Position numbers and translations under genes: made by a program | The notes under the pieces: model-generated | What the model was told of the DNA's origin: nothing | The model's database searches: none | Seen by the model: the letters and a program-made list of their open reading frames with translations, nothing else | Assembly (NCBI RefSeq): GCF_000829375.1 | Contig: NZ_AP014624.1 | Location: 1,798,001 to 1,862,000, forward strand | Direction: 5' to 3' | DNA from: Chryseobacterium sp. StRB126 | GTDB lineage: Bacteria > Bacteroidota > Bacteroidia > Flavobacteriales > Weeksellaceae | DNA length: 64,000 nucleotides | Part shown: piece by piece, positions 1-64,000 of the stretch | Numbering within the stretch: position 1 is the stretch's first letter | Layout of the letters: each line of letters opens with the position of its first letter

Positions 1-1
1 C

Positions 2-174
2 GGGATATGAGATTCGGGGTACGAGTTATGAAATGTTGGAATATCAGGAGTTAAAACTGTAATCATCCAATAATTTCCTTTTTCAACCCCTTTGTCTATC
101 ATCTATCTGTCTATTAGCTTTTCGTTTTATGTCTTCCATTATCATAATTATTCATCATTAATTACTCATTACTC
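2..174. repeat. Degenerate heptamer arrays with two inverted arms
   Basis: This gene-free stretch fills the left edge of the window. Bases 2-36 read as five consecutive 7-mers of the type GRGWTAY (for example GAGATTC, GGGGTAC). Bases 94-107 and 147-174 read as 7-mers of the opposite-strand type (GTCTATC, ATCTATC; then ATTATTC, ATTACTC). The last heptamer ends at 174, directly against the ATG at 175. The two arms are purine-rich and pyrimidine-rich and so could pair as a long imperfect hairpin. The left arm may continue outside the window. Confidence 0.55.
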
Positions 175-1281
175 ATGGTCAGCGTCTGGGAACAGGAAAC
201 CTTTTACCGTAAAAGAGATATCATCATCATTGGAGCCGGATTCTCCGGGCTTTGGACGGCTATTTCCATTAAGGAGAAGTTTCCTGAGAAATCCGTATTG
301 ATTATTGAAAGAAATGCTGTTCCATTAGGGGCTTCCACCCGAAATGCCGGCTTTGCCTGCTTTGGAAGCCTTACAGAGGTCATTGCTGATTCCCGGAAAA
401 TGGGTTGGGAAAAAACATTGGATCTTGTTAAAATGAGATTCGAAGGGCTTCAAAAGATCAAACAGTATTTTAAAAACGATGAAATAGATTTTGAACTCAT
501 CGGCGGTTACGAAATTCTGAATAATAATGAACCCTTGCTGCACATAAAGGAAGTGAATGAAAAGCTGAAATCCATTACCGGACTTGAAGAAACCTATTCT
601 CTGCAACAGAATAAAATAAAAGAATTTGGGCTGGGTAAATCTCAGTTTCTAATTGAGAATCCATGTGAAGGAAGCCTGCATTCCGGAAAACTGTTGCAAA
701 AGCTTATGGAGAAATGCTACGAGTTGAAGGTTGAGTTTTTGTTGGGAACTGAAGTGAAAAATATAGAAGAAACCTCTGATAAGGTGAATATCTACTTTTC
801 AGAGGGAACTTCTGTAAAAACCGATCAGTTAATCTATTGCACCAATGCATTCAGTTCAAAATTCATGGAGAATGAAAATATAATTCCTGCCAGAGGTCAG
901 ATTCTCCTTACGGAACCTATAGAAAATTTAAAATTGAAAGGAACTTTCCATTATGATGAGGGTTTTTATTATTTTAGAAACCTAGGAAACCGTGTATTGC
1001 TAGGCGGTGGAAGAAATCAGGATTTTAAAACTGAAGAAACTACAGCTTTTGAAACCACAGAGTTTCTGCAACATCACTTAGAAAATTTCCTACAGGAAGT
1101 TATTCTGCCCAATCAGGAATTTAAGATTGCGCTACGCTGGTCGGGAATTATGGCGATGGGAAATGAAAAAACACCAATTGTAAAAAGACTTTCAGAAAGA
1201 CAGCTTTGTGCTGTACGACTTTCCGGAATGGGAGTGGCATTGGCCCCTAAAGTTGGTGAGATGATTACCATTATGATTTAA
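175..1281 (+). CDS. FAD-dependent oxidoreductase of the DAO (D-amino-acid oxidase-like) family
   Basis: A 368-residue protein of the DAO family, which oxidises amines or amino acids with FAD. The Rossmann FAD motif GAGFSG lies at residues 20-25 after a short leader starting MVSVWEQE. It is followed by a family-typical run in which the conserved E (IIERN, about residue 45) would bind the ribose, and a C-terminal glycine-rich FAD segment (LSGMGVALAPKVGE, about residues 350-363). No signal peptide is present, so it is cytoplasmic. The ATG at 175 directly follows a heptamer array; no earlier start exists in frame and the N-terminus resembles that of related proteins. The next gene starts 5 nt after the stop, so the two are probably co-transcribed. 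The substrate cannot be read from sequence. Confidence 0.85.
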   Translation: MVSVWEQETFYRKRDIIIIGAGFSGLWTAISIKEKFPEKSVLIIERNAVPLGASTRNAGFACFGSLTEVIADSRKMGWEKTLDLVKMRFEGLQKIKQYFKNDEIDFELIGGYEILNNNEPLLHIKEVNEKLKSITGLEETYSLQQNKIKEFGLGKSQFLIENPCEGSLHSGKLLQKLMEKCYELKVEFLLGTEVKNIEETSDKVNIYFSEGTSVKTDQLIYCTNAFSSKFMENENIIPARGQILLTEPIENLKLKGTFHYDEGFYYFRNLGNRVLLGGGRNQDFKTEETTAFETTEFLQHHLENFLQEVILPNQEFKIALRWSGIMAMGNEKTPIVKRLSERQLCAVRLSGMGVALAPKVGEMITIMI

Positions 1282-1286
1282 ATACA

Positions 1287-1778
1287 ATGAAATATTTACC
1301 TTTTGAACGTATTACTTACAGGACAGATTTATCCCAACAGGAAATAATAAAAAGTCTTTCAGATGTTGTTGAACCGAAAAAATTCAGCTTTGGAAGAAAC
1401 CCTATCAAAGATTATGAAGGTTCTGTGGATACTGACGGTTTTGATATCAGCAGAGTCATCAATTACAGAAATTCATTTTTGCCTCAGATATACGGAACCA
1501 TTCAAAACAATAATTATGGAACAGAAATTCAGGTGACTATGAGCTTGAATGGATTTGTATTTCTCTTTACAATAGCATGGTGTTTAATGGCGACCTTTTC
1601 ATTTGTTATTGTATTGATGAAAGGAATAAGAGACAAAGAAATAACCGTTGAATTTTTTATTCCCCTAATAATGCTGTTATTTGTGTATGGGCTAACTATG
1701 ATATGCTTCAAAATAGAAAGCAAAAAATCAAAAGAATATCTGAAAAAAATTTTTGAAGCAGAAATAACTAAAGAATAA
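1287..1778 (+). CDS. Hypothetical protein with two membrane segments
   Basis: A 163-residue protein I do not recognise. A soluble N-terminal half of about 88 residues is followed by two hydrophobic segments (about residues 89-111 and 124-142) and a charged lysine-rich tail. This suggests a membrane-anchored protein with both ends on the same side. It starts 5 nt after the oxidoreductase stop, which implies co-transcription but does not give a function. Codon use looks like that of its neighbours. A shadow reading frame on the other strand (1529-1834) has no family resemblance and was rejected. Confidence 0.65.
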   Translation: MKYLPFERITYRTDLSQQEIIKSLSDVVEPKKFSFGRNPIKDYEGSVDTDGFDISRVINYRNSFLPQIYGTIQNNNYGTEIQVTMSLNGFVFLFTIAWCLMATFSFVIVLMKGIRDKEITVEFFIPLIMLLFVYGLTMICFKIESKKSKEYLKKIFEAEITKE

Positions 1779-1794
1779 AATAGAAGAAACAAAG

Positions 1795-1947
1795 AGATAA
1801 TAGATGAGGAGAGGATAGAAAAATAAGTTAACAATTAATATCTCCTAATTCAAATTTTGTACTTGTATCTATAATTTCAATCCTGCTAAGCCGTATTTCG
1901 TATACCGAAACCTTGCATCCTGAAACCTTGTATCCCATTTCTATCCT
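1795..1947. repeat. Heptamer array spacer between the membrane protein gene and prfB
   Basis: Bases 1795-1815 are purine heptamers (AGATAAT, AGATGAG, GAGAGGA). Bases 1893-1947 are pyrimidine-rich heptamers (GTATTTC, GTATACC and similar), including a 15-base unit (GAAACCTT plus a GYATCCY word) that occurs twice in tandem at 1907-1936. The arms are again inverted relative to each other. No ORF is seen here. Confidence 0.55.
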
Positions 1948-1981
1948 AGAAAAAGAGCTTTCCACTCTAAAAGAAATCCCT

Positions 1982-1989
1982 TATTTTTG
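1982..1989 (+). promoter_or_regulatory. Bacteroidota -7 element (TAnnTTTG) for prfB
   Basis: TATTTTTG matches the Bacteroidota -7 consensus exactly. No clear TTG is found 17-23 nt upstream. Transcription would start near 1994-1997, downstream of the TTG codon at 1987, so it supports the GTG at 2005 as the start of prfB. Confidence 0.5.
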
Positions 1990-2004
1990 CAAAAAGAAAA
2001 AATC

Positions 2005-3117
2005 GTGATAAACAACGACCAGATAAAAGAAGCTCAATCCAGAATTGAAGACTTACACAGATATTTACAGATTGAAAAAAAGAAGATCGAAATTGCCAAT
2101 GATGATGAAAAGACAGCGGCTCCTGAGTTTTGGGATAACCCTAAGACTGCAGAAGCTTTCCTGAAACAGCTTCGTTCCAAGAAAAAATGGGTGGAAAGCT
2201 ATGATGAAATTCACACCCAATTTGAAGACCTGCAGGTATTGGTTGACTTTGCTAAAGAAGATCCCGATTCCGAAAAAGAACTGGATGAAACATTCCCGCA
2301 GCTGGTAGAAAAAATAGAAGACCTTGAATTCAAGAATATGCTTTCCAATGAAGGGGATGAGTTGTCTGCAGTTCTTCAGATCACTGCCGGAGCCGGAGGA
2401 ACAGAAAGTTGTGACTGGGCATCCATGTTGATGAGAATGTACACCATGTGGGCAGAAAAACAGGGCTATAAGATTCGTGAACTGAACTTTCAGGAAGGAG
2501 ATGTAGCCGGCGTTAAAACTGTTACCCTTGAGATAGAAGGTGAATTTGCCTTTGGATATTTAAGAGGTGAAAACGGAGTTCACAGATTGGTAAGAATTTC
2601 ACCTTTTGATTCGAATGCAAAACGTCATACCAGCTTTGTTTCCGTGTATGTTTATCCTTTAGTAGATGATACGATCGAAATTAATATTAACCCTGCTGAT
2701 ATATCCTTTGAAACGATGAGGTCTTCCGGAGCCGGAGGGCAGAATGTAAACAAGGTAGAAACAGCAGTACGTCTTCGTCACGCACCTACCGGAATTATCA
2801 TAGAAAATTCAGAATCCCGTTCTCAGCTTCAGAACAAAGAAAAAGCAATGCAGCTCTTACGTTCCAGATTATATGAAATGGAATTGGAAGAACGTATGAA
2901 GGCCAGAAATGAGATTGAAGCCAACAAAATGAAAATCGAGTGGGGAAGCCAGATCAGAAACTACGTGATGCACCCTTACAAATTGGTAAAAGATGTACGC
3001 TCAGGCCATGAGACCTCGGATGTGGATGCTGTAATGAACGGAAATCTGACTCCTTTCCTTAAAGCATTCCTGATGGCCGATGGTACCGCAGTTTCCGATG
3101 ATGATCTCGACCTATAA
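2005..3117 (+). CDS. prfB: Peptide chain release factor 2
   Basis: RF2 recognises UGA and UAA stop codons and triggers hydrolysis of peptidyl-tRNA on the ribosome. The SPF tripeptide that reads the stop codon is at residues 199-201 and the catalytic GGQ at 244-246 (counted from the GTG at 2005). The length of 370 residues is normal for the family. Most bacterial prfB genes carry an in-frame UGA near codon 25 and need a programmed +1 frameshift. Here the corresponding region ([10 protein letters not shown]) is open in one frame, so autoregulation by frameshifting is absent. An in-frame TTG at 1987 would add six residues, but it lies inside the promoter motif, so I prefer the GTG at 2005. It appears monocistronic. 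Confidence 0.93.
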
Positions 3118-3157
3118 ATATTATTTGAAATTTTAGTTAAAATCTTATAATTAATTT

Positions 3158-3186
3158 TTGTTTCAGACATTTTAGACTTACTTTTG
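3158..3186 (+). promoter_or_regulatory. Promoter of the DedA gene
   Basis: TTG at 3158-3160, 18 nt spacer, TACTTTTG at 3179-3186. This fits the flavobacterial consensus and places the transcript start 10-15 nt before the ATG at 3203. Confidence 0.6.
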
Positions 3187-3202
3187 TTGTTCATCGATAT
3201 AT

Positions 3203-3898
3203 ATGGAAGATTTCAATAGCTGGAAGGATTTATTAAACCCGGAGTTTTATATTAAAATGGGAGGGTTTTGGCTTATTTTATTTATTGTGTTTGCTGAAAC
3301 AGGTCTTTTTGTAGGGTTTTTCCTACCCGGAGATTCACTATTATTCGTTTCGGGAATTTATGCCGTTGAAATCATCAAAGAGACGTTTGGATCCACAGGA
3401 AGTGATTTCTTAGATACAACGATCCTTGCCTCCGGAGTAGCACTGGCTGCCATTATAGGAAATGAAGTAGGATATTATTTTGGAAGAAAAACAGGTCCTG
3501 CTTTGTACAAAAGACCGGATTCAATGCTTTTCAAGAAGAAATATCTTTATCAGGCACATGATTTCTTTGAAAAACACGGTGCGCTGGCAATCATTATGGC
3601 AAGATTCTTACCTGTTGTGAGAACCTTTACTCCAATTGTTGCAGGGATTGTGAAGATGGATAAAAAAGAATTCCTAAGAGATAACGTTATTGGAGCAGTT
3701 CTATGGTCATTTATTTTGATCTTTGCGGGACATTACCTTGATAAACTTTTCATGGAGCAGTTTAATATTAATCTGAAAGAAAAGTTAGAATACATTATCA
3801 TTGTCATTGTATTGGTAACAACACTGCCAGTGATTATTAAGTTTATGTTCGGAAAAAAAGAAGACTTTTCTAAATACGAAAACAAAGATTTTGAATAG
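3203..3898 (+). CDS. DedA family membrane protein
   Basis: A 231-residue inner-membrane protein of the DedA/VTT family, whose members are linked to lipid scrambling or flipping and to membrane homeostasis. Family marks are the re-entrant motif region FAETGLFVGFFLPGD (about residues 28-42), GNEVGYYFGRKTGP (about 89-102) and the conserved ARFLPVVRTFTPIVAG (about 134-149). Several hydrophobic segments include one near the C-terminus (about 197-215) followed by a short charged tail. It has its own promoter and a strong terminator, so it is probably monocistronic. The exact lipid substrate is not known for this subfamily. Confidence 0.88.
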   Translation: MEDFNSWKDLLNPEFYIKMGGFWLILFIVFAETGLFVGFFLPGDSLLFVSGIYAVEIIKETFGSTGSDFLDTTILASGVALAAIIGNEVGYYFGRKTGPALYKRPDSMLFKKKYLYQAHDFFEKHGALAIIMARFLPVVRTFTPIVAGIVKMDKKEFLRDNVIGAVLWSFILIFAGHYLDKLFMEQFNINLKEKLEYIIIVIVLVTTLPVIIKFMFGKKEDFSKYENKDFE

Positions 3899-3921
3899 AA
3901 TTCAAATCCGCTAAAATATAT

Positions 3922-3953
3922 AAAGGCTGTCTCCTCTTGAGATAGCCTTTTTT
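3922..3953 (+). terminator. Rho-independent terminator of the DedA gene
   Basis: Stem AAAGGCTGTCTC / GAGATAGCCTTT with a 5-nt loop, followed by a T run. Its core (GGCTGTCTC) recurs at both ends of the insertion sequence at 8.5-10.1 kb. Confidence 0.8.
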
Positions 3954-3955
3954 AT

Positions 3956-3999
3956 TAGCCATGAATACACGAATCTTTTTATTGGTGTATTCGCGGCTA
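3956..3999. repeat. Interrupted inverted repeat of the CACGAAT type
   Basis: TAGCC-AT-GAATACAC pairs with GTGTATTC-GC-GGCTA across a 14-nt loop. It lies just after the DedA terminator. A diverged relative of the ACACGAAT wording occurs at about 50318-50370. Confidence 0.55.
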
Positions 4000-4039
4000 G
4001 AAACTTTTATATAAATTTAGTTTTATAGGAATAAATAGA

Positions 4040-4909
4040 TTATTTGCTAATCCAATCCAGAATATTCGGATAGATAATACTGTCTCTTTTTCTTTTGCTG
4101 AAGAATCTTGGTGCATGACCTGTTTTCTCCATAAAGACAAATTTGTGGGGAATATTCATAAGGGTAAGCGCTGAATCCATGGCTATCCCTTGATGCTGGT
4201 TGACCAGAAAATCATGATTTCCCTGAAATAATAGAGTAGGCACATGGGTAATATTGGCAATTGGGCTGGCTTCCTTAAAGGCTTCTGAAAGATTTTTGCG
4301 GTCAAATTTAGTTCCTACAACCTTTTGAATAGTAGGAGAGGTATATTTAGAATAAAAAGAATTCAGATACTCGGGGCTGTAAAAATCGGTAGGACCACTT
4401 AAAGAAATGATCTTTTTAATCTGCTCCGGATGCTGGTAGCCATATAGTAAAGCCAGATGTCCGCCGGCACTTTCTCCAAGAATAACATAATTGTTGGGCT
4501 GAAGTTCTGCTTTTTCTGATAAAGAATTAAACTTTTCAAGCACAGCACCTATATCCTCAAGCTGTTGTTTATACGTGATTTTTTTCTTTTGAGAAACCAA
4601 TCGGTAATTCATGTTGATGCTTGGGATCTTATTTTGAAAAAGCATTTTCTGGATCTGAATCATGTGTTCCTTTTTCCCCAGTGTCCAGGCCCCACCATGC
4701 ACAATAAGAACCACAGGTGAGTTTTCGGCGTAATCTTTGGGCAGGAAAACATCCATTTTTTGTCTTTTATGATCCCCGTATTTTAAGTTATAGATTTTCT
4801 GCTGACCATCAGGACCTACCCAAACTCTGAATTTCGTATTACAGGACTGCAAAAGGAAACTGATACCTCCCATAACGAAAAAATGATACCTGAGAATGAG
4901 CTTTTTCAT
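4040..4909 (-). CDS. Alpha/beta hydrolase (esterase/lipase-like), predicted lipoprotein
   Basis: A 289-residue hydrolase of the hormone-sensitive-lipase-like esterase group. The oxyanion-hole motif HGGAW is at 71-75, the nucleophile elbow GESAG at 145-149 (Ser147), with Asp233 (GNHD) and His265 (TGHAP) completing a triad. A hydrophobic N-terminus ends in LLQSC (Cys23), a lipobox, so the protein should be membrane-anchored and face the periplasm or surface. It probably cleaves short acyl or acetyl esters; the substrate is unknown. The TAnnTTTG motif lies only 4 nt before the ATG, so the transcript would be nearly leaderless. Neighbours do not indicate a pathway. Confidence 0.82.
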   Translation of the reverse strand: MKKLILRYHFFVMGGISFLLQSCNTKFRVWVGPDGQQKIYNLKYGDHKRQKMDVFLPKDYAENSPVVLIVHGGAWTLGKKEHMIQIQKMLFQNKIPSINMNYRLVSQKKKITYKQQLEDIGAVLEKFNSLSEKAELQPNNYVILGESAGGHLALLYGYQHPEQIKKIISLSGPTDFYSPEYLNSFYSKYTSPTIQKVVGTKFDRKNLSEAFKEASPIANITHVPTLLFQGNHDFLVNQHQGIAMDSALTLMNIPHKFVFMEKTGHAPRFFSKRKRDSIIYPNILDWISK

Positions 4910-4913
4910 GTAT

Positions 4914-4921
4914 CAAATGTA
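4914..4921 (-). promoter_or_regulatory. -7 element directly before the esterase start
   Basis: On the minus strand TACATTTG ends 4 nt before the ATG at 4909. No good -33 TTG is seen at 17-23 nt. If used, the mRNA would begin at about the start codon. Confidence 0.4.
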
Positions 4922-4964
4922 AGAAAAAGATAGTGATTTATATACAGTTGCAAACGTTTTCCGT

Positions 4965-5393
4965 TCAGCTTTTTTCAGCTAATTCTTTTAATTTCTGATT
5001 CATGAGATTGAAGCCGATTGTTGTATTGTCAAAATTAAAAAACGGAACAAGGAGACCAGAAAATTGTTCTGATTGGATAAATTGAGTTGTCCCATTTTTA
5101 TTGTCAATCAATTCAAAGTGATGTTCACCATCAAATATCCCTTTAAATAATAATTTTCCTAACCATTTCAGTTCTTTATTCTCTTTTTTCGATAAGACTA
5201 CAGGCTTGAAGACCATGCCTTTTCCTTCTTTTGGTTTGATCGTAACCTGTATTTGGCTGCCTTCTTCTACCGATCCCCGAATCTCAGTAATAAAAGGATT
5301 CCAGGTTGGATAATTTTGAAAGTTTGATAATATTTTCCATATTTTTTCAGGGGTGGCATGAATGGCTATTTCTGTTTCGATTTTCTTTGACAT
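4965..5393 (-). CDS. SRPBCC domain protein (polyketide cyclase / START-like)
   Basis: A 142-residue helix-grip protein of the SRPBCC fold, a family that binds hydrophobic ligands. Family features are the opening IETEIAIHATPEKIWKIL, the WNPFI segment typical of the polyketide_cyc2 group, and a C-terminal amphipathic helix. The frame extends upstream to a TTG at 5450, but those 19 residues look like translated spacer. The ATG at 5393 gives the usual N-terminus, and a near-consensus -7 element (GAACTTTG, 5414-5421) sits 20 nt upstream. It follows a Crp/Fnr regulator on the same strand, 60 nt away, and may also be read through from it. The ligand is unknown. Confidence 0.8.
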   Translation of the reverse strand: MSKKIETEIAIHATPEKIWKILSNFQNYPTWNPFITEIRGSVEEGSQIQVTIKPKEGKGMVFKPVVLSKKENKELKWLGKLLFKGIFDGEHHFELIDNKNGTTQFIQSEQFSGLLVPFFNFDNTTIGFNLMNQKLKELAEKS

Positions 5394-5453
5394 GATAAAT
5401 GATTTTATATGAGCAAAGTTCAGGGAGAAGAATAGAAATCCACTTGACAAAAA

Positions 5454-6047
5454 TCAAGAATTTCCTGTGGCTATTTTATTTCTAATTCTACTGAAAGTCT
5501 CAGAAGTCATGCCAAGCATGGATGCAATATACTGCAAAGGAATCTGGTTGAATAATTGAGGGTTTTCTTTAAAAAAGTATATGTATCTTTCTTCGGCCGT
5601 CATTGATAAATGATTATGAATCCTCGTTTCCATTGTAGCGAAACAATGAATAATAAATGCTTTTTCTAAGACATACCATCGGGGAATCCTGTTTTGTAGT
5701 TTTTCATAATCATCCCTATGGATGGTATATAGTTCGGTGTCTGTAAGAGCTTGGATATCCCATCTGGCAGGAATATCAGACATAAAACTAGAGAGATCTG
5801 TTATAAAATACCCCTGGGTTGAAACCCATTGTGTAATTTCTTTCTTTTCAGTTTCACAAAAGATCCTTAAAAGCCCTGATTTGATAAAACTTAGTTTTGT
5901 ACTTTTCTTTCCTGATTTCAGGAAAAAATCATTCTTTTTAATAATTTCCGGTTTAAAAAAAGAGGCGATTATTTTTAGATCATCCGGATCGATATTTGTA
6001 AAATGAGAAGTGAGACTTTGCTCAAAATCAGTATTTATTTTGATCAT
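5454..6047 (-). CDS. Crp/Fnr family transcriptional regulator
   Basis: A 197-residue regulator with an N-terminal cyclic-nucleotide-binding-like beta barrel (about residues 20-115) and a C-terminal helix-turn-helix. The recognition region is QYIASMLGMTSETFSRIRNK (about 173-192). The effector loop lacks the residues that contact cAMP in E. coli Crp, and no Fnr-type N-terminal cysteine cluster is present. It therefore belongs to the broad Bacteroidota group whose signals are mostly unknown. It starts 11 nt after the upstream TPR gene on the same strand and precedes the SRPBCC gene, so these three probably form one unit and the SRPBCC gene is a candidate target. Confidence 0.85.
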   Translation of the reverse strand: MIKINTDFEQSLTSHFTNIDPDDLKIIASFFKPEIIKKNDFFLKSGKKSTKLSFIKSGLLRIFCETEKKEITQWVSTQGYFITDLSSFMSDIPARWDIQALTDTELYTIHRDDYEKLQNRIPRWYVLEKAFIIHCFATMETRIHNHLSMTAEERYIYFFKENPQLFNQIPLQYIASMLGMTSETFSRIRNKIATGNS

Positions 6048-6058
6048 GCTTTAAGAGG

Positions 6059-6501
6059 TTATAGGTTTTCAGCATATCGATTCAGAGAATTATTGTATCT
6101 GGGTAAATGTTTGGAGATAGCTTTTAAGGCTAATGATAGAGCTTCTCTGTATTCTCCTGCTGAAGACAGGGACAGTGCTAAAAAAGAGTCTACCGCATCA
6201 TTCAGTTCATCGGAATAATTAGCTTTTTCTTCCCTTAAAATATAAATACTTTCTTCTATCTTTCCATTATTTCTTAAGGTACTTGCCAGCTGAATTCTTG
6301 CTCTTCTCCTTCTTAAACCGGTTAGTCCCTGATCTAATGCAGATCTGTACAAAGGTTCCGCTTCCTTTTCATGTCCCGTTGAATCAAAAGCACAGGCTTT
6401 TTCAAAATCAGCAATAGCTTGGGAATTCGTTAGTAATTCTACATGATTTCTAATTTGGTGAATAAACTCTTCATTGCTTATTGTTCCCAGTTTTCATCCA
6501 T
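6059..6501 (-). pseudogene. Tetratricopeptide-repeat protein gene with a single-base frameshift near its start
   Basis: The frame from the stop at 6059 stays open up to about 6491 and encodes a helical repeat protein: an N-terminal part beginning SNEEFIHQIRNHVELL, then LYRSALDQGLTGLRRRRARIQLA and paired helices typical of TPR. There is no ATG in that frame; it meets TGA upstream. The natural start is the ATG at 6501, about 15 nt after a consensus -7 element, but its frame (MDENWEQ) hits TAA at 6480. Adding one A between CAA and TAA (about 6481) would join the two into a 147-residue protein. So it is either a genuine recent frameshift or a sequencing error. A TTG start at 6352 would give a 97-residue remnant. 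It is upstream of, and probably co-transcribed with, the Crp/Fnr gene. Confidence 0.7.
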
Positions 6502-6516
6502 TCTATAGGTTTTAAG

Positions 6517-6524
6517 CAAAGATA
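6517..6524 (-). promoter_or_regulatory. -7 element for the TPR / Crp / SRPBCC unit
   Basis: TATCTTTG on the minus strand, 15 nt before the ATG at 6501. The -33 region (TTTC) is weak. Confidence 0.5.
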
Positions 6525-6614
6525 TAAAATATTGAAAGCTGAGCATTGCCTAATCATTCTTATAATTTTCAAAATTATTGTTAGATTATGAATCTAAAAA
6601 CGGAATTAAATATT

Positions 6615-6622
6615 TATTTTTG
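6615..6622 (+). promoter_or_regulatory. -7 element of the DUF808 gene
   Basis: TATTTTTG, followed about 34 nt later by the ATG at 6657. No clear TTG at the expected distance. Confidence 0.45.
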
Positions 6623-6656
6623 CTGAACTTAACAAAGATTAAAAAATTATTAAAAT

Positions 6657-7541
6657 ATGGCATCAGGCTTTTTTGCAATTTTGGATGATATTGCAGCATT
6701 GATGGATGATGTAGCAGTTACCAGTAAGATTGCTACCCAAAAGACAGCAGGGATTTTAGGAGATGACCTTGCTGTAAATGCAGAAAAAGCCACTGGCTTT
6801 CTTTCTTCAAGGGAAATTCCGGTTCTGTGGGCCATTACCAAAGGATCATTTATCAATAAACTGATTATTCTTCCTATCGTTTTTTTACTTAATTGGTTAT
6901 ATGCTCCGGCTATTAATTATGTATTGATCCTTGGAGGATTCTATCTGGCCTTTGAAGGCGTTGAAAAAATAATAGAATTTCTTTTTCACCGTGACAAAAA
7001 GGGCCATGAAGTTATAGAGGAAATTGAAGAAGACGAAAAAAGTTCTGAAGAAATTGAAAAAGAGAAAGTGAAATCGGCAATTACAACTGATTTTATTTTA
7101 TCAATCGAGATCGTTATTATTGCTTTAGGAACCGTATTGGAAGAAAGCCATCCTTTCATTACTCAGATTTTAGTAACGAGCTTGGTTGCATTTATCGCTA
7201 CTGTTGGAGTTTATGGAATTGTAGCTTTGATCGTAAGAATGGATGATGCAGGGTTTAAATTAATAAAGAAAAGTAACGATAAAGGGGTTTTCGGGAGGCT
7301 TGGACATCTATTAGTGAAGGCTTTACCTATTGTTATTAAAATATTAGGAGTTGTAGGAACAATTGCTTTGATAATGGTTGCTGGTGGAATTTTTCTGCAT
7401 AGGGTTGAATTTTTCCATGGGATATTTCCAACTTGGCCAGATGTTTTGAAAGAGCTTACGCTTGGTGTTGTTGGTGGATTGATAGCGGTTGCCGTATTTA
7501 CTTTAGGAAAAGGAATCTATTCTTTAGCGACAAAAAAATAA
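6657..7541 (+). CDS. DUF808 (YedI-like) membrane protein
   Basis: A 294-residue integral membrane protein of the DUF808 family. The N-terminus is the family signature: MASGFFAILDDIAALMDDVA, then DDLAVNAEKATGF and the SREIPVLWAITKGS segment. About six hydrophobic segments follow, with an acidic cytoplasmic-looking loop (EEIEEDEKSSEEIEKEK, about residues 121-137) in the middle. The function of the family is not established. It has its own promoter and a terminator just after the stop, so it is probably monocistronic. Length is in the usual range. Confidence 0.88.
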   Translation: MASGFFAILDDIAALMDDVAVTSKIATQKTAGILGDDLAVNAEKATGFLSSREIPVLWAITKGSFINKLIILPIVFLLNWLYAPAINYVLILGGFYLAFEGVEKIIEFLFHRDKKGHEVIEEIEEDEKSSEEIEKEKVKSAITTDFILSIEIVIIALGTVLEESHPFITQILVTSLVAFIATVGVYGIVALIVRMDDAGFKLIKKSNDKGVFGRLGHLLVKALPIVIKILGVVGTIALIMVAGGIFLHRVEFFHGIFPTWPDVLKELTLGVVGGLIAVAVFTLGKGIYSLATKK

Positions 7542-7564
7542 AACAGAATTATAATTAAATAACC

Positions 7565-7601
7565 AAAAAAATCCTGTATTCGTGAGAGTACAGGATTTTT
7601 T
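7565..7601. terminator. Rho-independent terminator after the DUF808 gene
   Basis: AAAAAAATCCTGTA and TACAGGATTTTTT pair around a 10-nt loop. The A and T runs allow use from both strands. Bases 7602-7780 hold nothing I can identify. Confidence 0.8.
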
Positions 7602-7780
7602 GTAATGTGTACTGCAGGAGATTCTTATTCTTTATTAAGTTATGTATTGGTGAACATGTTTTTCAGAATAGGAGTTGCTGTTTTTCTTATCATTTTCAAA
7701 ATATTATTTTTTATCATACAGATGATTGAAAAATAGTTGATAAGAATATTTTTATTGACTTGGGTTAATTTATTGTAAGC

Positions 7781-8461
7781 TTATTTTATTTTCAACCCAT
7801 TTACAAAGGCTAATTTAATTGTATTAGCTCCGTGAAATTCAGAAGAATTGAGATCAATTTCATTTTCTGTTTTTAGTTTCTCGTAAAGTTTAAGAATATT
7901 CCCTTTATAAGGGCAATTGTTTACAAAATTATTTAGAAAAACTTCAGCAGTATCTTTTTCAGAAAAACATAAAAGGAAGTCTAAAGGAGAAATAGAATTC
8001 TCTGACCATTGATTAAACTTTGTTCCATTGTTTTTTAGAAATTCGACAGCAATTTCCTTAGAATTAAAAATTTTGAAAATTGGGAGGATGTATTTTTCTA
8101 TATTTTCTGTGATTTCAATAATTGATTTTTCATAAGATAACCCTGCTAAATTCCATTGTTTCCAATTATTATACGGAGTTAAATAACCCATCTGATTTCC
8201 AAAAATTAATCCCTGAGAATATTCATTTTTAGTTTGTTCTGTCTGCCATTTCTTTAAAATTTTAGAATAGATAGCAATATGTGGAAGGAACTGAACGGAT
8301 GAAGAATCATTCCTAAAACTGGACTGAAAATAAATCTCAAAATAGATGTCTTTATCAAGGGAAACTTTTTTAAGCCTTTGCCCTTTTTCAAGTGTTTTGA
8401 AACCATTGAGTTGAGTGGCAATTTCATTGCAGGCATTTAAGAATATTGTTCTTGTATCCAT
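7781..8461 (-). CDS. DUF4304 domain protein
   Basis: A 226-residue soluble protein starting MDTRTIFLNACNEIATQL. The first 110 residues resemble DUF4304 (KTLEKGQRLKKVSLDKDIYF and the following strand pattern), a domain of unknown function found near polymorphic toxin/immunity loci and alone. The frame extends to 8545, adding a hydrophobic stretch. That part includes a promoter-like TATTTTTG (minus strand, 8501-8508) and reaches into the end of the insertion sequence, so I place the start at the ATG at 8461. Nothing in the sequence gives a function. The insertion sequence begins about 70 nt upstream and may have replaced part of the original control region. Confidence 0.7.
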   Translation of the reverse strand: MDTRTIFLNACNEIATQLNGFKTLEKGQRLKKVSLDKDIYFEIYFQSSFRNDSSSVQFLPHIAIYSKILKKWQTEQTKNEYSQGLIFGNQMGYLTPYNNWKQWNLAGLSYEKSIIEITENIEKYILPIFKIFNSKEIAVEFLKNNGTKFNQWSENSISPLDFLLCFSEKDTAEVFLNNFVNNCPYKGNILKLYEKLKTENEIDLNSSEFHGANTIKLAFVNGLKIK

Positions 8462-8532
8462 TTGTTTCTGATAGTATTTTGAATAAATCCAATTGAGGAT
8501 CAAAAATAAAAAAATAAAAGAGCAAAAAAGAA

Positions 8533-8573
8533 GAGGCTGTCTCAAAAGTGAGGCAGTCTTTTTTGTGTGGATA
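8533..8573. terminator. Left end of the insertion sequence, also a terminator-like hairpin
   Basis: GGCTGTCTC pairs with GAGGCAGTC around AAAAGT and is followed by six T. It could stop transcription entering the element from the left and serves as the left terminal repeat. Confidence 0.55.
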
Positions 8574-8578
8574 AAAAA

Positions 8579-8598
8579 AGGAAAGCTTTTGCTTTCCT
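8579..8598. terminator. Hairpin inside the left end of the insertion sequence
   Basis: AGGAAAGC and GCTTTCCT pair around TTTT. It lies 29 nt before the transposase start and may shield the transposase gene from outside transcription. Confidence 0.4.
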
Positions 8599-8626
8599 AA
8601 TATTTGCAAATTGATTAATTTGCTGT

Positions 8627-9964
8627 GTGTTAAGTAATTCAAAGGTAGTCTTTAAAGATTACAATCCCAAGCAAAATTTTCTATTTCCTCCGAATTTATC
8701 GGAGTTAATAGAAGCTAATCATCCTGTACGAATTGTTTCAGAAGTTATAGACGGTCTGGATATCAGTAATTTAATCCGTAATTATAAACCAGGGGGCACA
8801 TCGGTGTATCACCCGAAAATGCTTTTGAAAGTATTGGTGTATGGCTATTTGTGTAATATTTATTCTAGCAGAAAGCTGGAACAGGCTCTCAAAGAAAATG
8901 TTCATTTTATGTGGCTCAGTGCCATGAATCGTCCTGATCATAATACTTTGAACCGTTTTAGAAGTGAAAGATTAAAAGGAGAACTCAAAGAGATCTTCGC
9001 ACAAATTGTAGTGTATTTAGAGAAAGAAGGGCTGGTAAGCCTTCAGACTATTTTTACCGATGGTACCAAAATAGAAGCCAATGCCAATCGTTATACATTT
9101 GTATGGGGAAAGGCGATCAAAAAGAATAAAGAACGTATAGAGTCCCAGCTTGAAGATTTGTGGAATTACACTCAGGAAATAGCTGGGGAAGAAATGAAAG
9201 ATACTTCTGAGGTAACCTTTAAGTCTATGGATAAAGAAAAAATAAAATCTGCTATAGAAACGATAGACTCTACTTTGAGAAAGAAGAAAATCTGTCCTAA
9301 AGTCCGTCAGAAGATTAATTATGCAAAAAAAAACTGGCCGGATAACCTTGAAAAATATGAGAAACAGCAGGAAATTCTCCGGGGCAGGAACAGCTATTCA
9401 AAAACAGATTCTGATGCTTCTTTCATGCGTATGAAAGAGGATCATATGGGTAACGGACAGCTTAAAGCCGCTTACAATCTTCAGCTCAGTACCGAGAATC
9501 AGTTTATCCTTAACTATACGCTGCATCCTAATCCTGGGGACACTAAAACACTGCTCCCTCATATTGATAATTTTGAACATCTTTATCGTAAAACTCCCAA
9601 GGAGATAGTGACTGATGCAGGATATGGATCAGAAGAGAATTATATTTTTCTTCAAAAGAGAAAAGTCAAAGCCTATATCAAGTATAATTACTTTGATAAA
9701 GACCAGAAAACTAAAACCATAACTTCTTCACCTTCTAATCCAAAACTTTCAAAGCTCCGGCATAAGGCTCATAAGCTTCTTAATACCAAACGTGGAGTAA
9801 AGCTTAGAAAACAAAGATGCCACGATGTAGAACCTGTTTTTGCTCAGATCAAACATAACAAAGGATTTAAAAGATTTATGCTTAGAGGACAAAATAAAGT
9901 CGAAATAGAAATCGGCCTGGTTGCTATTGCTCACAATCTAAGAAAATTAGCGCTTGCAGGGTAA
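8627..9964 (+). CDS. IS1182 family transposase
   Basis: A 445-residue DDE transposase. The acidic triad is visible as Asp145 (FTDGTKIEA), Asp330 (VTDAGYGSEENY) and Glu402 (CHDVEPVFAQIKHNKGF), each in its family motif. The N-terminal part (VRIVSEVIDGLDISNLI, YHPKMLLKVLVYGY, MNRPDHNTLNRFR) is the DUF772/IS1182 N-terminal domain. The start chosen is GTG at 8627; no ATG lies nearby in frame before residue 60. There is no stop or frameshift, so the enzyme is probably functional. It moves the element by cutting at its terminal repeats. Confidence 0.88.
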   Translation: MLSNSKVVFKDYNPKQNFLFPPNLSELIEANHPVRIVSEVIDGLDISNLIRNYKPGGTSVYHPKMLLKVLVYGYLCNIYSSRKLEQALKENVHFMWLSAMNRPDHNTLNRFRSERLKGELKEIFAQIVVYLEKEGLVSLQTIFTDGTKIEANANRYTFVWGKAIKKNKERIESQLEDLWNYTQEIAGEEMKDTSEVTFKSMDKEKIKSAIETIDSTLRKKKICPKVRQKINYAKKNWPDNLEKYEKQQEILRGRNSYSKTDSDASFMRMKEDHMGNGQLKAAYNLQLSTENQFILNYTLHPNPGDTKTLLPHIDNFEHLYRKTPKEIVTDAGYGSEENYIFLQKRKVKAYIKYNYFDKDQKTKTITSSPSNPKLSKLRHKAHKLLNTKRGVKLRKQRCHDVEPVFAQIKHNKGFKRFMLRGQNKVEIEIGLVAIAHNLRKLALAG

Positions 9965-10066
9965 AATCTGCTCTTTTTTAAAAAAAATACATCCACAACT
10001 CATCAAAAAACTAAATCCTAAATAATTAAAATACAAAACTAAGTCCCTCACAAAAAATTGCAATAA

Positions 10067-10100
10067 AAAAGAGACTGTCTTTTGAGACAGCCTCTTTTTT
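10067..10100. terminator. Right end of the insertion sequence, doubling as the dnaJ terminator
   Basis: AAAAAAGAG(A)CTGTCT and AGACAG(C)CTCTTTTTT pair around TTTG, giving a bidirectional terminator. It stops the transposase transcript and also lies 5 nt past the dnaJ stop on the other strand. Confidence 0.65.
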
Positions 10101-10104
10101 TATA

Positions 10105-11223
10105 TTAATTGAATAAATCTTTTACTTTATCAAAAAAAGTTTTTTCCTTTCCGGATGGTTCTGCAACCATTTCTCCGCTGGACATCTGCTTTTCAAAGAA
10201 GTCTTTTTGCTCCTTAGTAAGCTTTTGTGGTGTCCAAACATTGATATGAATAAACATATCTCCTTTACCATAAGTGTCGATGCTTGGAAGACCTTTTCCT
10301 GCTAATCTTAAGATTTTCCCGGATTGAGTTCCAGGATCAACAGTGATTTTCACTTTTCCACCTACAGTAGGAATTTCTTTTTTCGTTCCTAAAGCAGCTT
10401 CAGCAAATGAAACATACAATTCCTGATGAAGGTTGTCACCTTCTCTTTTAATCGTTTGATCTACTTCCTCTTCGATAATTACTAATAAATCACCCGGAGT
10501 TCCACCAAATGGAGCATCATTTCCTTTTCCTCTTACATTAAGCTGAATTCCGTCTCTTGCTCCTGCAGGAATATTAATCGTGATTTCCTCTTCATCTTTT
10601 ACAAGACCCTGGGCATTAGCTCCGGCAGGAATTTTATCAGCAACTTTTCCGATTCCTTGACAAGTGCTACAGGTAGTCTGAGTCTGCATTTGACCAAACA
10701 TTGTGTTCATCACTTTAAGCTGAACACCGGAACCGTTACAGGTAGGACAGGTTTTTGAAGTGGCACCTTCTGCCATCTTCATTTTTTTTACTTTAATGGT
10801 TTTGTGAGTTCCGTTTACCATTTCCTCAAGGTTCAGCTTGATTCTGATTCTTAAATTAGAACCTTTCACCTGCTGACGACCACCGCCGCCACCGCCAAAT
10901 CCTCCGAAACCACCACCGAAAATATCTCCAAACTGGCTGAAAATATCTTCCATGTTCATTCCGCCTCCGAAGCCTCCACCACCGAAACCTCCATTTCCGC
11001 CCATTCCGGCGTGACCGAATTGGTCATATCTGGCACGTTTCTGATCGTCGCTTAGAACTTCGTAAGCCTCAGCAGCTTCTTTAAATTTATCTTCAGCCTC
11101 CTTATCTCCTGGATTTTTATCCGGGTGGAATTTAATGGCCATTTTACGGTATGCTTTCTTTATTTCGTCGGCAGATGCAGATTTGCTGATCTCAAGAACC
11201 TCGTAATAATCTCTTTTTGACAT
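10105..11223 (-). CDS. dnaJ: Molecular chaperone DnaJ (Hsp40) with a reduced zinc domain
   Basis: A 372-residue class-I-like co-chaperone that stimulates DnaK ATPase and delivers unfolded substrates. The J domain is complete with HPD at 33-35. A Gly/Phe-rich linker runs from about 71 to 116. The zinc domain has only two CxxCxGxG motifs (C159-C162 and C185-C188) where the standard protein has four. By alignment these are motifs 2 and 3, which form zinc centre II; motifs 1 and 4 (centre I) are missing, and the region after motif 3 reads [14 protein letters not shown] with no cysteine. The C-terminal substrate-binding domains are complete. It follows grpE on the same strand after a 101-nt spacer made of heptamer repeats. 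Confidence 0.95.
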
Positions 11224-11232
11224 GACAATTTA

Positions 11233-11319
11233 ATAATTGATTGTTGATAAATGATAAAAGATATTGTAAAGCTAATAAGTGAAACATTCATCAATTATCA
11301 CTCATCATTTATCATTTAT
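11233..11319. repeat. Inverted heptamer arrays between grpE and dnaJ
   Basis: Left arm 11233-11260: four 7-mers of the type ATWRWWG (ATAATTG, ATAAATG and so on). Right arm 11285-11319: five 7-mers of the type CANTYAT (CATTTAT twice). Reverse-complementing the right arm gives ATAAATG, ATAATTG words, the same as the left arm, so the spacer can fold into a long imperfect stem around a 24-nt centre. The grpE-dnaJ transcript, if continuous, would carry it. Confidence 0.65.
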
Positions 11320-11324
11320 GAATT

Positions 11325-11861
11325 TTAGTTTCCTGTTACTACTTTTGCAAAACGGATTACCTTGTCACTCAAAGTATATCCTGTTTCAATAACATCTACG
11401 ATTTTCCCCTTCAGGTCCTCAGATGGAGCAGGAATTTGGGTAATAGCCTCATGGAAATCTACATTGAAGCTGTCACCAGCATTCACTTCCATCGCTTTTA
11501 ATCCTTTTTCAGTAAGTTTATTTTTGAATTTCTGATAGATAAGCTCAACCCCTTGAAGATCAGATGTATTTCCGTTTTTAGCGATTTCTTTTAACGCTCT
11601 TTCAAAATCATCTAAAACGCCCAACATAGAAACCATCATATCCTGATTGGCATATTGGAAGAATTCCATTTTCTCCTTAGAAGTTCTTTTTTTATAGTTT
11701 TCGAATTCAGCATATAATCTGATGTAACGGTCTTTCTCTTCTGCCAAAAGTTCCTCAGCAGAAGGGGTAGTTGTCACATTGTCCTGAGACGCAGCCTCAT
11801 TCTGAATCGTGTTATCTTCCTGATTATTGATGCTTTCTTCGTTAATATCCTGATTTTCCAT
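11325..11861 (-). CDS. grpE: Nucleotide exchange factor GrpE
   Basis: A 178-residue protein that releases ADP from DnaK. The acidic Gln/Asn-rich N-terminus (about residues 1-38) is followed by the long dimer helix (RYIRLYAEFENYKKRTSKEK, about 46-65) and the family signature in the beta domain (FHEAITQIPAP and a following GYTLSDKVIRFAKVVTG at about 161-177). Length is typical. It is the first gene of the grpE-dnaJ pair on the minus strand. The upstream region carries a motif resembling a sigma-54 promoter rather than the usual -7 element. Confidence 0.94.
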   Translation of the reverse strand: MENQDINEESINNQEDNTIQNEAASQDNVTTTPSAEELLAEEKDRYIRLYAEFENYKKRTSKEKMEFFQYANQDMMVSMLGVLDDFERALKEIAKNGNTSDLQGVELIYQKFKNKLTEKGLKAMEVNAGDSFNVDFHEAITQIPAPSEDLKGKIVDVIETGYTLSDKVIRFAKVVTGN

Positions 11862-11889
11862 AATTCAATATTTATTTACTCAATTGTTT

Positions 11890-11907
11890 GACAAAGACTC
11901 TGCCAAA
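11890..11907 (-). promoter_or_regulatory. Sigma-54-like motif upstream of grpE
   Basis: On the minus strand TTTGGCAG-AGTCT-TTGTC is close to the sigma-54 consensus TGGCAC-N5-TTGC, ending 28 nt before the grpE ATG. No consensus TAnnTTTG is present. The match is imperfect at two conserved bases. Confidence 0.35.
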
Positions 11908-12004
11908 GGAAAAAACAGGACATTAAGGCAGAAAAATGATAGTGATTATATTGAACGGATACAAAACTACAGACGTAATAACATCATTATTTATTATTCA
12001 TGAT

Positions 12005-12024
12005 GAGTATTCCGGAGAATACTC
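12005..12024. repeat. Perfect hairpin in the mntH-grpE spacer
   Basis: GAGTATTC and GAATACTC pair around CGGA. It has no T run on either side, so it is not a standard terminator. It lies about 80 nt past the mntH stop. Confidence 0.5.
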
Positions 12025-12048
12025 AAAACATGCCTATAGCTCATTAAA

Positions 12049-12118
12049 CTCTACCTCCTTTGAACTCTCACATCCCTGAGCTGGAATCTCGTATCCCGCA
12101 CTCAATTACTGCTCTCCC
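12049..12118. repeat. Heptamer array at the 3' end of mntH
   Basis: Consecutive 7-mers such as GAATCTC, GTATCCC share the word type seen at 1-36 (complement), 1893-1936 and 52645-52672. The array runs into the last codons of mntH. Confidence 0.5.
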
Positions 12119-13443
12119 ATAAACGTCTGATACAACAGATATACATTTAAAACAATGATAATAATGGAAATAATCCATACACAAATCTTTAAGAAGGGCT
12201 TGTTTACAAATTCACCCATTTTAGCCTTATCATTGGTAAACATTACGAGCGGAACTACAGCAAAACTTAGCTGCATAGATAAAATAACCTGACTTAAAAC
12301 CAATAATTCTGTGGTTCCCTGTTCTCCGTAAAGGATCGCAACAATTAACGCAGGAATAACGGCAATAAGCCTCGTGATAAGTCTTCGTAGCCACGGTTTT
12401 AATTTAATATTTAAAAACCCTTCCATCACGATTTGACCTGCTAAAGTTCCTGTAAGGGTTGAGTTTTGTCCGGAAGCCAATAATGCGATCGCAAATGCAA
12501 CACTTGCCATTGATGCTCCTAAAATAGGAGTTAGCATCTGATAAGCATCGTGAATGTCAGCTACATGCTGATTTCCTGTAGTATGAAAGGTAGCCGCAGC
12601 CAGAATTAAAATAGCCGCATTGATAAAAAATGCCAGCATCAAAGATACTGTACTATCTAAAGTTGCAAATTTGATGGCCTCTTTCTTACCTTCTGTATCA
12701 CGGGTATAATCTCTTGTCTGTACAATACTGCTGTGAAGATACAAATTGTGTGGCATCACGGTAGCCCCCAAAATACCAATGGCGATATAAAGCATGGCCG
12801 GATTCTGAATAATTTCTTTTTGTGGAACCAACCCACCAAGAATTTCATTAAAAGCAGGTTTGGAAATAACAATTTCATACGCAAAGCAGGCAAGAATTAT
12901 AAAAATAAGTCCACCTACAATACTTTCAATCCATCGGAATCCCTTTGCCTGAAGGAGAAGAATCACCAATACATCTACGGTCGTAATCACAATACCCCAA
13001 GTGAGAGGAATATGAAACAACAGGTTTAAAGCAATTGCGGAACCGATGACTTCGGCAAGATCACAGGCGGCAATGGCTATTTCGCAGAATACCCAGAGAA
13101 TGAAATTAGTGGTAGGGCTGAAGTGGTCTCTACAGGCTTGTGCCAAGTCTCTTTCAGCTACGACTCCCAACTTAACAGATAAATGCTGTAAAACTACCGC
13201 AAAAATATTGGAAATAAGGATTACGGAAAGGAGGGTATACCCAAATTGAGCCCCTCCGGCAATATCAGTAGCCCAGTTTCCAGGATCCATATAGCCTACA
13301 GCAATCATTAGCCCGGGTCCTGCAAAGGCTAGATATTTTCTCCAAAAACTGGCATTTTTTGGTACTTTAATAGAAGAATAAACTTCTGATAAAGAGTGTG
13401 ATGTTTTATCTTTTCGCCAGGCGCTTTTTAAATTGAAATTCAT
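12106..13443 (-). CDS. mntH: Nramp family divalent metal transporter
   Basis: A 445-residue proton-coupled Mn2+/Fe2+ importer of the inner membrane. The metal-site motif DPGNW in TM1 is at 53-57 (Asp53, Asn56), and the TM6 motif MPHNLYLHS is present, giving the Met and Ala/His neighbourhood expected for Nramp. About eleven hydrophobic segments fit the family. A consensus promoter lies upstream. No MntR or Fur box could be identified by eye. It stands alone between grpE and the OmpA-domain gene, separated from each by clear spacers. Confidence 0.93.
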   Translation of the reverse strand: MNFNLKSAWRKDKTSHSLSEVYSSIKVPKNASFWRKYLAFAGPGLMIAVGYMDPGNWATDIAGGAQFGYTLLSVILISNIFAVVLQHLSVKLGVVAERDLAQACRDHFSPTTNFILWVFCEIAIAACDLAEVIGSAIALNLLFHIPLTWGIVITTVDVLVILLLQAKGFRWIESIVGGLIFIILACFAYEIVISKPAFNEILGGLVPQKEIIQNPAMLYIAIGILGATVMPHNLYLHSSIVQTRDYTRDTEGKKEAIKFATLDSTVSLMLAFFINAAILILAAATFHTTGNQHVADIHDAYQMLTPILGASMASVAFAIALLASGQNSTLTGTLAGQIVMEGFLNIKLKPWLRRLITRLIAVIPALIVAILYGEQGTTELLVLSQVILSMQLSFAVVPLVMFTNDKAKMGEFVNKPFLKICVWIISIIIIVLNVYLLYQTFMGEQ

Positions 13444-13462
13444 GAATGTTAGAAATGACTAA

Positions 13463-13491
13463 CAAATTTAATTAAATAAATGTAAACACAA
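13463..13491 (-). promoter_or_regulatory. Promoter of mntH
   Basis: Minus strand TTG (13491-13489), 18 nt spacer, TAAATTTG (13470-13463), about 20 nt before the ATG. All consensus positions match. Confidence 0.6.
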
Positions 13492-13509
13492 AAAAAACAG
13501 AGCATAAAA

Positions 13510-13535
13510 AATCCCGGAAATCATTTTCCGGGATT
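13510..13535 (-). terminator. Terminator of the OmpA-domain gene
   Basis: AATCCCGGAAA and TTTCCGGGATT form an 11-bp perfect stem; on the minus strand it is followed by a T run. Confidence 0.82.
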
Positions 13536-13557
13536 CAATTTTTATTGATTCTAAAGA

Positions 13558-14886
13558 TTATTTAGCAAATCTTACAGACATTTTTCTGTCAGCAGCTCTT
13601 TCTGCATCAGAAGCTTTTGCGTCTACTTTAGCAAATTTACTTCCGTAACCTTCAGCTCCAAGTACCTGAGCACCAACTCCTGCTTTTGCTAAAGCAGCCT
13701 TGATGAAATCAGCTCTTGCCTGAGATAGTTTTACGTTAGAAGCTTCATTTCCTGTTTTATCAGTGTATCCACCGATTTTGATTTTTGAATCAGGGAAAGC
13801 TTTAAGAATAGCTACTAAGTTTTCCAACTGTCCTTGTGATCCAGTTTCTAATTCAGTAGAGCTACCCATTTTAAAGTTAACATGGTCGAAATCGTACCAT
13901 TTGTCTTTCAATACAGCATCATCTGCTGCATTTTTGTACCCTCCGGATTTCAGGAATGAAATCATCTGATCTTCCATACCTCCTTTGTATCCTTTCAGCA
14001 TTACTCCGTTAAGGTCGATGTTTTCATCGGTTTTAGCTGCAGGAGTAGCTGTAGAGGCTGGAGTGGATGTCGTTGCAGAAGCAGTATCTGTATGTGTTCC
14101 TGTTGAGTCTGAGGTAGAAGTCATTGTAGTAGTTGTCTGCTTCTTCTCACACTGTTTCCAAAGGAAATATCCAGCTGCGATTAATAATAAAAGCGGAAGC
14201 AACCATTTCCAGATTGAGCCTCCGCCTTGATTATTATTGTTATTTTCAAACTGTTCTCTTATTTCTCTTGCTCCTTCACTCACATTTTCTCTGGCTGTAG
14301 CAACACCTTCAGCGATGTTATCTTTAGCAGTAGAAGTTACTGAAGAAACTGTTTCTTTAGCTTGACCGAACCAATTTTCAGCTCCTAATCCAAAAGAAGC
14401 CAAAGAAAGACCTGCCGGCAGTAAAGAAGAAATAATGCCTTTCTGATCATTCAGTAAACCGGAAATACCTGAAGCACCCAAATTATTGTCTGCTGCATAT
14501 TTTCCTACTGTGCCTACTGTAGCCCCGGTAACCAGGTTTAACAAAGAACCTGCAGAATTGTTGCTGATTCCCGAGAAACTGGCAATGGAATTCACTAATC
14601 CGCCTACTTTATCTCCAAAAAGAGAAGATAATAAAGTGGTAATAATAGGATTATTAGATGATCCACCTAATAAATTTCCTAAAATTCCGCTTGAAGAGGC
14701 TTTCGTAATAGCATCCACAACGCCAGGGTTGTCTGCGTTATTGGCTAATCCACCTACTACAGCAGGTAACAAGCCACCAATTGCTTTAGAAATTCCTGAT
14801 TCACTTTCTCCAAACTGCGAAGCAGCCTGCGAAACCAAAGCGGGACCTAATTGTCCTTTAATTAAATCAATGACATTTAAAGACAT
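13558..14886 (-). CDS. DUF937 and OmpA-like domain envelope protein
   Basis: A 442-residue protein in three parts. Residues 1 to about 150 are DUF937 (repeated glycine-rich segments such as GGLLPAVVGGLANN and LLGGSSNNPIITTLLSSLFGD). A single hydrophobic segment (WKWLLPLLLLIAAGYFLW, about 226-243) follows a coil-like stretch. After a Thr/Ser linker comes an OmpA C-terminal peptidoglycan-binding domain with GGYTDKTGNEASNVKLSQARAD (given here in two overlapping parts: GGYTDKTGNEASN and SQARADFIK, about 378-405). The OmpA part should face the periplasm and grip peptidoglycan. It has no N-terminal signal peptide, so the DUF937 part is likely cytoplasmic. Monocistronic. Confidence 0.85.
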   Translation of the reverse strand: MSLNVIDLIKGQLGPALVSQAASQFGESESGISKAIGGLLPAVVGGLANNADNPGVVDAITKASSSGILGNLLGGSSNNPIITTLLSSLFGDKVGGLVNSIASFSGISNNSAGSLLNLVTGATVGTVGKYAADNNLGASGISGLLNDQKGIISSLLPAGLSLASFGLGAENWFGQAKETVSSVTSTAKDNIAEGVATARENVSEGAREIREQFENNNNNQGGGSIWKWLLPLLLLIAAGYFLWKQCEKKQTTTTMTSTSDSTGTHTDTASATTSTPASTATPAAKTDENIDLNGVMLKGYKGGMEDQMISFLKSGGYKNAADDAVLKDKWYDFDHVNFKMGSSTELETGSQGQLENLVAILKAFPDSKIKIGGYTDKTGNEASNVKLSQARADFIKAALAKAGVGAQVLGAEGYGSKFAKVDAKASDAERAADRKMSVRFAK

Positions 14887-14924
14887 AATAAATTTTTTTA
14901 GATTAATGTTGAGATAAATTTAAA

Positions 14925-14957
14925 CAAAAATCCGTCTAAATGTCATTTTTTTTTCAA
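14925..14957 (-). promoter_or_regulatory. Probable promoter of the OmpA-domain gene
   Basis: Minus strand TTG (14957-14955), 22 nt, GATTTTTG (14932-14925). One mismatch to TAnnTTTG, the same variant as before prfC. Confidence 0.4.
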
Positions 14958-15002
14958 TAATTGTTGAAAAATTAACGAAATTTTCTAAAATCGTTAAAAT
15001 TA

Positions 15003-16478
15003 TTAATACGCTTTTGCGAATAGTACACGTCTCTTAGATGGTTTTCCGGAAATCAATGAAATACCTTCTTGGATATCATCATCTAAAGGAATACATCTGA
15101 TAGTAGCCTTAGTTTCGTCCTTAATTTGCTCTTCTTCTTCAGCAGTACCATCCCAGTGTGCATAGATAAATCCTCCTTTTTCTTCAAGAACTTTCTTGAA
15201 TTCTTCGTAAGTATCTACTTTGGTGATGTTATTTTCTCTGAATTCAAATGCTTTGTTATAAATATCCTGTTGAATGGTTTTCAATAACTCTTCAATATAA
15301 GTATCTAAACCTTCAATAGAACGAACTTCTTTAGTAAGGTTGTCTCTCCTTGCAATTTCCACCGATTTGTTTTCAAGATCTCTTGGTCCCATTGCAATTC
15401 TTACCGGAACTCCTTTCAATTCATATTCCGCAAATTTCCATCCTGGTTTGTTCTGAGTATCGTTATCAAACTTCACAGAAATCCCTTTAGCTTTTAATTT
15501 AGCCTGAATATCTAAAGCCACTTCACTGATTTGTGCCAATTGTTCTTCTCCTTTAAAGATTGGAACAATCACTACCTGAATAGGAGCCAGTGTTGGAGGC
15601 AATACCAATCCGAAATCATCAGAGTGAGTCATAATTAAAGCTCCCATCAAACGGGTAGATGTTCCCCAGGATGTAGCCCATGCATGTTCTATTTTTCCTT
15701 CTTTGTTAGTGAATTTTACATCAAATGCTTTTGCAAAATTTTGTCCTAAGAAGTGAGACGTTCCTGCCTGAAGCGCTTTACCATCCTGCATTAATGCTTC
15801 AATACAATAGGTTTCATCTGCTCCTGCAAATCTTTCAGAAGGTGTTTTCAATCCCTGAATTACAGGCATTGCCATAAAGTTTTCTGCAAAATCTGCATAT
15901 ACTTTATTCATTTTTTCTGCCTCTTCTACTGCTTCATCTTTGGTAGCGTGAGCTGTATGCCCTTCCTGCCATAAGAATTCTGCCGTTCTAAGGAAAAGAC
16001 GGGTTCTCATTTCCCAACGTACAACGTTTGCCCATTGGTTGATAAGGATAGGAAGGTCTCTATAAGATTGGATCCAGTTTTTATATGTATTCCAGATAAT
16101 TGCTTCAGAGGTAGGACGAACGATTAGTTCTTCTTCCAATTTGGCATCCGGGTCTACAATTAGTTTTGAAGGATTGTCAGGATCGGTTTTTAATCTGTAG
16201 TGGGTAACTACTGCACATTCTTTTGCAAAACCTTCTGCATTTTTTTCTTCAGCCTCAAATAAGCTCTTGGGCACAAAAAGCGGGAAGTATGCGTTAACGT
16301 GACCTGTTTCTTTGAACTTCTTATCCATTTCATCACGCATTTTTTCCCAGATTGCATAGCCATACGGTTTGATTACCATACATCCACGTACTCCTGAGTT
16401 TTCAGCTAAATCAGCTTTTACAACCAGCTCGTTATACCATTTGCTGTAATCTTCGCTTCTTGAGGTTAATTTTGCCAT
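15003..16478 (-). CDS. proS: Prolyl-tRNA synthetase, type 3 (archaeal/eukaryotic-like)
   Basis: A 491-residue class II aminoacyl-tRNA synthetase that charges tRNA-Pro. It has the short type-3 architecture: no editing insertion between class II motifs 2 and 3, a C-terminal extension ending in tyrosine (FAKAY). Class II motif 2 is seen in [21 protein letters not shown] (split here: RWEMRTR and [13 protein letters not shown], about residues 153-173), and the anticodon-binding domain follows from about 300 (VVIVPIFKG). The N-terminus [16 protein letters not shown] is typical of the group. Its leader of about 100 nt contains a hairpin. Confidence 0.95.
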
Positions 16479-16512
16479 TATCTTTTAAAATTTTTTTAAC
16501 TTTTGCACATTA

Positions 16513-16542
16513 TTGTTATCTAAAAATAAAAATCTATTTTTG
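16513..16542 (+). promoter_or_regulatory. Promoter of the repeat-rich lipoprotein gene
   Basis: TTG (16513-16515), 19 nt, TATTTTTG (16535-16542). It gives a leader of about 70 nt before the ATG at 16621. Confidence 0.55.
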
Positions 16543-16552
16543 ATAGATTTTT
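16528..16552. terminator. Hairpin between the divergent proS and lipoprotein genes
   Basis: AAAAATCTAT and ATAGATTTTT pair around TTTTG, with A/T runs on both sides. If proS is transcribed from the -7 element at 16586-16593, this hairpin lies in its leader and looks like an intrinsic terminator, so it may attenuate proS or simply block antisense transcription. Confidence 0.4.
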
Positions 16553-16585
16553 TAATCAGTATTGGTACATTTTTGGTACAGATTG

Positions 16586-16593
16586 CAAATATA
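16586..16593 (-). promoter_or_regulatory. -7 element for proS
   Basis: TATATTTG on the minus strand, about 108 nt before the proS ATG. No good -33 TTG. It implies a long proS leader. Confidence 0.35.
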
Positions 16594-16620
16594 ATTTAAA
16601 TTAAAAATTTTTACGTTATC

Positions 16621-17712
16621 ATGAAAAGAAATATACATAAAAATTTGCTTGGTTTGCTAAAATCCAAAGGGATATTAGCAATATCAGGTGGATTGTTGCT
16701 TATGTCTTGTGGTGCTCAGATGGGAGGGTATAGCGAGACGGATGGGGTATATTATGACCCTAATAAGGATACGCTGCCGGAAGGAGTAATCATTAATGGT
16801 GGCGGAAACAGAGTAGGAGACTACTACGACTACTATCAGGATTCTAATGTGATTCAAAATGCACAGACGAATTCCAGAGAACAACAAAATAAATATAACG
16901 ATTGGAGTGATGTAAATGCCAATTGGGGAAATGCTACAAACTCTGATTGGGGAATGTATGCAGGTTCTCAAACCAATTACTATGACAATTCCTGGGGATC
17001 TCCTTGGGGTTGGTATGGAGGATATAATCCATATTGGGGCTGGAACCGTGGCTGGGGCTGGGGTGCAGGTCTTTCATGGGGTTGGGGCGGATCCTTCGGT
17101 TGGGGCTGGGGTGGCTCTATCGGCTGGGGAAGCCCATGGGGATATTCTCCTTATTGGGGCGGATATTATGATCCGTTCTGGGGCGGGTATTATGGTAATC
17201 CATACTGGGGCTACGGAGGTGGCTACTGGGGTGGTTATAACAGACCTTACAGAAGAAGCGGTACAGATAATGGATTCCGTAATTCAGGTATAAATAATGC
17301 CGTATATAGAACCAATACAGCCAGAACCAATAACGGATTTAGAAATAGTTCTGGTGGAGGATTTAGAACTGACAACTCTGGTGGGTTTAGAAATGGAAAT
17401 TCCGGTGGATTTAGAAATGATAACTCTGGTGGCTTCAGAAATGGAAACTCCGGCGGATTTAGAAACGGAAATTCAAATGGTGGTTTCAGAAATGAAAGTT
17501 CAGGTGGATTCCGTAATTCTACTCCTCCACAACAGCCAAGATACAACAATGGCGGTTTTAGATCCGGTGATTCCGGAGGTTTTAGAAACAGTGGCGGATT
17601 TAATAATAATTCCGGTGGTGGTTTCAGATCTGGTGGTTCATCAGGCGGTGGCGGCTTTAGAGGCGGTTCATCCGGTGGTGGCGGTGGATTTAGGTCCGGT
17701 GGCTTCAGATAA
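16621..17712 (+). CDS. Surface lipoprotein with Gly/Trp-rich and Gly-Phe-Arg repeats
   Basis: A 363-residue low-complexity protein. The N-terminus has a hydrophobic stretch ending LLLMSC (Cys30), a lipobox. Residues about 120-210 are rich in Gly, Trp, Tyr and Pro (WGWG, YWGGY motifs). From about 240 to the end it is built of 8-residue units of the form SGGFRNxN, ending in Gly-rich SGGGGFR tracts. Such composition predicts a disordered, sticky chain rather than an enzyme. Genes of this kind are often mislabelled because they sit next to proS. It is 33 nt upstream of a FadL-like porin and probably co-transcribed. The role is unknown; surface adhesion or envelope structure is a guess. Confidence 0.75.
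   Translation: MKRNIHKNLLGLLKSKGILAISGGLLLMSCGAQMGGYSETDGVYYDPNKDTLPEGVIINGGGNRVGDYYDYYQDSNVIQNAQTNSREQQNKYNDWSDVNANWGNATNSDWGMYAGSQTNYYDNSWGSPWGWYGGYNPYWGWNRGWGWGAGLSWGWGGSFGWGWGGSIGWGSPWGYSPYWGGYYDPFWGGYYGNPYWGYGGGYWGGYNRPYRRSGTDNGFRNSGINNAVYRTNTARTNNGFRNSSGGGFRTDNSGGFRNGNSGGFRNDNSGGFRNGNSGGFRNGNSNGGFRNESSGGFRNSTPPQQPRYNNGGFRSGDSGGFRNSGGFNNNSGGGFRSGGSSGGGGFRGGSSGGGGGFRSGGFR
17341..17560 (+). repeat. 24-nt tandem coding repeats
   Basis: In-frame repeats encoding SGGFRN plus two variable residues, about six to seven copies with synonymous drift. They form the C-terminal low-complexity region of the lipoprotein. Confidence 0.7.
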
Positions 17713-17745
17713 TATTCAACTTCATATAAAACTATTAAAAAAATA

Positions 17746-19179
17746 ATGTTAAAAAAATCTTTAGTATTAATGAGCATCTCTGCTGCTTTTTTTGCGCAGG
17801 CTCAGGATATATCAGTGATTAAAAACTCTGCTGAGATTTACTCAAACTCCCCTAATGTTGGTTCTTCCAAGTTTAATGCAATGGCAGGAGCAAATGGAGC
17901 ATTAGGTGGGGATGCAAGTTCATTATTAACAAACCCTGCAGGTTTAGGGGTTGCTATTTCAGGAGATGCTTCAGGGACGTTGTCTATTAACAGTAACAAA
18001 AATACAAGTTCATTAGCAGGCTCTTCAGTAAAGTATACAGTTAATAAAACCGATATAGGAAATGCAGGAGGAGTAATTGCTATTCCATTGATGTCGAAGA
18101 CTGGTTGGAAATTCATCAATATTGGGGTGAATTATTCCAATCAATCTATTGAAAATTATGTGGAATCTCCGGGAAACCCTAATGTAATAATTCCTAAAAA
18201 TCTTGTAGATTCCAATGGAAATAATGTTATTGGGAAAATGTCTTATTTAGGTCATAATTATGATAGATTGGGTGATCAGTCTAAAATGAATATTGGTGTT
18301 GGAGCCAACTATGAAAATCGTTTTTATATAGGTGCAGGATTAAATTTCCACTATGCCAGTATTGATCAAAGTGAGCATGCTGCATTTGGTTTGGATTTAG
18401 ATAATTCTGTAGACAGTTATAAAAAGCAGTTTACTCCTTATTCTGAACGTTCAAACGGTTTCTCTGCAAGTGTTGGGGTCATTGGGAAGGTTAGCAATCA
18501 AGTGAGATTAGGGGTGTCTTTAGAAACTCCGACTTGGTGGAATATTGACAGAGCCTTTACTGAATATTATGCGAATAAAGATGATAATAATAACATTTAT
18601 TATCAAAACTATGGTGAAGACAGATCATTTAGATCTCCTATGAAAGCTACGGTGAGTGCTGCTTTTGTTCCTAATAAAAACTTTGCATTGAATGTAGACT
18701 ATACTTTAGGACTTACTAAACCCAAATATACAGTAAAGGGTGGAGCAGAAACAGATTTGAACTCATTTTTCAATGACCTTTACAAAAATGTATCGGAAGT
18801 AAAAGTAGGTGCAGAATATAGAATTCAAAACTTCAGACTAAGAGGAGGTTATTCTTATGCTTCAAGTCCTTTCGATGCCTTTTCAATTAATGCATACAAC
18901 AATGCTGGAACTATTGGAAATACCAACTATAGTGATATGATCTTAGGTTCAAGAAATACAATAGGAGCAGGTATTGGGTATGATTTCGGGCAGTTTTATG
19001 TAGATGCTGCATATCAAAATATTACCTCTAACTATAAGAATCCGTTTTTATATGGTGATGCTGGTGCAGGAACAGGATATTATTCCGGAGACTTCGATGT
19101 TGCATCTTCTGCTTCAGTAGTTTCAGAAGTTAAAAACATTAGAAATAATTTCTTTGTTACAGTAGGTTGGAAATTCTAA
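17746..19179 (+). CDS. OmpP1/FadL/TodX family outer-membrane transporter
   Basis: A 477-residue outer-membrane beta barrel of the FadL family, which takes up long-chain fatty acids or other hydrophobic compounds. It has a signal peptide (MLKKSLVLMSISAAFFAQAQ). The mature N-terminus carries the family plug motif: NAMAGANGALGGDASSLLTN followed by PAGL (about residues 45-68). The barrel follows, with alternating strands, and it ends in FFVTVGWKF, an aromatic C-terminus as needed for BAM insertion. It is 33 nt after the repeat lipoprotein on the same strand; a shared terminator with the convergent ZIP gene follows. Confidence 0.88.
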   Translation: MLKKSLVLMSISAAFFAQAQDISVIKNSAEIYSNSPNVGSSKFNAMAGANGALGGDASSLLTNPAGLGVAISGDASGTLSINSNKNTSSLAGSSVKYTVNKTDIGNAGGVIAIPLMSKTGWKFINIGVNYSNQSIENYVESPGNPNVIIPKNLVDSNGNNVIGKMSYLGHNYDRLGDQSKMNIGVGANYENRFYIGAGLNFHYASIDQSEHAAFGLDLDNSVDSYKKQFTPYSERSNGFSASVGVIGKVSNQVRLGVSLETPTWWNIDRAFTEYYANKDDNNNIYYQNYGEDRSFRSPMKATVSAAFVPNKNFALNVDYTLGLTKPKYTVKGGAETDLNSFFNDLYKNVSEVKVGAEYRIQNFRLRGGYSYASSPFDAFSINAYNNAGTIGNTNYSDMILGSRNTIGAGIGYDFGQFYVDAAYQNITSNYKNPFLYGDAGAGTGYYSGDFDVASSASVVSEVKNIRNNFFVTVGWKF

Positions 19180-19206
19180 ACATTCTGTAATAAATGGCCA
19201 TAAAAT

Positions 19207-19240
19207 AAAAGCTCTGAATTTTAAAATTCAGAGCTTTTTT
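19207..19240. terminator. Bidirectional terminator between the FadL-like and ZIP genes
   Basis: A perfect 32-nt palindrome (AAAAGCTCTGAATTTT and its complement) followed by T residues. It serves both convergent transcripts. Confidence 0.85.
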
Positions 19241-19257
19241 ATGTTTAAAAATAAGTT

Positions 19258-19968
19258 TTAATGATGATGGAAGAGATGCATAATCAGAGCAAGGGAAACG
19301 CCTAATACTACGAGTCCTATTTTAACCCAGTCAATATTGTGGTTCTTATTGCTTTCGAAAATAATCACTGATGAAATGTGAAGGAAAATTCCACCTACAA
19401 TAGCCAGAAAATAAGGCTGAAGGTTTGGATTGAAATAATTTCCCAATAACATTCCCATAGGGGAAGCCAGTGCAAAAAGAGCTACGATTAATAGAGAAGG
19501 GTAGGACGATGAACCTTTTGATTCCCTTTTTCTGTTGAATAAAAACGCTCCCAAAATAAATGAAATAGGAAGATTATGAAATACAATTCCTAAAAGATAA
19601 GGAGACAGTTCATGTTTTTCATTAGCCAATGGAATTCCTTCAATAAATGCATGAATAAAAAGTCCGACCATTAAAGCCATTGGGAGAATATTGTGCTCGC
19701 CATGATGATGGAAATGTCCGTGCTCAAAGCCTTTGGTAAGCGCTTCCAGAATCATTTGCAGAAGAACTCCCGCAATAACGAATATTCCCAGATTGCTGCC
19801 TACTGAAGATGTATAAACCTCCGGAAAAACTTCGTTCAAGCAGATCGTGATCAGGAAACCTGCACTTAATACCAATAGATTTTTAGCCAGCTTTTCCTTT
19901 TTACCAAAGTGTTTTCCCAGAAAAACTCCGGCTATTACACTTAAGATCAGTAAAAGTACTGTTATCAT
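19258..19968 (-). CDS. ZIP family metal transporter
   Basis: A 236-residue inner-membrane protein of the ZIP family (zinc, iron or manganese uptake). Eight hydrophobic segments are visible. The variable loop between segments 3 and 4 is His-rich (HGHFHHHGEHN, about residues 83-93). The metal-site helices contain HAFIEGIPLA (about 106-115) and HNLPISFILG (about 131-140), the conserved His-x5-Gly pairs of the family. The ATG overlaps the stop of the upstream methyltransferase (TAATG), so the two are translationally coupled although no functional link is obvious. Confidence 0.87.
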   Translation of the reverse strand: MITVLLLILSVIAGVFLGKHFGKKEKLAKNLLVLSAGFLITICLNEVFPEVYTSSVGSNLGIFVIAGVLLQMILEALTKGFEHGHFHHHGEHNILPMALMVGLFIHAFIEGIPLANEKHELSPYLLGIVFHNLPISFILGAFLFNRKRESKGSSSYPSLLIVALFALASPMGMLLGNYFNPNLQPYFLAIVGGIFLHISSVIIFESNKNHNIDWVKIGLVVLGVSLALIMHLFHHH

Positions 19969-20693
19969 TATTTTTTCTTAAATAAATTGATGCAACGTGG
20001 GGAATTTTCTTTATTGAATTGATTCAGCTGGTAATCTCCCCAGATTTTTACTCTTTCAAAACCACATTCTGAAGCATAGGTATGAATAGCATCCAAAGTG
20101 TGAAGTTTTACTTTTTCAAAGAAATGAAAAGATTGACCTTCTGTTTCAAAACGGATATCTTTGATGATATGCCTTCCCTCTATCTTTTTCAGAATTTTAA
20201 AATCAATATCACCACGGGTAATCACCGTTTCAGGAACCATTGTATTTCTTACATATTCCTCATTGAGATAATCCAGAACGAAGTATCCTCCGGGCTTCAA
20301 CGCATTATATACAGATTGAAATACCTTTTTGTCATCATTTTCATTATCGAAATACCCAAAACTTGTAAATAAATTGAAAACAGCATCCATTGGGTCTGCA
20401 TCAATTGGATTTCTCATATCATGAACTTCAAAAATCAAGGTTTGATTTTCATACTGTTTATCAGATTCAATACTTTGTCTTGAAAGATCCAGTCCCAAAA
20501 CATCATATCCTAATTTGTTGAGGAAAACAGAATGTCTTCCCTTTCCACAGGCAAGATCTATGATTTTCGACTGAGGCGGCAACTGAAGGTCCGCAGTGAG
20601 CTTTGTAATGAAGTTTTCTGCTTCAGTATAGTCTCTGTTGCTATAAAGCAAATGATAATAAGGGGTATCAAACCAAGATTCAAACCATTCCAT
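19968..20693 (-). CDS. Class I SAM-dependent methyltransferase
   Basis: A 241-residue methyltransferase with the Rossmann-like fold. Motif I is IIDLACGKGRHSVFL (about residues 43-57), the post-I acidic residue is in VLGLDLS (about 65-71), and the following DMRNPID plus AVFNLFTSFGYF pattern fits the Methyltransf_11/25 group. The N-terminus (EWFESWFDTPYYHLLYSNRD) is common among Bacteroidota members with unknown substrate. The -7 element lies only 4 nt before the ATG. It is the first gene of a two-gene unit with the ZIP transporter. Confidence 0.85.
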   Translation of the reverse strand: MEWFESWFDTPYYHLLYSNRDYTEAENFITKLTADLQLPPQSKIIDLACGKGRHSVFLNKLGYDVLGLDLSRQSIESDKQYENQTLIFEVHDMRNPIDADPMDAVFNLFTSFGYFDNENDDKKVFQSVYNALKPGGYFVLDYLNEEYVRNTMVPETVITRGDIDFKILKKIEGRHIIKDIRFETEGQSFHFFEKVKLHTLDAIHTYASECGFERVKIWGDYQLNQFNKENSPRCINLFKKK

Positions 20694-20697
20694 AATG

Positions 20698-20730
20698 CAA
20701 AAATAACTAAATTTGTGGTCTTAAAAGCAA
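20698..20730 (-). promoter_or_regulatory. Promoter of the methyltransferase-ZIP unit
   Basis: Minus strand TTG (20730-20728), 22 nt, TATTTTTG (20705-20698). The motif ends 4 nt before the ATG, so the transcript should be leaderless or nearly so. Confidence 0.5.
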
Positions 20731-20830
20731 AGTATTTTACAACATTAAGAGATTGAAAAATTCAATTGGACAAGAAGTTGGATAGCTAATCTTTTAATTT
20801 TTAAAACTTTAAATCTTTTAATTCATACTT

Positions 20831-21994
20831 ATGGATACAGAAAATATTAAAATACAGATAAAGACATTCTTCGGATTGGAGCAAATTCTGGCAGAAGAAG
20901 TCAAAAAACTGGGCGGAAGAAATGTCGAAATTAAAAACAGAGCAGTAAATTGTGAAGGAGATCTTGGTTTTCTTTACAAAATCAATTACTCTGCGAGAAC
21001 AGCATTGAAAATTTTAGTGCCAATTCATGAGTTTAAGGCTTTTAACCAGCATCAGTTTTATGACAGACTATTCAAATTTGAATGGGAAAACTTCATGGAT
21101 GTTGATCAGTCTTTCTCTATTGATGCGACGGTAAACTCCGAAACGTTCAAACATTCTCAGTTTGTGACTTTAAAAATGAAGGATGCCATCGTGGATTATT
21201 TCCAGGAAAAATTCAAAAGACGTCCGAATGTAGAAACGAGAAATCCGGATATCAAATTCCATCTTCATATTGACAGAGAATTGGTGATGATTTCAATGGA
21301 TTCTTCAGGAGATCCTTTGTTTAAAAGAGGATACAGAAGAGAACAGGGAGAAGCACCTATCAATGAGGTTCTGGCTAGCGGAATGCTTCAGCTGGCAGGT
21401 TGGGACGGAAAAGGAAATTTCCTTGATCCAATGTGTGGTTCAGGAACATTACTGATTGAAGCGGCGATGATTGCTATGGATCTTCCGGCTCAGATTTTCA
21501 GAAAGAGATTCGGATTCCAGAACTGGAATAATTATGATGCAGAATTGTTTTCGAAAATTAAGGAATTCAGAATTAACAGAGTCAGACAGTTTGACGGAAA
21601 AATTGTTGGCTATGATATTGATGCAAGAATGCTGAATGCTGCAAGAATGAACGTAGAAGCAGCAGAAATGGAAGATGTTATCGAAATTAAAAAACAGAAC
21701 TTCTTTGATTCCAAAAAAGAATTGTTCCCGTTATTAATGGTATTCAATCCTCCATATGATGAGAGAATTTCCATTAATGATGATGATTTCTATAAAAAAA
21801 TAGGAGACACATTTAAAACGAATTATCCCAACACCCTTGCATGGTTAATTTCATCTGATCTGGAAGCGGTGAAAAAGATTGGGTTACGTCCTTCAAGAAA
21901 AATCAAGCTTTTCAACGGAAAACTGGAAACAAGATTTTTACAGTACGAAATGTATGAAGGAACGAAGAAAATACATAAATTGGAAGATAAATAA
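20831..21994 (+). CDS. THUMP-domain RNA methyltransferase (RlmL N-half-like)
   Basis: A 387-residue protein of the RlmL/YcbY N-terminal type, which methylates N2 of a guanine in 23S rRNA. The THUMP RNA-binding domain occupies about residues 45-160. The methyltransferase domain has motif I DPMCGSGTLLIEAA from residue 199 and the catalytic NPPY at 306-309. In gammaproteobacteria RlmL carries a second methyltransferase half (RlmK); here only the first is present, the normal length in Bacteroidota. The target base is inferred from the family. A 55-codon ORF starts 9 nt after its stop. Confidence 0.88.
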   Translation: MDTENIKIQIKTFFGLEQILAEEVKKLGGRNVEIKNRAVNCEGDLGFLYKINYSARTALKILVPIHEFKAFNQHQFYDRLFKFEWENFMDVDQSFSIDATVNSETFKHSQFVTLKMKDAIVDYFQEKFKRRPNVETRNPDIKFHLHIDRELVMISMDSSGDPLFKRGYRREQGEAPINEVLASGMLQLAGWDGKGNFLDPMCGSGTLLIEAAMIAMDLPAQIFRKRFGFQNWNNYDAELFSKIKEFRINRVRQFDGKIVGYDIDARMLNAARMNVEAAEMEDVIEIKKQNFFDSKKELFPLLMVFNPPYDERISINDDDFYKKIGDTFKTNYPNTLAWLISSDLEAVKKIGLRPSRKIKLFNGKLETRFLQYEMYEGTKKIHKLEDK

Positions 21995-22003
21995 CGATCA
22001 GAG

Positions 22004-22171
22004 ATGTCCTGGAATTTTCTTGATATATTTGATATAGTTTTGGATGCATTCGGCCTGTTTAGTTCCGGATCAAAATCATCAGATTCAAAACCTAAAAGAA
22101 AGGCTCTAAATCATAATGTAATATCTCAAAAGAAAGAAACAAAAGATTCAGATGTTTCACAGAAAAAATAA
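22004..22171 (+). CDS. Small ORF downstream of the THUMP methyltransferase
   Basis: A 55-residue reading frame beginning MSWNFLDIFDIVLDAFGLF, with an amphipathic or hydrophobic N-terminal helix and a Lys/Ser-rich polar tail (about residues 22-55). It starts 9 nt after the methyltransferase stop and ends 30 nt before a strong terminator, so it fills the space between a gene and its terminator exactly as a second cistron would. I do not recognise a family. A membrane-associated microprotein is possible. Confidence 0.55.
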   Translation: MSWNFLDIFDIVLDAFGLFSSGSKSSDSKPKRKALNHNVISQKKETKDSDVSQKK

Positions 22172-22200
22172 GTGTAACAGATTATTAGTTTAATCGAAAT

Positions 22201-22242
22201 AAACAAAATAGGTTGTATACATTTGTACAACCTATTTTGTTT
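22201..22242. terminator. Bidirectional terminator between the THUMP unit and the AraC gene
   Basis: AAACAAAATAGGTTGTA pairs perfectly with its complement at 22226-22242 (17 bp) around an 8-nt loop. It overlaps the last codon of the convergent AraC gene. Confidence 0.85.
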
Positions 22243-23047
22243 ATCGTGCCAGTGACGGAGCAAAGCCATACTGTTTTTTAAAAGCATGTGAAAAATGGGA
22301 CAGGTCTTCAAAGCCTACTTCCAGGAAAACATCTGAAGGCTTTTTATTTCTTTCGGATAAATGATAATAGGCCAGTTCAAGACGCTTTTGAGTAAGCCAT
22401 CGCTGTGGAGTGGTTTGAAAAATCTTTCTGAAATCACGGTTAAATGTTGATAAACTTCTCCCCGTCAGATATCCAAATCGTTCCAAAGGCATGTTGAACA
22501 TATAGTTTTTTTCCATAAAACTAATCATATCCACTTTTCCCGGCTCGTCAAAATCTGCAAGTACAGAATCTATATCAGGATCAATTTCCCTTAAAATACT
22601 AATGGCTTCAGTGATCTTTAAATGAGCTATATTTTCAGGAAATGAACCTTGTATTTCAAAATAAGGAATGAGAGAGGCCAGGCAGCTGTTCAGAAGCGGA
22701 TGACTGCTAAAGCTATAAATACTGGATTCCCGATATCCTGTTTTCTTTTGATTATCAACAGAGCTGTAAAACGCTTTCAGGCGTTCTGTTGTAAGATGCA
22801 TAACCACCGCTTTATGAGGAAGCCCGTCTTTTGGATAGTTGATAATCGTGGCAAGATGATTTCTCGGGATCAGAAAAATATCTCCAGCTTTGAACAAATA
22901 AGTTTTATCGGCCTGAATAATTTTCGTTTCTCCTGATATAAACCAGACCAGCATATGATATTCAAAAACCGTTTCCGTTTTGAATAGCTTATCATCATAA
23001 CTGGAAAGCTTGATATCCGGTGTGAGGTATTGTATCTGGAAATCCAT
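22241..23047 (-). CDS. AraC family transcriptional regulator
   Basis: A 268-residue regulator with an N-terminal cupin-like sensing domain (AGDIFLIPRNHLA is typical of the AraC_N group) and a C-terminal double helix-turn-helix of about 100 residues (GRSLSTFNRDFRKIFQTTPQRW and DLSHFSHAFKKQYGFAPS; given as GRSLSTFNRDFRKIF, TPQRW). I choose the ATG at 23047; the frame runs up to a TTG at 23086, but a consensus promoter lies between 23068 and 23100, so the first 13 codons cannot be on that transcript. It lies 39 nt after the SDR gene on the same strand and may regulate it. Confidence 0.85.
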   Translation of the reverse strand: MDFQIQYLTPDIKLSSYDDKLFKTETVFEYHMLVWFISGETKIIQADKTYLFKAGDIFLIPRNHLATIINYPKDGLPHKAVVMHLTTERLKAFYSSVDNQKKTGYRESSIYSFSSHPLLNSCLASLIPYFEIQGSFPENIAHLKITEAISILREIDPDIDSVLADFDEPGKVDMISFMEKNYMFNMPLERFGYLTGRSLSTFNRDFRKIFQTTPQRWLTQKRLELAYYHLSERNKKPSDVFLEVGFEDLSHFSHAFKKQYGFAPSLAR

Positions 23048-23067
23048 TGTCAAAAGTTTTTCATTAC

Positions 23068-23100
23068 AAATGTATTTAAAAAACAATTATTTGGCATCAA
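23068..23100 (-). promoter_or_regulatory. Promoter of the AraC gene, overlapping the 3' end of the SDR gene
   Basis: Minus strand TTG (23100-23098), 22 nt, TACATTTG (23075-23068). The -33 part lies within the last codons of the SDR gene. Confidence 0.5.
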
Positions 23101-24100
23101 AGCGGAATCCCAACATCTCTTCACTCAGTTTCCATAACTCTTCTGCATTCTTTTTGTCAATAGAATAAGGCTGTACTCCGCGGATGGTAGCCGGTTCATC
23201 AAACCTGTGCTCAATCTGTCCTCTGTCGATCTCTGCAATATCACAATTTTCACAATACACTCCACCAATTTCGTTGAGCTGGGGACTTACAGAGCACCAG
23301 ACTGTTGTTGCTGCTCCTTGTGCTAAGGTTTTCAATCGTGCTTCAACTTCCGGTTTGATATTTCCGTTCTCATCATGTGTTCCAAGCTGTTTAAAAAGTT
23401 CAAGAGGTTCTTCTCTACCCAGATCAGTTCCGTATACAGAACCCGGGTGAAGAGAATAAGCTCTGATATTGAATTTTTTTCCCCTCTCGTCAAGTTCTAC
23501 CACAAATAAATTACAGGCTGTTTTGGATTGCCCATATCCGGAAAGTGTGTCATAATCTCTTTTCTCAAAATTGGGGTCTTCGAAATTAAAAGAAGACATC
23601 TGATGTCCATAAGACGAAACACTTATAACTCTTGCGCCATTTGCTTTTTTCAGAGCCGGCCATAGTTTTGCGGTAAGATGAAACTGTCCGAGATAGTTTG
23701 TTGCCAGTTGAGATTCAAAACCTCTGGCGTCTCTGCGGAGAGGAACCCACATAATTCCTGCATTATTAATGAGGAGATCCAGGCTTCTGCCCGAGGCGAC
23801 AAATCTTTCTGCAAAAGAATCTACGGATGCCGGATCCATCAGGTCCATTTTCTCAAGTTCAAAATTTTCAACTCCCGTAAGGTTTTTCTCTGCTTTTTCA
23901 ATATCTCTGGCGGGAATAATAACATGCGCTCCGGCTGAAGTAAGGGCTTTTGTGGTTTCAAGACCAATGCCTGCATAACCGCCGGTAATGATAATATTTT
24001 TTCCGGTAAGATCAATTCCTTGAATAACTTCCTGAGCTGTTGAAAATGCATTAAAGCCAGATTGAATAGGTTGCTGCAATGAGCTGATAGTTGGTTCCAT
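23087..24100 (-). CDS. Short-chain dehydrogenase/reductase (SDR)
   Basis: A 337-residue NAD(P)-dependent oxidoreductase. The cofactor motif TGGYAGIG is at 39-46, the structural NNAG follows (LLINNAGIMW), and the active-site Tyr-x3-Lys is in GYGQSK. An insertion and a C-terminal extension make it longer than the classical 250 residues and place it with the retinol-dehydrogenase/WW-domain-oxidoreductase-like SDRs. The substrate is unknown. A -7 element (TAATTTTG, 24134-24127) lies about 27 nt upstream. The next gene on the strand is an AraC regulator. Confidence 0.88.
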   Translation of the reverse strand: MEPTISSLQQPIQSGFNAFSTAQEVIQGIDLTGKNIIITGGYAGIGLETTKALTSAGAHVIIPARDIEKAEKNLTGVENFELEKMDLMDPASVDSFAERFVASGRSLDLLINNAGIMWVPLRRDARGFESQLATNYLGQFHLTAKLWPALKKANGARVISVSSYGHQMSSFNFEDPNFEKRDYDTLSGYGQSKTACNLFVVELDERGKKFNIRAYSLHPGSVYGTDLGREEPLELFKQLGTHDENGNIKPEVEARLKTLAQGAATTVWCSVSPQLNEIGGVYCENCDIAEIDRGQIEHRFDEPATIRGVQPYSIDKKNAEELWKLSEEMLGFRFDAK

Positions 24101-24265
24101 TTTTTTGTTGTTTTAAATTTCTATAGCAAAATTAGGAGGGATTCCTCATGTTTATTTTGTTTAAAATGTCAAATAACTTGGCTTAGAATTTCATTTGTAA
24201 TCTCCATGTATTAAAGAAAATAGAATTATATACCATTAATTTCTCTGAATAAGCTGTTAAACTGT

Positions 24266-24296
24266 TTGTAGGTTGTTCTGTGAATAAGTAATTTTG
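24266..24296 (+). promoter_or_regulatory. Promoter of the glycosyltransferase gene
   Basis: TTG (24266-24268), 20 nt, TAATTTTG (24289-24296). The transcript would start about 6 nt before the TTG codon at 24310, which supports that start. Confidence 0.5.
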
Positions 24297-24309
24297 AAAA
24301 ATTTTCAAT

Positions 24310-25314
24310 TTGAAACCTACTATTTCCATTGTCGTTGCCATTTACAACCGAAAAGATGAACTTTTTGAGCTGCTGACCTCCCTTACCCAGCAGACAGATA
24401 AAGAGTTTGAGATCATTATCGTTGATGATGGATCAATCATCGATCTGAAACCTACAATTAAGAATTTTGAAGAGATTTTAGATATCAAATATTTTAGAAA
24501 AGATAATTCTGGCCCGGGGCTTACGAGAAACTATGGCGCAAAAAGAGCAGCCAACGAATGGCTGGTATTTGTTGACAGTGATGTGATTGTTGAAAAAGAT
24601 TATATCGAACATATTAAAAAAGATCTCCTGACGATTCCTTGTGATGCATTTGGCGGAGCAGATAAAGCCCACAAAGGTTTCAACCTGATGCAGAAAGCGA
24701 TTTCATATTCCATGACTTCTGTTTTTACCACTGGAGGAATCAGGGGAAGTAAGAAAGCGGTTTCAAAGTTTCAGCCCAGAAGTTTTAATATGGGTGTGAA
24801 AAAGGCTGTTTTTGAAAAAGTAGGTGGCTTTTCCGAAATGAGAATAGGAGAGGATCCGGATCTATCGATGACCCTTTGGGAAAACGGATTTACAACTGCA
24901 TTTTTTGATGATATTGCAGTATATCATAAACGTAGGGTAGACTTTGGAAAATTTTCGAAACAGGTGTATCAGTTTGGCTGTGCGAGACCCATTCTTAATC
25001 AGAGGCATCCTAATTATGTGAAAATATCCTTTGCGTTTCCTACCTTATTTATGTTAGGTTACATCATGGGATTTATTGAATATTTTATCATGGGAAAAGG
25101 ATTTATTCTTTCTTTCTACGGATTATATACTTTTCTGGTGTTCTTTCATGCATTGTTACTGACTAAAAATATCAGTATTGCCGGAATGGCGGTGATTTCT
25201 ACTTATATTCAGATGTTTTCTTACGGATATGGATTCCTGAAATCCTGGATTTTGCTGAATGTTTTGAGAATGAAGCCTGAGGATGCATTTCCAAATCACT
25301 ATCATAAGAAGTAA
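24310..25314 (+). CDS. Family 2 glycosyltransferase with C-terminal membrane segments
   Basis: A 334-residue GT-A enzyme that transfers a sugar from a nucleotide sugar. The N-terminal signature ISIVVAIYNRKDEL is followed by VDDGS (about residues 38-42) and the metal-binding DSDV (about 91-94). The ED pair of the acceptor site is in RIGEDPDLSM. Two or three hydrophobic segments from about residue 240 anchor it to the membrane. No ATG lies near; the TTG at 24310 gives the normal family N-terminus (MKPTISIV). It is not in a polysaccharide gene cluster, so the product is unknown. Confidence 0.88.
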   Translation: MKPTISIVVAIYNRKDELFELLTSLTQQTDKEFEIIIVDDGSIIDLKPTIKNFEEILDIKYFRKDNSGPGLTRNYGAKRAANEWLVFVDSDVIVEKDYIEHIKKDLLTIPCDAFGGADKAHKGFNLMQKAISYSMTSVFTTGGIRGSKKAVSKFQPRSFNMGVKKAVFEKVGGFSEMRIGEDPDLSMTLWENGFTTAFFDDIAVYHKRRVDFGKFSKQVYQFGCARPILNQRHPNYVKISFAFPTLFMLGYIMGFIEYFIMGKGFILSFYGLYTFLVFFHALLLTKNISIAGMAVISTYIQMFSYGYGFLKSWILLNVLRMKPEDAFPNHYHKK

Positions 25315-25530
25315 TGCTAATTTTTGTTATAATCTATAGGGTTTAATGCTTTTTTTTTTACCCAGATTGCGCAAATTTTGCAGATGCTTTTTCCGGCTAT
25401 TGGAATGGCCTCTATATGTTTTATTTTCTTGTTTTAAACGAAATATACCAAAATATATTCAATAGAAACTGGCTTTAGCCCGTTTACAGTAAAAATAAAT
25501 ATTGGCTTTAACCAAAACCTAATAAAAAAT
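25315..25530. other. Spacer with dispersed repeat words
   Basis: No ORF. It contains GATTGCGCAAATTTTGCAGAT near 25362 (written here in part: TTGCGCAAATTTTGCAG), an inverted GGCTTTAGCC near 25471, and at 25501-25527 a 27-nt sequence that recurs with four mismatches at 50556-50582. Both copies lie just outside a strong terminator. Confidence 0.4.
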
Positions 25531-25564
25531 AAAGCAGGCTGTTTCAAGTGAAACAGCCTGCTTT
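25531..25564. terminator. Terminator of the PLP enzyme gene
   Basis: AAAGCAGGCTGTTTC and GAAACAGCCTGCTTT form a perfect 15-bp stem around AAGT. It follows the stop of the minus-strand gene at 25578. Confidence 0.85.
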
Positions 25565-25577
25565 TGTACAATAAAAT

Positions 25578-26810
25578 TTAGGATATAGAGATGTTTTCAT
25601 GGTTAAGAACTTCTACTTTCAGCATGCATTCTTTCATTTTATGATAAGTTCTTTTAATGTCGTGGTCCAAACCGATAGAGAATCTGATCAATCCATCAGA
25701 AATACCAATTGAAGCACGCTCTTCTTCCGGAATTTCGGATGAAGTTGATTTTCCTGAGCAGGAGAACAGAGTTTTGTAGAACCCTAAACTCACGGCCAGA
25801 TAACCAAGGTTTTCTGTCTGCATCATTTCCATTAGTTCATTGGCTTTTTCTGTAGTTCCGGCATCCAGTGTTAATAGCCCTCCGAATCCGTACTCTTCAT
25901 CAATCATACTTTTCATGAGTTCATGATTCTTATGAGAAGGCAATCCCGGATAGGACACTTTTAAACCATCCTGCTCAAATCTTTCAGCAAGATACAGGGC
26001 ATTGTGGCTGTGTTGTTTTATTCTGATATGAAGGGTTCTCAGGTTTTTCAGAATGCTTGAGGCTCTTAAGCTGTCCATAGTAGGTCCCAGCAGCATACAT
26101 GCCCCGGAGTTTACATTTTTAGTATCATCAATAAATGGCTGAGTGCTGCAATATACACCACCAACAGTGTCGCTGCTTCCGTTGATGAATTTCGTTAAGC
26201 TGTGGATTACAACATCTGCTCCGTATAACTGAGGAGAGATAGAAAGCGGTGAAAATGTATTATCTACAATCAGTTTTAAATTATGTTTTTTACAGATTTC
26301 AGAAAGTTTTCTAAGATCTGCCACTTCAAGTAAAGGATTGCTTACGCTCTCACAGTAGATTACTTTTGTATCAGGAGTGATTGCGTTTTCGATAGACTCA
26401 AAATTATTGATGTCCACGAAAGTTGTTGCTACATTGAACTGGGGTAAAAAGTTTTTAAGGAAGGCATAGGTTCCCCCATAAATGGTTCTGCTGGAAATGA
26501 TATGGTCTCCACTTTTGCATATCTGCATCAAAACGGAAGTAATAGCTCCCATTCCGGATGCCGTAACGTTGGCTGATTCTGTATTTTCCATTTTTGCCAA
26601 AGCCTGAGCCAGATAAAGATTCATGGGTGATGAATGTCTGGAATATAGGTAGCATCCTTCCGCATTTCCTTCAAAGGTATCAAACATAGTCTTTGCAGAA
26701 AGGAAAGTATAGGTGGAACTATCAGAAATAGAAGGGTTTACACCCCCGAATTCGCCAAAATACTGAAGATCCTGGATCTCATTGGCTGCGTTAAAGTTTT
26801 CCATAAGCAT
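25578..26810 (-). CDS. Cys/Met metabolism PLP-dependent enzyme (methionine gamma-lyase-like)
   Basis: A 410-residue enzyme of the trans-sulfuration family. The Schiff-base lysine lies in HSLTKFINGSSDTVGG, and the SRHSSPMNLYLAQALAKME region and TIYGGTYAFL match the family's substrate and PLP phosphate sites. Members cleave or form C-S bonds: methionine gamma-lyase, cystathionine lyases or O-acetylhomoserine sulfhydrylase. Divergent pairing with an Lrp/AsnC regulator is usual for amino-acid catabolism and favours a degradative lyase. An internal ATG at 26804 is an equally good start. A strong terminator follows. Confidence 0.85.
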   Translation of the reverse strand: MLMENFNAANEIQDLQYFGEFGGVNPSISDSSTYTFLSAKTMFDTFEGNAEGCYLYSRHSSPMNLYLAQALAKMENTESANVTASGMGAITSVLMQICKSGDHIISSRTIYGGTYAFLKNFLPQFNVATTFVDINNFESIENAITPDTKVIYCESVSNPLLEVADLRKLSEICKKHNLKLIVDNTFSPLSISPQLYGADVVIHSLTKFINGSSDTVGGVYCSTQPFIDDTKNVNSGACMLLGPTMDSLRASSILKNLRTLHIRIKQHSHNALYLAERFEQDGLKVSYPGLPSHKNHELMKSMIDEEYGFGGLLTLDAGTTEKANELMEMMQTENLGYLAVSLGFYKTLFSCSGKSTSSEIPEEERASIGISDGLIRFSIGLDHDIKRTYHKMKECMLKVEVLNHENISIS

Positions 26811-26897
26811 TGTTTTTATTTTACCAGCCTAATTTGCGCTATTTTCCTAATTATTACAACATAAAATTGAATTTATAGAATATAAAACTGTGAAATA

Positions 26898-26930
26898 TTG
26901 TTTATTTAGAAAATATAATTGCTATCTTCG
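26898..26930 (+). promoter_or_regulatory. Probable promoter of the Lrp gene
   Basis: TTG (26898-26900), 22 nt, TATCTTCG (26923-26930); one mismatch to the -7 consensus. Confidence 0.4.
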
Positions 26931-26946
26931 GAAATATTAAATTTCC
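26930..26946. promoter_or_regulatory. Palindrome in the divergent spacer, candidate Lrp operator
   Basis: GGAAAT-N5-ATTTCC, a perfect 6-bp inverted repeat with an A/T centre, at the predicted transcript start of the Lrp gene. Size and AT-rich centre fit Lrp/AsnC operators. Binding is inferred. Confidence 0.4.
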
Positions 26947-26961
26947 ACCAAAAATTTATCT

Positions 26962-27420
26962 ATGGAACTTGACGATATTGATAAAAAACTGCTACTGTTT
27001 TTGCAGGAAGATTGTAAGCAAACCACCAAAGAGCTCTCCGGCAAGCTTGGATTATCAGTTACTGCTGTTTATGAGCGGGTAAAAAAGTTGGAAAATGCAG
27101 GTGTGATTTCTAAATATGTTGCTTTGTTGGACAGAAAAAAGGTGAAACGAGAGTTTATCGTTTTATGCCATGTGAAATTAACACAACATAAGAAAGAATT
27201 TGTTCTGCAGTTTGAAAAAGAAGTGATGAATCTTCAGGAAGTAACCGAATGCTTCCATGTAAGTGGAGACTACGATTATATTCTTAAAATAGGAGTAAGA
27301 GATATGGGAGACTATCGGAATTTTATGCTGACGAAGCTTACGACACTTCAACACATCGCAAGCACGCACAGCTCATTTATGATTTCTGAAGTAAAAAATA
27401 CAACAGCAATTGTTTTGTAA
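26962..27420 (+). CDS. Lrp/AsnC family transcriptional regulator
   Basis: A 152-residue regulator. The N-terminal helix-turn-helix is ELDDIDKKLLLFLQEDC then TKELSGKLGLSVTAVYERVKKLE (about residues 20-42, given as SGKLGLSVTAVYERVKKLE). The C-terminal RAM domain (about 65-150) binds small molecules such as amino acids; it carries the GDYDYILKIG strand. It is divergent from the PLP enzyme gene and probably controls it and itself through the palindrome in the 151-nt spacer. Confidence 0.9.
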   Translation: MELDDIDKKLLLFLQEDCKQTTKELSGKLGLSVTAVYERVKKLENAGVISKYVALLDRKKVKREFIVLCHVKLTQHKKEFVLQFEKEVMNLQEVTECFHVSGDYDYILKIGVRDMGDYRNFMLTKLTTLQHIASTHSSFMISEVKNTTAIVL

Positions 27421-27447
27421 GAGATTTTATTCCTTAAGCTTTCTGTT

Positions 27448-27468
27448 ATTATTCATTACTCATCATTA
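27448..27468. repeat. Three heptamers ending at the bestrophin stop codon
   Basis: ATTATTC, ATTACTC and a third related 7-mer in tandem. The same two words occur at 147-174 in front of the first gene. The array ends with the minus-strand stop codon (27466-27468). Confidence 0.45.
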
Positions 27469-28497
27469 GACAAGGACTCCGTTTTTAGATGCAATTGGAT
27501 CAGGAAGATCTCTTTCTCCCATCATTTGAAGAAGATCAATTTCAATAGTTCGGCAGATGGAAAGCATGGGAACGTCAAACATTAGTCCTGCAAAAGGATT
27601 TTCTGAATAGTCTCCTACTAATTCCATAATAATATAGATCCATCCGATAATAATACAGAAAGGAATAGAGGTCCAGATTCCCCAATCTCCGAGCTTAGCA
27701 AACTCATTCACAAGTCCTAAGGGAAGGAGGGTAATGAAAAGGATATTAAAGACAAATGCTGTACTGGCAAACTGTCTTGGCGAAGGAAATTTTTTAATTC
27801 TTTCTGCCTGTCCCTGAAAACCATAAAACTCATTCAGACTGTTTTGTAGCTGGGTCTGATTGAAATCTGTGATGGCATTCATGTTTTTTAACTCATTAAT
27901 ATCTTTAGCCTGTTGTGAGATCAGGTAGGTCGCAAAATTTTTATATTCACTTTTCAACTCATATTCTTCTTCTGAAAGATATTTATGTAAGAAAATAGGA
28001 GCTCTTCCGTAATCTGGAAAACCTGCTTTAATCAATCTGTTTCTTCTGAGATTGATATTCCCGAATTTATTATTTTCACTACTGATATGCTCCCATTCTG
28101 CTGGTACCAAAAGTTGTTCACGAAATGTATAGAGCCATGCAATATGACGGTTAATGATCTTTTTCTTACGATCTTCAAGATCAAAAATACCTATTTCTTC
28201 ATTTTTAGTATCAAAAGCCTGTACCATGGAAGCAAATGAACGGCTAGAGTTTACAATTCCGCCCCATATTTTCCTGGCTTCCCAAAGCCGGTCATAAGCT
28301 TGGTTATTTTTAAAACCTACTAAGAAGGCTTCTGCAGTACCAATCAATGCTACGGGAACCCATGGGATGGTCATCCAGTGCCAGTTAAAGAAATAGAAAA
28401 AGACAGCAATCAGAGTGCACCAGATAGAGATTAAGATAAGATGTATACCGGATAGATTGAGAACCTGTTTATAATTGACGTATTTTGTAGTGATCAT
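27466..28497 (-). CDS. Bestrophin family ion channel
   Basis: A 343-residue membrane protein of the bestrophin (UPF0187) family, which forms pentameric anion or cation channels. Hydrophobic segments lie in the first third (LILISIWCTLIAVFFYF and WVPVALIGTAEAFLVGF) and near the C-terminal third (FVFNILFITLLPLGLV, IPFCIIIGWIYIIMELV). NQAYDRLWEARKIWGGIVN is the family's conserved cytoplasmic motif, and the GDYSENPFAG motif follows the last segment. The frame extends 14 codons further upstream, but the ATG at 28497 gives the family N-terminus (MITTKYVNYKQVL). Regulation and ion selectivity are not evident. Confidence 0.88.
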   Translation of the reverse strand: MITTKYVNYKQVLNLSGIHLILISIWCTLIAVFFYFFNWHWMTIPWVPVALIGTAEAFLVGFKNNQAYDRLWEARKIWGGIVNSSRSFASMVQAFDTKNEEIGIFDLEDRKKKIINRHIAWLYTFREQLLVPAEWEHISSENNKFGNINLRRNRLIKAGFPDYGRAPIFLHKYLSEEEYELKSEYKNFATYLISQQAKDINELKNMNAITDFNQTQLQNSLNEFYGFQGQAERIKKFPSPRQFASTAFVFNILFITLLPLGLVNEFAKLGDWGIWTSIPFCIIIGWIYIIMELVGDYSENPFAGLMFDVPMLSICRTIEIDLLQMMGERDLPDPIASKNGVLV

Positions 28498-28664
28498 AAA
28501 GAAAATTGTGTTTTTGTGTGCAGGCAAAATAAATACCAAACTTTAGGATGGGTTATCAGATAATGTCTGTTATAAATTCATGTTTTGGTTTTATTTAAGG
28601 GATAATGTTCTAAAATTGAGTTTGATAATATTAAATAAAAGTAATGAAAAAAAAGCATAAAAAA

Positions 28665-28686
28665 ACCTCTAAATAATTGTAGAGGT
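28665..28686 (-). terminator. Terminator of the E1 gene
   Basis: ACCTCTA and TAGAGGT pair around an 8-nt loop, with T runs on the minus-strand side. Confidence 0.75.
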
Positions 28687-28702
28687 CTCATTTTATATTG
28701 AT

Positions 28703-30775
28703 TTAATATTGTAATATTTCTTTGATCTTCTTGGAAAGCTTTTCCGCATTTGGAAGCATCTCTTTTTCCAGTATCAGATTGATAGGAACTGCCGGAACAT
28801 CCAAGGCTCCCATGGTTTCTACCGGAGCATCCAGATATTTAAAGCAATTCTTAGAAATTCTGTGTGCGAATGCTTCTGCAAAGGAGTTGTTAAGTTGCTC
28901 TTCTGTCAAAACAATACATTTTCCATGAACTTTGACTCTTTCAAACACCAATTCTTCATCCAAAGGTATGATGGTTCTTAAGTCTATCACTTCAACTTTT
29001 CCGTTAAAGCTCTTAGCCGCTTCTTTTGCCCAGTAAACCCCCATTCCATAAGTTACAACTAATAAGGTTCTTCCTTTTTCTGTTTCATCTTTATTAGCTT
29101 CTATGATGATTTTTCCCTTTCCGAATGGCAAAATATAATCTTCAGCAGGTTCAATGGTCTTCGCATCTTCAGTTCCCGGAACTTTGCTCCAGTATAATCC
29201 TTTATGTTCAAGCATAACCACTGGGTTTGGATCATAGTAAGCAGCTTTTAAAAGACCTTTAAAGTCTGCAGCATTACTTGGGTATGCTATTTTGATACCT
29301 TTAATATTAGCCAGAATACTTTCAACACTTCCACTATGGTAAGGTCCACCGCCACCATAAGCTCCGATAGGAACACGGATGATGTTGCTTACAGGGAATT
29401 TTCCACCGCTTAAATAGTTTGATTTTGAAATTTCTGTAATTAATTGGTTGATTCCAGGATAAATATAATCCGCAAACTGAACTTCAACGATCGGTTTCAG
29501 GCCTACAGCACTCATTCCGGCTGTAGAACCAATAATATAGGCTTCCTGAATGGCTGTGTTGAAAACCCTCTTGCTTCCAAACTTTTTTCCAAGAGTTACT
29601 GTTTCACGGAAAACTCCGCCAATTCTTTCACCCACATCCTGTCCATAAAGAAGAGCTTCAGGATGTTTCCACATCAATTCCTGTATCGCATGAATGGCAG
29701 CATCTACCATCACAATCTTTTCTCCGTTAGCAGGTTCACGGGTTCCAATCTCCTCAGTAATTGGAGTAGGAGCAAATACGTGCTGCATTACGGTTTCAGG
29801 TTTTGGGTCTTCTGCATTTTTAGCTTTTTCAAAAGCTTCTTCAGCTTCAAGGCGCGTCTTTTTTGTAATTTGTTTTAAAAGATCCTCGTCTGCGCCTGTT
29901 TCCAGTAATTGTTTTCTAAGGATTTCTCCCGGATCTTTAGCTCTATGTTTTGTTAAATCTTCTTCATCTCTATAGAATTCTCTTCTTACTCCTGAAGTAT
30001 GGTGTCCGATCAGTACTGTTTTTGCGCACACAACCAAAGGTTTTCTTTCAGTTCGTACAAAGTCAACAGCCTTTTTCATGGCTTCGAAACTTTCCACGAA
30101 ATCAGTTCCGTCAACTCTCATTCTGCTTAATCCAGTAAATCCAGCTACAAAATCGTAAGCATCACATGTTCTGGCTTCTTCTTTCGTTACTGAGATTCCC
30201 CATTCATTATCCTGAACAAGAAAAATGATTGGAAGTTGATGCAATGCTGCAAATTGCAATGCTTCACTTACCTCACCTTCTGTTACAGAATTGTCACCAA
30301 GACTACATACCACTACAGGATTGTTTTCAAACTGTTGAAGATCAAAATCCTGGATATATTTTATTCCTTGGGCAACACCGGTTGTAGGAATAGTCTGCAT
30401 TCCTGTTGCAGAACTTTGGTGAATAATCTTAGGTTTGTCTTCATCTCTGCTTGAGGGGTGGGAGTAATAGGATCTACCTCCTGAAAAAGGATCATCAGCT
30501 TTAGCCAGTAATTGAAGCATCAATTGATAAGGTTCAAAACCAATACCCAGAAGAATGCTTTCATCTCTGTAATAAGGAGAAACCCAGTCTTCTTTTTTTA
30601 ATTGATAGGCGGTTGCTAATTGGATGGCTTCGTGGCCTCTTGAAGTACTATGAACGTATTTACAGATGTTTCTGTTTTCCTCATAAATGTCGGCCATTGC
30701 CTTAGCAAGCATCATATGATTGTACGCTTTAAGTAAAATATCCTGAGAAACTTTTTCGTGAAGTGTATTTTCCAT
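28703..30775 (-). CDS. Fused E1 (alpha plus beta) of a 2-oxoacid dehydrogenase complex
   Basis: A 690-residue thiamine-diphosphate enzyme in which the alpha and beta subunits of the branched-chain type E1 are joined. The alpha half (to about residue 330) has the TPP motif GDNSVTEGEVSEALQFAA, extending to DNEWGIS. The beta half starts about residue 350 (EKIVMVDAAIHAIQELM) and has GQDVGERIGGVF and the C-terminal transketolase domain. It decarboxylates 2-oxoacids (branched-chain or pyruvate) and passes the acyl group to lipoyl E2, which is not in this window. The fusion is common in Bacteroidota. I choose the ATG at 30775 because a -7 element at 30782-30789 overlaps the earlier candidate. Confidence 0.92.
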   Translation of the reverse strand: MENTLHEKVSQDILLKAYNHMMLAKAMADIYEENRNICKYVHSTSRGHEAIQLATAYQLKKEDWVSPYYRDESILLGIGFEPYQLMLQLLAKADDPFSGGRSYYSHPSSRDEDKPKIIHQSSATGMQTIPTTGVAQGIKYIQDFDLQQFENNPVVVCSLGDNSVTEGEVSEALQFAALHQLPIIFLVQDNEWGISVTKEEARTCDAYDFVAGFTGLSRMRVDGTDFVESFEAMKKAVDFVRTERKPLVVCAKTVLIGHHTSGVRREFYRDEEDLTKHRAKDPGEILRKQLLETGADEDLLKQITKKTRLEAEEAFEKAKNAEDPKPETVMQHVFAPTPITEEIGTREPANGEKIVMVDAAIHAIQELMWKHPEALLYGQDVGERIGGVFRETVTLGKKFGSKRVFNTAIQEAYIIGSTAGMSAVGLKPIVEVQFADYIYPGINQLITEISKSNYLSGGKFPVSNIIRVPIGAYGGGGPYHSGSVESILANIKGIKIAYPSNAADFKGLLKAAYYDPNPVVMLEHKGLYWSKVPGTEDAKTIEPAEDYILPFGKGKIIIEANKDETEKGRTLLVVTYGMGVYWAKEAAKSFNGKVEVIDLRTIIPLDEELVFERVKVHGKCIVLTEEQLNNSFAEAFAHRISKNCFKYLDAPVETMGALDVPAVPINLILEKEMLPNAEKLSKKIKEILQY

Positions 30776-30781
30776 AGGAAG

Positions 30782-30789
30782 CAAATATA
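30782..30789 (-). promoter_or_regulatory. -7 element directly before the E1 gene
   Basis: TATATTTG on the minus strand ends 6 nt before the ATG at 30775. It implies a leaderless or nearly leaderless mRNA. No -33 TTG at normal distance. Confidence 0.4.
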
Positions 30790-30800
30790 TATAAAAAAAA

Positions 30801-30828
30801 CAAAATACTAACAGTTGTTAGTATTTTG
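30801..30828 (-). terminator. Terminator of the first S8 protease gene
   Basis: CAAAATACTAAC and GTTAGTATTTTG form a perfect 12-bp stem around AGTT, with T runs beyond on the minus strand. Confidence 0.82.
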
Positions 30829-30851
30829 CAAAAAAAATATGAATTTGTTGA

Positions 30852-32993
30852 TTATTCCTTAATGATTTTTTTAGAAATAACATCATTGTCGGTTTTTACT
30901 TCAATGATGTAAATTCCTTTTGTATGAGCCGATAAATCAACTACTTCCTTGTCACTGTTGATGGTGCCGTTTTGTAATTTTTTACCGGACAAATCATAAA
31001 TTGTGAAGGTAGATTTTTTAGGTGCTTTCAGGATGTTTATTACATCTTTTGTAACGGAAGGAGCAACAGCTAGATTGCTTAAAACTCCCGCTTTAGACTC
31101 TTTGGTTCCTAGTACTTCACTATGCCCTGTTACAATGATAGAATAATTTTGAGGAGCATTAGCACCTGTATTGTTTTTCAGGGTTCCTTTATTATTAATG
31201 ACGATCTTATAATTTCTTCCGGCTACCGGAGCGTCTACAATTACCTGTTCAACATTGTCCACTGTATTATCTCCTTTTAACGCAGTCATAGGATTGTTGT
31301 AATCAAGTCTCCATGGAAGATAGGTGGTGTTGTCTGTGGTGTCAACAATTCTTAAATCCAAATCATTAACTAACTTAGATGTTCTATTGTTGTGAACATT
31401 CACCCACTGGCTTGTAAAGTTTGTGAATTCAGGGTCTGTCCATGAAATAGTTACTTTTAATGGTTCACTCCCGGATGCTTTAACTGTCTTAGTATTAGGG
31501 ATTTCGTTGTTTAATGTTTCATCGTTGAAAATAACAGTATTGTTAGATTTTCCTACAAGCAATTCTGCACCTTTTTTAGCATTAATAAATCCCCACCCAA
31601 AATGTGGATCAGGGCCTGGGTTTCCTGCTTCTAAAGCAGAATGGATCATGAGTGTTTTTGCAGAAGCTGCATTTAAAAGATTTCCAGAAAATAATTGTTT
31701 GTTAATCTGTGTCCATAATCCAATAATCCCTGTAACAACAGGTGCTGAATAAGAAGTGCCATTACCTACCGTAAGGCTCTGGCTTCCCGTTGTGTTATTC
31801 TCTGAACTGGCACTTGCTACAGATGTTCCTACAGCACTAATATCAGGTTTTATACCACCATCATCTCTTGGTCCGGCACTACTATAAGAAGAATGAATAA
31901 CGTCTGTTGAGGATGTATATCTTCCTTCATTAGTTGTAATTCTGTTAGTGGCTCCTACTACAATAATGTTTTTTGCCAAAGAGCCAATACCAATACAGTC
32001 ATATCCTTGGGAGCAGTTGTTGGGAGGTAATGTATCTGTTGATGCAAATTCTACCAGATTTCCATTATCATCTTCATAATATTTTTTATAAGTACTGGTA
32101 GCTGTGCTTGGGCCATCTCCGTAAGAGTTTCCTGAAGATTTTACGATGATATATGAGGGATTATTGTAAACAATTTGATCATAATCCCTGTCATTATTAT
32201 GATAAGTACCTTGTGCATCATAAGAAGTATTTGGGCTGGTAAAAGCGCTATTCCATATCCAAGCAGCTGCTCCATTGACTGCTCCTTCACTCCAACCGTA
32301 ATTAGCTCCATACGAATGATTGGAAATATTAGGCTGTGCTTTAATTATTTTTTGAAAAACAGTGCTTGGGCTTGTCTCACCAGGTAATGTTGTTTGTAAG
32401 AAAGCATAAGCGTCTATAGTTGAATTAGGAGCAATGCCTTTGAAATTTACAGCTCTGGTGGTACCATTATTAAGGGTGACAGTATAAGGGTAATTTCTGG
32501 CTCCAATAAAGCCGGCAACAGATGTTGCGTGATCTCCATATATAAGAGTGGTAGCTTCTTTATTACTTATTCTGCCTGTAGCATTGTTGAAAAATACGTG
32601 ACCATCAAATACTCTTCCTGGAGTACCAGAAATAGAGCTTCCGTCAAAAATAGTAAACTTAATACCTTCACCATTAAATGAACCTGTTAAGCCGCTAATC
32701 GTACCTCCTTGTAAATAGTCGGAATTAGAATTCATAATCTGGTCCTGATCATAGGCCTTATAGAAATAAGGTTTGTTTTCAATAAATCCGGCTAAACTAA
32801 TTCTTTGCTTTTCAATTTCTTTTAAATCTTCCGGATTTCTGTCTTGTCCATAGCGCTTGGTTATGTAAGCATCAAACTTTTTACTGTTTTCAATTCTCTG
32901 GTTTTCAAATTTTCTTTCCAGTATTTCATTATTTTTTTGTGCATTTGTTAACGAAATAATCAAAGTGCTGATCGAAATAAAGATTTTCTTCAT
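30852..32993 (-). CDS. S8 family serine protease with T9SS sorting domain (copy 1)
   Basis: A 713-residue secreted subtilase. A signal peptide (MKKIFISISTLIISLTNAQ) leads into a short propeptide-like stretch. The triad is Asp117 (IFDGSS), His155 (GDHATSVAG) and Ser414 (NGTSYSAP), with oxyanion Asn in KSSGNSYG. A P/jelly-roll-like domain (about 490-620) follows. The last 70 residues are a T9SS type A sorting domain (APKKSTFTIYDLSGKKLQ, then GIYIIEVKTDNDVISKKIIKE in part), so it is exported by the type IX system to the surface or medium. It is a tandem paralog of the next gene, with the same domain order. TATATTTG at 33031-33038 is the likely -7 element. Confidence 0.9.
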   Translation of the reverse strand: MKKIFISISTLIISLTNAQKNNEILERKFENQRIENSKKFDAYITKRYGQDRNPEDLKEIEKQRISLAGFIENKPYFYKAYDQDQIMNSNSDYLQGGTISGLTGSFNGEGIKFTIFDGSSISGTPGRVFDGHVFFNNATGRISNKEATTLIYGDHATSVAGFIGARNYPYTVTLNNGTTRAVNFKGIAPNSTIDAYAFLQTTLPGETSPSTVFQKIIKAQPNISNHSYGANYGWSEGAVNGAAAWIWNSAFTSPNTSYDAQGTYHNNDRDYDQIVYNNPSYIIVKSSGNSYGDGPSTATSTYKKYYEDDNGNLVEFASTDTLPPNNCSQGYDCIGIGSLAKNIIVVGATNRITTNEGRYTSSTDVIHSSYSSAGPRDDGGIKPDISAVGTSVASASSENNTTGSQSLTVGNGTSYSAPVVTGIIGLWTQINKQLFSGNLLNAASAKTLMIHSALEAGNPGPDPHFGWGFINAKKGAELLVGKSNNTVIFNDETLNNEIPNTKTVKASGSEPLKVTISWTDPEFTNFTSQWVNVHNNRTSKLVNDLDLRIVDTTDNTTYLPWRLDYNNPMTALKGDNTVDNVEQVIVDAPVAGRNYKIVINNKGTLKNNTGANAPQNYSIIVTGHSEVLGTKESKAGVLSNLAVAPSVTKDVINILKAPKKSTFTIYDLSGKKLQNGTINSDKEVVDLSAHTKGIYIIEVKTDNDVISKKIIKE

Positions 32994-33030
32994 AATATTT
33001 GATAAATGTTTAAAGGTTGTTGTGCTTTTT

Positions 33031-33038
33031 CAAATATA
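33031..33038 (-). promoter_or_regulatory. -7 element of S8 protease copy 1
   Basis: TATATTTGAA on the minus strand, 37 nt before the ATG. The same sequence lies 34 nt before the ATG of copy 2. The remaining spacer 33040-33250 is AT-rich with no ORF seen. Confidence 0.45.
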
Positions 33039-33252
33039 TGAATGTTGTATTTTATTTCCTTTTTTAGTGTTTGTAATTTTATTTTTTACATTGTTTATTA
33101 GATTTTATTTTGTTTTTGATTTAAAAATTTAAATTATTTTTAATTTTTCTAGTTTTATTTTCGTTCAGGTTGAGACAGGGTATAGGTGTAAGGTAACTAA
33201 TTGAATATGAATTCTAATGAAAAAGAATATGAGGTCTAGTAAAAAATAAAAA

Positions 33253-33278
33253 AGGATACCGACATCTGTCAGTATCCT
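33253..33278 (-). terminator. Terminator of S8 protease copy 2
   Basis: AGGATAC-C-GACA and TGTC-A-GTATCCT pair around TC; the minus-strand side continues into T runs. Confidence 0.75.
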
Positions 33279-33303
33279 CTATAAATTTATATTGTGTAAG
33301 ATA

Positions 33304-35457
33304 TTACTCTTTAATCACTTTTTTGGTCACTACATCTTTTTCAGTTTTTACTTCAACAATGTAAATTCCTTTTGGATGAGCAGATAAATTAATAGCTTCT
33401 TTATCACTGTTGATATTTCCGCTTTGTAATTTCTTACCAGACATATCATAGATAGTGAATGTTGATTTCTTAGGAGCGTTTAAGATATTAGTTACATCTT
33501 TGGTAATAGAAGGAGCTACAGTAAGTCCGCTTAAAGCTTTAGCACCTTCTTTGGTTCCTAAAGATCCTGCGGTATGTCCTGTAACAATAATTGAATATTT
33601 TTGAGGAGCTGTAACACCTGGTGTAGCGTTGTTCACCAGTGTTCCTTTGTGAAGGACTTCAATCTTGTAACTTCTTCCTGCTACAGGAGATTCAATAACT
33701 ACTTGCTCTACATTATCTACAGTATTATCACCCTTAGTTGCAGGAGTTGTTGGATTAACAGCATTAAGCTTCCATGGCATATATACTGTATTATTAGTGG
33801 TGTCAGTAATTCTTAAATCTAAATCATTTATAAGTCTAGAGTTTCGGTTATTGTACGCAGCTTCCCAACTGATATTTCCAGGAAGCTTAAATTCTGGGTC
33901 AATCCAGGAAATAGTTACTTTAAGAGGTTCGCTTCCTGAAGCATTTACTATTTGGGTGTTTGTACTTCCGTTGTTTAGGGTTTCCTCATTGAATATTATA
34001 GTATTATTAGATTTTCCAACTAAAAGTTCAGCTCCTTTTTTTGCGTTGATGTATCCCCAACCGTACCACGCATCAGGGCCTACAGTTCCTGCTTCAGATG
34101 CTGAATGTACCATCAATGTTTTAGCTGTGGCAGCGCTCATATCTGCATTGTTAAACATTGATTTATATATTTGCATCCAAAGTCCGATAATCCCTGTTAC
34201 CTGTGGTGCAGCCATTGAAGTTCCACTGTTGATTTGCCAAGCAACGCTTCCAACAGTGTTTTCCGCAGTTGATGCCATCCATATATCTGATCCCGGAGCT
34301 GCAATATCTGGTTTAATACCTCCGTCATCTCTTGGTCCGGCACTACTATAATCAGCTTTTACAACATCTGTTGAAGTGGTATATCTATGGTCATTAGTCG
34401 TGATAATTTCTGTAGCAGCTACGACAATAATGTTTTTAGCTAGAGAACCAGGTCCTATACAGTCTCCACCATTACCACAGTTTGTTGCTGGAAGGGTATC
34501 TGTTGCTGTAAACAAAACAGGATTATTATTATCGTCTTTGTAATACTTAGGAGCTGTTGATCCACCCGGTAAGGCTGGTCCCATACCAAAATAATTACCT
34601 GCAGATTTTACAATAACATTTGTAGGGTTAGTGTATACAATGTTATCATAGTTTTGATCATTAGTAAAATAGGTACCTTGTAGATCAAAAGTAGCATAAG
34701 GCTCAGTAGCGGTAGCAGGATAGTAATCTCCATTCCAAACCAGAGCAGTTGCACCGGAAACAGTTGCAATAGTCCATCCTGAATTATTTCCATAAGAGTG
34801 GTTAGAAATTTTTGGCTGAGCTATGAGGATTTTTTCAAATACAGTACTAGTAGCTGTATTACCAGGTAGGGTTGTTGTAGCAAATCTATAAGAATTCATT
34901 GTTGAATTTAATGCTATTCCCATTGCATTTCCAGTTTGTACTGTCCCATCAGTTGCTGTTGCAGTTAGAGGAGATGATTTTGCCCCCACAATACTGGCAA
35001 CACCGGTAGAATGTGCGCTGTATGCATTTGTAGCAGCTTCTTTGTTAGTAATTCTGCCAGCTGTATTGTCAAATGCAGGGTGTGCGGCATAAATTCTTCC
35101 TCCGTCAAATATGGTATAAAGTATTCCTTCTCCTTTGAAAGATCCTGCCAATCCGGCAACACTACCTGCTGTAGTTAATGCATCTGCATTAGTGTTCAAA
35201 ATTTGATTTTGATCATCAGCTTGGTAGAAATAAGGCTTGTTAAGGAAAAAACCTGCTAGATTAGCTTTTTCTTCTTCAATTTTTTTCTGAATGTCAGCTG
35301 ACTTTGCAGTGCTTCCATACTTTTTTGCAACATAAGAGTCAAACTTAACGTTGTTCTCTTTGTTTTGTCTTTCAAACTCTCTTTTTAATCCTTCATTGTT
35401 TTGCGCACTTAGCATTGAAATGGCTAAAGTACCGGCCAAAAGTAGATGTTTCTTCAT
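33304..35457 (-). CDS. S8 family serine protease with T9SS sorting domain (copy 2)
   Basis: A 717-residue paralog of the preceding protease. Signal peptide MKKHLLLAGTLAISMLSAQ; catalytic Asp118 (IFDGGR), His149 (SAHSTGVAS) and Ser in NSGTSMAAPQ. The central and C-terminal parts are nearly the same as copy 1, for example IKPDIAAPGS, SGSEPLKVTISW-like and APKKSTFTIYDMSGKKLQ. The most divergent region is about residues 95-330, around the substrate cleft and inserts, suggesting changed specificity after duplication. It is exported by T9SS. Each copy has its own terminator, so they are separately transcribed. Confidence 0.9.
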   Translation of the reverse strand: MKKHLLLAGTLAISMLSAQNNEGLKREFERQNKENNVKFDSYVAKKYGSTAKSADIQKKIEEEKANLAGFFLNKPYFYQADDQNQILNTNADALTTAGSVAGLAGSFKGEGILYTIFDGGRIYAAHPAFDNTAGRITNKEAATNAYSAHSTGVASIVGAKSSPLTATATDGTVQTGNAMGIALNSTMNSYRFATTTLPGNTATSTVFEKILIAQPKISNHSYGNNSGWTIATVSGATALVWNGDYYPATATEPYATFDLQGTYFTNDQNYDNIVYTNPTNVIVKSAGNYFGMGPALPGGSTAPKYYKDDNNNPVLFTATDTLPATNCGNGGDCIGPGSLAKNIIVVAATEIITTNDHRYTTSTDVVKADYSSAGPRDDGGIKPDIAAPGSDIWMASTAENTVGSVAWQINSGTSMAAPQVTGIIGLWMQIYKSMFNNADMSAATAKTLMVHSASEAGTVGPDAWYGWGYINAKKGAELLVGKSNNTIIFNEETLNNGSTNTQIVNASGSEPLKVTISWIDPEFKLPGNISWEAAYNNRNSRLINDLDLRITDTTNNTVYMPWKLNAVNPTTPATKGDNTVDNVEQVVIESPVAGRSYKIEVLHKGTLVNNATPGVTAPQKYSIIVTGHTAGSLGTKEGAKALSGLTVAPSITKDVTNILNAPKKSTFTIYDMSGKKLQSGNINSDKEAINLSAHPKGIYIVEVKTEKDVVTKKVIKE

Positions 35458-35491
35458 AATGATTAGTAAAATATTAAAAATTGTAACGGTT

Positions 35492-35499
35492 CAAATATA
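35492..35499 (-). promoter_or_regulatory. -7 element of S8 protease copy 2
   Basis: TATATTTGAA on the minus strand, shared with copy 1. The rest of the spacer up to 35729 is AT-rich; a weak TAACTTTA at 35688-35695 may serve dnaE. Confidence 0.45.
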
Positions 35500-35729
35500 A
35501 GTCAAAATATTTATAAAATGTTATTTTGAATAAATAAAAATTAATTTTTATAACGCTTTGTTTAGTGATTTGTTTGTTTTTTTATCTAATTGTGTTTTAT
35601 TTGTTAATTGTATTTAGTTGTTGAATTTTTAAATATTGATGATATGAGTCTTGGGGCTTTCTAGATAATAAATTGGAAAAAATGAAGTAACTTTACATTC
35701 TCTTTTTTATAAAAAAGTTAGAAAATTAT

Positions 35730-38700
35730 ATGTATTTAATTTTTGACACAGAAACAACAGGTTTACCAAAAAATTTCAATGCTCCGCTTTCGGATTCAGA
35801 AAACTGGCCAAGAATGGTTCAGATTGCGTGGCAGGTACATGATGATGATGGTAATTTAATTGAAAATCAGGATTATATAATAAAACCTGAGGGCTATGAT
35901 ATTCCCTTTAATGCTGCCCGAATTCACGGAATTACAACTAAAATTGCTAATGAAGAAGGACGTGATTTACAAGAGGTTTTGGAAGAATTCTCAAAGGTCC
36001 TTGAAAAGATAAGAGTAGTTTCCGGACACAATGTTGAATTTGATTACAATATTGTAGGAGCAGAATTCTATAGAAAAAATATAAAAGATAATCTTCAGGA
36101 AAAACCTAAAGCTGACACGATGATTCTGGGAACGGATTTCTGCCAGTTAGGAGGAGGTCGTGGAGGGAGATATAAATCTCCTAAGCTTGAAGAGCTTTAT
36201 GAAAAACTGTATGGGAATAAATTTGATGAAGCCCATAATGCTGCTGCCGATGTAAATGCTACCGCCAGAGCGTTCTTTGAAATGGTGAGAATAGGAGTTG
36301 TTCCTGCTGAAACATTAAAGATTTCAGAAGACCAGCTAGCTTATTTTAAGAGTCTTTATCCGGATCCGATAAAGCCTTTCAACATTGTTATCAGAAGGCA
36401 GGTTGCTGATTTCCATAATAAGAAGAAACAACAGGATTTCGGAAGTATTGATGAAATTGATTTAGGAAAATATTTCAATTTTGACAACCACAGTGTTTTC
36501 TCAACGCTTACTGCTACTACAAGTATTAATGATCTGATTAAAAAAGCTTCTGATGAAAACTTTCCGGCGGTCGGAATGGTGGATCTTGGAAATATGATGG
36601 GAGCTTTTAAATTCGTTTCTGCAGTTGAAGGAGCTAACGGAGATAGAGCTAAAAAGCATAAAGAATATTTAGCAAAAAAACAGGAGGCAGAAGAAAATGG
36701 GACTGAATTTAATGAAGCAGAACCTGTTTCTGCACCGTTGATTCCAGTTGTTGGCTGTGAATTTTATATTTCTGACCGTTATGAGCAAAAGCAGTTTACC
36801 AAAGATGATCCGGATAGGAGAACTCAGGTAGTGCTTTTGGCAAAGGATTTTAATGGATATAAAAACTTAGCAAAGCTTTCAAGTATCGGGTTCTTAAAAG
36901 GATTCTATTTCGGAGTTCCAAGGATTAGCCGTGAACTGATTGCTGAATACAAAGAAGGAATTATCGCTTTAACTTCCGGGATTTTAGGAGATATTCCGGA
37001 TGCTATCCTGAATACTGGGGAACAAAAAGGAGAAGAGCGCTTTAAATGGTGGAGTGAAACTTTTGGAGAGGACTTTTATGTTCAGCTTCAAAATCATAAT
37101 CTACCTGAAGAAGAACACTTAAATGAGGTGCTGTTATATCTGGCAGATAAATATAACGTTAAAATCCTGGCTCAGAACGAAACCTTTTATACCAATAAAG
37201 ATGATGCTAACATTCAGGATATTGTAAGCTGTATCAAAGACGGGGAAAAGCTTACAACACCTGTCGGAAAAGGATTTGGGAAAAGAAGAGGGCTTGCTAC
37301 TAAAGAGTATTATATTAAAAACTCTCATGAGGTAAAAGAAGCTTTCCTTGCTTATCCCGATGCCTTTGAAGCATATGAAGAGTTTTTTGCAAAATTTAAA
37401 CCCTATACCTTAAAAAGAGATGTTCTTCTTCCAAAGTTTGATATCCCAGAAGAATTTATCCATGCAGAAGATGAGGTAGATGGAGGAAAAAGAGGAGAGA
37501 TGGCTTATCTTACCCACCTTACTTATGAAGGAGCGAGAAGAAGATATATTGAAACTGGGATCACAGATGAGATTAAAGAACGTCTGGATTTCGAATTGGA
37601 AGTAATTGCTAATACCGGATATCCGGGATATTTTCTTATTGTTCAGGATTTTTGTAATGAGGCCCGTAATATGGGAGTGTGGGTAGGGCCCGGAAGAGGA
37701 TCGGCAGCTGGATCGGCAGTTGCTTACTGTATCGGAATTACCAACGTTGACCCCATTAAATATGACCTCCTTTTTGAGAGATTTCTGAATCCGGAAAGGG
37801 TTTCAATGCCCGATATTGATATTGACTTTGATGATGAAGGTAGAGATAGGGTTATTAAATGGGTAATTGAAAAATATGGACAAAGCCAGGTAGCCCAGAT
37901 TATTACCTACTCCGTATTGGGGGGGAAATCTGCGATTAAAGATGCCGGAAGAGTGCTGGATGTTCCAATTCCTGATACGAATAATATTGCTAAACTGATC
38001 CCTTCTACACCAGGGATGAACATCGCGAAAGCATTAGCAAAATATGATAAACTGAAACCGGAAGAACAGATGCTTGTTGATGAAATGAGATATGTTCTGG
38101 AAAGTCCAGATGATTCCCGTCATGGAGTACTCGCAAGTGCTAAAAAGATGGAAGGGTGCATCAGGAATACGGGGATTCATGCCTGTGGTGTAATCATTAC
38201 TCCGGAGGATGTGAGTAACCTGGTTCCGGTAACTATTGCCGCTAAAGATGCTGACATTCTTGTCTCTCAGTTTGATAACTCGGTGGCGGAAAGTGCAGGT
38301 CTTTTGAAAATGGACTTCTTGGGTCTTAGAACCCTTACCATTATTAAAGATGCCTTAAAATTGGTGAAAGCAAGATATGGATTAGATATTGATCCGGATC
38401 TTATTCCACTGGATGATACGAAGACATATCAGTTATTTAAAGAAGGAAGAACGGTCGGAATTTTCCAATATGAAAGTCCCGGGATGCAGAAGTACATGAG
38501 GGAGCTTAAACCTACGGTTTTTGCCGATCTTATTGCCATGAACGCACTGTACCGTCCGGGGCCAATTAAATATATCCCGAACTTTATTAACAGAAAGCAC
38601 GGTATTGAAGAGATTGTTTATGACTTACCGGAAACAGAAGAATATTTAAAGGAAACTTACGGAATTACCGTTTACCAGGAGCAGGTAATGCTTCTTTCCC

Positions 38701-40397
38701 AGAAACTGGCCAACTTTACAAAAGGTGAGGCTGATACCCTGAGAAAGGCGATGGGTAAGAAACAGATTGATGTTCTTAACAAAATGTATCCCAAGTTCAT
38801 TGAAGGAGGTAGAAAAAATAACCTTAATGAAGAAAGACTGGAGAAAATTTGGAATGACTGGAAAGCGTTTGCAGAATATGCCTTCAACAAATCCCACTCA
38901 ACCTGTTATGCTTTCATTGCTTATCAGACTGCTTATTTGAAAGCCAATTATCCGGCAGAATATATGGCGAGTGTAATGAGTAATAATATTAACAATACGG
39001 ATTCGATTACCATGTTTATGGAGGATTGTAAAAGTATGGGAGTTGATGTTTTAGGACCTGATGTGAATGAATCTCAGTATAAATTCTCTGTAAACGAAAA
39101 AGGCCAGATTCGTTTTGGTTTGGGAGCAATCAAGGGAATCGGAGAAGGTCCAAGCGAAGCGATTACAAGAGAAAGAGAAAATGGAAGGTTTAAAAATATC
39201 TATGATTTTTTTGAAAGGATATTGCCTTCCCAAATGAATAAAAGAGTAGCGGAAAGTTTAGTGGTTGCCGGTGCTTTTGATGAACTGGATGCATTCCACA
39301 GAGGTCAGTATTTTGATATTGATATGGCCGGAAAAACCAATCTGGAAAGATTAATCAGATACGGACAAAGTTTTCAGGAGAGTAAAAACGAAATGGAGCA
39401 TTCCTTGTTTGCTGACTTTGCTGATGAGGTTCAGATTGAACAGCCAAAACTCCCTCCTTGCCCAGAGTGGCCAAATATGCATAAGCTGAATAAGGAAAAG
39501 GAAACCATTGGGTTCTACCTTTCTGCCCATCCTTTAGATGAGTTTAAATATCAGTTCCAGTTTATGCAGGGAAGACTTTCCAAAAAGTCAGTTCTGGAAA
39601 AAGAAGAGGAAGAAAAGACTACTACTGATGAAGTTCCTGTTTTGGAACAGGATTCTCAGGACGAGACTACAGATCTTACTGAAATTGTCTCTGATGAATT
39701 GTCTGTAGGAGAGGAGGAAATATTAGAAGAAACAACCAAAAAGGCAGAGCCAAAAGGAAATTTCTTATTCCTAAATCTTGATGAGGTAGATGCTTACAAA
39801 GAACAGGCTTTTGCCAATAAGCAGGATGAGTTGTTTGAAGAAAAAAAGAAAGACTGGAAAACCCTTCAGAAAGAAAGAGAAAATGGAGGTGGCGGAAAAG
39901 AATATACCGTTGCAGGTCTTATCACAGAATACAGGGTTCAGGATGGCTTCAGAAGCGGAGAAAAAGTTGCTTTTGTGACTTTGGAAGACTATTCAGGTTC
40001 TTATTCTTTTAGATTAGGGGATAGGGATTATATGAGATTGAAGGAGAAACTTGAAGTACAGAGGTTTGTTATCTTTAAAATAAAATTTGCTCAGGTAAAA
40101 GACGGAAGGGTCTTTGTGAATGTAAATGATGTAATTGAACTTCAGGAAGCATTTGAAAGATTTGCCAAGAGTATTTCCTTAGTGATGGATGTAATGGATG
40201 TAAGGCCTGAGGATCTGGATTTCTTCAGAACTGTATTGGATAGGAATAAGGGAAATCAGAAGCTTAAATTCTTTATCAAAAATATTGATGATGATTCTCA
40301 TATTGAAGTTCAGTCTATGAAACACTCTGTGGATCTAAATGGTGATCTTATTAAGGAAATACAATTGCTGAATAAATATGAGTTCTATTTGAACTAA
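35730..40397 (+). CDS. dnaE: DNA polymerase III alpha subunit with N-terminal DnaQ-like exonuclease
   Basis: A 1555-residue replicative polymerase. Residues 1 to about 190 are a DEDDh 3'-5' exonuclease with Asp6, Glu8 (FDTET), Asp105, His169 and Asp174 (HNAAADVN), so proofreading is fused to the polymerase. The PHP domain starts about 248, but its metal ligands are degenerate: FDNHS where HxH is expected, and VDLGNM where TDHGNM is expected. The polymerase triad is Asp695, Asp697 (PDIDIDF) and Asp862 (KMDFLG), with GPGRGSAAGS before it. A helix-hairpin-helix region, an acidic insertion (about 1290-1350) and an OB fold (YTVAGLITEYRV onward, about 1390-1475) follow. It stands alone with a terminator behind it. 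Confidence 0.95.
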   Translation: MYLIFDTETTGLPKNFNAPLSDSENWPRMVQIAWQVHDDDGNLIENQDYIIKPEGYDIPFNAARIHGITTKIANEEGRDLQEVLEEFSKVLEKIRVVSGHNVEFDYNIVGAEFYRKNIKDNLQEKPKADTMILGTDFCQLGGGRGGRYKSPKLEELYEKLYGNKFDEAHNAAADVNATARAFFEMVRIGVVPAETLKISEDQLAYFKSLYPDPIKPFNIVIRRQVADFHNKKKQQDFGSIDEIDLGKYFNFDNHSVFSTLTATTSINDLIKKASDENFPAVGMVDLGNMMGAFKFVSAVEGANGDRAKKHKEYLAKKQEAEENGTEFNEAEPVSAPLIPVVGCEFYISDRYEQKQFTKDDPDRRTQVVLLAKDFNGYKNLAKLSSIGFLKGFYFGVPRISRELIAEYKEGIIALTSGILGDIPDAILNTGEQKGEERFKWWSETFGEDFYVQLQNHNLPEEEHLNEVLLYLADKYNVKILAQNETFYTNKDDANIQDIVSCIKDGEKLTTPVGKGFGKRRGLATKEYYIKNSHEVKEAFLAYPDAFEAYEEFFAKFKPYTLKRDVLLPKFDIPEEFIHAEDEVDGGKRGEMAYLTHLTYEGARRRYIETGITDEIKERLDFELEVIANTGYPGYFLIVQDFCNEARNMGVWVGPGRGSAAGSAVAYCIGITNVDPIKYDLLFERFLNPERVSMPDIDIDFDDEGRDRVIKWVIEKYGQSQVAQIITYSVLGGKSAIKDAGRVLDVPIPDTNNIAKLIPSTPGMNIAKALAKYDKLKPEEQMLVDEMRYVLESPDDSRHGVLASAKKMEGCIRNTGIHACGVIITPEDVSNLVPVTIAAKDADILVSQFDNSVAESAGLLKMDFLGLRTLTIIKDALKLVKARYGLDIDPDLIPLDDTKTYQLFKEGRTVGIFQYESPGMQKYMRELKPTVFADLIAMNALYRPGPIKYIPNFINRKHGIEEIVYDLPETEEYLKETYGITVYQEQVMLLSQKLANFTKGEADTLRKAMGKKQIDVLNKMYPKFIEGGRKNNLNEERLEKIWNDWKAFAEYAFNKSHSTCYAFIAYQTAYLKANYPAEYMASVMSNNINNTDSITMFMEDCKSMGVDVLGPDVNESQYKFSVNEKGQIRFGLGAIKGIGEGPSEAITRERENGRFKNIYDFFERILPSQMNKRVAESLVVAGAFDELDAFHRGQYFDIDMAGKTNLERLIRYGQSFQESKNEMEHSLFADFADEVQIEQPKLPPCPEWPNMHKLNKEKETIGFYLSAHPLDEFKYQFQFMQGRLSKKSVLEKEEEEKTTTDEVPVLEQDSQDETTDLTEIVSDELSVGEEEILEETTKKAEPKGNFLFLNLDEVDAYKEQAFANKQDELFEEKKKDWKTLQKERENGGGGKEYTVAGLITEYRVQDGFRSGEKVAFVTLEDYSGSYSFRLGDRDYMRLKEKLEVQRFVIFKIKFAQVKDGRVFVNVNDVIELQEAFERFAKSISLVMDVMDVRPEDLDFFRTVLDRNKGNQKLKFFIKNIDDDSHIEVQSMKHSVDLNGDLIKEIQLLNKYEFYLN

Positions 40398-40420
40398 AAA
40401 GATAAAATAGATGAATTTGA

Positions 40421-40445
40421 AAAGTGGCCTTTGGTCACTTTTTTT
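40421..40445 (+). terminator. Terminator of dnaE
   Basis: AAAGTGGCC and GGTCACTTT form a 9-bp stem (one G-T pair) around TTT, followed by a T run. From 40446 to 40743 the spacer is extremely AT-rich; I see only a weak -7 element (TACTTTTA) near 40709 and no ORF. Confidence 0.7.
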
Positions 40446-40743
40446 GTTTAGACAAACTAAATAATTGATATTATTTGACTTCATTAAAAAATAATATTTT
40501 ATGTTAAATAGAGGATTTTTATATAGAAGATGTTTTTATTTTGTTTATTATAAGTATCTGATAATTAATCATTTAAAATATTTTAATTAATTTAAATAAT
40601 AAGTGTTAAAATTAAATAATTGTTTAATTTTATTTAAAAATAAAGGATATTTTAGGTTTAATGATTAATATTTTTTAATATTTTATGATATTTATTTAAA
40701 TATTTTATACTTTTACCGCCCAAACTATTATTATTACTATTTT

Positions 40744-43700
40744 ATGAAGAGAATTTTACTGTCGTGTTTGGCCTTTCTGAGTATGGGGGCCTACGCACAA
40801 ACAAACGTTGCCAGCTATGCTTTTTCGAAAAGCACAGGGGTGGCTTATGTACCAATTACGGGAGGTACTAAATTATTTCCTACAGCAACCAGCACTACTT
40901 CTACTTATGATAATGAGGTTTCTGCAGCAATACCTCTGTCGTCACCCTTTAATTTTGGTGGTGTTGCCATGACGACATGCTATGTGAGTGCAAACGGATA
41001 CATAACCTTTGGTGCTGCACCTTCAGGATCAAACTATACACCGTTATCAACTGTTGGAACAACTACAGGAGCAATTGCTGCTTTTGGACAAGATGGTGGT
41101 TTTTCAGCATCAGAACCTTTACCGCCAGGAAATCACGAAGTCAGATATGAAGATCTGGGGACTGAATTTGTAGTACAGTGGCAGGATCATGCCAATTACA
41201 GTAACAGAGCTACTGAAAGATTGAATTTTCAGATCCGGTTAGTATATGCAACTGGTGAAATAAAAATAGTATATGGTGACTGTACTGATCCGGGAACGAG
41301 TTCGTCAAATAGTCCACAGGTAGGGATTAGAGGAAATAGTAATGCTTTTGCAACTAATGTAAGTGCATTGACGATTGGAAATGTGCCAACTGGAAGCACT
41401 TGTGACTGGTCTAAAGCGGTTACAGCTAATGCTAATAACAGCACGATGACTTTTTCCAGTGGAACGAATGCAAGTATTAAAATTCCTGCAGGGCTGCAAT
41501 ATTCATGGACCCCTGGAACGCTACTTCCGGTAAGAACTTTTGCCGCTACCACTGCAGTAACTAATAACGGAGCTACTTTAAGCTGGACAGCTCCAGCTGG
41601 CGCAACATCTTACAATGTTCAGTATAGAATTCCGGGAAGCTGTGATTGGACTAATTATAGTGGAAACCCGGTTTCTGCTGGTACTGCTACACTTACAGGA
41701 TTGGCAGCAAATACATCCTATCAGGTTCAGGTACAGGCATTAAATGGTGCCGCACAAGCAATGTATTCTCATATTCCAAATTTGGCAGGGACTGGGAATG
41801 GATATACAACAACTGGGTCTTTTACAACAGCCCTTATGTGTTCAAGTACTATTACAGGCCTTACTTCTTCAGCAATAACTCCTGATACTTCAACAATTAG
41901 CTGGACAGCTCCTGCTGCGCCTCCGGGTAGTGGTTATGAATATTATTATTCCACCTCATCAACTGCTCCGGCCATCACTGCTTCACCTTCAGGTTCTGTG
42001 GGGGCAGGCGTGACTACGGCAAATATATCAGGGTTAACTCCTGCAACTCAGTATTATTATTGGGTAAGATCAAACTGTAATGGAACGGATAAAGGAGCCT
42101 GGTCCAGCTCTGCAAACTTTACAACATTGGGACTTTGCCCTACAGTTACAGCACCTGCATCAAACGCAAGTGGTGTAAGCACGACTCCTACAATAACATG
42201 GAATGTAATTAACGGTGCTACTGGTTACAAATTAAAAATAGGAACCGCTTCAGGAGGTAATGATGTTCTTGATACTGATATTACAGGAGGAGCTAATAAT
42301 TCTTACACATTAGCAACTTCTTTAAGTAATAGTTCTACTTATTATTATTCTGTAACAGGATATACTGCAGCGACTGCCGGGCCGGCTACAGCATGTACAG
42401 TGAGAACATTCCAGACTGTATGTACTTCTACCAATTTACCATATACCCTAGATTTTGATAACGTTACAACTCCGGCTTTGCCAATTTGTACATCGGCAAT
42501 CAATAGTGGTTCTGGAAATACATGGAAAACAGCTTCTGCATCGGGAGGGTTTACAGGTAAAGTTCTTAATTATTCATATAGTTCTACTTCTGCAGCAAAT
42601 ACATGGTTTTTTACACAGGGACTCAATCTTACAGCAGGAGTTAGCTACAGAATTAAATATAAATATGCCAATTCATCAGGGGTTGTGTATGCAGAAAAAG
42701 TTAAAGTTGCATATGGATCTTCAGCAACAGCTGCGGGGATGACGAATACAATAGCGGATCATTCAAATATTACTACATTAGGAGTTCCTACAGGTACATT
42801 TACAGACTTTACACCAGCTGCATCAGGAATTTATTATTTCGGATTCCAGGCTTATTCTGCGGCGGATATGAATCAAATCTATATTGATGATATTAATATA
42901 GACATTACGCCTACTTGTTTTGAACCTTCGGGGGTTACGGTTTCTGCTATTACTGCTAACGGAGCTAATGTTTCATGGACTGCACCTTCACTTGTGCCTG
43001 GCAGCGGATATGAATATTATTATTCTACAAGTAGTATTGCTCCTATTGCTGCTACCGCTGTTTCAGGAACCAGTACCAGTACTTCAGCGTCTTTATCTAA
43101 TCTATTGCCGGGTACTACTTATTATCTATGGGTTAGATCTGCATGTGGAACTATTGATAAGAGTGTATGGACGCCAGTGACAGTATTTGTTACGAACTGT
43201 GTTCCAGTACAGACATATTCGCAAAATTTTGATAGTACACCTGTTGATGGCCTTCCTCCATGCTGGACAAGCATCGGTTCTAATCTTGGCTATGCAAAAG
43301 TAATCGGCTATACCGGAACGGTGGCAAGTGCTCCTAATGCCTTATATATTTATACATCTGGGGCAAGTATAGGGATGGTATCTACTCCGGATTTAATAGG
43401 TCTAGATAGTAACAATGCAATGATTAGTTTCAAAGGAAGAGCTAATTCTTATGTTAATGGAACTGTTCAGATTGGTTACTTAGCAGACCCTGCGAATACT
43501 TCCAGCTTTGTTGTATTGGGTACATATACGGCAACAAGTACTTCAGTGTTAAATAATTACTCATTAGATATCACCGGGGTTCCTGCAGGAGTTACTAAAC
43601 TTGTGTTTAAACATACCGGCTCAGAAGCATATAGTCTATTGATTGATGATTTTGTGTACCAGCTTGGCAGCCTTTCTACTTCAGAGACTACACTAGCTAA

Positions 43701-43926
43701 AAATGAAATCAAAGCTTATCCGAATCCATTTACAGATGTGTTGAATATTTCCGACGCTTCTAAAGTAAAATCAGTATCTATTGTTGATGCTGCCGGAAGA
43801 TTGGTGAAAACTATTGATAATCCTTCTTCTGAACTTCATTTGGCAGACCTGAAACAAGGGATGTATTTAATCGTATTACAGATGAAAGACGGATCAAAAC
43901 AAGTGGTTAAATCAATTAAGAGATAA
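40744..43926 (+). CDS. Fibronectin type III repeat protein with T9SS sorting domain
   Basis: A 1060-residue secreted surface protein. Signal peptide MKRILLSCLAFLSMGAYAQ. The first 250 residues form a beta-rich domain (YVSANGYITFG). At least three fibronectin III modules follow; each has the SWTAP opening and the YYWVRS-like strand (about 265-360, 365-455, 735-825). A jelly-roll/choice-of-anchor-like domain lies at about 560-725 (NTWFFTQGLNLTAGVSYRI in part) and a second from about 830. The last 75 residues are the type A sorting domain (YPNPFTDVLNI, LHLADLKQGMYLIVLQ). Probably an adhesin or part of a secreted enzyme complex; no catalytic domain is seen. Confidence 0.85.
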   Translation: MKRILLSCLAFLSMGAYAQTNVASYAFSKSTGVAYVPITGGTKLFPTATSTTSTYDNEVSAAIPLSSPFNFGGVAMTTCYVSANGYITFGAAPSGSNYTPLSTVGTTTGAIAAFGQDGGFSASEPLPPGNHEVRYEDLGTEFVVQWQDHANYSNRATERLNFQIRLVYATGEIKIVYGDCTDPGTSSSNSPQVGIRGNSNAFATNVSALTIGNVPTGSTCDWSKAVTANANNSTMTFSSGTNASIKIPAGLQYSWTPGTLLPVRTFAATTAVTNNGATLSWTAPAGATSYNVQYRIPGSCDWTNYSGNPVSAGTATLTGLAANTSYQVQVQALNGAAQAMYSHIPNLAGTGNGYTTTGSFTTALMCSSTITGLTSSAITPDTSTISWTAPAAPPGSGYEYYYSTSSTAPAITASPSGSVGAGVTTANISGLTPATQYYYWVRSNCNGTDKGAWSSSANFTTLGLCPTVTAPASNASGVSTTPTITWNVINGATGYKLKIGTASGGNDVLDTDITGGANNSYTLATSLSNSSTYYYSVTGYTAATAGPATACTVRTFQTVCTSTNLPYTLDFDNVTTPALPICTSAINSGSGNTWKTASASGGFTGKVLNYSYSSTSAANTWFFTQGLNLTAGVSYRIKYKYANSSGVVYAEKVKVAYGSSATAAGMTNTIADHSNITTLGVPTGTFTDFTPAASGIYYFGFQAYSAADMNQIYIDDINIDITPTCFEPSGVTVSAITANGANVSWTAPSLVPGSGYEYYYSTSSIAPIAATAVSGTSTSTSASLSNLLPGTTYYLWVRSACGTIDKSVWTPVTVFVTNCVPVQTYSQNFDSTPVDGLPPCWTSIGSNLGYAKVIGYTGTVASAPNALYIYTSGASIGMVSTPDLIGLDSNNAMISFKGRANSYVNGTVQIGYLADPANTSSFVVLGTYTATSTSVLNNYSLDITGVPAGVTKLVFKHTGSEAYSLLIDDFVYQLGSLSTSETTLAKNEIKAYPNPFTDVLNISDASKVKSVSIVDAAGRLVKTIDNPSSELHLADLKQGMYLIVLQMKDGSKQVVKSIKR

Positions 43927-43950
43927 ACCCGATTAATATAATAATTTAAG

Positions 43951-43980
43951 GCAGTAACTTAACGGTTACTGCTTTTTTTT
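43951..43980 (+). terminator. Terminator of the 1060-residue surface protein gene
   Basis: GCAGTAAC and GTTACTGC pair around TTAACG, followed by eight T. Confidence 0.82.
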
Positions 43981-44050
43981 AATATTTTTTTAATGTTGTA
44001 TTAAAATTATTATTAATTTGGTAATATATTAACGCCTTAAAAAAATGTAT

Positions 44051-46015
44051 ATGAAGAAAATCTTACTTTTGTGCTTACTGATGGTAAGTATGTTTTTAAA
44101 TGCTCAGATTACCTTAGGAGAAGGAAGCACTACTATCGGAAAGGTTCCGGTTGACAACTATTGGGAATACTCCTATTCCCAACAAATATTTACAAAGCAA
44201 GAAATCAATGCGAATGCCGCAGGAAATATTACGGGTCTCAAATTCTATCTGGATCCTGCTGGGGATATAACGAACTCATCAGATTGGGTTGTTTATTTAG
44301 GACATACCTCTAAAACTGAATTTGATTCTGATGCTGATTGGGTTCCAGCTTCGGATCTTACAGAGGTATATAATGGTACAGTAAGTAATGTGAACGGAAT
44401 GGTGGAACTTACTTTTGCTACTCCTTTTTCTTATAATAATACTCAGAATCTAGTAATTGCTGTTGATGAAAATAATCCTGCATATGATGATGACCGAGTG
44501 TTTTATGTACATCACCTTAATAATACATCTAGCAGATCTATTGGGAATATAAGTAGCTTTTCAGATATAGATCCTTCAGATCCTGGGTATGGTAGTTTAT
44601 TTGACTATAGATCTGTTGTTACTTTTATGGGGTTAACACCTGGTGCAATACCTGCCTGTACTTCTTTGATTTCACCAGCAAATAACGCTGTTATGGTACC
44701 AATATCTTCTGCTATTAGCTGGTATCCGTCACCTGGTGCTACAAGTTATAAAATATCTATAGGGACCACTCCAGGAGGCTCTAATGTTGTGAATCAGCAA
44801 ACGGTAGCCACAACGAGTTTTACTCCATCAGCTCCTCTTTCTTTAGATACTACTTATTATGTAAGAATTATAGCAGTAGGAGCAGGAGGAGAATCTTCAG
44901 GCTGTTCTGAGACAAAATTTTCCACCACACTCTCCCCTCCTTTGAATGATGAATGTACTACAGCAATTACATTAACGGTAAATCCGGATATGAATTGTGG
45001 AAGTAAAACATCTGGGCATACCTTTGAGGCTACAGATTCCAATGTGTCTGTAGATCCTTGTTATGGGGAAGCAGATGATGATGTATGGTACAAATTTACT
45101 GCAACTTCAGTGTCTCATGTAATTTCATTGAGTAATATGGTTTCTATTGGATCAGTGGATAGCTATTCACTGATGTTTCAGGTTTTAAATGGTGATTGCA
45201 GTAATCTGGCAAATGTTGAGTGTTCAGATTATGATGAGCTTAAGGTAATTTCTGGTCTTACAGTAGGAGAAACCTATTATGTAAGAGTCTATACAGATGG
45301 AGCAGCAGGAGAGGCTCAAAGCTTTGATATTTGTATAGGGACAATTCCTCCACCTCCGGTAAATGATGATTGCTCAGGAGCGTTAGCAGCTTCTGCATTC
45401 CCTTATGCATATACACAATCTGATGCAGCAGGAGCTACTAATAACAACGGATTTATTTCTATTTGCTCTAATAGTATGAATGATGGAACATGGTTTAAAT
45501 TCACTGGAGATGGTACTGTTCATAATATTAAAGTATCAATGCCGGCAGGAAGCAATTTTGATCCTCAGATAGGAGTGTTTAGTGGTACTTGTGATAATTT
45601 AGTATGCGAAAGTACTATCGATAGTAATGGCCAGGGTAGTGCAGAAGAAATCTCCGTACCAACTGTGGTAGGAACTACATATTATGTAAATGTAGGACAT
45701 TATAGTGGTGTCACAGATAACTTAGAGGGAGCATTTACAATTACTATTAATAAAGAAACTCTTGGAACTTCAGAAGTGTCTAAAACTAAAAATGAAATTA
45801 AGGTATATCCAAATCCATTTGCTGAGGTATTGAATATTGCAAAAGCAGATCAGGTAAAATCAGTCTTCATCCTGGATACTGCCGGAAGATTAATGAAAAC
45901 AATTGAAAATCCTTCTTCAGCCCTTCATTTAGGAGATTTGAAACAAGGAATATATGTAATGGTTTTGAATATGAAGGATGGATCTAAGCAAACAATCAAA
46001 GCAATAAAGAAATAA
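44051..46015 (+). CDS. Secreted protein with fibronectin-like and pre-peptidase-like domains and T9SS sorting domain
   Basis: A 654-residue secreted protein. Signal peptide MKKILLLCLLMVSMFLNAQ; an ATG two codons earlier (44045) is also possible. An N-terminal beta domain (ITLGEGSTTIGKVPVDNYWE) precedes a fibronectin-like module (about 215-300). Two related domains follow (about 300-430 and 445-565), each beginning NDEC or NDDC and with DDVWYKFTA or DGTWFKFTG and GETYYVRVYT strands, resembling bacterial pre-peptidase C-terminal domains. The C-terminal type A sorting domain (YPNPFAEVLNIAKADQVKSV) is very close to that of the preceding gene. Function unknown; likely a binding protein. Confidence 0.83.
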   Translation: MKKILLLCLLMVSMFLNAQITLGEGSTTIGKVPVDNYWEYSYSQQIFTKQEINANAAGNITGLKFYLDPAGDITNSSDWVVYLGHTSKTEFDSDADWVPASDLTEVYNGTVSNVNGMVELTFATPFSYNNTQNLVIAVDENNPAYDDDRVFYVHHLNNTSSRSIGNISSFSDIDPSDPGYGSLFDYRSVVTFMGLTPGAIPACTSLISPANNAVMVPISSAISWYPSPGATSYKISIGTTPGGSNVVNQQTVATTSFTPSAPLSLDTTYYVRIIAVGAGGESSGCSETKFSTTLSPPLNDECTTAITLTVNPDMNCGSKTSGHTFEATDSNVSVDPCYGEADDDVWYKFTATSVSHVISLSNMVSIGSVDSYSLMFQVLNGDCSNLANVECSDYDELKVISGLTVGETYYVRVYTDGAAGEAQSFDICIGTIPPPPVNDDCSGALAASAFPYAYTQSDAAGATNNNGFISICSNSMNDGTWFKFTGDGTVHNIKVSMPAGSNFDPQIGVFSGTCDNLVCESTIDSNGQGSAEEISVPTVVGTTYYVNVGHYSGVTDNLEGAFTITINKETLGTSEVSKTKNEIKVYPNPFAEVLNIAKADQVKSVFILDTAGRLMKTIENPSSALHLGDLKQGIYVMVLNMKDGSKQTIKAIKK

Positions 46016-46064
46016 ATGCAGTTGATGGAACATTCAATAATGTAATGAATACCCTATTGGATTA

Positions 46065-46097
46065 AAAAAGATGAGCGAAAATTTCGCTCATCTTTTT
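46065..46097. terminator. Bidirectional terminator after the 44-46 kb gene
   Basis: A near-perfect palindrome of AAAAAGATGAGCGAAA and its complement. It serves the plus-strand gene and the convergent small membrane-protein/K+ channel unit. Confidence 0.82.
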
Positions 46098-46108
46098 ATT
46101 TTTAAAAA

Positions 46109-46136
46109 ATCTATCATTGATCACTTATTATCTATT
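46109..46136. repeat. Heptamer array ending at a stop codon
   Basis: Four 7-mers of the type AYYNATY (ATCTATC, ATTGATC and two more). The array runs into the stop codon of the small membrane protein (46135-46137). A shorter set (ATTAACT, AATATCT and one more) lies at 46318-46338 and ends at the stop of the K+ channel gene. Confidence 0.45.
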
Positions 46137-46293
46137 ATTTGTTCGGCACCGGCTGTATATCTCCCGTATTCATCAGGTCGAAAACAGCTGGGAAGAACAT
46201 TACAAGAATAAAATAAATAATAATCATCAGTGCTATTAATGCAAAAAGAATAATTACTAAACTATTCGGCTTGTTTTTCTTTGTTGATTCCAT
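46135..46293 (-). CDS. Small single-span membrane protein
   Basis: A 52-residue protein: a charged N-terminus (MESTKKNKPN), one strongly hydrophobic segment (SLVIILFALIALMIIIYFIL, residues 11-30, continuing to VMFF), then a short polar tail DLMNTGDIQPVPNK. It starts 42 nt after the stop of the K+ channel gene on the same strand and ends before a terminator, so it is probably the second cistron of that unit. I do not recognise a family. It could be an accessory subunit of the channel, but this is only suggested by position. Confidence 0.65.
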   Translation of the reverse strand: MESTKKNKPNSLVIILFALIALMIIIYFILVMFFPAVFDLMNTGDIQPVPNK

Positions 46294-46335
46294 GACATTG
46301 TGGTATTTGGTGAATAGATTAACTAATATCTAATA

Positions 46336-47163
46336 TCAAGCTAATTTCTTGCCACATTGTTTGCAGTACCTTGCATCATCGTCAATATCCTCATTGCCGC
46401 AACGGTCACATATCTTTTCCAGATTTTGTCTTTTGTTTCGCATCTCTGCCGTTACAATTCCTGTAGGAACAGCTATAATAGAATAACCGGCAAGCATCAG
46501 TATAACAGCGAAAAATTTCCCCATAGGAGTAATAGGAGAGACATCTCCGTATCCTACTGTGGTTACCGTTACTACGGCCCAATAAATAGACTGTGGAATG
46601 GTTTCAAATCCCTGTCGGCCACCTTCTACCATAAACATAAGAGAACCTACAATCACTGAAAATATAATCAGGAAAAGAAGAAATATATAAATTTTTCTTG
46701 AACTGTTTTTTAAAGCCCTTACGATAAGATAACCGTCATTCATGAAGTCCAATAAATTGAAAATCCTGAAAACTCTCAGCATTCTCAACATTCTGAAGAT
46801 CAGAAAGTATTTGGTAATAGGAAAGAAAAAACTCAGGAAGAAAGGGGCTAGAGCAAGAAAATCTATAATCCCCATAAAACTGAAGAGATAATGCTTTTTA
46901 TTTTTTACTACAGCAATTCGCATAGAATATTCTATTGTAAAAAAAATAGAGATAATCCATTCAAGAATCAGGAATGTATAATGAAACTTTTTGTCAAGCT
47001 GAGGTACGCTTTCCATCATAATGATAGCAGTACTCACAAGAATTAAAGAAAGTAGAGTAATATCGAAAAGTTTGCCGAGTCTGGTATCGGAGCGATAAAT
47101 TATCCGGTAAAGGTATCTTTTCCATAAAGTGTCCTCAGGAACAAGGTTGTGTTCTCTTTCCAT
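46336..47163 (-). CDS. Voltage-gated potassium channel with C-terminal zinc ribbon
   Basis: A 275-residue six-segment ion channel. S1 lies at about 35-50, S2 at 62-80, S3 at 96-114. S4 carries arginines every third residue (R124, R127, R130, R133 in FRMLRMLRVFRIF). The pore helix and the K+ selectivity filter TVGYGD (202-207) are followed by S6 (about 216-238). After a short linker, the C-terminus has four cysteines, C252, C255, C267, C270, in a CxxC-x11-CxxC zinc ribbon, an addition not found in classical KvAP-like channels. Monomers should assemble as tetramers in the inner membrane. It heads a two-gene unit. Confidence 0.9.
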   Translation of the reverse strand: MEREHNLVPEDTLWKRYLYRIIYRSDTRLGKLFDITLLSLILVSTAIIMMESVPQLDKKFHYTFLILEWIISIFFTIEYSMRIAVVKNKKHYLFSFMGIIDFLALAPFFLSFFFPITKYFLIFRMLRMLRVFRIFNLLDFMNDGYLIVRALKNSSRKIYIFLLFLIIFSVIVGSLMFMVEGGRQGFETIPQSIYWAVVTVTTVGYGDVSPITPMGKFFAVILMLAGYSIIAVPTGIVTAEMRNKRQNLEKICDRCGNEDIDDDARYCKQCGKKLA

Positions 47164-47406
47164 TTTAATGGGTTTATTTCACGGCGAAGTTAATAATTTC
47201 TATTAAGTAGTAGGTAAAGATATGATTGTTAAAAGAAACTTACAAATGTTAATTTATTTTCCATCATTAAAAAGTGAATTATATATGTTTAAATTACTGT
47301 TTATCAATAAATTATAATAAGTAAAATACGGATAAAAAATGACATATAAAAATTTATTTTTTAACATATTTTTAGTTTGTAATTTTATCCTACAAAACCA
47401 AAGATC

Positions 47407-48252
47407 ATGATAAAAATATTAACTTCGTTATTGCCAATGTTCATATATGGTTTTGTATGTGGACAGGTTGGTATTAATACTACCACTCCCAATGGAGCGA
47501 CAGTATTGGATATGGTGTCTCATCAGAAAGGTATTTTGATTCCTCGGCTTACAGATACGGACCGAGATACATACCTAGCTGATAATGTAGCATCAACAGT
47601 GCCTCCTGCAGGTGTTGTGAATGCTAATCTTACTGCAGGAACTCTTATTTTTAATACGACAACGAATAATTTCCAGTATTGGGATGGTACCCTCTGGAGA
47701 CAGCTTTTTGTTCCCACATCCTCTCAGGCTGGTAATGACGGTGTCGTTAAGGTAAATTCTGGAAACGCAAATGTAAAACCCACTTTCAGTTTAGTTGCAT
47801 CAGGAAATGGTTATGGTACAAGACAACAGGTAATTTATGCCACTCCTTTGGTCTTTGCTGCCAGCCCTACTACAAGCTGGCCCGAAACTACCGTTCCATT
47901 TCCTGGCGTTACATCCAATATCTATACTGCTAATAATAAGTGGAGAGAAAATGAAATCTATGGTCAGGTTCATGTCTGGAGGTTGATTGCTAATATTATG
48001 CCCAACTCCAATTCAATAGGATCTGTAAAAGCAACTTTCAAAAACCCTGATTCCGGATTTGAAGTTAATTCTATTCAGCTTGTTCCAAGCGGTTCCAATG
48101 GAGTAGGTAATCTTCTCACCTTTTATTTCTATACCATTGCAGACCCTGCAAGTCTTGATCCCGGAAAAGGTTATGAACTCTTTATGGAATCAGATATAAA
48201 CTGTGGAGTACAGATAGAATCCTTTACAAGAGTATCCCTTTTTAAAGATTAA
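47407..48252 (+). CDS. Secreted QVGINT-type surface protein (first of two)
   Basis: A 281-residue exported protein. Signal peptide (MIKILTSLLPMFIYGFVCG) is followed at once by QVGINTTTPNGATVLDM, a motif common at the mature N-terminus of Bacteroidota surface proteins, and by a KGILIPRLT segment and FQYWDGTLWRQL. The rest is beta-rich with no enzyme motif and no T9SS sorting domain. It resembles proteins carrying phage-tail-fibre-like repeats. A second member begins at 54608. Function unknown. A terminator follows. Confidence 0.72.
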   Translation: MIKILTSLLPMFIYGFVCGQVGINTTTPNGATVLDMVSHQKGILIPRLTDTDRDTYLADNVASTVPPAGVVNANLTAGTLIFNTTTNNFQYWDGTLWRQLFVPTSSQAGNDGVVKVNSGNANVKPTFSLVASGNGYGTRQQVIYATPLVFAASPTTSWPETTVPFPGVTSNIYTANNKWRENEIYGQVHVWRLIANIMPNSNSIGSVKATFKNPDSGFEVNSIQLVPSGSNGVGNLLTFYFYTIADPASLDPGKGYELFMESDINCGVQIESFTRVSLFKD

Positions 48253-48279
48253 ACAACATTACATTATTTTTTCATCCTT

Positions 48280-48306
48280 AGCCGGTCTTCATCAGCCGGC
48301 TTTTTG
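48280..48306 (+). terminator. Terminator after the first QVGINT gene
   Basis: AGCCGG and CCGGCT pair around a 10-nt loop, followed by five T. Confidence 0.7.
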
Positions 48307-48375
48307 TTGGTGTAGAATTTTTTTCTGAATCCTTCTAAAATTAATATCTTCGCTGTAACTGTAAAATATAGACGA

Positions 48376-49473
48376 ATGAAGCTAAGAACTGTAATTTCAA
48401 AGATAGAAGAGGAAATAAGTATAAGACAGGCAGAAGATTTTGATAACGTAGGTCTCCTATGTGGAGTTCCCGATCGTGATGTATCCGGAATTTTGGTTTG
48501 TCATGATGCACTGGAAAATGTAGTGGATGAGGCCATTGAGAAAAATTGTAACCTGATTGTATGTTTTCATCCTATTATTTTCTCAGGATTAAAGTCTTTA
48601 ACCGGGAAAAATTATGTAGAAAGAGCCGTCTTAAAAGCGATAGAAAATAAAATTGCCATTTATGCCATTCATACAGCTTTTGATAATGATTTTTTCGGGG
48701 TAAATCACGGAATATGCAGTCAGTTGGGATTAAAGAATATGAAGATCCTTCAGCCCAAAGAAAACAACTTAAGGCAGCTGACAGTTTTTGTACCTAAAGA
48801 TTATTCCGGAAAAGTAAAGGAAGCCCTATTTTCAGCAGGAGCCGGAAATATAGGGTTTTATGATGAATGTAGCTTTACCATTAATGGAAACGGAACGTTC
48901 AGACCTGTTGAAGGCTCTAATCCGTTTTCCGGACAACAAAACATTCGAGAGAATGCGGATGAAGATATGATTTCCGTTATTTTTGAAGGGTTTAAGCAGG
49001 GACAAATTGTGGGAGCGATGAAAGCGGCACATCCATATGAAGAAGTTGCCCATCAGATATACAGTCTTGATAATAAAAATCATCATGTTGGTCTGGGAAT
49101 GTATGGTGAGCTGGAAGAAGAAATGGACGAAAAGGACTTCTTAGGATTTGTTAAAGCAAAATTTGGTCTTGATGTCATCAAACATTCTGCTTTTAATAAC
49201 AAAAAAATTAAAAGAGTAGGAGTACTTGGAGGTTCAGGGGCCAGCGGAATACGTGCAGCAGTTTCCAAAAAATGTGATGCTTACCTTACCGGAGATCTTA
49301 AATATCACGACTATTTTTTAGCCGAGTCTAAAATGTTGATCTGTGATATAGGACATTATGAATCAGAACAATTTGTCACTCAACAATTATTTGAAATTTT
49401 ATCACAAAAATTTAGTACATTTGCAATTTCAAAATCTATTGAAAAAACAAACCCAGTAAATTATTTCATTTAA
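48376..49473 (+). CDS. Nif3-like dinuclear metal centre protein
   Basis: A 365-residue member of the NIF3/YqfO family (sometimes named GTP cyclohydrolase I type 2). The metal-binding residues lie in two halves: CFHPIIFSGLKSL and AIHTAFDN near the N-terminus and GDLKYHDYF with DIGHYESEQF near the C-terminus (about residues 303-331). Between them a CutA/PII-like insert of about 100 residues (about 135-235) is present, as in the longer members. The biochemical role of the family is unsettled. A near-consensus -7 element (TATCTTCG, 48345-48352) precedes it. The next gene starts 2 nt after the stop, a pairing conserved in Bacteroidota as far as I know. Confidence 0.88.
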   Translation: MKLRTVISKIEEEISIRQAEDFDNVGLLCGVPDRDVSGILVCHDALENVVDEAIEKNCNLIVCFHPIIFSGLKSLTGKNYVERAVLKAIENKIAIYAIHTAFDNDFFGVNHGICSQLGLKNMKILQPKENNLRQLTVFVPKDYSGKVKEALFSAGAGNIGFYDECSFTINGNGTFRPVEGSNPFSGQQNIRENADEDMISVIFEGFKQGQIVGAMKAAHPYEEVAHQIYSLDNKNHHVGLGMYGELEEEMDEKDFLGFVKAKFGLDVIKHSAFNNKKIKRVGVLGGSGASGIRAAVSKKCDAYLTGDLKYHDYFLAESKMLICDIGHYESEQFVTQQLFEILSQKFSTFAISKSIEKTNPVNYFI

Positions 49474-49475
49474 AT

Positions 49476-50252
49476 ATGGCAAAAACCAACGATATTTCAG
49501 TTGAAGAAAAATTAAGAGCTTTATACGATTTACAGATCATTGATTCAAGATTGGATGAAATCCGAAATACTAGAGGAGAATTGCCAATTGAAGTTGAAGA
49601 TCTTGAAATCGAGATTGAAGGTCTTGAAAAGAGAGCTGAAAAATTTCATGCAGACATTAAAGATCAGGACGATCAGATCAAAACAAAGCATGAAGTGATT
49701 AACCATGCAAAAACTTTAATTGAGAAATACAAATCTCAGCAGGATAATGTAAGAAACAATAAAGAGTTTGAAGCATTAGGAAAAGAAATGGAATTCCAGG
49801 ATCTGGAAATTCAACTTGCTGAAAAAAGAATTAAAGAATTCGGAGCTAAAATTGCTCACAAAAACGAAACTTTAAGTGAGTTGAACGATAAGATCAACGA
49901 TTTGAAAAACCACTTGAAATTCAAGAAAGAAGAATTAGAAGGTCTTATTTCTGAAACTCAAAAAGAAGAAGAATATTTGTTAGAGCAGTCTAAAGAATAT
50001 GCAGGTAAAATCGATGAGAGATTATTAGCTTCTTACAACAGAATCAGAACAAACTCTATCAACGGTCTTGCTGTAGTAGGATTAGAGAGAGGAGCTCCAA
50101 AAGGATCTTTCTTCACTATTCCACCACAAAAGCAAATGGAAATTGCTCAGAGAAAGAAAATCATTATTGATGAGCACTCTGGAAAAATCCTTGTTGACGA
50201 TGAGTTGGTAATGGAAGAAAACGAAAGAATGAAATCTGTAATTAAATTCTAA
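49476..50252 (+). CDS. Coiled-coil protein of the zinc-ribbon (DUF164-like) family lacking the cysteines
   Basis: A 258-residue protein. About residues 10-180 form a long alpha-helical coiled-coil hairpin (repeated LEIEIEGLEKRAEKF and IAHKNETLSELNDKIN patterns). The C-terminal part (about 195-258) aligns with the zinc-ribbon tail of the family: GAPKGSFFTIPPQKQMEI stands where the first CxxC loop and IPPQ motif occur, and IIIDEHSGKILVDDEL stands for the second CxxC strand. All four cysteines are missing. The family is thought to bind nucleic acid or the ribosome, but this is not established. It is tightly coupled to the Nif3-like gene (2-nt gap), implying a common process. Confidence 0.85.
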   Translation: MAKTNDISVEEKLRALYDLQIIDSRLDEIRNTRGELPIEVEDLEIEIEGLEKRAEKFHADIKDQDDQIKTKHEVINHAKTLIEKYKSQQDNVRNNKEFEALGKEMEFQDLEIQLAEKRIKEFGAKIAHKNETLSELNDKINDLKNHLKFKKEELEGLISETQKEEEYLLEQSKEYAGKIDERLLASYNRIRTNSINGLAVVGLERGAPKGSFFTIPPQKQMEIAQRKKIIIDEHSGKILVDDELVMEENERMKSVIKF

Positions 50253-50272
50253 TTATTGATTTTCAACAATAC

Positions 50273-50303
50273 AAAAGCTGTTTCATTTTGAGGCAGCTTT
50301 TTT
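50273..50303 (+). terminator. Terminator of the Nif3 / zinc-ribbon unit
   Basis: AAAAGCTGTTTC and GAGGCAGCTTTT (one bulge-like mismatch pair) around ATTTT, followed by T residues. Confidence 0.72.
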
Positions 50304-50590
50304 CGTTTTATCCAAACACGAGAATTACACAAATAATTTTCACGAATAATATTAACGATTCACCAGTATTTTTGTCATTGGCAACACTGAATCTCCGATT
50401 TCCGACGAATGAGGAATTTCAACATGGTAAAATATAAGTTTGGATTCCAGTCGGAATGATAAAGGTTGTAGTAAAAGAATCTGCATAATCTGTTAAATCT
50501 ACGAGAGTAAAAATTTCACTAGCAAGGGGGGGAGTTGTTTTTTATAACAGATTCCATTGGTTTTAGTCAAAACCTAATTAAACCCTGAAA
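50304..50590. other. Spacer with repeat words
   Basis: No ORF. About 50318-50370 contains ACACAAAT and CACGAATAAT words spaced 13-14 nt apart, related to the inverted repeat at 3956. Bases 50556-50582 are the second copy of the 27-nt dispersed repeat also at 25501-25527. Confidence 0.4.
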
Positions 50591-50593
50591 AAA

Positions 50594-50615
50594 AACCGCT
50601 TCATTTGAAGCGGTT
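50594..50615 (-). terminator. Terminator of the acyl-CoA ligase gene
   Basis: AACCGCTTCA and TGAAGCGGTT form a perfect 10-bp stem with a 2-nt centre; a run of T follows on the minus strand. Confidence 0.82.
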
Positions 50616-50624
50616 GATATTATT

Positions 50625-52403
50625 TTAATCTTGATGATCGTACATTTTATTATAAAGGGCTATAAACTTCTCTTTTACCGCTTTTCTCTTCAATTTCAGT
50701 GTGGGAGTCAGAAGTCCGGATTCGATACTCCAAATCTCAGGAGTTAGCTCAATTTTCTTAATTTTCTCCCAGTTTCCAAGGTGTTCATTAATTCCATCAA
50801 TTTCTTTTTCAATTCTCTGTTTCAGTTCTGTGCTTTTTGCAATCTCTTCAGGAGTAGAACCAATATTGAGATTATTTCTCATTGCCCAGTTTTTTGCAAA
50901 TTCAAAATCAGGTTGTATCAGAGCACAAGGCATTTTTTCGCCATCACCTACCACCATGATCTGCTCAATGAATTTTGAGGCTTTAGCTAGGTTTTCAATA
51001 GTTTGAGGAGCAATATATTTTCCACCTGATGTTTTGAACATTTCCTTCTTACGGTCCGTGATCTGTAAGAAGCCATCACTATCAATATGGCCAATATCTC
51101 CTGTTTTAAAGAATCCGTCTTCAGTAAATGCTTCCTTAGTCATTTCTTCATTCCGGAAGTAACCTTTAAAGACAGAAGGTCCTTTTACTGTAATTTCACC
51201 GTCTTCCTGAATTTTAACCTGTAAATTATCCAATGGAATTCCTACAGTTCCTACTCTCATTTTTTCAAAACTATTTACAGAAATTACAGGTGATGTTTCT
51301 GTTAATCCATACCCTTCCAAAATAGGAATTCCTGCATTCTGAAACATTAAATTCAGTCTTGTAGACAAGGCTGCAGATCCGGAAACTAATGTAATGATCT
51401 CACCTCCTAAACCTTCTCTCCATTTTGAAAATACCAGTTTGTCAGCAATAAGTTCCTGAATGCCTGATGGCTTAGAAACAGATTTCTTTTTGGTAATCAA
51501 ATTCAAAGCCCAGAAGAAGATTTTCGATTTTAAACCTCCGGCAGAAGAACCGGTATTGTAAATTTTATCATATACTTTTTCTACCAGTCTTGGGACTACA
51601 GTCATATAATGAGGCTTAACTTCTTTTACGTTTTCACCCATTTTTTCGATGCTTTCAGCGAAGTAAAGAGAAAAACCGTTGTATTGATAAAGATAGAAAA
51701 GCATTCTTTCAAAAATATGACAGATAGGAAGGAAGCTTAAAGCTCTTGTTTCCTTATAATCCAGACTTTTTTTCTTTGGAATTCTTGGAATTGAACCCAA
51801 TACATTGGAAACAATATTATTATGGGTAAGCATGACTCCTTTAGGTCTTCCTGTAGTTCCTGAAGTATAAATAATAGTAGCTAAATCTTCTGTATTAATG
51901 GCATTGGAAAGGTCTTCCACTTCAATTTGAGTAGATTCATCCTCACCAAGATCCAGAATTTCACTCCAGTTGGCAGCACCACTTATTTTATCAAAAGTAA
52001 AGATTCCCTGTAAGCTTGGGATGTTGTGCTTTACCTTCATTACCTTATTAAGAAGTTCTTTGTCAGAAACAAAGCAATATTGTATTTCAGCATTGTTGAA
52101 GATAAATTCATAATCCTCCGGCGAAATACTTGGATAAACCGGTACCGAAACAACGCCAATTTGGGAAAGCCCAAAATCCATTATTGCCCATTCTGTACGA
52201 GAATTGGTGGTTATCAAAGCGATCTTATCACCCGGTTTTATACCTAGCTTCAGTAATCCTCTGGATATCTTATTTCCTTCATTAATAAACTCCTGCGTAG
52301 AAGTTTTTTTCCATTCACCATTATATTTTGTTACAAACATATCCGTTTTAGGATATTTTGCTAAAGCGTAGTGCGGAATATCGAATAATCTCTTGATCGT
52401 CAT
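50625..52403 (-). CDS. Long-chain fatty acid-CoA ligase (AMP-forming)
   Basis: A 592-residue adenylate-forming enzyme that activates fatty acids to acyl-CoA through an acyl-AMP. The ATP-binding P-loop is TIIYTSGTTGRPKGVMLTH (about residues 177-195), followed by the fatty-acid-ligase motif SFLPICHIFERM, the GYGLTETSP motif (about 358-366), TGDIGHIDSDGFLQITDRKKE (split: TGDIG and ITDRKKEMFK, about 430-455) and a C-terminal catalytic lysine region LKLKRKAVKEKF. Length and motifs fit FadD/ACSL. It is probably part of the same catabolic theme as the acyl-CoA dehydrogenase gene that lies divergently 370 nt away. Confidence 0.92.
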   Translation of the reverse strand: MTIKRLFDIPHYALAKYPKTDMFVTKYNGEWKKTSTQEFINEGNKISRGLLKLGIKPGDKIALITTNSRTEWAIMDFGLSQIGVVSVPVYPSISPEDYEFIFNNAEIQYCFVSDKELLNKVMKVKHNIPSLQGIFTFDKISGAANWSEILDLGEDESTQIEVEDLSNAINTEDLATIIYTSGTTGRPKGVMLTHNNIVSNVLGSIPRIPKKKSLDYKETRALSFLPICHIFERMLFYLYQYNGFSLYFAESIEKMGENVKEVKPHYMTVVPRLVEKVYDKIYNTGSSAGGLKSKIFFWALNLITKKKSVSKPSGIQELIADKLVFSKWREGLGGEIITLVSGSAALSTRLNLMFQNAGIPILEGYGLTETSPVISVNSFEKMRVGTVGIPLDNLQVKIQEDGEITVKGPSVFKGYFRNEEMTKEAFTEDGFFKTGDIGHIDSDGFLQITDRKKEMFKTSGGKYIAPQTIENLAKASKFIEQIMVVGDGEKMPCALIQPDFEFAKNWAMRNNLNIGSTPEEIAKSTELKQRIEKEIDGINEHLGNWEKIKKIELTPEIWSIESGLLTPTLKLKRKAVKEKFIALYNKMYDHQD

Positions 52404-52770
52404 GATTTTTTAAATAATTTATAAATAAATCTAAATATAAGCATTTTTTTTAATTGTATACATCTGAATCTGATAATTGGAGATAAGTTGAATGTGTACC
52501 ATAACAAATTCTGTGTAAAAGCGCTCTGGAAGCCGTAAAAACGGATTATCTAAATCTTTCTATAGCAGAATGCCTCTTCATTATTAACAGGTCTTATTAA
52601 CCACCTAACATCTGTTTTATAAGGCATCAATATCACAAAATCAAGAATCCCGAACCCCGCATCCAGAATCTCTCCCATCTCCCTTTCCATCAGTATTTTC
52701 CCTACTTTTAATTTATTTTTTCAGATTTGCTTAAAAAGTGTAAATTTACGGCTATCTAATTATTTTTTTT
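52404..52770. other. Divergent spacer with a heptamer array
   Basis: Between the acyl-CoA ligase and dehydrogenase genes. Bases 52645-52672 are four 7-mers of the type GNAYCYM (GAATCCC, GAACCCC and two more), continuing in pyrimidine-rich sequence to about 52690. A weak -7 element for the ligase (TATATTTA, minus strand) lies at about 52430, and TAAATTTA at 52741-52748 may serve the dehydrogenase. No ORF is seen. Confidence 0.45.
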
Positions 52771-53910
52771 ATGGACTTTAATTTATCTGAAGAACAGCTG
52801 ATGATTCAGCAGGCGGCAAGAGACTTTGCACAGAACGAACTATTACCTGGAGTTATTGAAAGAGACCGCGACCAGAAATTCCCTGTTGAGCAGGTGAAGA
52901 AAATGGGAGAAATGGGCCTTTTAGGAATGATGGTGGATCCTAAATACGGTGGTGCAGGTATGGACAGTGTTTCTTACGTGCTGGCAATGGAAGAGATTGC
53001 AAAAGTAGATGCTTCTGCAGCGGTTGTAATGTCTGTAAACAATTCATTGGTTTGTGCTGGTTTGGAAAAATTTGCTTCTGAAGAGCAAAAAGTAAAATAT
53101 CTTACTCCTCTTGCAAGCGGACAGGTTATCGGAGCATTCGCTTTATCTGAGCCGGAAGCTGGTTCTGATGCTACTTCTCAGAAAACAACTGCTGAAGACA
53201 AAGGAGATTACTATCTTTTAAACGGAATCAAAAACTGGATCACCAACGGAGGTACAGCTACTTATTATATCGTAATTGCACAAACAGATCCTGAGAAAAA
53301 ACACAAAGGAATTAATGCCTTTATTGTAGAAAGAGGATGGGAAGGTTTTGAAGTAGGAGTAAAAGAAGATAAACTGGGAATCAGAGGAAGTGATACACAC
53401 TCTTTGATCTTCAACAACGTAAAAGTTCCTAAAGAAAACAGAATTGGTGCAGACGGGTTTGGTTTCAATTTTGCAATGGCTGTATTGAACGGTGGTAGAA
53501 TCGGTATTGCTTCTCAGGCATTAGGAATTGCTTCAGGAGCTTATGAATTAGCTCTGAAATATGCTAAAACAAGAAAAGCTTTCAAAACTGAGATTATCAA
53601 CCACCAGGCTATCGCATTCAAATTAGCAGATATGGCTACTCAGATTACTGCTGCAAGAATGTTATGTTTCAAGGCAGCTTGTGAGAAAGATGCAGGACAA
53701 GATATCTCTGAAAGCGGAGCTATGGCAAAATTATACTCTTCTCAGGTAGCAATGGATACTACTATTGAAGCAGTGCAGATTCACGGTGGATACGGATATG
53801 TGAAAGAATACCATGTAGAAAGATTAATGAGAGATGCAAAAATCACTCAGATCTACGAAGGAACTTCTGAAATCCAGAAAATTGTGATCTCAAGAAGTAT
53901 CGCAAAATAA
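52771..53910 (+). CDS. Acyl-CoA dehydrogenase
   Basis: A 379-residue FAD enzyme that oxidises acyl-CoA to trans-2-enoyl-CoA. Signature 1 (GAFALSEPEAGSDATS, about residues 124-139), the WITNGG strand, and signature 2 near the C-terminus are present; the catalytic glutamate lies in QIYEGTSEIQ (about 366-374), the position used by short-chain and butyryl-CoA dehydrogenases. Helical N- and C-terminal domains are complete. Electron acceptor would be ETF, not in this window. A small membrane-anchored protein gene follows after 22 nt. Codon use is that of a well-expressed gene (few rare codons). Confidence 0.93.
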   Translation: MDFNLSEEQLMIQQAARDFAQNELLPGVIERDRDQKFPVEQVKKMGEMGLLGMMVDPKYGGAGMDSVSYVLAMEEIAKVDASAAVVMSVNNSLVCAGLEKFASEEQKVKYLTPLASGQVIGAFALSEPEAGSDATSQKTTAEDKGDYYLLNGIKNWITNGGTATYYIVIAQTDPEKKHKGINAFIVERGWEGFEVGVKEDKLGIRGSDTHSLIFNNVKVPKENRIGADGFGFNFAMAVLNGGRIGIASQALGIASGAYELALKYAKTRKAFKTEIINHQAIAFKLADMATQITAARMLCFKAACEKDAGQDISESGAMAKLYSSQVAMDTTIEAVQIHGGYGYVKEYHVERLMRDAKITQIYEGTSEIQKIVISRSIAK

Positions 53911-53932
53911 ATAACAATAAAACACACTCCCT

Positions 53933-54298
53933 ATGAAAAAAACTTTGTGGATTACCCTCGGTGTCGTACTGCTATTATTAGGAGTATTTGTATGGTATAA
54001 GTTCTTCTTCGTTTTTGGTGAAGGCGTAAAATCTGGATACCTGAATTATGCTATGAAAAAAGGCTATGTCTTCAAAACTTATGAAGGTAAACTGATTCAG
54101 GAAGGGTTTGGAAAAGGAAAAACGGGAGGTATTACAAGCTATGAGTTTGAATTTTCCGTAGACGACCCTGAAGTTTTCAAACAATTGGAAACCAATAGTG
54201 GTAAAACCTTTGATCTCCATTACAAAGAATACAATGGCGCTCTTCCGTGGAGAGGAAATACAAAGTTTGTCGTAGACAAAGTAGTGAACATGAAATAA
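53933..54298 (+). CDS. Hypothetical membrane-anchored protein
   Basis: A 121-residue protein with one N-terminal hydrophobic segment (LWITLGVVLLLLGVFVWYKFF, about residues 5-25) and a soluble domain of about 90 residues containing a GKTGGITSYEFEFSVDD core and the ending WRGNTKFVVDKVV. Homologues in this genus are sometimes labelled 6-phosphogluconate dehydrogenase; the sequence shows no dinucleotide-binding fold, so that label would be wrong. It begins 22 nt after the acyl-CoA dehydrogenase and shares its terminator. Function unknown. Confidence 0.7.
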   Translation: MKKTLWITLGVVLLLLGVFVWYKFFFVFGEGVKSGYLNYAMKKGYVFKTYEGKLIQEGFGKGKTGGITSYEFEFSVDDPEVFKQLETNSGKTFDLHYKEYNGALPWRGNTKFVVDKVVNMK

Positions 54299-54303
54299 TG
54301 TAA

Positions 54304-54326
54304 AAGGCCTCCGTTTTGGAGGCCTT
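54304..54326 (+). terminator. Terminator of the acyl-CoA dehydrogenase unit
   Basis: AAGGCCTCC and GGAGGCCTT form a perfect 9-bp GC-rich stem around GTTTT. The spacer to 54550 holds no ORF that I can support. Confidence 0.82.
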
Positions 54327-54555
54327 CTTATTTTAAAGTATCATTATACTCTGAAAACAACCCTGTTAATGTTATAGTATTTGATGGCGCACTCATTTTT
54401 TTGAGCTTATTATATTACAAAGTACTGATCAATTTTGGTATTGTTTTTTAATAAATATTTTTGCTAAGCATGATTATGAAAGCCGTTTCATATTTTAGAG
54501 GCTACTAAATTTCAAAATAATTATGTATAGAATAGTGAAAATCAGTGATTTATTT

Positions 54556-54583
54556 TTGATGTTCAATAAGTTTATTACATTTG
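54556..54583 (+). promoter_or_regulatory. Promoter of the second QVGINT gene
   Basis: TTG (54556-54558), 17 nt, TACATTTG (54576-54583), all consensus positions present. Confidence 0.6.
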
Positions 54584-54607
54584 TTTCATTAAATAAATCA
54601 CACTATG

Positions 54608-55552
54608 ATGAAAATTTTATCTCTATTGCTTCTTTTTGGAGCAGTAATACACGTTACTTCCCAAGTGGGAATCAATACGCCTCAACCTACTGAAACATTA
54701 GACGTTAACGGCTCAGTACGTATACGAAACATTAAAGAAACAGCACCTAATGCTTCTGCAAAAGATTCTATTGTTGTATTTGATAAGGGGGGTGTTCTTA
54801 AAAGAGCAACGGCTTTACAGATTATTACTCAGGGTAATGGATTAACTTCTGTAGTGACAGCAAGCCCGTTAACGGGAAACGGAACAGCTTCTAATCCGGT
54901 TATTCTTGGGCAGAATGGTGCGTCCAACGGACAGTTACTTCAATGGAACGGCACAACATGGATCCCTGTTTCACCATCTGCTTTGGGAAGTATAGCATTA
55001 ACCCTTGGAACTTCAGGTAATGATATCAACATCTTAAATTCACCTGCTTCTTTAGGAGAAAGTATAAGACTCAATGTACCGGATGCAAGTACCACAGCAA
55101 GGGGAGTGGTTACTACAAGCAATCAGTCGTTTACAGGAACAAAAATGTTTTCAGCTGTGGGGATAAACACTTCCACACCTAATGCATCTTCACGACTGGA
55201 TGTTAATGGTACTTTTAAGTTGGGAAGTACCGGAACAGTTAATAAAAATGTGATTAATTTTTCAACATCGGTCAATAATTCGATCAGCAGCGGAGATTCA
55301 ACATTTTTAACCGGAGCTTTTAATTCCTCAGGGATTTTGGACGTCAATGTGACGATTCCAGCAGCAAATAGGCCAACTTCTACACAGGCCATAGTAAGTG
55401 TATCCCCGAATTTTGATTTGCCGGGAGCTGTATCAATAGCTTCAGCAAGACTTACTTCTCCTTCCAATGTAAGAATACGTTTTATGAATACAGATAGAAA
55501 TAATACGCAGACTATATCCGGAACCCTGTTTATTACCATCAGTGAATTTTAA
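54608..55552 (+). CDS. Secreted QVGINT-type surface protein (second of two)
   Basis: A 314-residue exported protein with signal peptide MKILSLLLLFGAVIHVTS (a further ATG lies one codon earlier at 54605). The mature part starts QVGINTPQPTETLDVNGSVRIRNI, of which the core QVGINT and LDVNGS words recur later as VGINTSTPNASSRLDVNG (about residues 185-202), an internal duplication. It is beta-rich, Ser/Thr/Asn-rich and has no enzyme motif, like phage-tail-fibre or head-domain repeats in other Bacteroidota surface proteins. No T9SS sorting domain. Its TAA stop is formed by the left terminal repeat of the 249-bp element. Confidence 0.72.
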   Translation: MKILSLLLLFGAVIHVTSQVGINTPQPTETLDVNGSVRIRNIKETAPNASAKDSIVVFDKGGVLKRATALQIITQGNGLTSVVTASPLTGNGTASNPVILGQNGASNGQLLQWNGTTWIPVSPSALGSIALTLGTSGNDINILNSPASLGESIRLNVPDASTTARGVVTTSNQSFTGTKMFSAVGINTSTPNASSRLDVNGTFKLGSTGTVNKNVINFSTSVNNSISSGDSTFLTGAFNSSGILDVNVTIPAANRPTSTQAIVSVSPNFDLPGAVSIASARLTSPSNVRIRFMNTDRNNTQTISGTLFITISEF

Positions 55553-55798
55553 TTAACCTGAGTTCGGGATAAGACATTTTTGCTTTTAGAAAGTAAGGAA
55601 GCCTGAAGCTGGAAGAGGAAAGTGAGTTGAGGTTAAAAAAACACTTACAACCCTGTAATGTATTATTCCTTTAAAGACTGCCTCATCAAATTTTACGGCA
55701 ACGTCAGAAATGGTAGTTCCGATAGTAACTTCCAGCCTCTCTCTTCCAGCTTCCAGTCTATTATCCTTAATTTTATGATCCCGAACTCGGGTTAATTA
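55550..55798. repeat. 249-bp inverted-repeat element with heptamer arms (MITE-like)
   Basis: Terminal inverted repeats at 55550-55570 and 55778-55798 match at 20 of 21 positions (ends TAATTAACC...TTCGGGAT). Inside each end is a 7-base-period array: GGAAGCC, TGAAGCT and more at 55597-55631, and ACTTCCA, GCTTCCA and more at 55728-55762, again inverted. The centre (55632-55727) is unique and non-coding. No transposase ORF. TA is present at both flanks and might be a target duplication. Confidence 0.7.
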
Positions 55799-55853
55799 GA
55801 TTTTTTTCCTATAAATTAATAAGATATTTTATCTGATATTGTTATTAATAAAA

Positions 55854-55877
55854 AAAATCGATCTTGTGATCGATTTT
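55854..55877. terminator. Terminator of the DUF4349 gene
   Basis: AAAATCGATC and GATCGATTTT form a perfect 10-bp stem around TTGT; T run on the minus strand. Confidence 0.8.
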
Positions 55878-55882
55878 AAACT

Positions 55883-56830
55883 TTAATGGGAATCTTTATC
55901 AGGAACATTTTTGTTTCTCTTTTTATAAAAATAATATCCAATACCACCAATCAGAAACACTGGCCATAGCGGAAGAAGAAAAAGAAAGATTGAAGTAATC
56001 ACCCCCCAGCCGGATTCAATGGCTGCCAATGATTTCCCACCAAAAGTTTTAGGCTCCTTTTCCGCTTCGGTTTTATCAGTAATATTTATATCAATACTGC
56101 AAATGGTGTTGTCTGTATAATTACGTCCTGTAACCTGAATATCTCTGGTTTCAATACCTCCTATATTGTTGTTTAAAGCTTCCATTAATCCATCAAAATG
56201 CTGAATAGGAATTTTGATGTTCATCCTGTAGATCTTTTGATTTTCATCCTGTTGATTGGCAGATTCAATATAAGACTGATTTTCACTTTTAATATATCCA
56301 TTGTTTTTGAAGGCTTCCTCTCTGATGATTTCTTTTACAGTTTCCACATTATCTGCCTTCACTACAAGATATCCCGTTTTTACCATTTTATCTTTAGGTA
56401 CATTCAGTTCATAGCGGTCGTTATTTGGTTTTTCTTTGTAAATGATTTTAGTTTCTTTAATTACTTTAGGAGCCGAAACGGTGGCAGCTACTTTGTTGGA
56501 TTTTTTAACTACAGAATCTTTTTTTTCAACTTTTGATTCCAGTTTTGTAGAAGCAATCTTATCGGATAATGAATCTACCATTTTGGAAGTACTTTCTATT
56601 TTCTCCTGGATATCATTTTTAGCCCCTTCAATATCTTTTATTCTTATACTTGCTGAATCAAGAGCCTGATTAGCGGTTTTGCTGGCATTATCAACAGCCT
56701 CTGAAGCAACAGAAGCAGCGCTGTCTATACTATTTACAGTTTCTTCAATTTTAGATTTGGAAACCTCACCTTTTTGACTGCACGCAATAAAAGCGCCTGA
56801 TATCGTAATGAGTAATATGAACTTTTTCAT
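55883..56830 (-). CDS. DUF4349 lipoprotein
   Basis: A 315-residue protein. The N-terminus MKKFILLITISGAFIACS has a lipobox (Cys17). A long polar helix of about 85 residues (AASVASEAVDNASKTANQALD and following) is probably a coiled coil. The DUF4349 domain (about 130-300) begins MVKTGYLVVKADNVETVK and includes IKSENQSYIES and IETRDIQVTGRNYTD. A C-terminal hydrophobic segment (VITSIFLFLLPLWPVFLIGG, about 276-297) followed by KKRNKN anchors it in the membrane. Members in other bacteria are envelope proteins of unknown function. Own terminator; upstream region has a weak -7 element. Confidence 0.82.
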   Translation of the reverse strand: MKKFILLITISGAFIACSQKGEVSKSKIEETVNSIDSAASVASEAVDNASKTANQALDSASIRIKDIEGAKNDIQEKIESTSKMVDSLSDKIASTKLESKVEKKDSVVKKSNKVAATVSAPKVIKETKIIYKEKPNNDRYELNVPKDKMVKTGYLVVKADNVETVKEIIREEAFKNNGYIKSENQSYIESANQQDENQKIYRMNIKIPIQHFDGLMEALNNNIGGIETRDIQVTGRNYTDNTICSIDINITDKTEAEKEPKTFGGKSLAAIESGWGVITSIFLFLLPLWPVFLIGGIGYYFYKKRNKNVPDKDSH

Positions 56831-57099
56831 AACATTATTTTTTTTGATGAAGTAAAATTAATCATGAAGCTTCTGAAGTACTTGTAAATGAAATGTATTC
56901 TAATAGTAAAATTATAAGTATAATGTTTTCAGTAACTTGTATTCGTTTTACAAGAGATTTACAAAATTTTACCGAAAGATGGACAGTTGACCTACTTGTT
57001 TATTTATTAGTGTTTTTTTTAAGCTTTGTGTAATTTCTTTAATACTTTTCTGTCAATTATATTATGAACTTCTTATTTATTGGGTTTATTCACTTGTTT
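56831..57099. other. AT-rich divergent spacer
   Basis: Separates the DUF4349 gene (minus) from the lipoprotein-protease unit (plus). I see a weak minus-strand TAATTTTA near 56851 and nothing else that I can support. Confidence 0.4.
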
Positions 57100-57131
57100 T
57101 TGATTTGATATTTAAATAATATTTATTTTTG
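57100..57131 (+). promoter_or_regulatory. Promoter of the lipoprotein-protease unit
   Basis: TTG (57100-57102), 21 nt, TATTTTTG (57124-57131). The motif ends 5 nt before the ATG at 57137, so the mRNA should be nearly leaderless. Confidence 0.5.
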
Positions 57132-57136
57132 ATGCT

Positions 57137-57628
57137 ATGATTTCACTGTCAAAGTATACTTTTTTTAGTTTTTGTTGTTTTCTGGTATTGAATTGTATTC
57201 ATTATAAAAATGGGGTACAAGAAAGTTATGATAAAGAAGATCAGCAGGAGATCAGCTTTTCGGAAATTAGAAGACTTAATCTTAGTATTGATTTAAAACC
57301 ATATACGGTTATCAATTCCAGTGAAGAAATTCATGCTTTATATAAGAAACTTCGTGATCCCAGGTACTCCAGATCTGCTCCAATTCCAATTTTAGAGGAT
57401 GGGGAATATTTTTTAGTATTGAAGCCTAAACTCAGTCAAATAAAGTATGGAGATATTGAAGTTGAAAAACTGGAAAGAAAGAATGCTGTTTTGAGGGTCT
57501 ATTATAAAGAAATTGAAAATTTTGAGTATGCTCAGCAGAAAACGGGAGATCCCATATTGATTCTTAAAGTTTTTGAAAAGCCTAAAAATAATAATAACAT
57601 CATATTAATAAAAAAGCAAACCTTATGA
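57137..57628 (+). CDS. Small predicted lipoprotein, partner of the downstream metalloprotease
   Basis: A 163-residue protein whose N-terminus ends FLVLNC (Cys20), a plausible lipobox after an aromatic-rich hydrophobic stretch. The remainder is mixed charge (KLRDPRYSRSAPIPILEDGE) with no family I recognise. Its TGA overlaps the ATG of the metalloprotease gene by 4 nt (ATGA), so translation is coupled and the two proteins are probably made in fixed ratio. An inhibitor, chaperone or anchor for the protease is possible, but this rests only on position. Confidence 0.68.
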   Translation: MISLSKYTFFSFCCFLVLNCIHYKNGVQESYDKEDQQEISFSEIRRLNLSIDLKPYTVINSSEEIHALYKKLRDPRYSRSAPIPILEDGEYFLVLKPKLSQIKYGDIEVEKLERKNAVLRVYYKEIENFEYAQQKTGDPILILKVFEKPKNNNNIILIKKQTL

Positions 57629-59892
57629 AAAGAAAAATATTATTTCTGACAGCATTTGTAATGCTTTCAGGGACAGCATTTGCACAGAAGAATGTCTGGA
57701 ACAGAGCCTCGCAGAAAGAGGTGAAAGAAAAAAGAGAGAGGACGGTAAGGACTTCAGCTTATCAATTAGTGAACTTGAATATGGATGAACTCAAGCAGCA
57801 GTTGGCTTCTACCCATGACAGAAGCAGATCGGCTTCGGAAAAAGGTATTTTAATGAAATTTCCGGATGACAAAGGTGAATTTGATACTTATGAAGTTTAT
57901 GAAGCCTCTACAATGCATGATGACTTGCAGGCAAAATATTCTGATATAAAATCTTATGTGGGTAAAAAGGTTGGAGACCCTACGGTCAATATACGATTTT
58001 CCCTTGATCCATATTTCGGTTTGAATGCCGCGATCAGAAGTACAAAAGGAATATATTATATAGATTCTTATTCTTCTGATAACAAGATTTATATAGTATA
58101 TGATCGAAAAAATGCTGTTTCTTCCGGAAGATTTAGCTGTCTGTTCAATGAAGATATGGTCCAAAATAAACTGGCAGAATTGGGAGCAGAAAATAAAAAA
58201 ACTGTGGTTGACGGTTTAATGAGAAGATATAGACTGGCAATCACTACCACAACAGAATACACTGCATATACAGCGCAACAGGCAGGAGTAACAAACGGAA
58301 CAGATGCACAGAAAAGAGCTGCTGTACTGGCTGCTGTTAATTTGGTGATAGCCCGTGTTAACCAGGTATTTGAAAATGAAATTGCTGTTACCCTGCAGTT
58401 AATCCCTAATACGGATCAACTGTTTTTTATCACCACGGATACCTTTGATGATCTGGATGCAGATCAGATGATTAGCGAAAATGTTGTAGTAACCAATAAT
58501 ATAATTGGAGCTAATAATTATGATCTTGGACATCTTTTTTTTAAAGCAAGTCCGGGAAATGATAATGGATTGGCTCAAAGACCGGCAGTCTGCTCTACCC
58601 TTAAAGCTGAAGGAGTAACAGGATCCGCCAACCCGGTAGGAGATCCCTTCAGTATTGATTTTGTAGCTCATGAAATGGGACACCAGTTTGGAGCTAATCA
58701 TACCCAAAATAATAGTTGTAATAGGAATACTGCAACATCCGTTGAACCGGGAAGTGCAAGTACTATTATGGGATATGCCGGAATATGTGCACCTGACGTG
58801 CAATCGAATAGTGATGCTTATTTTCATGCAGTAAGTATACAGGAAATGTATAACTGGATTACCGGAGGTGGAAATTGTGGAGTTAATACAAACACAGGAA
58901 ATAATGAGCCTACCGCTAATGCTGGACCTGATAAAACTATTCCTATGGGAACGCCATTTGCTCTAACAGGAGTAGGAACAGATCCGGATGGTGATGCCAT
59001 TACTTATAACTGGGAACAAATAGATACTGGTGCTGCAACCATGCCGCCAAGACCAACAAATACCAGAGGTCCTTTGTTCCGTTCTTTATGGGCAGGAACA
59101 TCCCCAACAAGATATTTCCCAAAATTATCTACTATTGTTGCGGGTTATGATGCTACTATAATAGATGCGTTAAACCCATTGTCTTGGGAAAAACTTCCTT
59201 CAGTAGCCAGAGTACTTAATTTTTCATTAATGGTAAGAGATAATAATCCGGTAGGGGGACAAACTGCCCGTGATAATGTTACTTTAACGGTTTCTGCTGG
59301 TGCTGGACCGTTTATTGTTACTTCTCAAAATGCTGCAGGAGTTGTCTGGAATAAAGGACAATCTCAAACAATTACTTGGAATGTTGCCAATACTAATGCA
59401 GCACCAGTAAATACAGCTAATGTCACTATTCTACTTTCTACAGATGGAGGACTTACATTTCCTCACACATTGGTAGCCAGTACACCCAATAACGGATCTT
59501 ATACATTCAATGTTCCTCAAAATGTAAGTGAGACCTCAAATGCAAGGATTATGATTAAAGCGATTGATAATGTTTTCCTGAATGTTAATAGCATGAACTT
59601 TACGATTAGGGCAGGTTCCTTAGCAACAAAAGAAATTGAAAAAGCCGATGAAGGAGTTAAAATCTATCCAAATCCTTCCAAAGGAATATTTACCATTGAA
59701 ACAGAATCCCAAAATGGTATTTCGTATACTGTTTTTACTGTTGATGGAAGATTGGTGAATGCTGCAAAAGAAATCAAAGGTCAGAAAATTAAGGAAGAAG
59801 TTAATCTTTCATCTCTTCCTAACGGAGTATATGTAGTTCAGGTAGATAAAGATGGACAGAAAATTTCCAAGAAACTGATAATTAAAAAATAG
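57625..59892 (+). CDS. Secreted reprolysin-like metalloprotease with T9SS sorting domain
   Basis: A 755-residue secreted zinc protease. Signal peptide MKRKILFLTAFVMLSGTAFAQ; a propeptide of about 190 residues follows. The metzincin zinc site HEMGHQFGANH has His349, Glu350, His353, Gly356 and His359, and a Met-turn (STIMGY) lies downstream, as in M12B-like peptidases. A beta-sandwich (GTDPDGDAITYNWEQ) and a fibronectin-like module (about 560-660) precede the type A sorting domain (VKIYPNPSKGIFTIE and VYVVQVDKDGQKISKKL). It should degrade extracellular protein. It is translationally coupled to the upstream lipoprotein. Confidence 0.92.
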   Translation: MKRKILFLTAFVMLSGTAFAQKNVWNRASQKEVKEKRERTVRTSAYQLVNLNMDELKQQLASTHDRSRSASEKGILMKFPDDKGEFDTYEVYEASTMHDDLQAKYSDIKSYVGKKVGDPTVNIRFSLDPYFGLNAAIRSTKGIYYIDSYSSDNKIYIVYDRKNAVSSGRFSCLFNEDMVQNKLAELGAENKKTVVDGLMRRYRLAITTTTEYTAYTAQQAGVTNGTDAQKRAAVLAAVNLVIARVNQVFENEIAVTLQLIPNTDQLFFITTDTFDDLDADQMISENVVVTNNIIGANNYDLGHLFFKASPGNDNGLAQRPAVCSTLKAEGVTGSANPVGDPFSIDFVAHEMGHQFGANHTQNNSCNRNTATSVEPGSASTIMGYAGICAPDVQSNSDAYFHAVSIQEMYNWITGGGNCGVNTNTGNNEPTANAGPDKTIPMGTPFALTGVGTDPDGDAITYNWEQIDTGAATMPPRPTNTRGPLFRSLWAGTSPTRYFPKLSTIVAGYDATIIDALNPLSWEKLPSVARVLNFSLMVRDNNPVGGQTARDNVTLTVSAGAGPFIVTSQNAAGVVWNKGQSQTITWNVANTNAAPVNTANVTILLSTDGGLTFPHTLVASTPNNGSYTFNVPQNVSETSNARIMIKAIDNVFLNVNSMNFTIRAGSLATKEIEKADEGVKIYPNPSKGIFTIETESQNGISYTVFTVDGRLVNAAKEIKGQKIKEEVNLSSLPNGVYVVQVDKDGQKISKKLIIKK

Positions 59893-59913
59893 AATTTTAA
59901 GATTTTATTGTAA

Positions 59914-59950
59914 AAAGAAACCCGTTCTATACTTTGGAACGGGTTTCTTT
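59914..59950. terminator. Bidirectional terminator between the metalloprotease and prfC
   Basis: AAAGAAACCCGTTC and GAACGGGTTTCTTT form a perfect 14-bp stem around a 9-nt loop. Confidence 0.85.
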
Positions 59951-59973
59951 ATTTTTTATATAGAATGTAATTC

Positions 59974-61569
59974 TTAATTTTCTCTGAATTCACTGATAAA
60001 GTGAAGTTTCACATTCGGGAACTTCTCCTGTGTCATGTGAATGGTGAAAGAAGAGTCAGCTAAAAATACCAATTGATTGTATTTATCTCTGGCAAGGAAT
60101 CTTTGCTTTAATCTTGCAAACTCTTTAAACTCTTCAGATTTCTCATCAGCTTCTATCCAACAAGCTTTGTGCATTGAAAGCGGTTCATAAGTACATTTTG
60201 CCCCATATTCATGCTCCAGACGGTACTGAATAACCTCGTACTGAAGGGCTCCAACTGTTCCGATGATCTTTCTTCCGTTCATTTCTAACGTAAATAACTG
60301 GGCAACTCCTTCATCCATCAACTGATCGATACCTTTTGCCAATTGCTTAGCTTTAAGGGGATCATTGTTGTTGATATAACGGAAATGCTCCGGAGAGAAG
60401 CTTGGTATTCCTTTGAAGCTTAGCTTTTCACCCCCCGTTAAAGTATCACCAATTCTGAAACTTCCTGTGTCATGAAGACCAACAATATCACCTGGGAAAC
60501 TTTCTTCCACTACTTCTTTTTTATCAGCAAAGAAAGCATTCGGAGAAGAAAACTTCATTTTTTTACCTTCTCTTACCAATAGATAGTTTTCGTTTCTCTT
60601 GAATGTTCCTGAAACAATCTTTACGAAAGCTAATCTGTCTCTGTGCTTAGGATCCATGTTCGCATGAATCTTAAATACGAATCCTGTGAAAGTGCTTTCT
60701 TCAGGTTTTACTAAACGGGTATCACTTTCTTTAGGTTGTGGCATCGGAGCAATGTCGATGAATGCATCCAATAATTCACGAACTCCAAAATTATTCAAAG
60801 CAGAACCGAAGAAAACAGGTTGTAGATCGCCTTTCATATAATCTTCACGATTAAACTCAGGGTAAACAGACTGGATTAAATCAAGCTCTTCTCTTAAAGT
60901 AGTGGCAGCTTTTTCACCAATTACATCATCTATTGAAGTGTCATTAATATCATCAAACTTAATAGAATCTCCAACCTTTTGCTTTTTTTCTTCTAAAAAT
61001 AACTGAATATTGTCTTCCCAGATATTATAAATTCCCTGGAAGTCGTTTCCCATACCAATTGGTAAAGAAAGTGGGCAAACCGTTAATCCTAATTTCTGTT
61101 CTACTTCATCCAAAAGATCGAAGGCATCCTTACCTTCACGGTCAAGTTTATTAATGAATACCAGCATCGGAATATTTCTCATTCTACATACCTGAACCAG
61201 TTTTTCAGTTTGTTCCTCAACCCCTTTGGCAACGTCAATGACAACAATTACTGAATCTACGGCTGTTAAAGTTCTGTAAGTATCCTCAGCAAAGTCCTTG
61301 TGACCCGGAGTATCCAGAATGTTGATTTTATGGTCTCTATATTCAAATGCCAATACGGAAGTAGCTACAGAGATCCCTCTCTGTCTTTCAATTTCCATAA
61401 AGTCGGAAGTAGCTCCTTTTTTTATTTTGTTGGATTTTACCGCACCCGCTTCCTGGATTGCCCCCCCGAAAAGGAGTAGTTTTTCCGTAAGAGTAGTTTT
61501 TCCGGCATCCGGGTGGGAAATGATCCCGAAGGTCTTTCTTTTTTGTATTTCTTTGATTAAGTCTGACAT
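59974..61569 (-). CDS. prfC: Peptide chain release factor 3
   Basis: A 531-residue translational GTPase that removes RF1 or RF2 from the ribosome after termination. The P-loop SHPDAGKTT is at 18-26, the G3 motif DTPGHKDF and G4 NKLD follow, and RF3-specific signatures (EIERQRGISV, GGAIQEAGAVK) are present. Domains II and III occupy the C-terminal 250 residues. A variant promoter lies upstream. It is not adjacent to prfB in this window but both release factors are within 60 kb. Confidence 0.95.
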   Translation of the reverse strand: MSDLIKEIQKRKTFGIISHPDAGKTTLTEKLLLFGGAIQEAGAVKSNKIKKGATSDFMEIERQRGISVATSVLAFEYRDHKINILDTPGHKDFAEDTYRTLTAVDSVIVVIDVAKGVEEQTEKLVQVCRMRNIPMLVFINKLDREGKDAFDLLDEVEQKLGLTVCPLSLPIGMGNDFQGIYNIWEDNIQLFLEEKKQKVGDSIKFDDINDTSIDDVIGEKAATTLREELDLIQSVYPEFNREDYMKGDLQPVFFGSALNNFGVRELLDAFIDIAPMPQPKESDTRLVKPEESTFTGFVFKIHANMDPKHRDRLAFVKIVSGTFKRNENYLLVREGKKMKFSSPNAFFADKKEVVEESFPGDIVGLHDTGSFRIGDTLTGGEKLSFKGIPSFSPEHFRYINNNDPLKAKQLAKGIDQLMDEGVAQLFTLEMNGRKIIGTVGALQYEVIQYRLEHEYGAKCTYEPLSMHKACWIEADEKSEEFKEFARLKQRFLARDKYNQLVFLADSSFTIHMTQEKFPNVKLHFISEFREN

Positions 61570-61586
61570 ATCGTATTTTGAAGTTG

Positions 61587-61617
61587 CAAAAATCGTGATT
61601 TTTTACGAGGTTTTCAA
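61587..61617 (-). promoter_or_regulatory. Probable promoter of prfC
   Basis: Minus strand TTG (61617-61615), 20 nt, GATTTTTG (61594-61587); one mismatch to TAnnTTTG. Confidence 0.45.
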
Positions 61618-61658
61618 ATTTAAATTACTGGAATGTTGGTGGAGGAATCCGTCTTTTT

Positions 61659-61686
61659 GAGATTCGGGCTGAAAAGTCAGAGATAG
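61659..61686. repeat. Short heptamer array between prfC and the membrane protein gene
   Basis: Four 7-mers including GAGATTC and GAGATAG; GAGATTC also occurs at 9-15. Confidence 0.35.
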
Positions 61687-61702
61687 AATTAATATTTTAT
61701 GA

Positions 61703-62422
61703 TCAATTTTTTAATTCAGCTAATAAGAATACAAGACCAAAAATGGCTCCACAGATCACAAATACGGCAAGAATTAAAAGCCAGCCTCCTAATGAAGTTC
61801 CTTTGCTATTAACTTTCCAGGTAGTTGGATCAATAGAAAAGCTATTGAGAGCCATAGGATCTATTTTTAAATCCGGACGAAAAACTGTAATTCCATGCAT
61901 AAAATGGGCGTATAAAGTAAATTTGTTCTTTACAACATGAAGGGGAAGATTCATATCAATACGTCTTCTCGTTTCTTCTTTTTTTCCAGGTTTTAAAGTT
62001 ACTTCAAGAAAAGGAACAATGCTCCCTCCAACTGTTGTTACCGAATAAATATCAAAATCTTGATTTGAGGAACGAAGCTCTGTGTATAATATCTGTTCTA
62101 CGATTTCATTTTTTGAATTGTAAAATAAAAGTCCAGTATTATCAACAACGATCTTCCTTGAAAGATTTTTTCTCTTTATGATATAGTACCGGGTAGCAGG
62201 AATTAAGATAAGAAGTGAAATTCCCCAGCATATCAATACTGCTGAAAGCATAGTTTCAAATCCTCTTTTATAGATTCCATAAACGGGACCGAGGATAAGA
62301 AGACTGAATAATAAAAACAACATCCCGAAAAAGGTGGTCTGAAGGATAAAAGTGGCCAACCTGTTAAGTTGAGATTCAACACCGGCGAAAGGAATTGCTG
62401 TATTTGTTTTTATGATAGTCAT
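61703..62422 (-). CDS. Hypothetical membrane protein with a central soluble domain
   Basis: A 239-residue protein I do not recognise. Two hydrophobic segments lie at about 25-50 (FILQTTFFGMLFLLFSLLIL) and 58-78, then a soluble region of about 130 residues (KIVVDNTGLLFYN, VTTVGGSIVPFLEVTLKPG) that resembles a PH-like or bacterial-PH domain in its strand pattern, and a third hydrophobic segment at about 212-234. It is on the minus strand after prfC, read from its own upstream region. Divergent from the CPBP protease. The function is unknown. Confidence 0.68.
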   Translation of the reverse strand: MTIIKTNTAIPFAGVESQLNRLATFILQTTFFGMLFLLFSLLILGPVYGIYKRGFETMLSAVLICWGISLLILIPATRYYIIKRKNLSRKIVVDNTGLLFYNSKNEIVEQILYTELRSSNQDFDIYSVTTVGGSIVPFLEVTLKPGKKEETRRRIDMNLPLHVVKNKFTLYAHFMHGITVFRPDLKIDPMALNSFSIDPTTWKVNSKGTSLGGWLLILAVFVICGAIFGLVFLLAELKN

Positions 62423-62457
62423 GGTAATGGGGCTAATTTAAGTATTTTCCTTTTTAG

Positions 62458-62488
62458 TTGCCTATAGCACTCAAAAAAATTATCTTTG
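62458..62488 (+). promoter_or_regulatory. Promoter of the CPBP protease gene
   Basis: TTG (62458-62460), 20 nt, TATCTTTG (62481-62488), matching the consensus fully. Confidence 0.6.
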
Positions 62489-62515
62489 TTTCAATAAACT
62501 TTTACAGAAAAAAGA

Positions 62516-63346
62516 ATGGAAAATAGCAGGTATCCGAAGTTTACTTTCACATGGCTGGGCGCTGTTACTTTAGTGGTTGGGTTATTTGTGGGAACGATGG
62601 CTGTGTCTTTATTCAGTGCCTTTTGGAAAGTGGTTTTCAAAGAAAATCTTGAGTTGAAAGATTGGTTTCTCATGGTAGCCAATTCTGTAGGATTCGTTAC
62701 TGCCATTGCTTTCTTCGATTTTTTTATTGTAAGAAGAACTACCCAGAAGAGACTTAATTTCAATCTTTCATCCGTTAATTTTTATACATATCTACTTATT
62801 TTTCCGATGATGGCCGGGATGATGCTTATTTCAGAGTTTACCACAACGCTGATTCCTACATCAGGTCCCTTTTTCGGAGACTTTTATGAATATTTCATTC
62901 AACTTATGAGCCAGTTAACCGATAATCCTTTGGTAATGATTATCATGACGGTGATTATGGCGCCTATTTTTGAGGAGATTATCTTCAGAGGGATTATTCA
63001 GAAAGGATTGATTAATAAAGGAGTGAAACCATGGAGAGCTATTTTATATGCTTCCCTTATTTTCGGGATTGTTCACGGAAATCCATGGCAGTTTATCAGT
63101 GCTGTAATGCTGGGATGTGTTCTGGGATTGGTATATCATAAAACAACATCTTTACTGATGCCGATATTGTTGCATGCATTTAATAATCTGACCTTGTCAT
63201 TACTGGTACTGTATGGTAAAGATGAAAGTTTTGCAAAAGTTTTTAATGTTTCAGAATGGTTGATTTTGGCTGTAGGAATTGTGGTTTTTTCTTTGTTCTA
63301 CTATCTTTTTATGAAGAAATATAAAGTGCATTATTCTGAAATGTAA
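62516..63346 (+). CDS. CPBP family intramembrane glutamic endopeptidase
   Basis: A 276-residue membrane protein with about eight hydrophobic segments. The catalytic motifs of the CPBP/Abi (Rce1-like) family are present: EEIIFRG (Glu153, Glu154, Arg158), FGIVH (Phe183 to His187) and HAFNN (His220 to Asn224). Such enzymes cleave membrane-associated or prenylated peptides; in bacteria some protect against bacteriocins or process peptides. The substrate is unknown. It has a consensus promoter and is followed 41 nt later by the RdgB gene on the same strand. Confidence 0.9.
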   Translation: MENSRYPKFTFTWLGAVTLVVGLFVGTMAVSLFSAFWKVVFKENLELKDWFLMVANSVGFVTAIAFFDFFIVRRTTQKRLNFNLSSVNFYTYLLIFPMMAGMMLISEFTTTLIPTSGPFFGDFYEYFIQLMSQLTDNPLVMIIMTVIMAPIFEEIIFRGIIQKGLINKGVKPWRAILYASLIFGIVHGNPWQFISAVMLGCVLGLVYHKTTSLLMPILLHAFNNLTLSLLVLYGKDESFAKVFNVSEWLILAVGIVVFSLFYYLFMKKYKVHYSEM

Positions 63347-63387
63347 TCAACAGCAGTTAAAAAGTAAAATTGAAAATGAATATAGAA

Positions 63388-63960
63388 ATGGAATTATTGG
63401 TAGCTACACATAATGAGCATAAAAAAGAAGAGATTCAGCAGATTTTAGGAGATGACTGTATCGTTAAAAGCCTTACGGATTATAATATTCACGAAGAAAT
63501 TGTAGAAGACGGAGACTCTTTCCATGCCAATGCTCTTATTAAAGCTAAATATTGTTTTGAAAAGACAGGGGCTCCAAGCTTGGGGGATGATAGCGGACTT
63601 GTTGTAGAATCTTTAGATGGAAGGCCTGGAATATTTTCTGCCCGTTATGCCGGAGATCACGATTTTGCTAAAAATATTGAAAAAGTGTTGGAAGAAATGA
63701 AGGGAATAGAAAACAGAAAAGCTTACTTCGTTACAGTTTTATGTTATTATGATGAAAACGGAGCTCAATATTTTGAAGGAAGGGTTCATGGAAATCTATT
63801 GACAGAAAATAAAGGATTAAAAGGATTTGGGTATGATCCTATCTTTGTTCCTGTAGGATATGACAGAACCTTTGCAGAAATGGAACCGGAAGATAAAAAC
63901 AAGATCAGCCACCGTAAGCAGGCACTGGATTTGTTTATGGACTTTTTAAAAGTAAAATAA
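63388..63960 (+). CDS. rdgB: Non-canonical purine NTP pyrophosphatase (RdgB/HAM1)
   Basis: A 190-residue enzyme that hydrolyses dITP, ITP and XTP to monophosphates and so keeps deaminated purines out of DNA and RNA. Family marks are the start MELLVATHNEHKKEEI, the SLGDDSGLVVESLDGRPG site (about residues 62-79), SARYAG and the C-terminal GYDPIFVP with KNKISHRKQAL. The frame opens at a TTG at 63370, with ATGs at 63376 and 63388; I choose 63388 because the family N-terminus starts there. It probably shares a transcript with the CPBP gene. After 63960 the window ends in 40 nt with no feature seen. Confidence 0.93.
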   Translation: MELLVATHNEHKKEEIQQILGDDCIVKSLTDYNIHEEIVEDGDSFHANALIKAKYCFEKTGAPSLGDDSGLVVESLDGRPGIFSARYAGDHDFAKNIEKVLEEMKGIENRKAYFVTVLCYYDENGAQYFEGRVHGNLLTENKGLKGFGYDPIFVPVGYDRTFAEMEPEDKNKISHRKQALDLFMDFLKVK

Positions 63961-64000
63961 TCAATATAACAGATAAATAAAAGTCATTTTTCCATGAAGG

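Follow-up and report, generated by a model that had tools for sequence, protein, structure and literature searches.

Arrays of 7-nt units in the spacers of Chryseobacterium sp. StRB126 and some of its relatives have a set orientation relative to the genes that they border. Of 54 arrays skewed toward G or C, 49 are closer to the gene that flanks their G-bearing strand on the 5′ side, with distances to the two flanking genes of 13 and 160 nt in the median (means 58 and 222 nt). This polarity rule holds whatever the heptamer word, and for G-rich repeats of other bacteria it has been published before. Counted as left:right, G-type arrays give 21:1 and C-type arrays 4:26 (p = 1.6e-9), and other lags show no polarity (12:5 and 19:16). 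The rule persists when the spacers of a miniature element (MITE, below) are dropped (47/51), in arrays without GG (23:3), and in a set drawn across the genus with a single locus from each genome, where 16 of 18 usable loci follow it (of 30 tried, 10 lay inside ORFs and 2 lacked a gene on one side).

Most array-bearing spacers are co-directional (46 of 867, compared to 7 of 219 divergent and 3 of 211 convergent spacers), and facing inverted pairs occur within single spacers. The order of typed arrays per spacer in four genomes is GC in 14 cases, GGC in one, GG in two, CC in one, and CG in none; among 80 relatives, one spacer is ordered CG and one GCG. A countable rule of this kind, with the G strand outward and other periods lacking polarity, is a demand on any proposed mechanism, and lends itself to tests on publicly available annotated genomes and with simple reporter constructs.

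By eye, the same polarity is seen in two rRNA-operon spacers and within one coding-gene family, where translation starts and stops cannot apply to it.

Period-7 Excess in Noncoding DNA

We sampled 60 stretches of 20 kb together with the window, the whole 64,000-nt stretch of DNA analyzed here (1.264 Mb of the 5.50-Mb genome in all). Gene calls, including those for the Escherichia coli control, came from a simple script based on codon scores, without use of the annotation, and a strict mask (84% coding) left 198.8 kb of noncoding DNA; a looser mask (71%) let a period-3 signal through. At a score of at least 12, the noncoding DNA holds 24 segments at lag 7 versus 0–5 at lags 3–6 and 8–13, and five shuffles give a lag-7 mean of 0.8. 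Lags 14 and 21 give 21 and 18 segments, and coding DNA has a single lag-7 segment. The preliminary description had staked its case on an excess of 7 nt over periods 5, 6, 8, and 9 in spacers, and that excess is present. Periods 7 and 14 exceed 4–6 and 8–13 in the sampled spacers of four genomes of the one genus. The E. coli control is small and of low power (15.3 kb in 79 spacers); it gave no segment at lags 4–14 and one at lag 15.

Also borne out is the observation that words vary while the period stays. The pattern (GNAYCYC)x3, which takes in the GAATCTC and GTATCCC sites, has 61 + 49 matches in the StRB126 genome with up to three mismatches, compared to 12 + 12 for the reversed pattern. One relative (G013) has only one match to it, and nonetheless shows 1.60 lag-7 segments per 10 kb versus 0–0.8 at lags 4–6 and 8–13. 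No universal 7-nt motif was apparent by eye.

Sites in the Window

Nine arrays had been described in the window, and each interval was compared with 1,000 dinucleotide shuffles (Table 1). Seven of the nine stand out by lag-7 identity and five by both measures, while one is marginal and one non-significant; these p-values are optimistic, as the intervals were originally chosen by eye. It had been described correctly that all arrays sit between genes or just overlap the end of one, the two crossings being at 12106 and 27466. Tandem Repeats Finder (TRF) reports a period of 15 rather than 7 at 1795–1947. The 52-codon ORF beside 46109–46136 is one that we infer to be a gene. At the gathering score, Rfam has no match in the window; the 15 matches that it does give are to rRNA and tRNA, at loci L040 and L047.

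Table 1. Arrays and related features of the window, with p-values from 1,000 dinucleotide shuffles of each claimed interval
Feature	Coordinates	Strand	Context	p, lag-7 identity	p, best lag-7 or lag-14 segment
Claimed array	2..174			0.001	0.011
G-type array	2..30	+	Directly 3′ of + ORF stopping just before window; GRGRTNC words		
C-type array	141..174	+	ATTACTC, TCATTA words; ends at start of + gene at 175		
Claimed array	1795..1947			0.001	0.35
G-type part	1795..1819	+	16 nt past stop at 1778		
C-type part	1907..1939	+	TRF period 15 (8+7); upstream of release-factor gene at 1987		
Claimed array	11233..11319			0.001	0.001
grpE-dnaJ hairpin arm, G-type on +	11237..11263	+	Adjoins dnaJ start		
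grpE-dnaJ hairpin second arm, C-type on +	11285..11319	+	Adjoins grpE stop		
Degenerate C-type array, marginal	12049..12118	+	Across stop of Nramp gene (12106–13443, −)	0.076	0.60
Short C-type array	27448..27468	+	At stop of bestrophin-family gene (27466–28539, −)	0.013	0.016
Short C-type array	46109..46136	+	Just past stop of 52-codon − ORF (about 46292–46141)	0.001	0.13
C-type GNAYCYC array	52645..52672	+	Divergent spacer, closer to + gene at 52771	0.001	0.010
Claimed array	55597..55762			0.018	0.002
MITE copy, ~245 bp	55549..55798	+	Arms: G-type about 55597–55625, C-type about 55731–55762		
Claimed array, fails	61659..61686	+	No periodicity above shuffles; runs against polarity rule	0.32	1.0

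Hairpins in Spacers

The site at 11233–11319 is the grpE-dnaJ spacer, where the position of a hairpin is kept in the genus: the spacer was read in 79 of 80 relatives, and nearly all show a 7-periodic hairpin by eye. In class 1 of these spacers (44 unique sequences), stem cells comprise 61 G-U (42 of them in one column) versus 2 A-C; two-sided changes occur in none of 14 pairs, and one-sided G-U is tolerated. In class 2, two of seven pairs have a two-sided change, on a poor alignment and in a set (analyzed with RNAalifold) that a string-based sorting rule contaminated with some class-1 spacers.

These counts bear on the idea that selection for stems in operon transcripts retains facing complementary arrays, polarity then being simply the order of the arms. 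Facing arrays in 30 spacers have a mean complementarity of 0.674 versus 0.532 (standard deviation 0.057; the highest of 200 swaps reached 0.703), and arrays in the rRNA-operon spacers look hairpin-like. However, only 11 of the 30 spacers in which a G-type and a C-type array face each other reach a complementarity of at least 0.8; the other 19 fall below it, many with unrelated words, yet G precedes C in nearly all two-array spacers. Outside grpE-dnaJ, 30 array hairpins show no excess of G-U over A-C (30 versus 33), and non-array hairpins of co-directional spacers lack a comparable arm polarity (GC:CG 141:144 in StRB126 and 127:181 in relatives). Selection for hairpin RNA, raised in the preliminary description, accounts for only part of the picture, and we consider it rather unlikely as the explanation of the arrays and their polarity.

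Turnover of the Arrays

Between relatives, tandem-type noncoding indels number 12 at 7 nt, of which a few may be one event counted twice, compared to 5 at 5 nt, 5 at 6 nt, 1 at 8 nt, and none at 9 nt. They fit unit-wise expansion and contraction, in agreement with the expansion proposed earlier for these arrays. Tandem-type indels of 1–4 nt are commoner (413, 61, 16, and 13), so slippage alone does not select 7. Plain polymerase slippage favoring 7-nt units is a suggestion that PMC4679880 and PMC4692102 cite from Mrazek et al. (2007). Taken with neither function nor filter, it would account for the period, the unit-sized indels, the varied words, and the high turnover of the Nramp-grpE spacer across relatives, but predicts neither the kept grpE-dnaJ position nor polarity relative to the nearest gene. 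Unless the mutational mechanism is itself oriented by gene borders, the polarity makes this explanation quite unlikely.

Origin of the Polarity

We tentatively favor slippage-type 7-nt arrays acted on by a word-independent filter at gene borders, with mobile elements spreading some of them. Heptamer microsatellite-like arrays would grow and shrink by 7-nt units in noncoding DNA at gene borders, as the 7-nt tandem indels partly show, and the filter would retain those whose C-poor, G-bearing strand reads outward from the adjacent gene, the rule being observed and its cause our inference. Such a filter would most likely act on transcripts, in which C-poor RNA past a stop and G-poor RNA ahead of a start would be tolerated. 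Facing arrays could then form a spacer hairpin, such as that of grpE-dnaJ with its position kept across the genus, and array-carrying mobile elements like the MITE at 55.6 kb would spread part of the arrays.

The polarity could instead arise if arrays grew on 3′ ends at breaks, leaving a G-bearing 7-nt array on each side of the healed break, head to head as in fused telomeres. One strand-symmetric rule of this kind suits co-directional, convergent, and divergent spacers alike and, by eye, the rRNA spacers and the in-gene case; the order of typed arrays in the four genomes (GC 14, GGC 1, CG 0) and the often unrelated words on the two sides would also follow. Against it, words vary within one genome, the putative enzyme and template are hypothetical, and the CG and GCG spacers of the relatives run counter to it. 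In the single neighboring pair of loci examined (L167/L169), the two arrays agree at their inner end and differ internally, as slippage would produce. We regard such end growth as distinctly unlikely. Quite improbable, too, is the wider proposal of a word-independent process, common to three or more phyla (including the two covered by PMC4692102), that deposits 7-nt repeats whose G-bearing strand grows away from gene borders. Were it true, spacers would resemble head-to-head fused telomere-like tracts, and gene-border-oriented DNA end growth or transcription-linked expansion would be at work. We know of no bacterium with either mechanism.

Mobile Elements

The site at 55597–55762 consists of the arms of a ~245-bp MITE. 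The query 55545–55810 has 43 blast matches in the whole StRB126 genome, an alignment of 30 loci contains 29 distinct copies, and the end pattern has 42 + 42 matches (control 0 + 0). The copies are short and numerous, have terminal inverted repeats, and lack a gene of their own, as is characteristic of MITEs. Size differences between their arms include 7, 14, and 21 nt. Five pairs of MITE ends about 1035 bp apart mark a partner transposon, and the one interior examined holds part of a DDE transposase (PF13612) with its reading frames broken. Target-site duplications were judged by eye only.

The claim that the arrays do not descend from one repeat therefore needs an exception for this MITE copy, and otherwise agrees with the differing words. 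A single repeat family was rejected, as words differ and only nine sampled StRB126 spacers match the MITE. That the arrays are in general arms of MITE- or REP-like elements is very unlikely. Sixteen of 51 skewed arrays outside MITE spacers do lie in spacers that resemble another sampled spacer over at least 50 nt, a likeness that may come from the arrays themselves or from further elements; however, without the nine matching spacers lag 7 still has 22 segments versus 2–9 at lags 4–6 and 8–13, and no Y1_Tnp/RAYT match was found in the array-rich genomes G065 (67 hits), G116 (35), G068 (28), and G054 (16). Y1_Tnp, with the RAYTs, was the one protein family searched, and 14 of 118 genomes have no match to it; a RAYT driver was rejected as a requirement, given array-rich genomes without Y1_Tnp. 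The suggestion of a protein reading DNA at 7-nt steps likewise found no backing, in that no common motif was seen by eye and G065 and G116 lack a Y1_Tnp/RAYT match.

Rho and G-Quadruplexes

At both gene ends the strands are C-poor outward and C-rich inward, and the inward, G-poor strands could be putative Rho-loading tracts halting transcription into genes. To our knowledge, cyanobacteria lack Rho. Nostoc follows the polarity rule (PMC4692102), which makes this reading highly improbable.

A role of G-quadruplexes, which PMC4692102 considers for GGGAATC repeats, is scarcely credible here: the Xanthomonas and Nostoc repeats have the same polarity and spacing, but a simple pattern finds three-tetrad potential in only 1 of the 54 skewed arrays and two-tetrad potential in 9, and quadruplexes are not the general cause of a polarity that holds without any GG. 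The published border rule came from quadruplex-capable repeats (PMC4692102); that AT-rich words without GG now show it removes this explanation for them.

Relation to Known Heptamer Repeats

The STRR of heterocystous cyanobacteria are likewise degenerate tandem heptamers in spacers, and REP/BIME elements with RAYT transposases are dispersed spacer hairpins; unlike REP/BIME, the arrays here share no single sequence family, and a Y1_Tnp gene is dispensable. A Calothrix case of STRR heptanucleotide repeats is mentioned in PMC4692102. Among long simple sequence repeats, heptanucleotides are the commonest class in most genomes, with slippage proposed (Mrazek et al. 2007); the sections of PMC4679880 and PMC4692102 that cite this work ascribe no gene-border polarity to it, and both papers pose heptamer dominance among long bacterial microsatellites as a question. 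No title among the matches listed by a literature search covering few subscription journals concerned heptamer arrays in Chryseobacterium.

TAACTGA direct repeats occur in Beggiatoaceae, Cyanobacteria, and five Bacteroidetes, and other heptamers in Gramella, Aequorivita, and Elizabethkingia (PMC4679880). They too are intergenic heptamer direct repeats, but have one fixed word, which in Maribeggiatoa stands mostly right before the start codon, and neither the abstract and introduction of that paper nor its section on Cyanobacteria and Bacteroidetes gives a G-strand rule.

Closest are the GGGAATC heptamers of Xanthomonas and GGGGA(T/C)T heptamers of Nostoc sp. PCC 7120, whose G strand has its nearest gene on the 5′ side whatever the gene direction, with average gene distances of 28 and 160 nt in Xanthomonas (this and the following from sections of PMC4692102). 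As here, both are built of 7-nt units in which some positions are fixed and others free, and are mostly intergenic, with few between divergent genes; in Xanthomonas they also lie mainly between co-directional genes, and facing inverted pairs are common. The Chryseobacterium arrays differ in having many unrelated, mostly AT-rich words per genome, few of them quadruplex-capable, in having one class carried by a MITE, and in the high turnover of the Nramp-grpE spacer, where the published repeats have more conserved locations. In their 7-nt excess, their polarity, and their facing inverted pairs, though not in G-quadruplex capacity, our arrays belong with these gene-border heptamer repeats.

Period-7 Excess in Noncoding DNA

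From the host genome, a single contig of 5,503,743 bp, we sampled the window (1,798,001–1,862,000) and 60 evenly spaced 20-kb stretches (1.264 Mb, of which 198.8 kb is noncoding, with genes called by a simple codon-score script). At a score of at least 12, the noncoding sample contains 24 local segments that match themselves at a 7-nt offset (lag 7), versus 0–5 at any other lag between 3 and 13; five dinucleotide shuffles average 0.8 at lag 7. The genome-wide excess over other periods, on which the preliminary description's claim of a window-wide family of intergenic 7-nt arrays depended, is thus present. Lags 14 and 21 yield 21 and 18 segments, and coding DNA a single lag-7 segment. In spacers of 30–800 bp, lag-7 density (score ≥10) is 1.72 per 10 kb in this genome (G000) and 2.88, 1.60, and 4.25 in three others of the genus (G059, G013, and G002), with at most 1.0 at lags 4–6 and 8–13. 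Among 80 relatives, a lag-7 segment occurs in 88 of 1,043 spacers (48 with grpE-dnaJ removed) versus 1–14 for each of the remaining lags between 4 and 13.

All nine sites were inspected, TRF was run, and every interval was compared with shuffled sequence. Seven of the nine hold up by lag-7 identity and five by both measures; 12049–12118 is marginal and 61659–61686 fails. Elsewhere in the window, ORF 16621–17712 carries internal 24- and 48-bp repeats at 17077–17510.

The pattern (GNAYCYC)x3, which covers the GAATCTC and GTATCCC sites, matches 0–263 times per genome across 118 genomes of the genus (reversed pattern, 0–10). G059 is the richest (263 matches at ≤2 mismatches) and G013 is among the poorest (one match). 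Since both show the period-7 excess, period and GNAYCYC words are uncoupled. Y1_Tnp, the one gene family tested, does not explain the spread over the 118 genomes. At ≤1 mismatch, at least one match is found in 21 of 100 family-set and 16 of 198 class-set genomes; each set contains congeners as well as this genome itself. Some class-set genomes match the reversed control instead (e.g., G353, 10 + 17), which would fit different heptamer words there. Five stretches of the host genome (L003, L006, L019, L021, and L024) carry GNAYCYC arrays inside mutually similar ORFs, G-left/C-right, perhaps in a linker.

Arrays Are Oriented Relative to Neighboring Genes

Arrays with more G than C on the strand read (G-type), and those with more C (C-type), mostly lie closer to whichever gene flanks the 5′ end of the G-bearing strand. 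Of 1,297 spacers in four genomes, grpE-dnaJ excluded, 56 carry arrays, 64 in all. Among co-directional spacers 46 of 867 do so, among divergent ones seven of 219, and among convergent ones three of 211 (co-directional enrichment by array counts, p = 0.0035). Apart from 12 unskewed arrays, left and right spacer halves hold 21:1 G-type and 4:26 C-type arrays (Fisher p = 1.6e-9). Arrays of periods 4–6 and 8–13, counted likewise, split 12:5 and 19:16 besides 25 without skew (p = 0.37). With grpE-dnaJ included, 49 of 54 skewed arrays conform, at distances from the 5′-side and the opposite gene averaging 58 versus 222 nt (medians 13 versus 160); scored by spacer half, agreement is 19/22 in G000, 11/12 in G059, 6/7 in G013, and 13/13 in G002. 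Agreement is 47/51 once spacers matching a miniature element (MITE, below) are dropped; 16 of these 51 arrays lie in spacers resembling another sampled spacer, and 14 of the 16 conform. Array order within spacers is GC in 14, GGC in one, GG in two, CC in one, and CG in none. Among the 80 relatives it is GC 52, CG 1, and GCG 1, largely repeats of the same spacers, and adding relatives brings the co-directional counts to 48:9 and 7:42 in a set that contains the same spacers from many species. A weak form of the skew runs through array-free spacers (co-directional, +0.02 to −0.12, left to right).

Loci found by the word pattern, 30 in each set, conform in 14 of 19 usable cases in this genome (11 in ORFs, several overlapping), 16 of 18 in other genomes of the genus, and 14 of 17 in six further genomes (13 in ORFs, some overlapping); within the last, G127 has 2/5 and four genomes outside the family 8/8 usable of 20. 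At the window's sites, picked blind to the rule and divided by us into segments, 12 of 13 segments conform (sign test 0.0034), or 11 if the 52-codon ORF adjoining 46109–46136 is not a gene. The clear exception is 61659–61686, where periodicity is nonsignificant.

The polarity would most likely result from a filter at gene borders that works on transcripts, with hairpins as an additional use at some loci. It may extend beyond translation starts and stops, because two rRNA-operon spacers (L040 in the table below) and one in-gene case (the L006 family) are G-left/C-right by eye, a small number of cases. A mutational process that is itself oriented is a possible alternative, and head-to-head end-growth is the boldest possible reading of that kind. 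The indel spectrum supports gain and loss of 7-nt units: tandem-type noncoding indels between relatives number 12 at 7 nt (a few perhaps single events counted twice), and five, five, one, and zero at 5, 6, 8, and 9 nt; those of 1, 2, 3, and 4 nt are more numerous (413, 61, 16, and 13). Simple hairpin pairing does not suffice as a cause of polarity: mean arm complementarity in 30 two-type spacers is 0.674 versus 0.532 when arms are swapped (standard deviation 0.057; highest of 200 swaps 0.703), yet individual scores reach 0.8 in 11 spacers and fall below in 19. Replication strand is not the cause, because polarity flips within a spacer. G4 formation is rejected for most arrays, with one of 54 capable of three tetrads and arrays lacking GG still conforming 23:3.

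Perfect or near-perfect arrays of the host genome, built of ACTTTTT or of as many as 13 units of ATCTTTT (L066 3378–3416; L069 4691–4757 and 5691–5785), are each preceded by a similar flank starting GTTTAACG, and are possibly length-variable tracts.

The grpE-dnaJ Spacer

The window's GrpE shares 98% identity with its Chryseobacterium jejuense counterpart, and on that basis the host genome is treated as Chryseobacterium. The grpE-dnaJ spacer was retrieved for 79 of the 80 named relatives and, on visual inspection, is in almost every one a hairpin whose arms have period 7 (exception L227). Rough string rules divide the 80 sequences, window included, into word classes of 48, 18, and 14; therefore words vary by clade while position, pairing, and period stay constant. 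In the class-1 stem (44 unique sequences, 14 predicted pairs), 61 cells are G-U, 42 of them in one column, and two are A-C, which favors RNA pairing. The 44 sequences give no covariation, as none of the 14 pairs is altered on both sides; in class 2, two of seven pairs are so altered, in a poor alignment.

The neighboring Nramp-grpE spacer, found in 77 relatives, is by contrast replaced wholesale between close species (30 of 77 inspected). In four relatives' stretches (L193, L195, L203, and L168) it repeats a unit of ~100 nt (GTGAATGGTCAATAGTCAATTTTTGCTTCGCAAA..). It adjoins a well-conserved promoter-like stretch (TTTGGCAGAGTCTTTGTCAAAC; window 11862–11940) also upstream of grpE in relatives.

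A Mobile Element with Heptamer Arms

The interval 55549–55798 is a copy of a ~245-bp MITE. BLAST against the host genome gives 43 matches, the longer non-self ones at 82%–94% identity. The 30 aligned loci (29 distinct copies, one being shown twice) have inverted ends TAACCTGAGTTCGGGATAA.. and AT-rich flanks; their heptamer arms differ by 7, 14, and 21 nt, with some 4-, 8-, and 15-nt gaps. The end pattern occurs 42 + 42 times at ≤3 mismatches (reversed control, 0 + 0). Five end pairs lie ~1035 bp apart and are likely the partner insertion sequence. One of the five was read: its frames are broken, and a DDE transposase domain lies in one of the two pieces searched. The other four pairs are likewise of ~1.03 kb.

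Locations of the insertion sequence and of heptamer-built stretches in rRNA operons
Feature	Location	Context
~1.03-kb insertion sequence with frame-broken DDE transposase	L033 1319–2352 (host genome 184777–185810)	ends common with MITE
Hairpin-like stretches, AGATTTT/ATTTAAA words	L040 7067–7148, 7233–7307	among 16S rRNA, two tRNAs, 23S rRNA
Hairpin-like stretches, AGATTTT/ATTTAAA words	L047 10965–11046, 11131–11205	among 16S rRNA, two tRNAs, 23S rRNA

Relation to Known Heptamer Repeats

Arrays of this kind are already known. PMC4679880 describes repeats of TAACTGA, heptamer assemblages of some Bacteroidetes among them, and cites a slippage proposal. The present analysis adds, as far as the literature searched can tell, that the AT-rich words are varied, that polarity is separate both from G4 and from periods other than 7, and that word and period are uncoupled from species to species. 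PMC4692102 places GGGAATC repeats of two Xanthomonas and GGGGA(T/C)T repeats of Nostoc near the gene at their 5′ side, whatever the gene's direction, with few between divergent genes and facing inverted pairs in Xanthomonas, and leaves their function open. The arrays analyzed here share with these repeats this closeness to the 5′-side gene.
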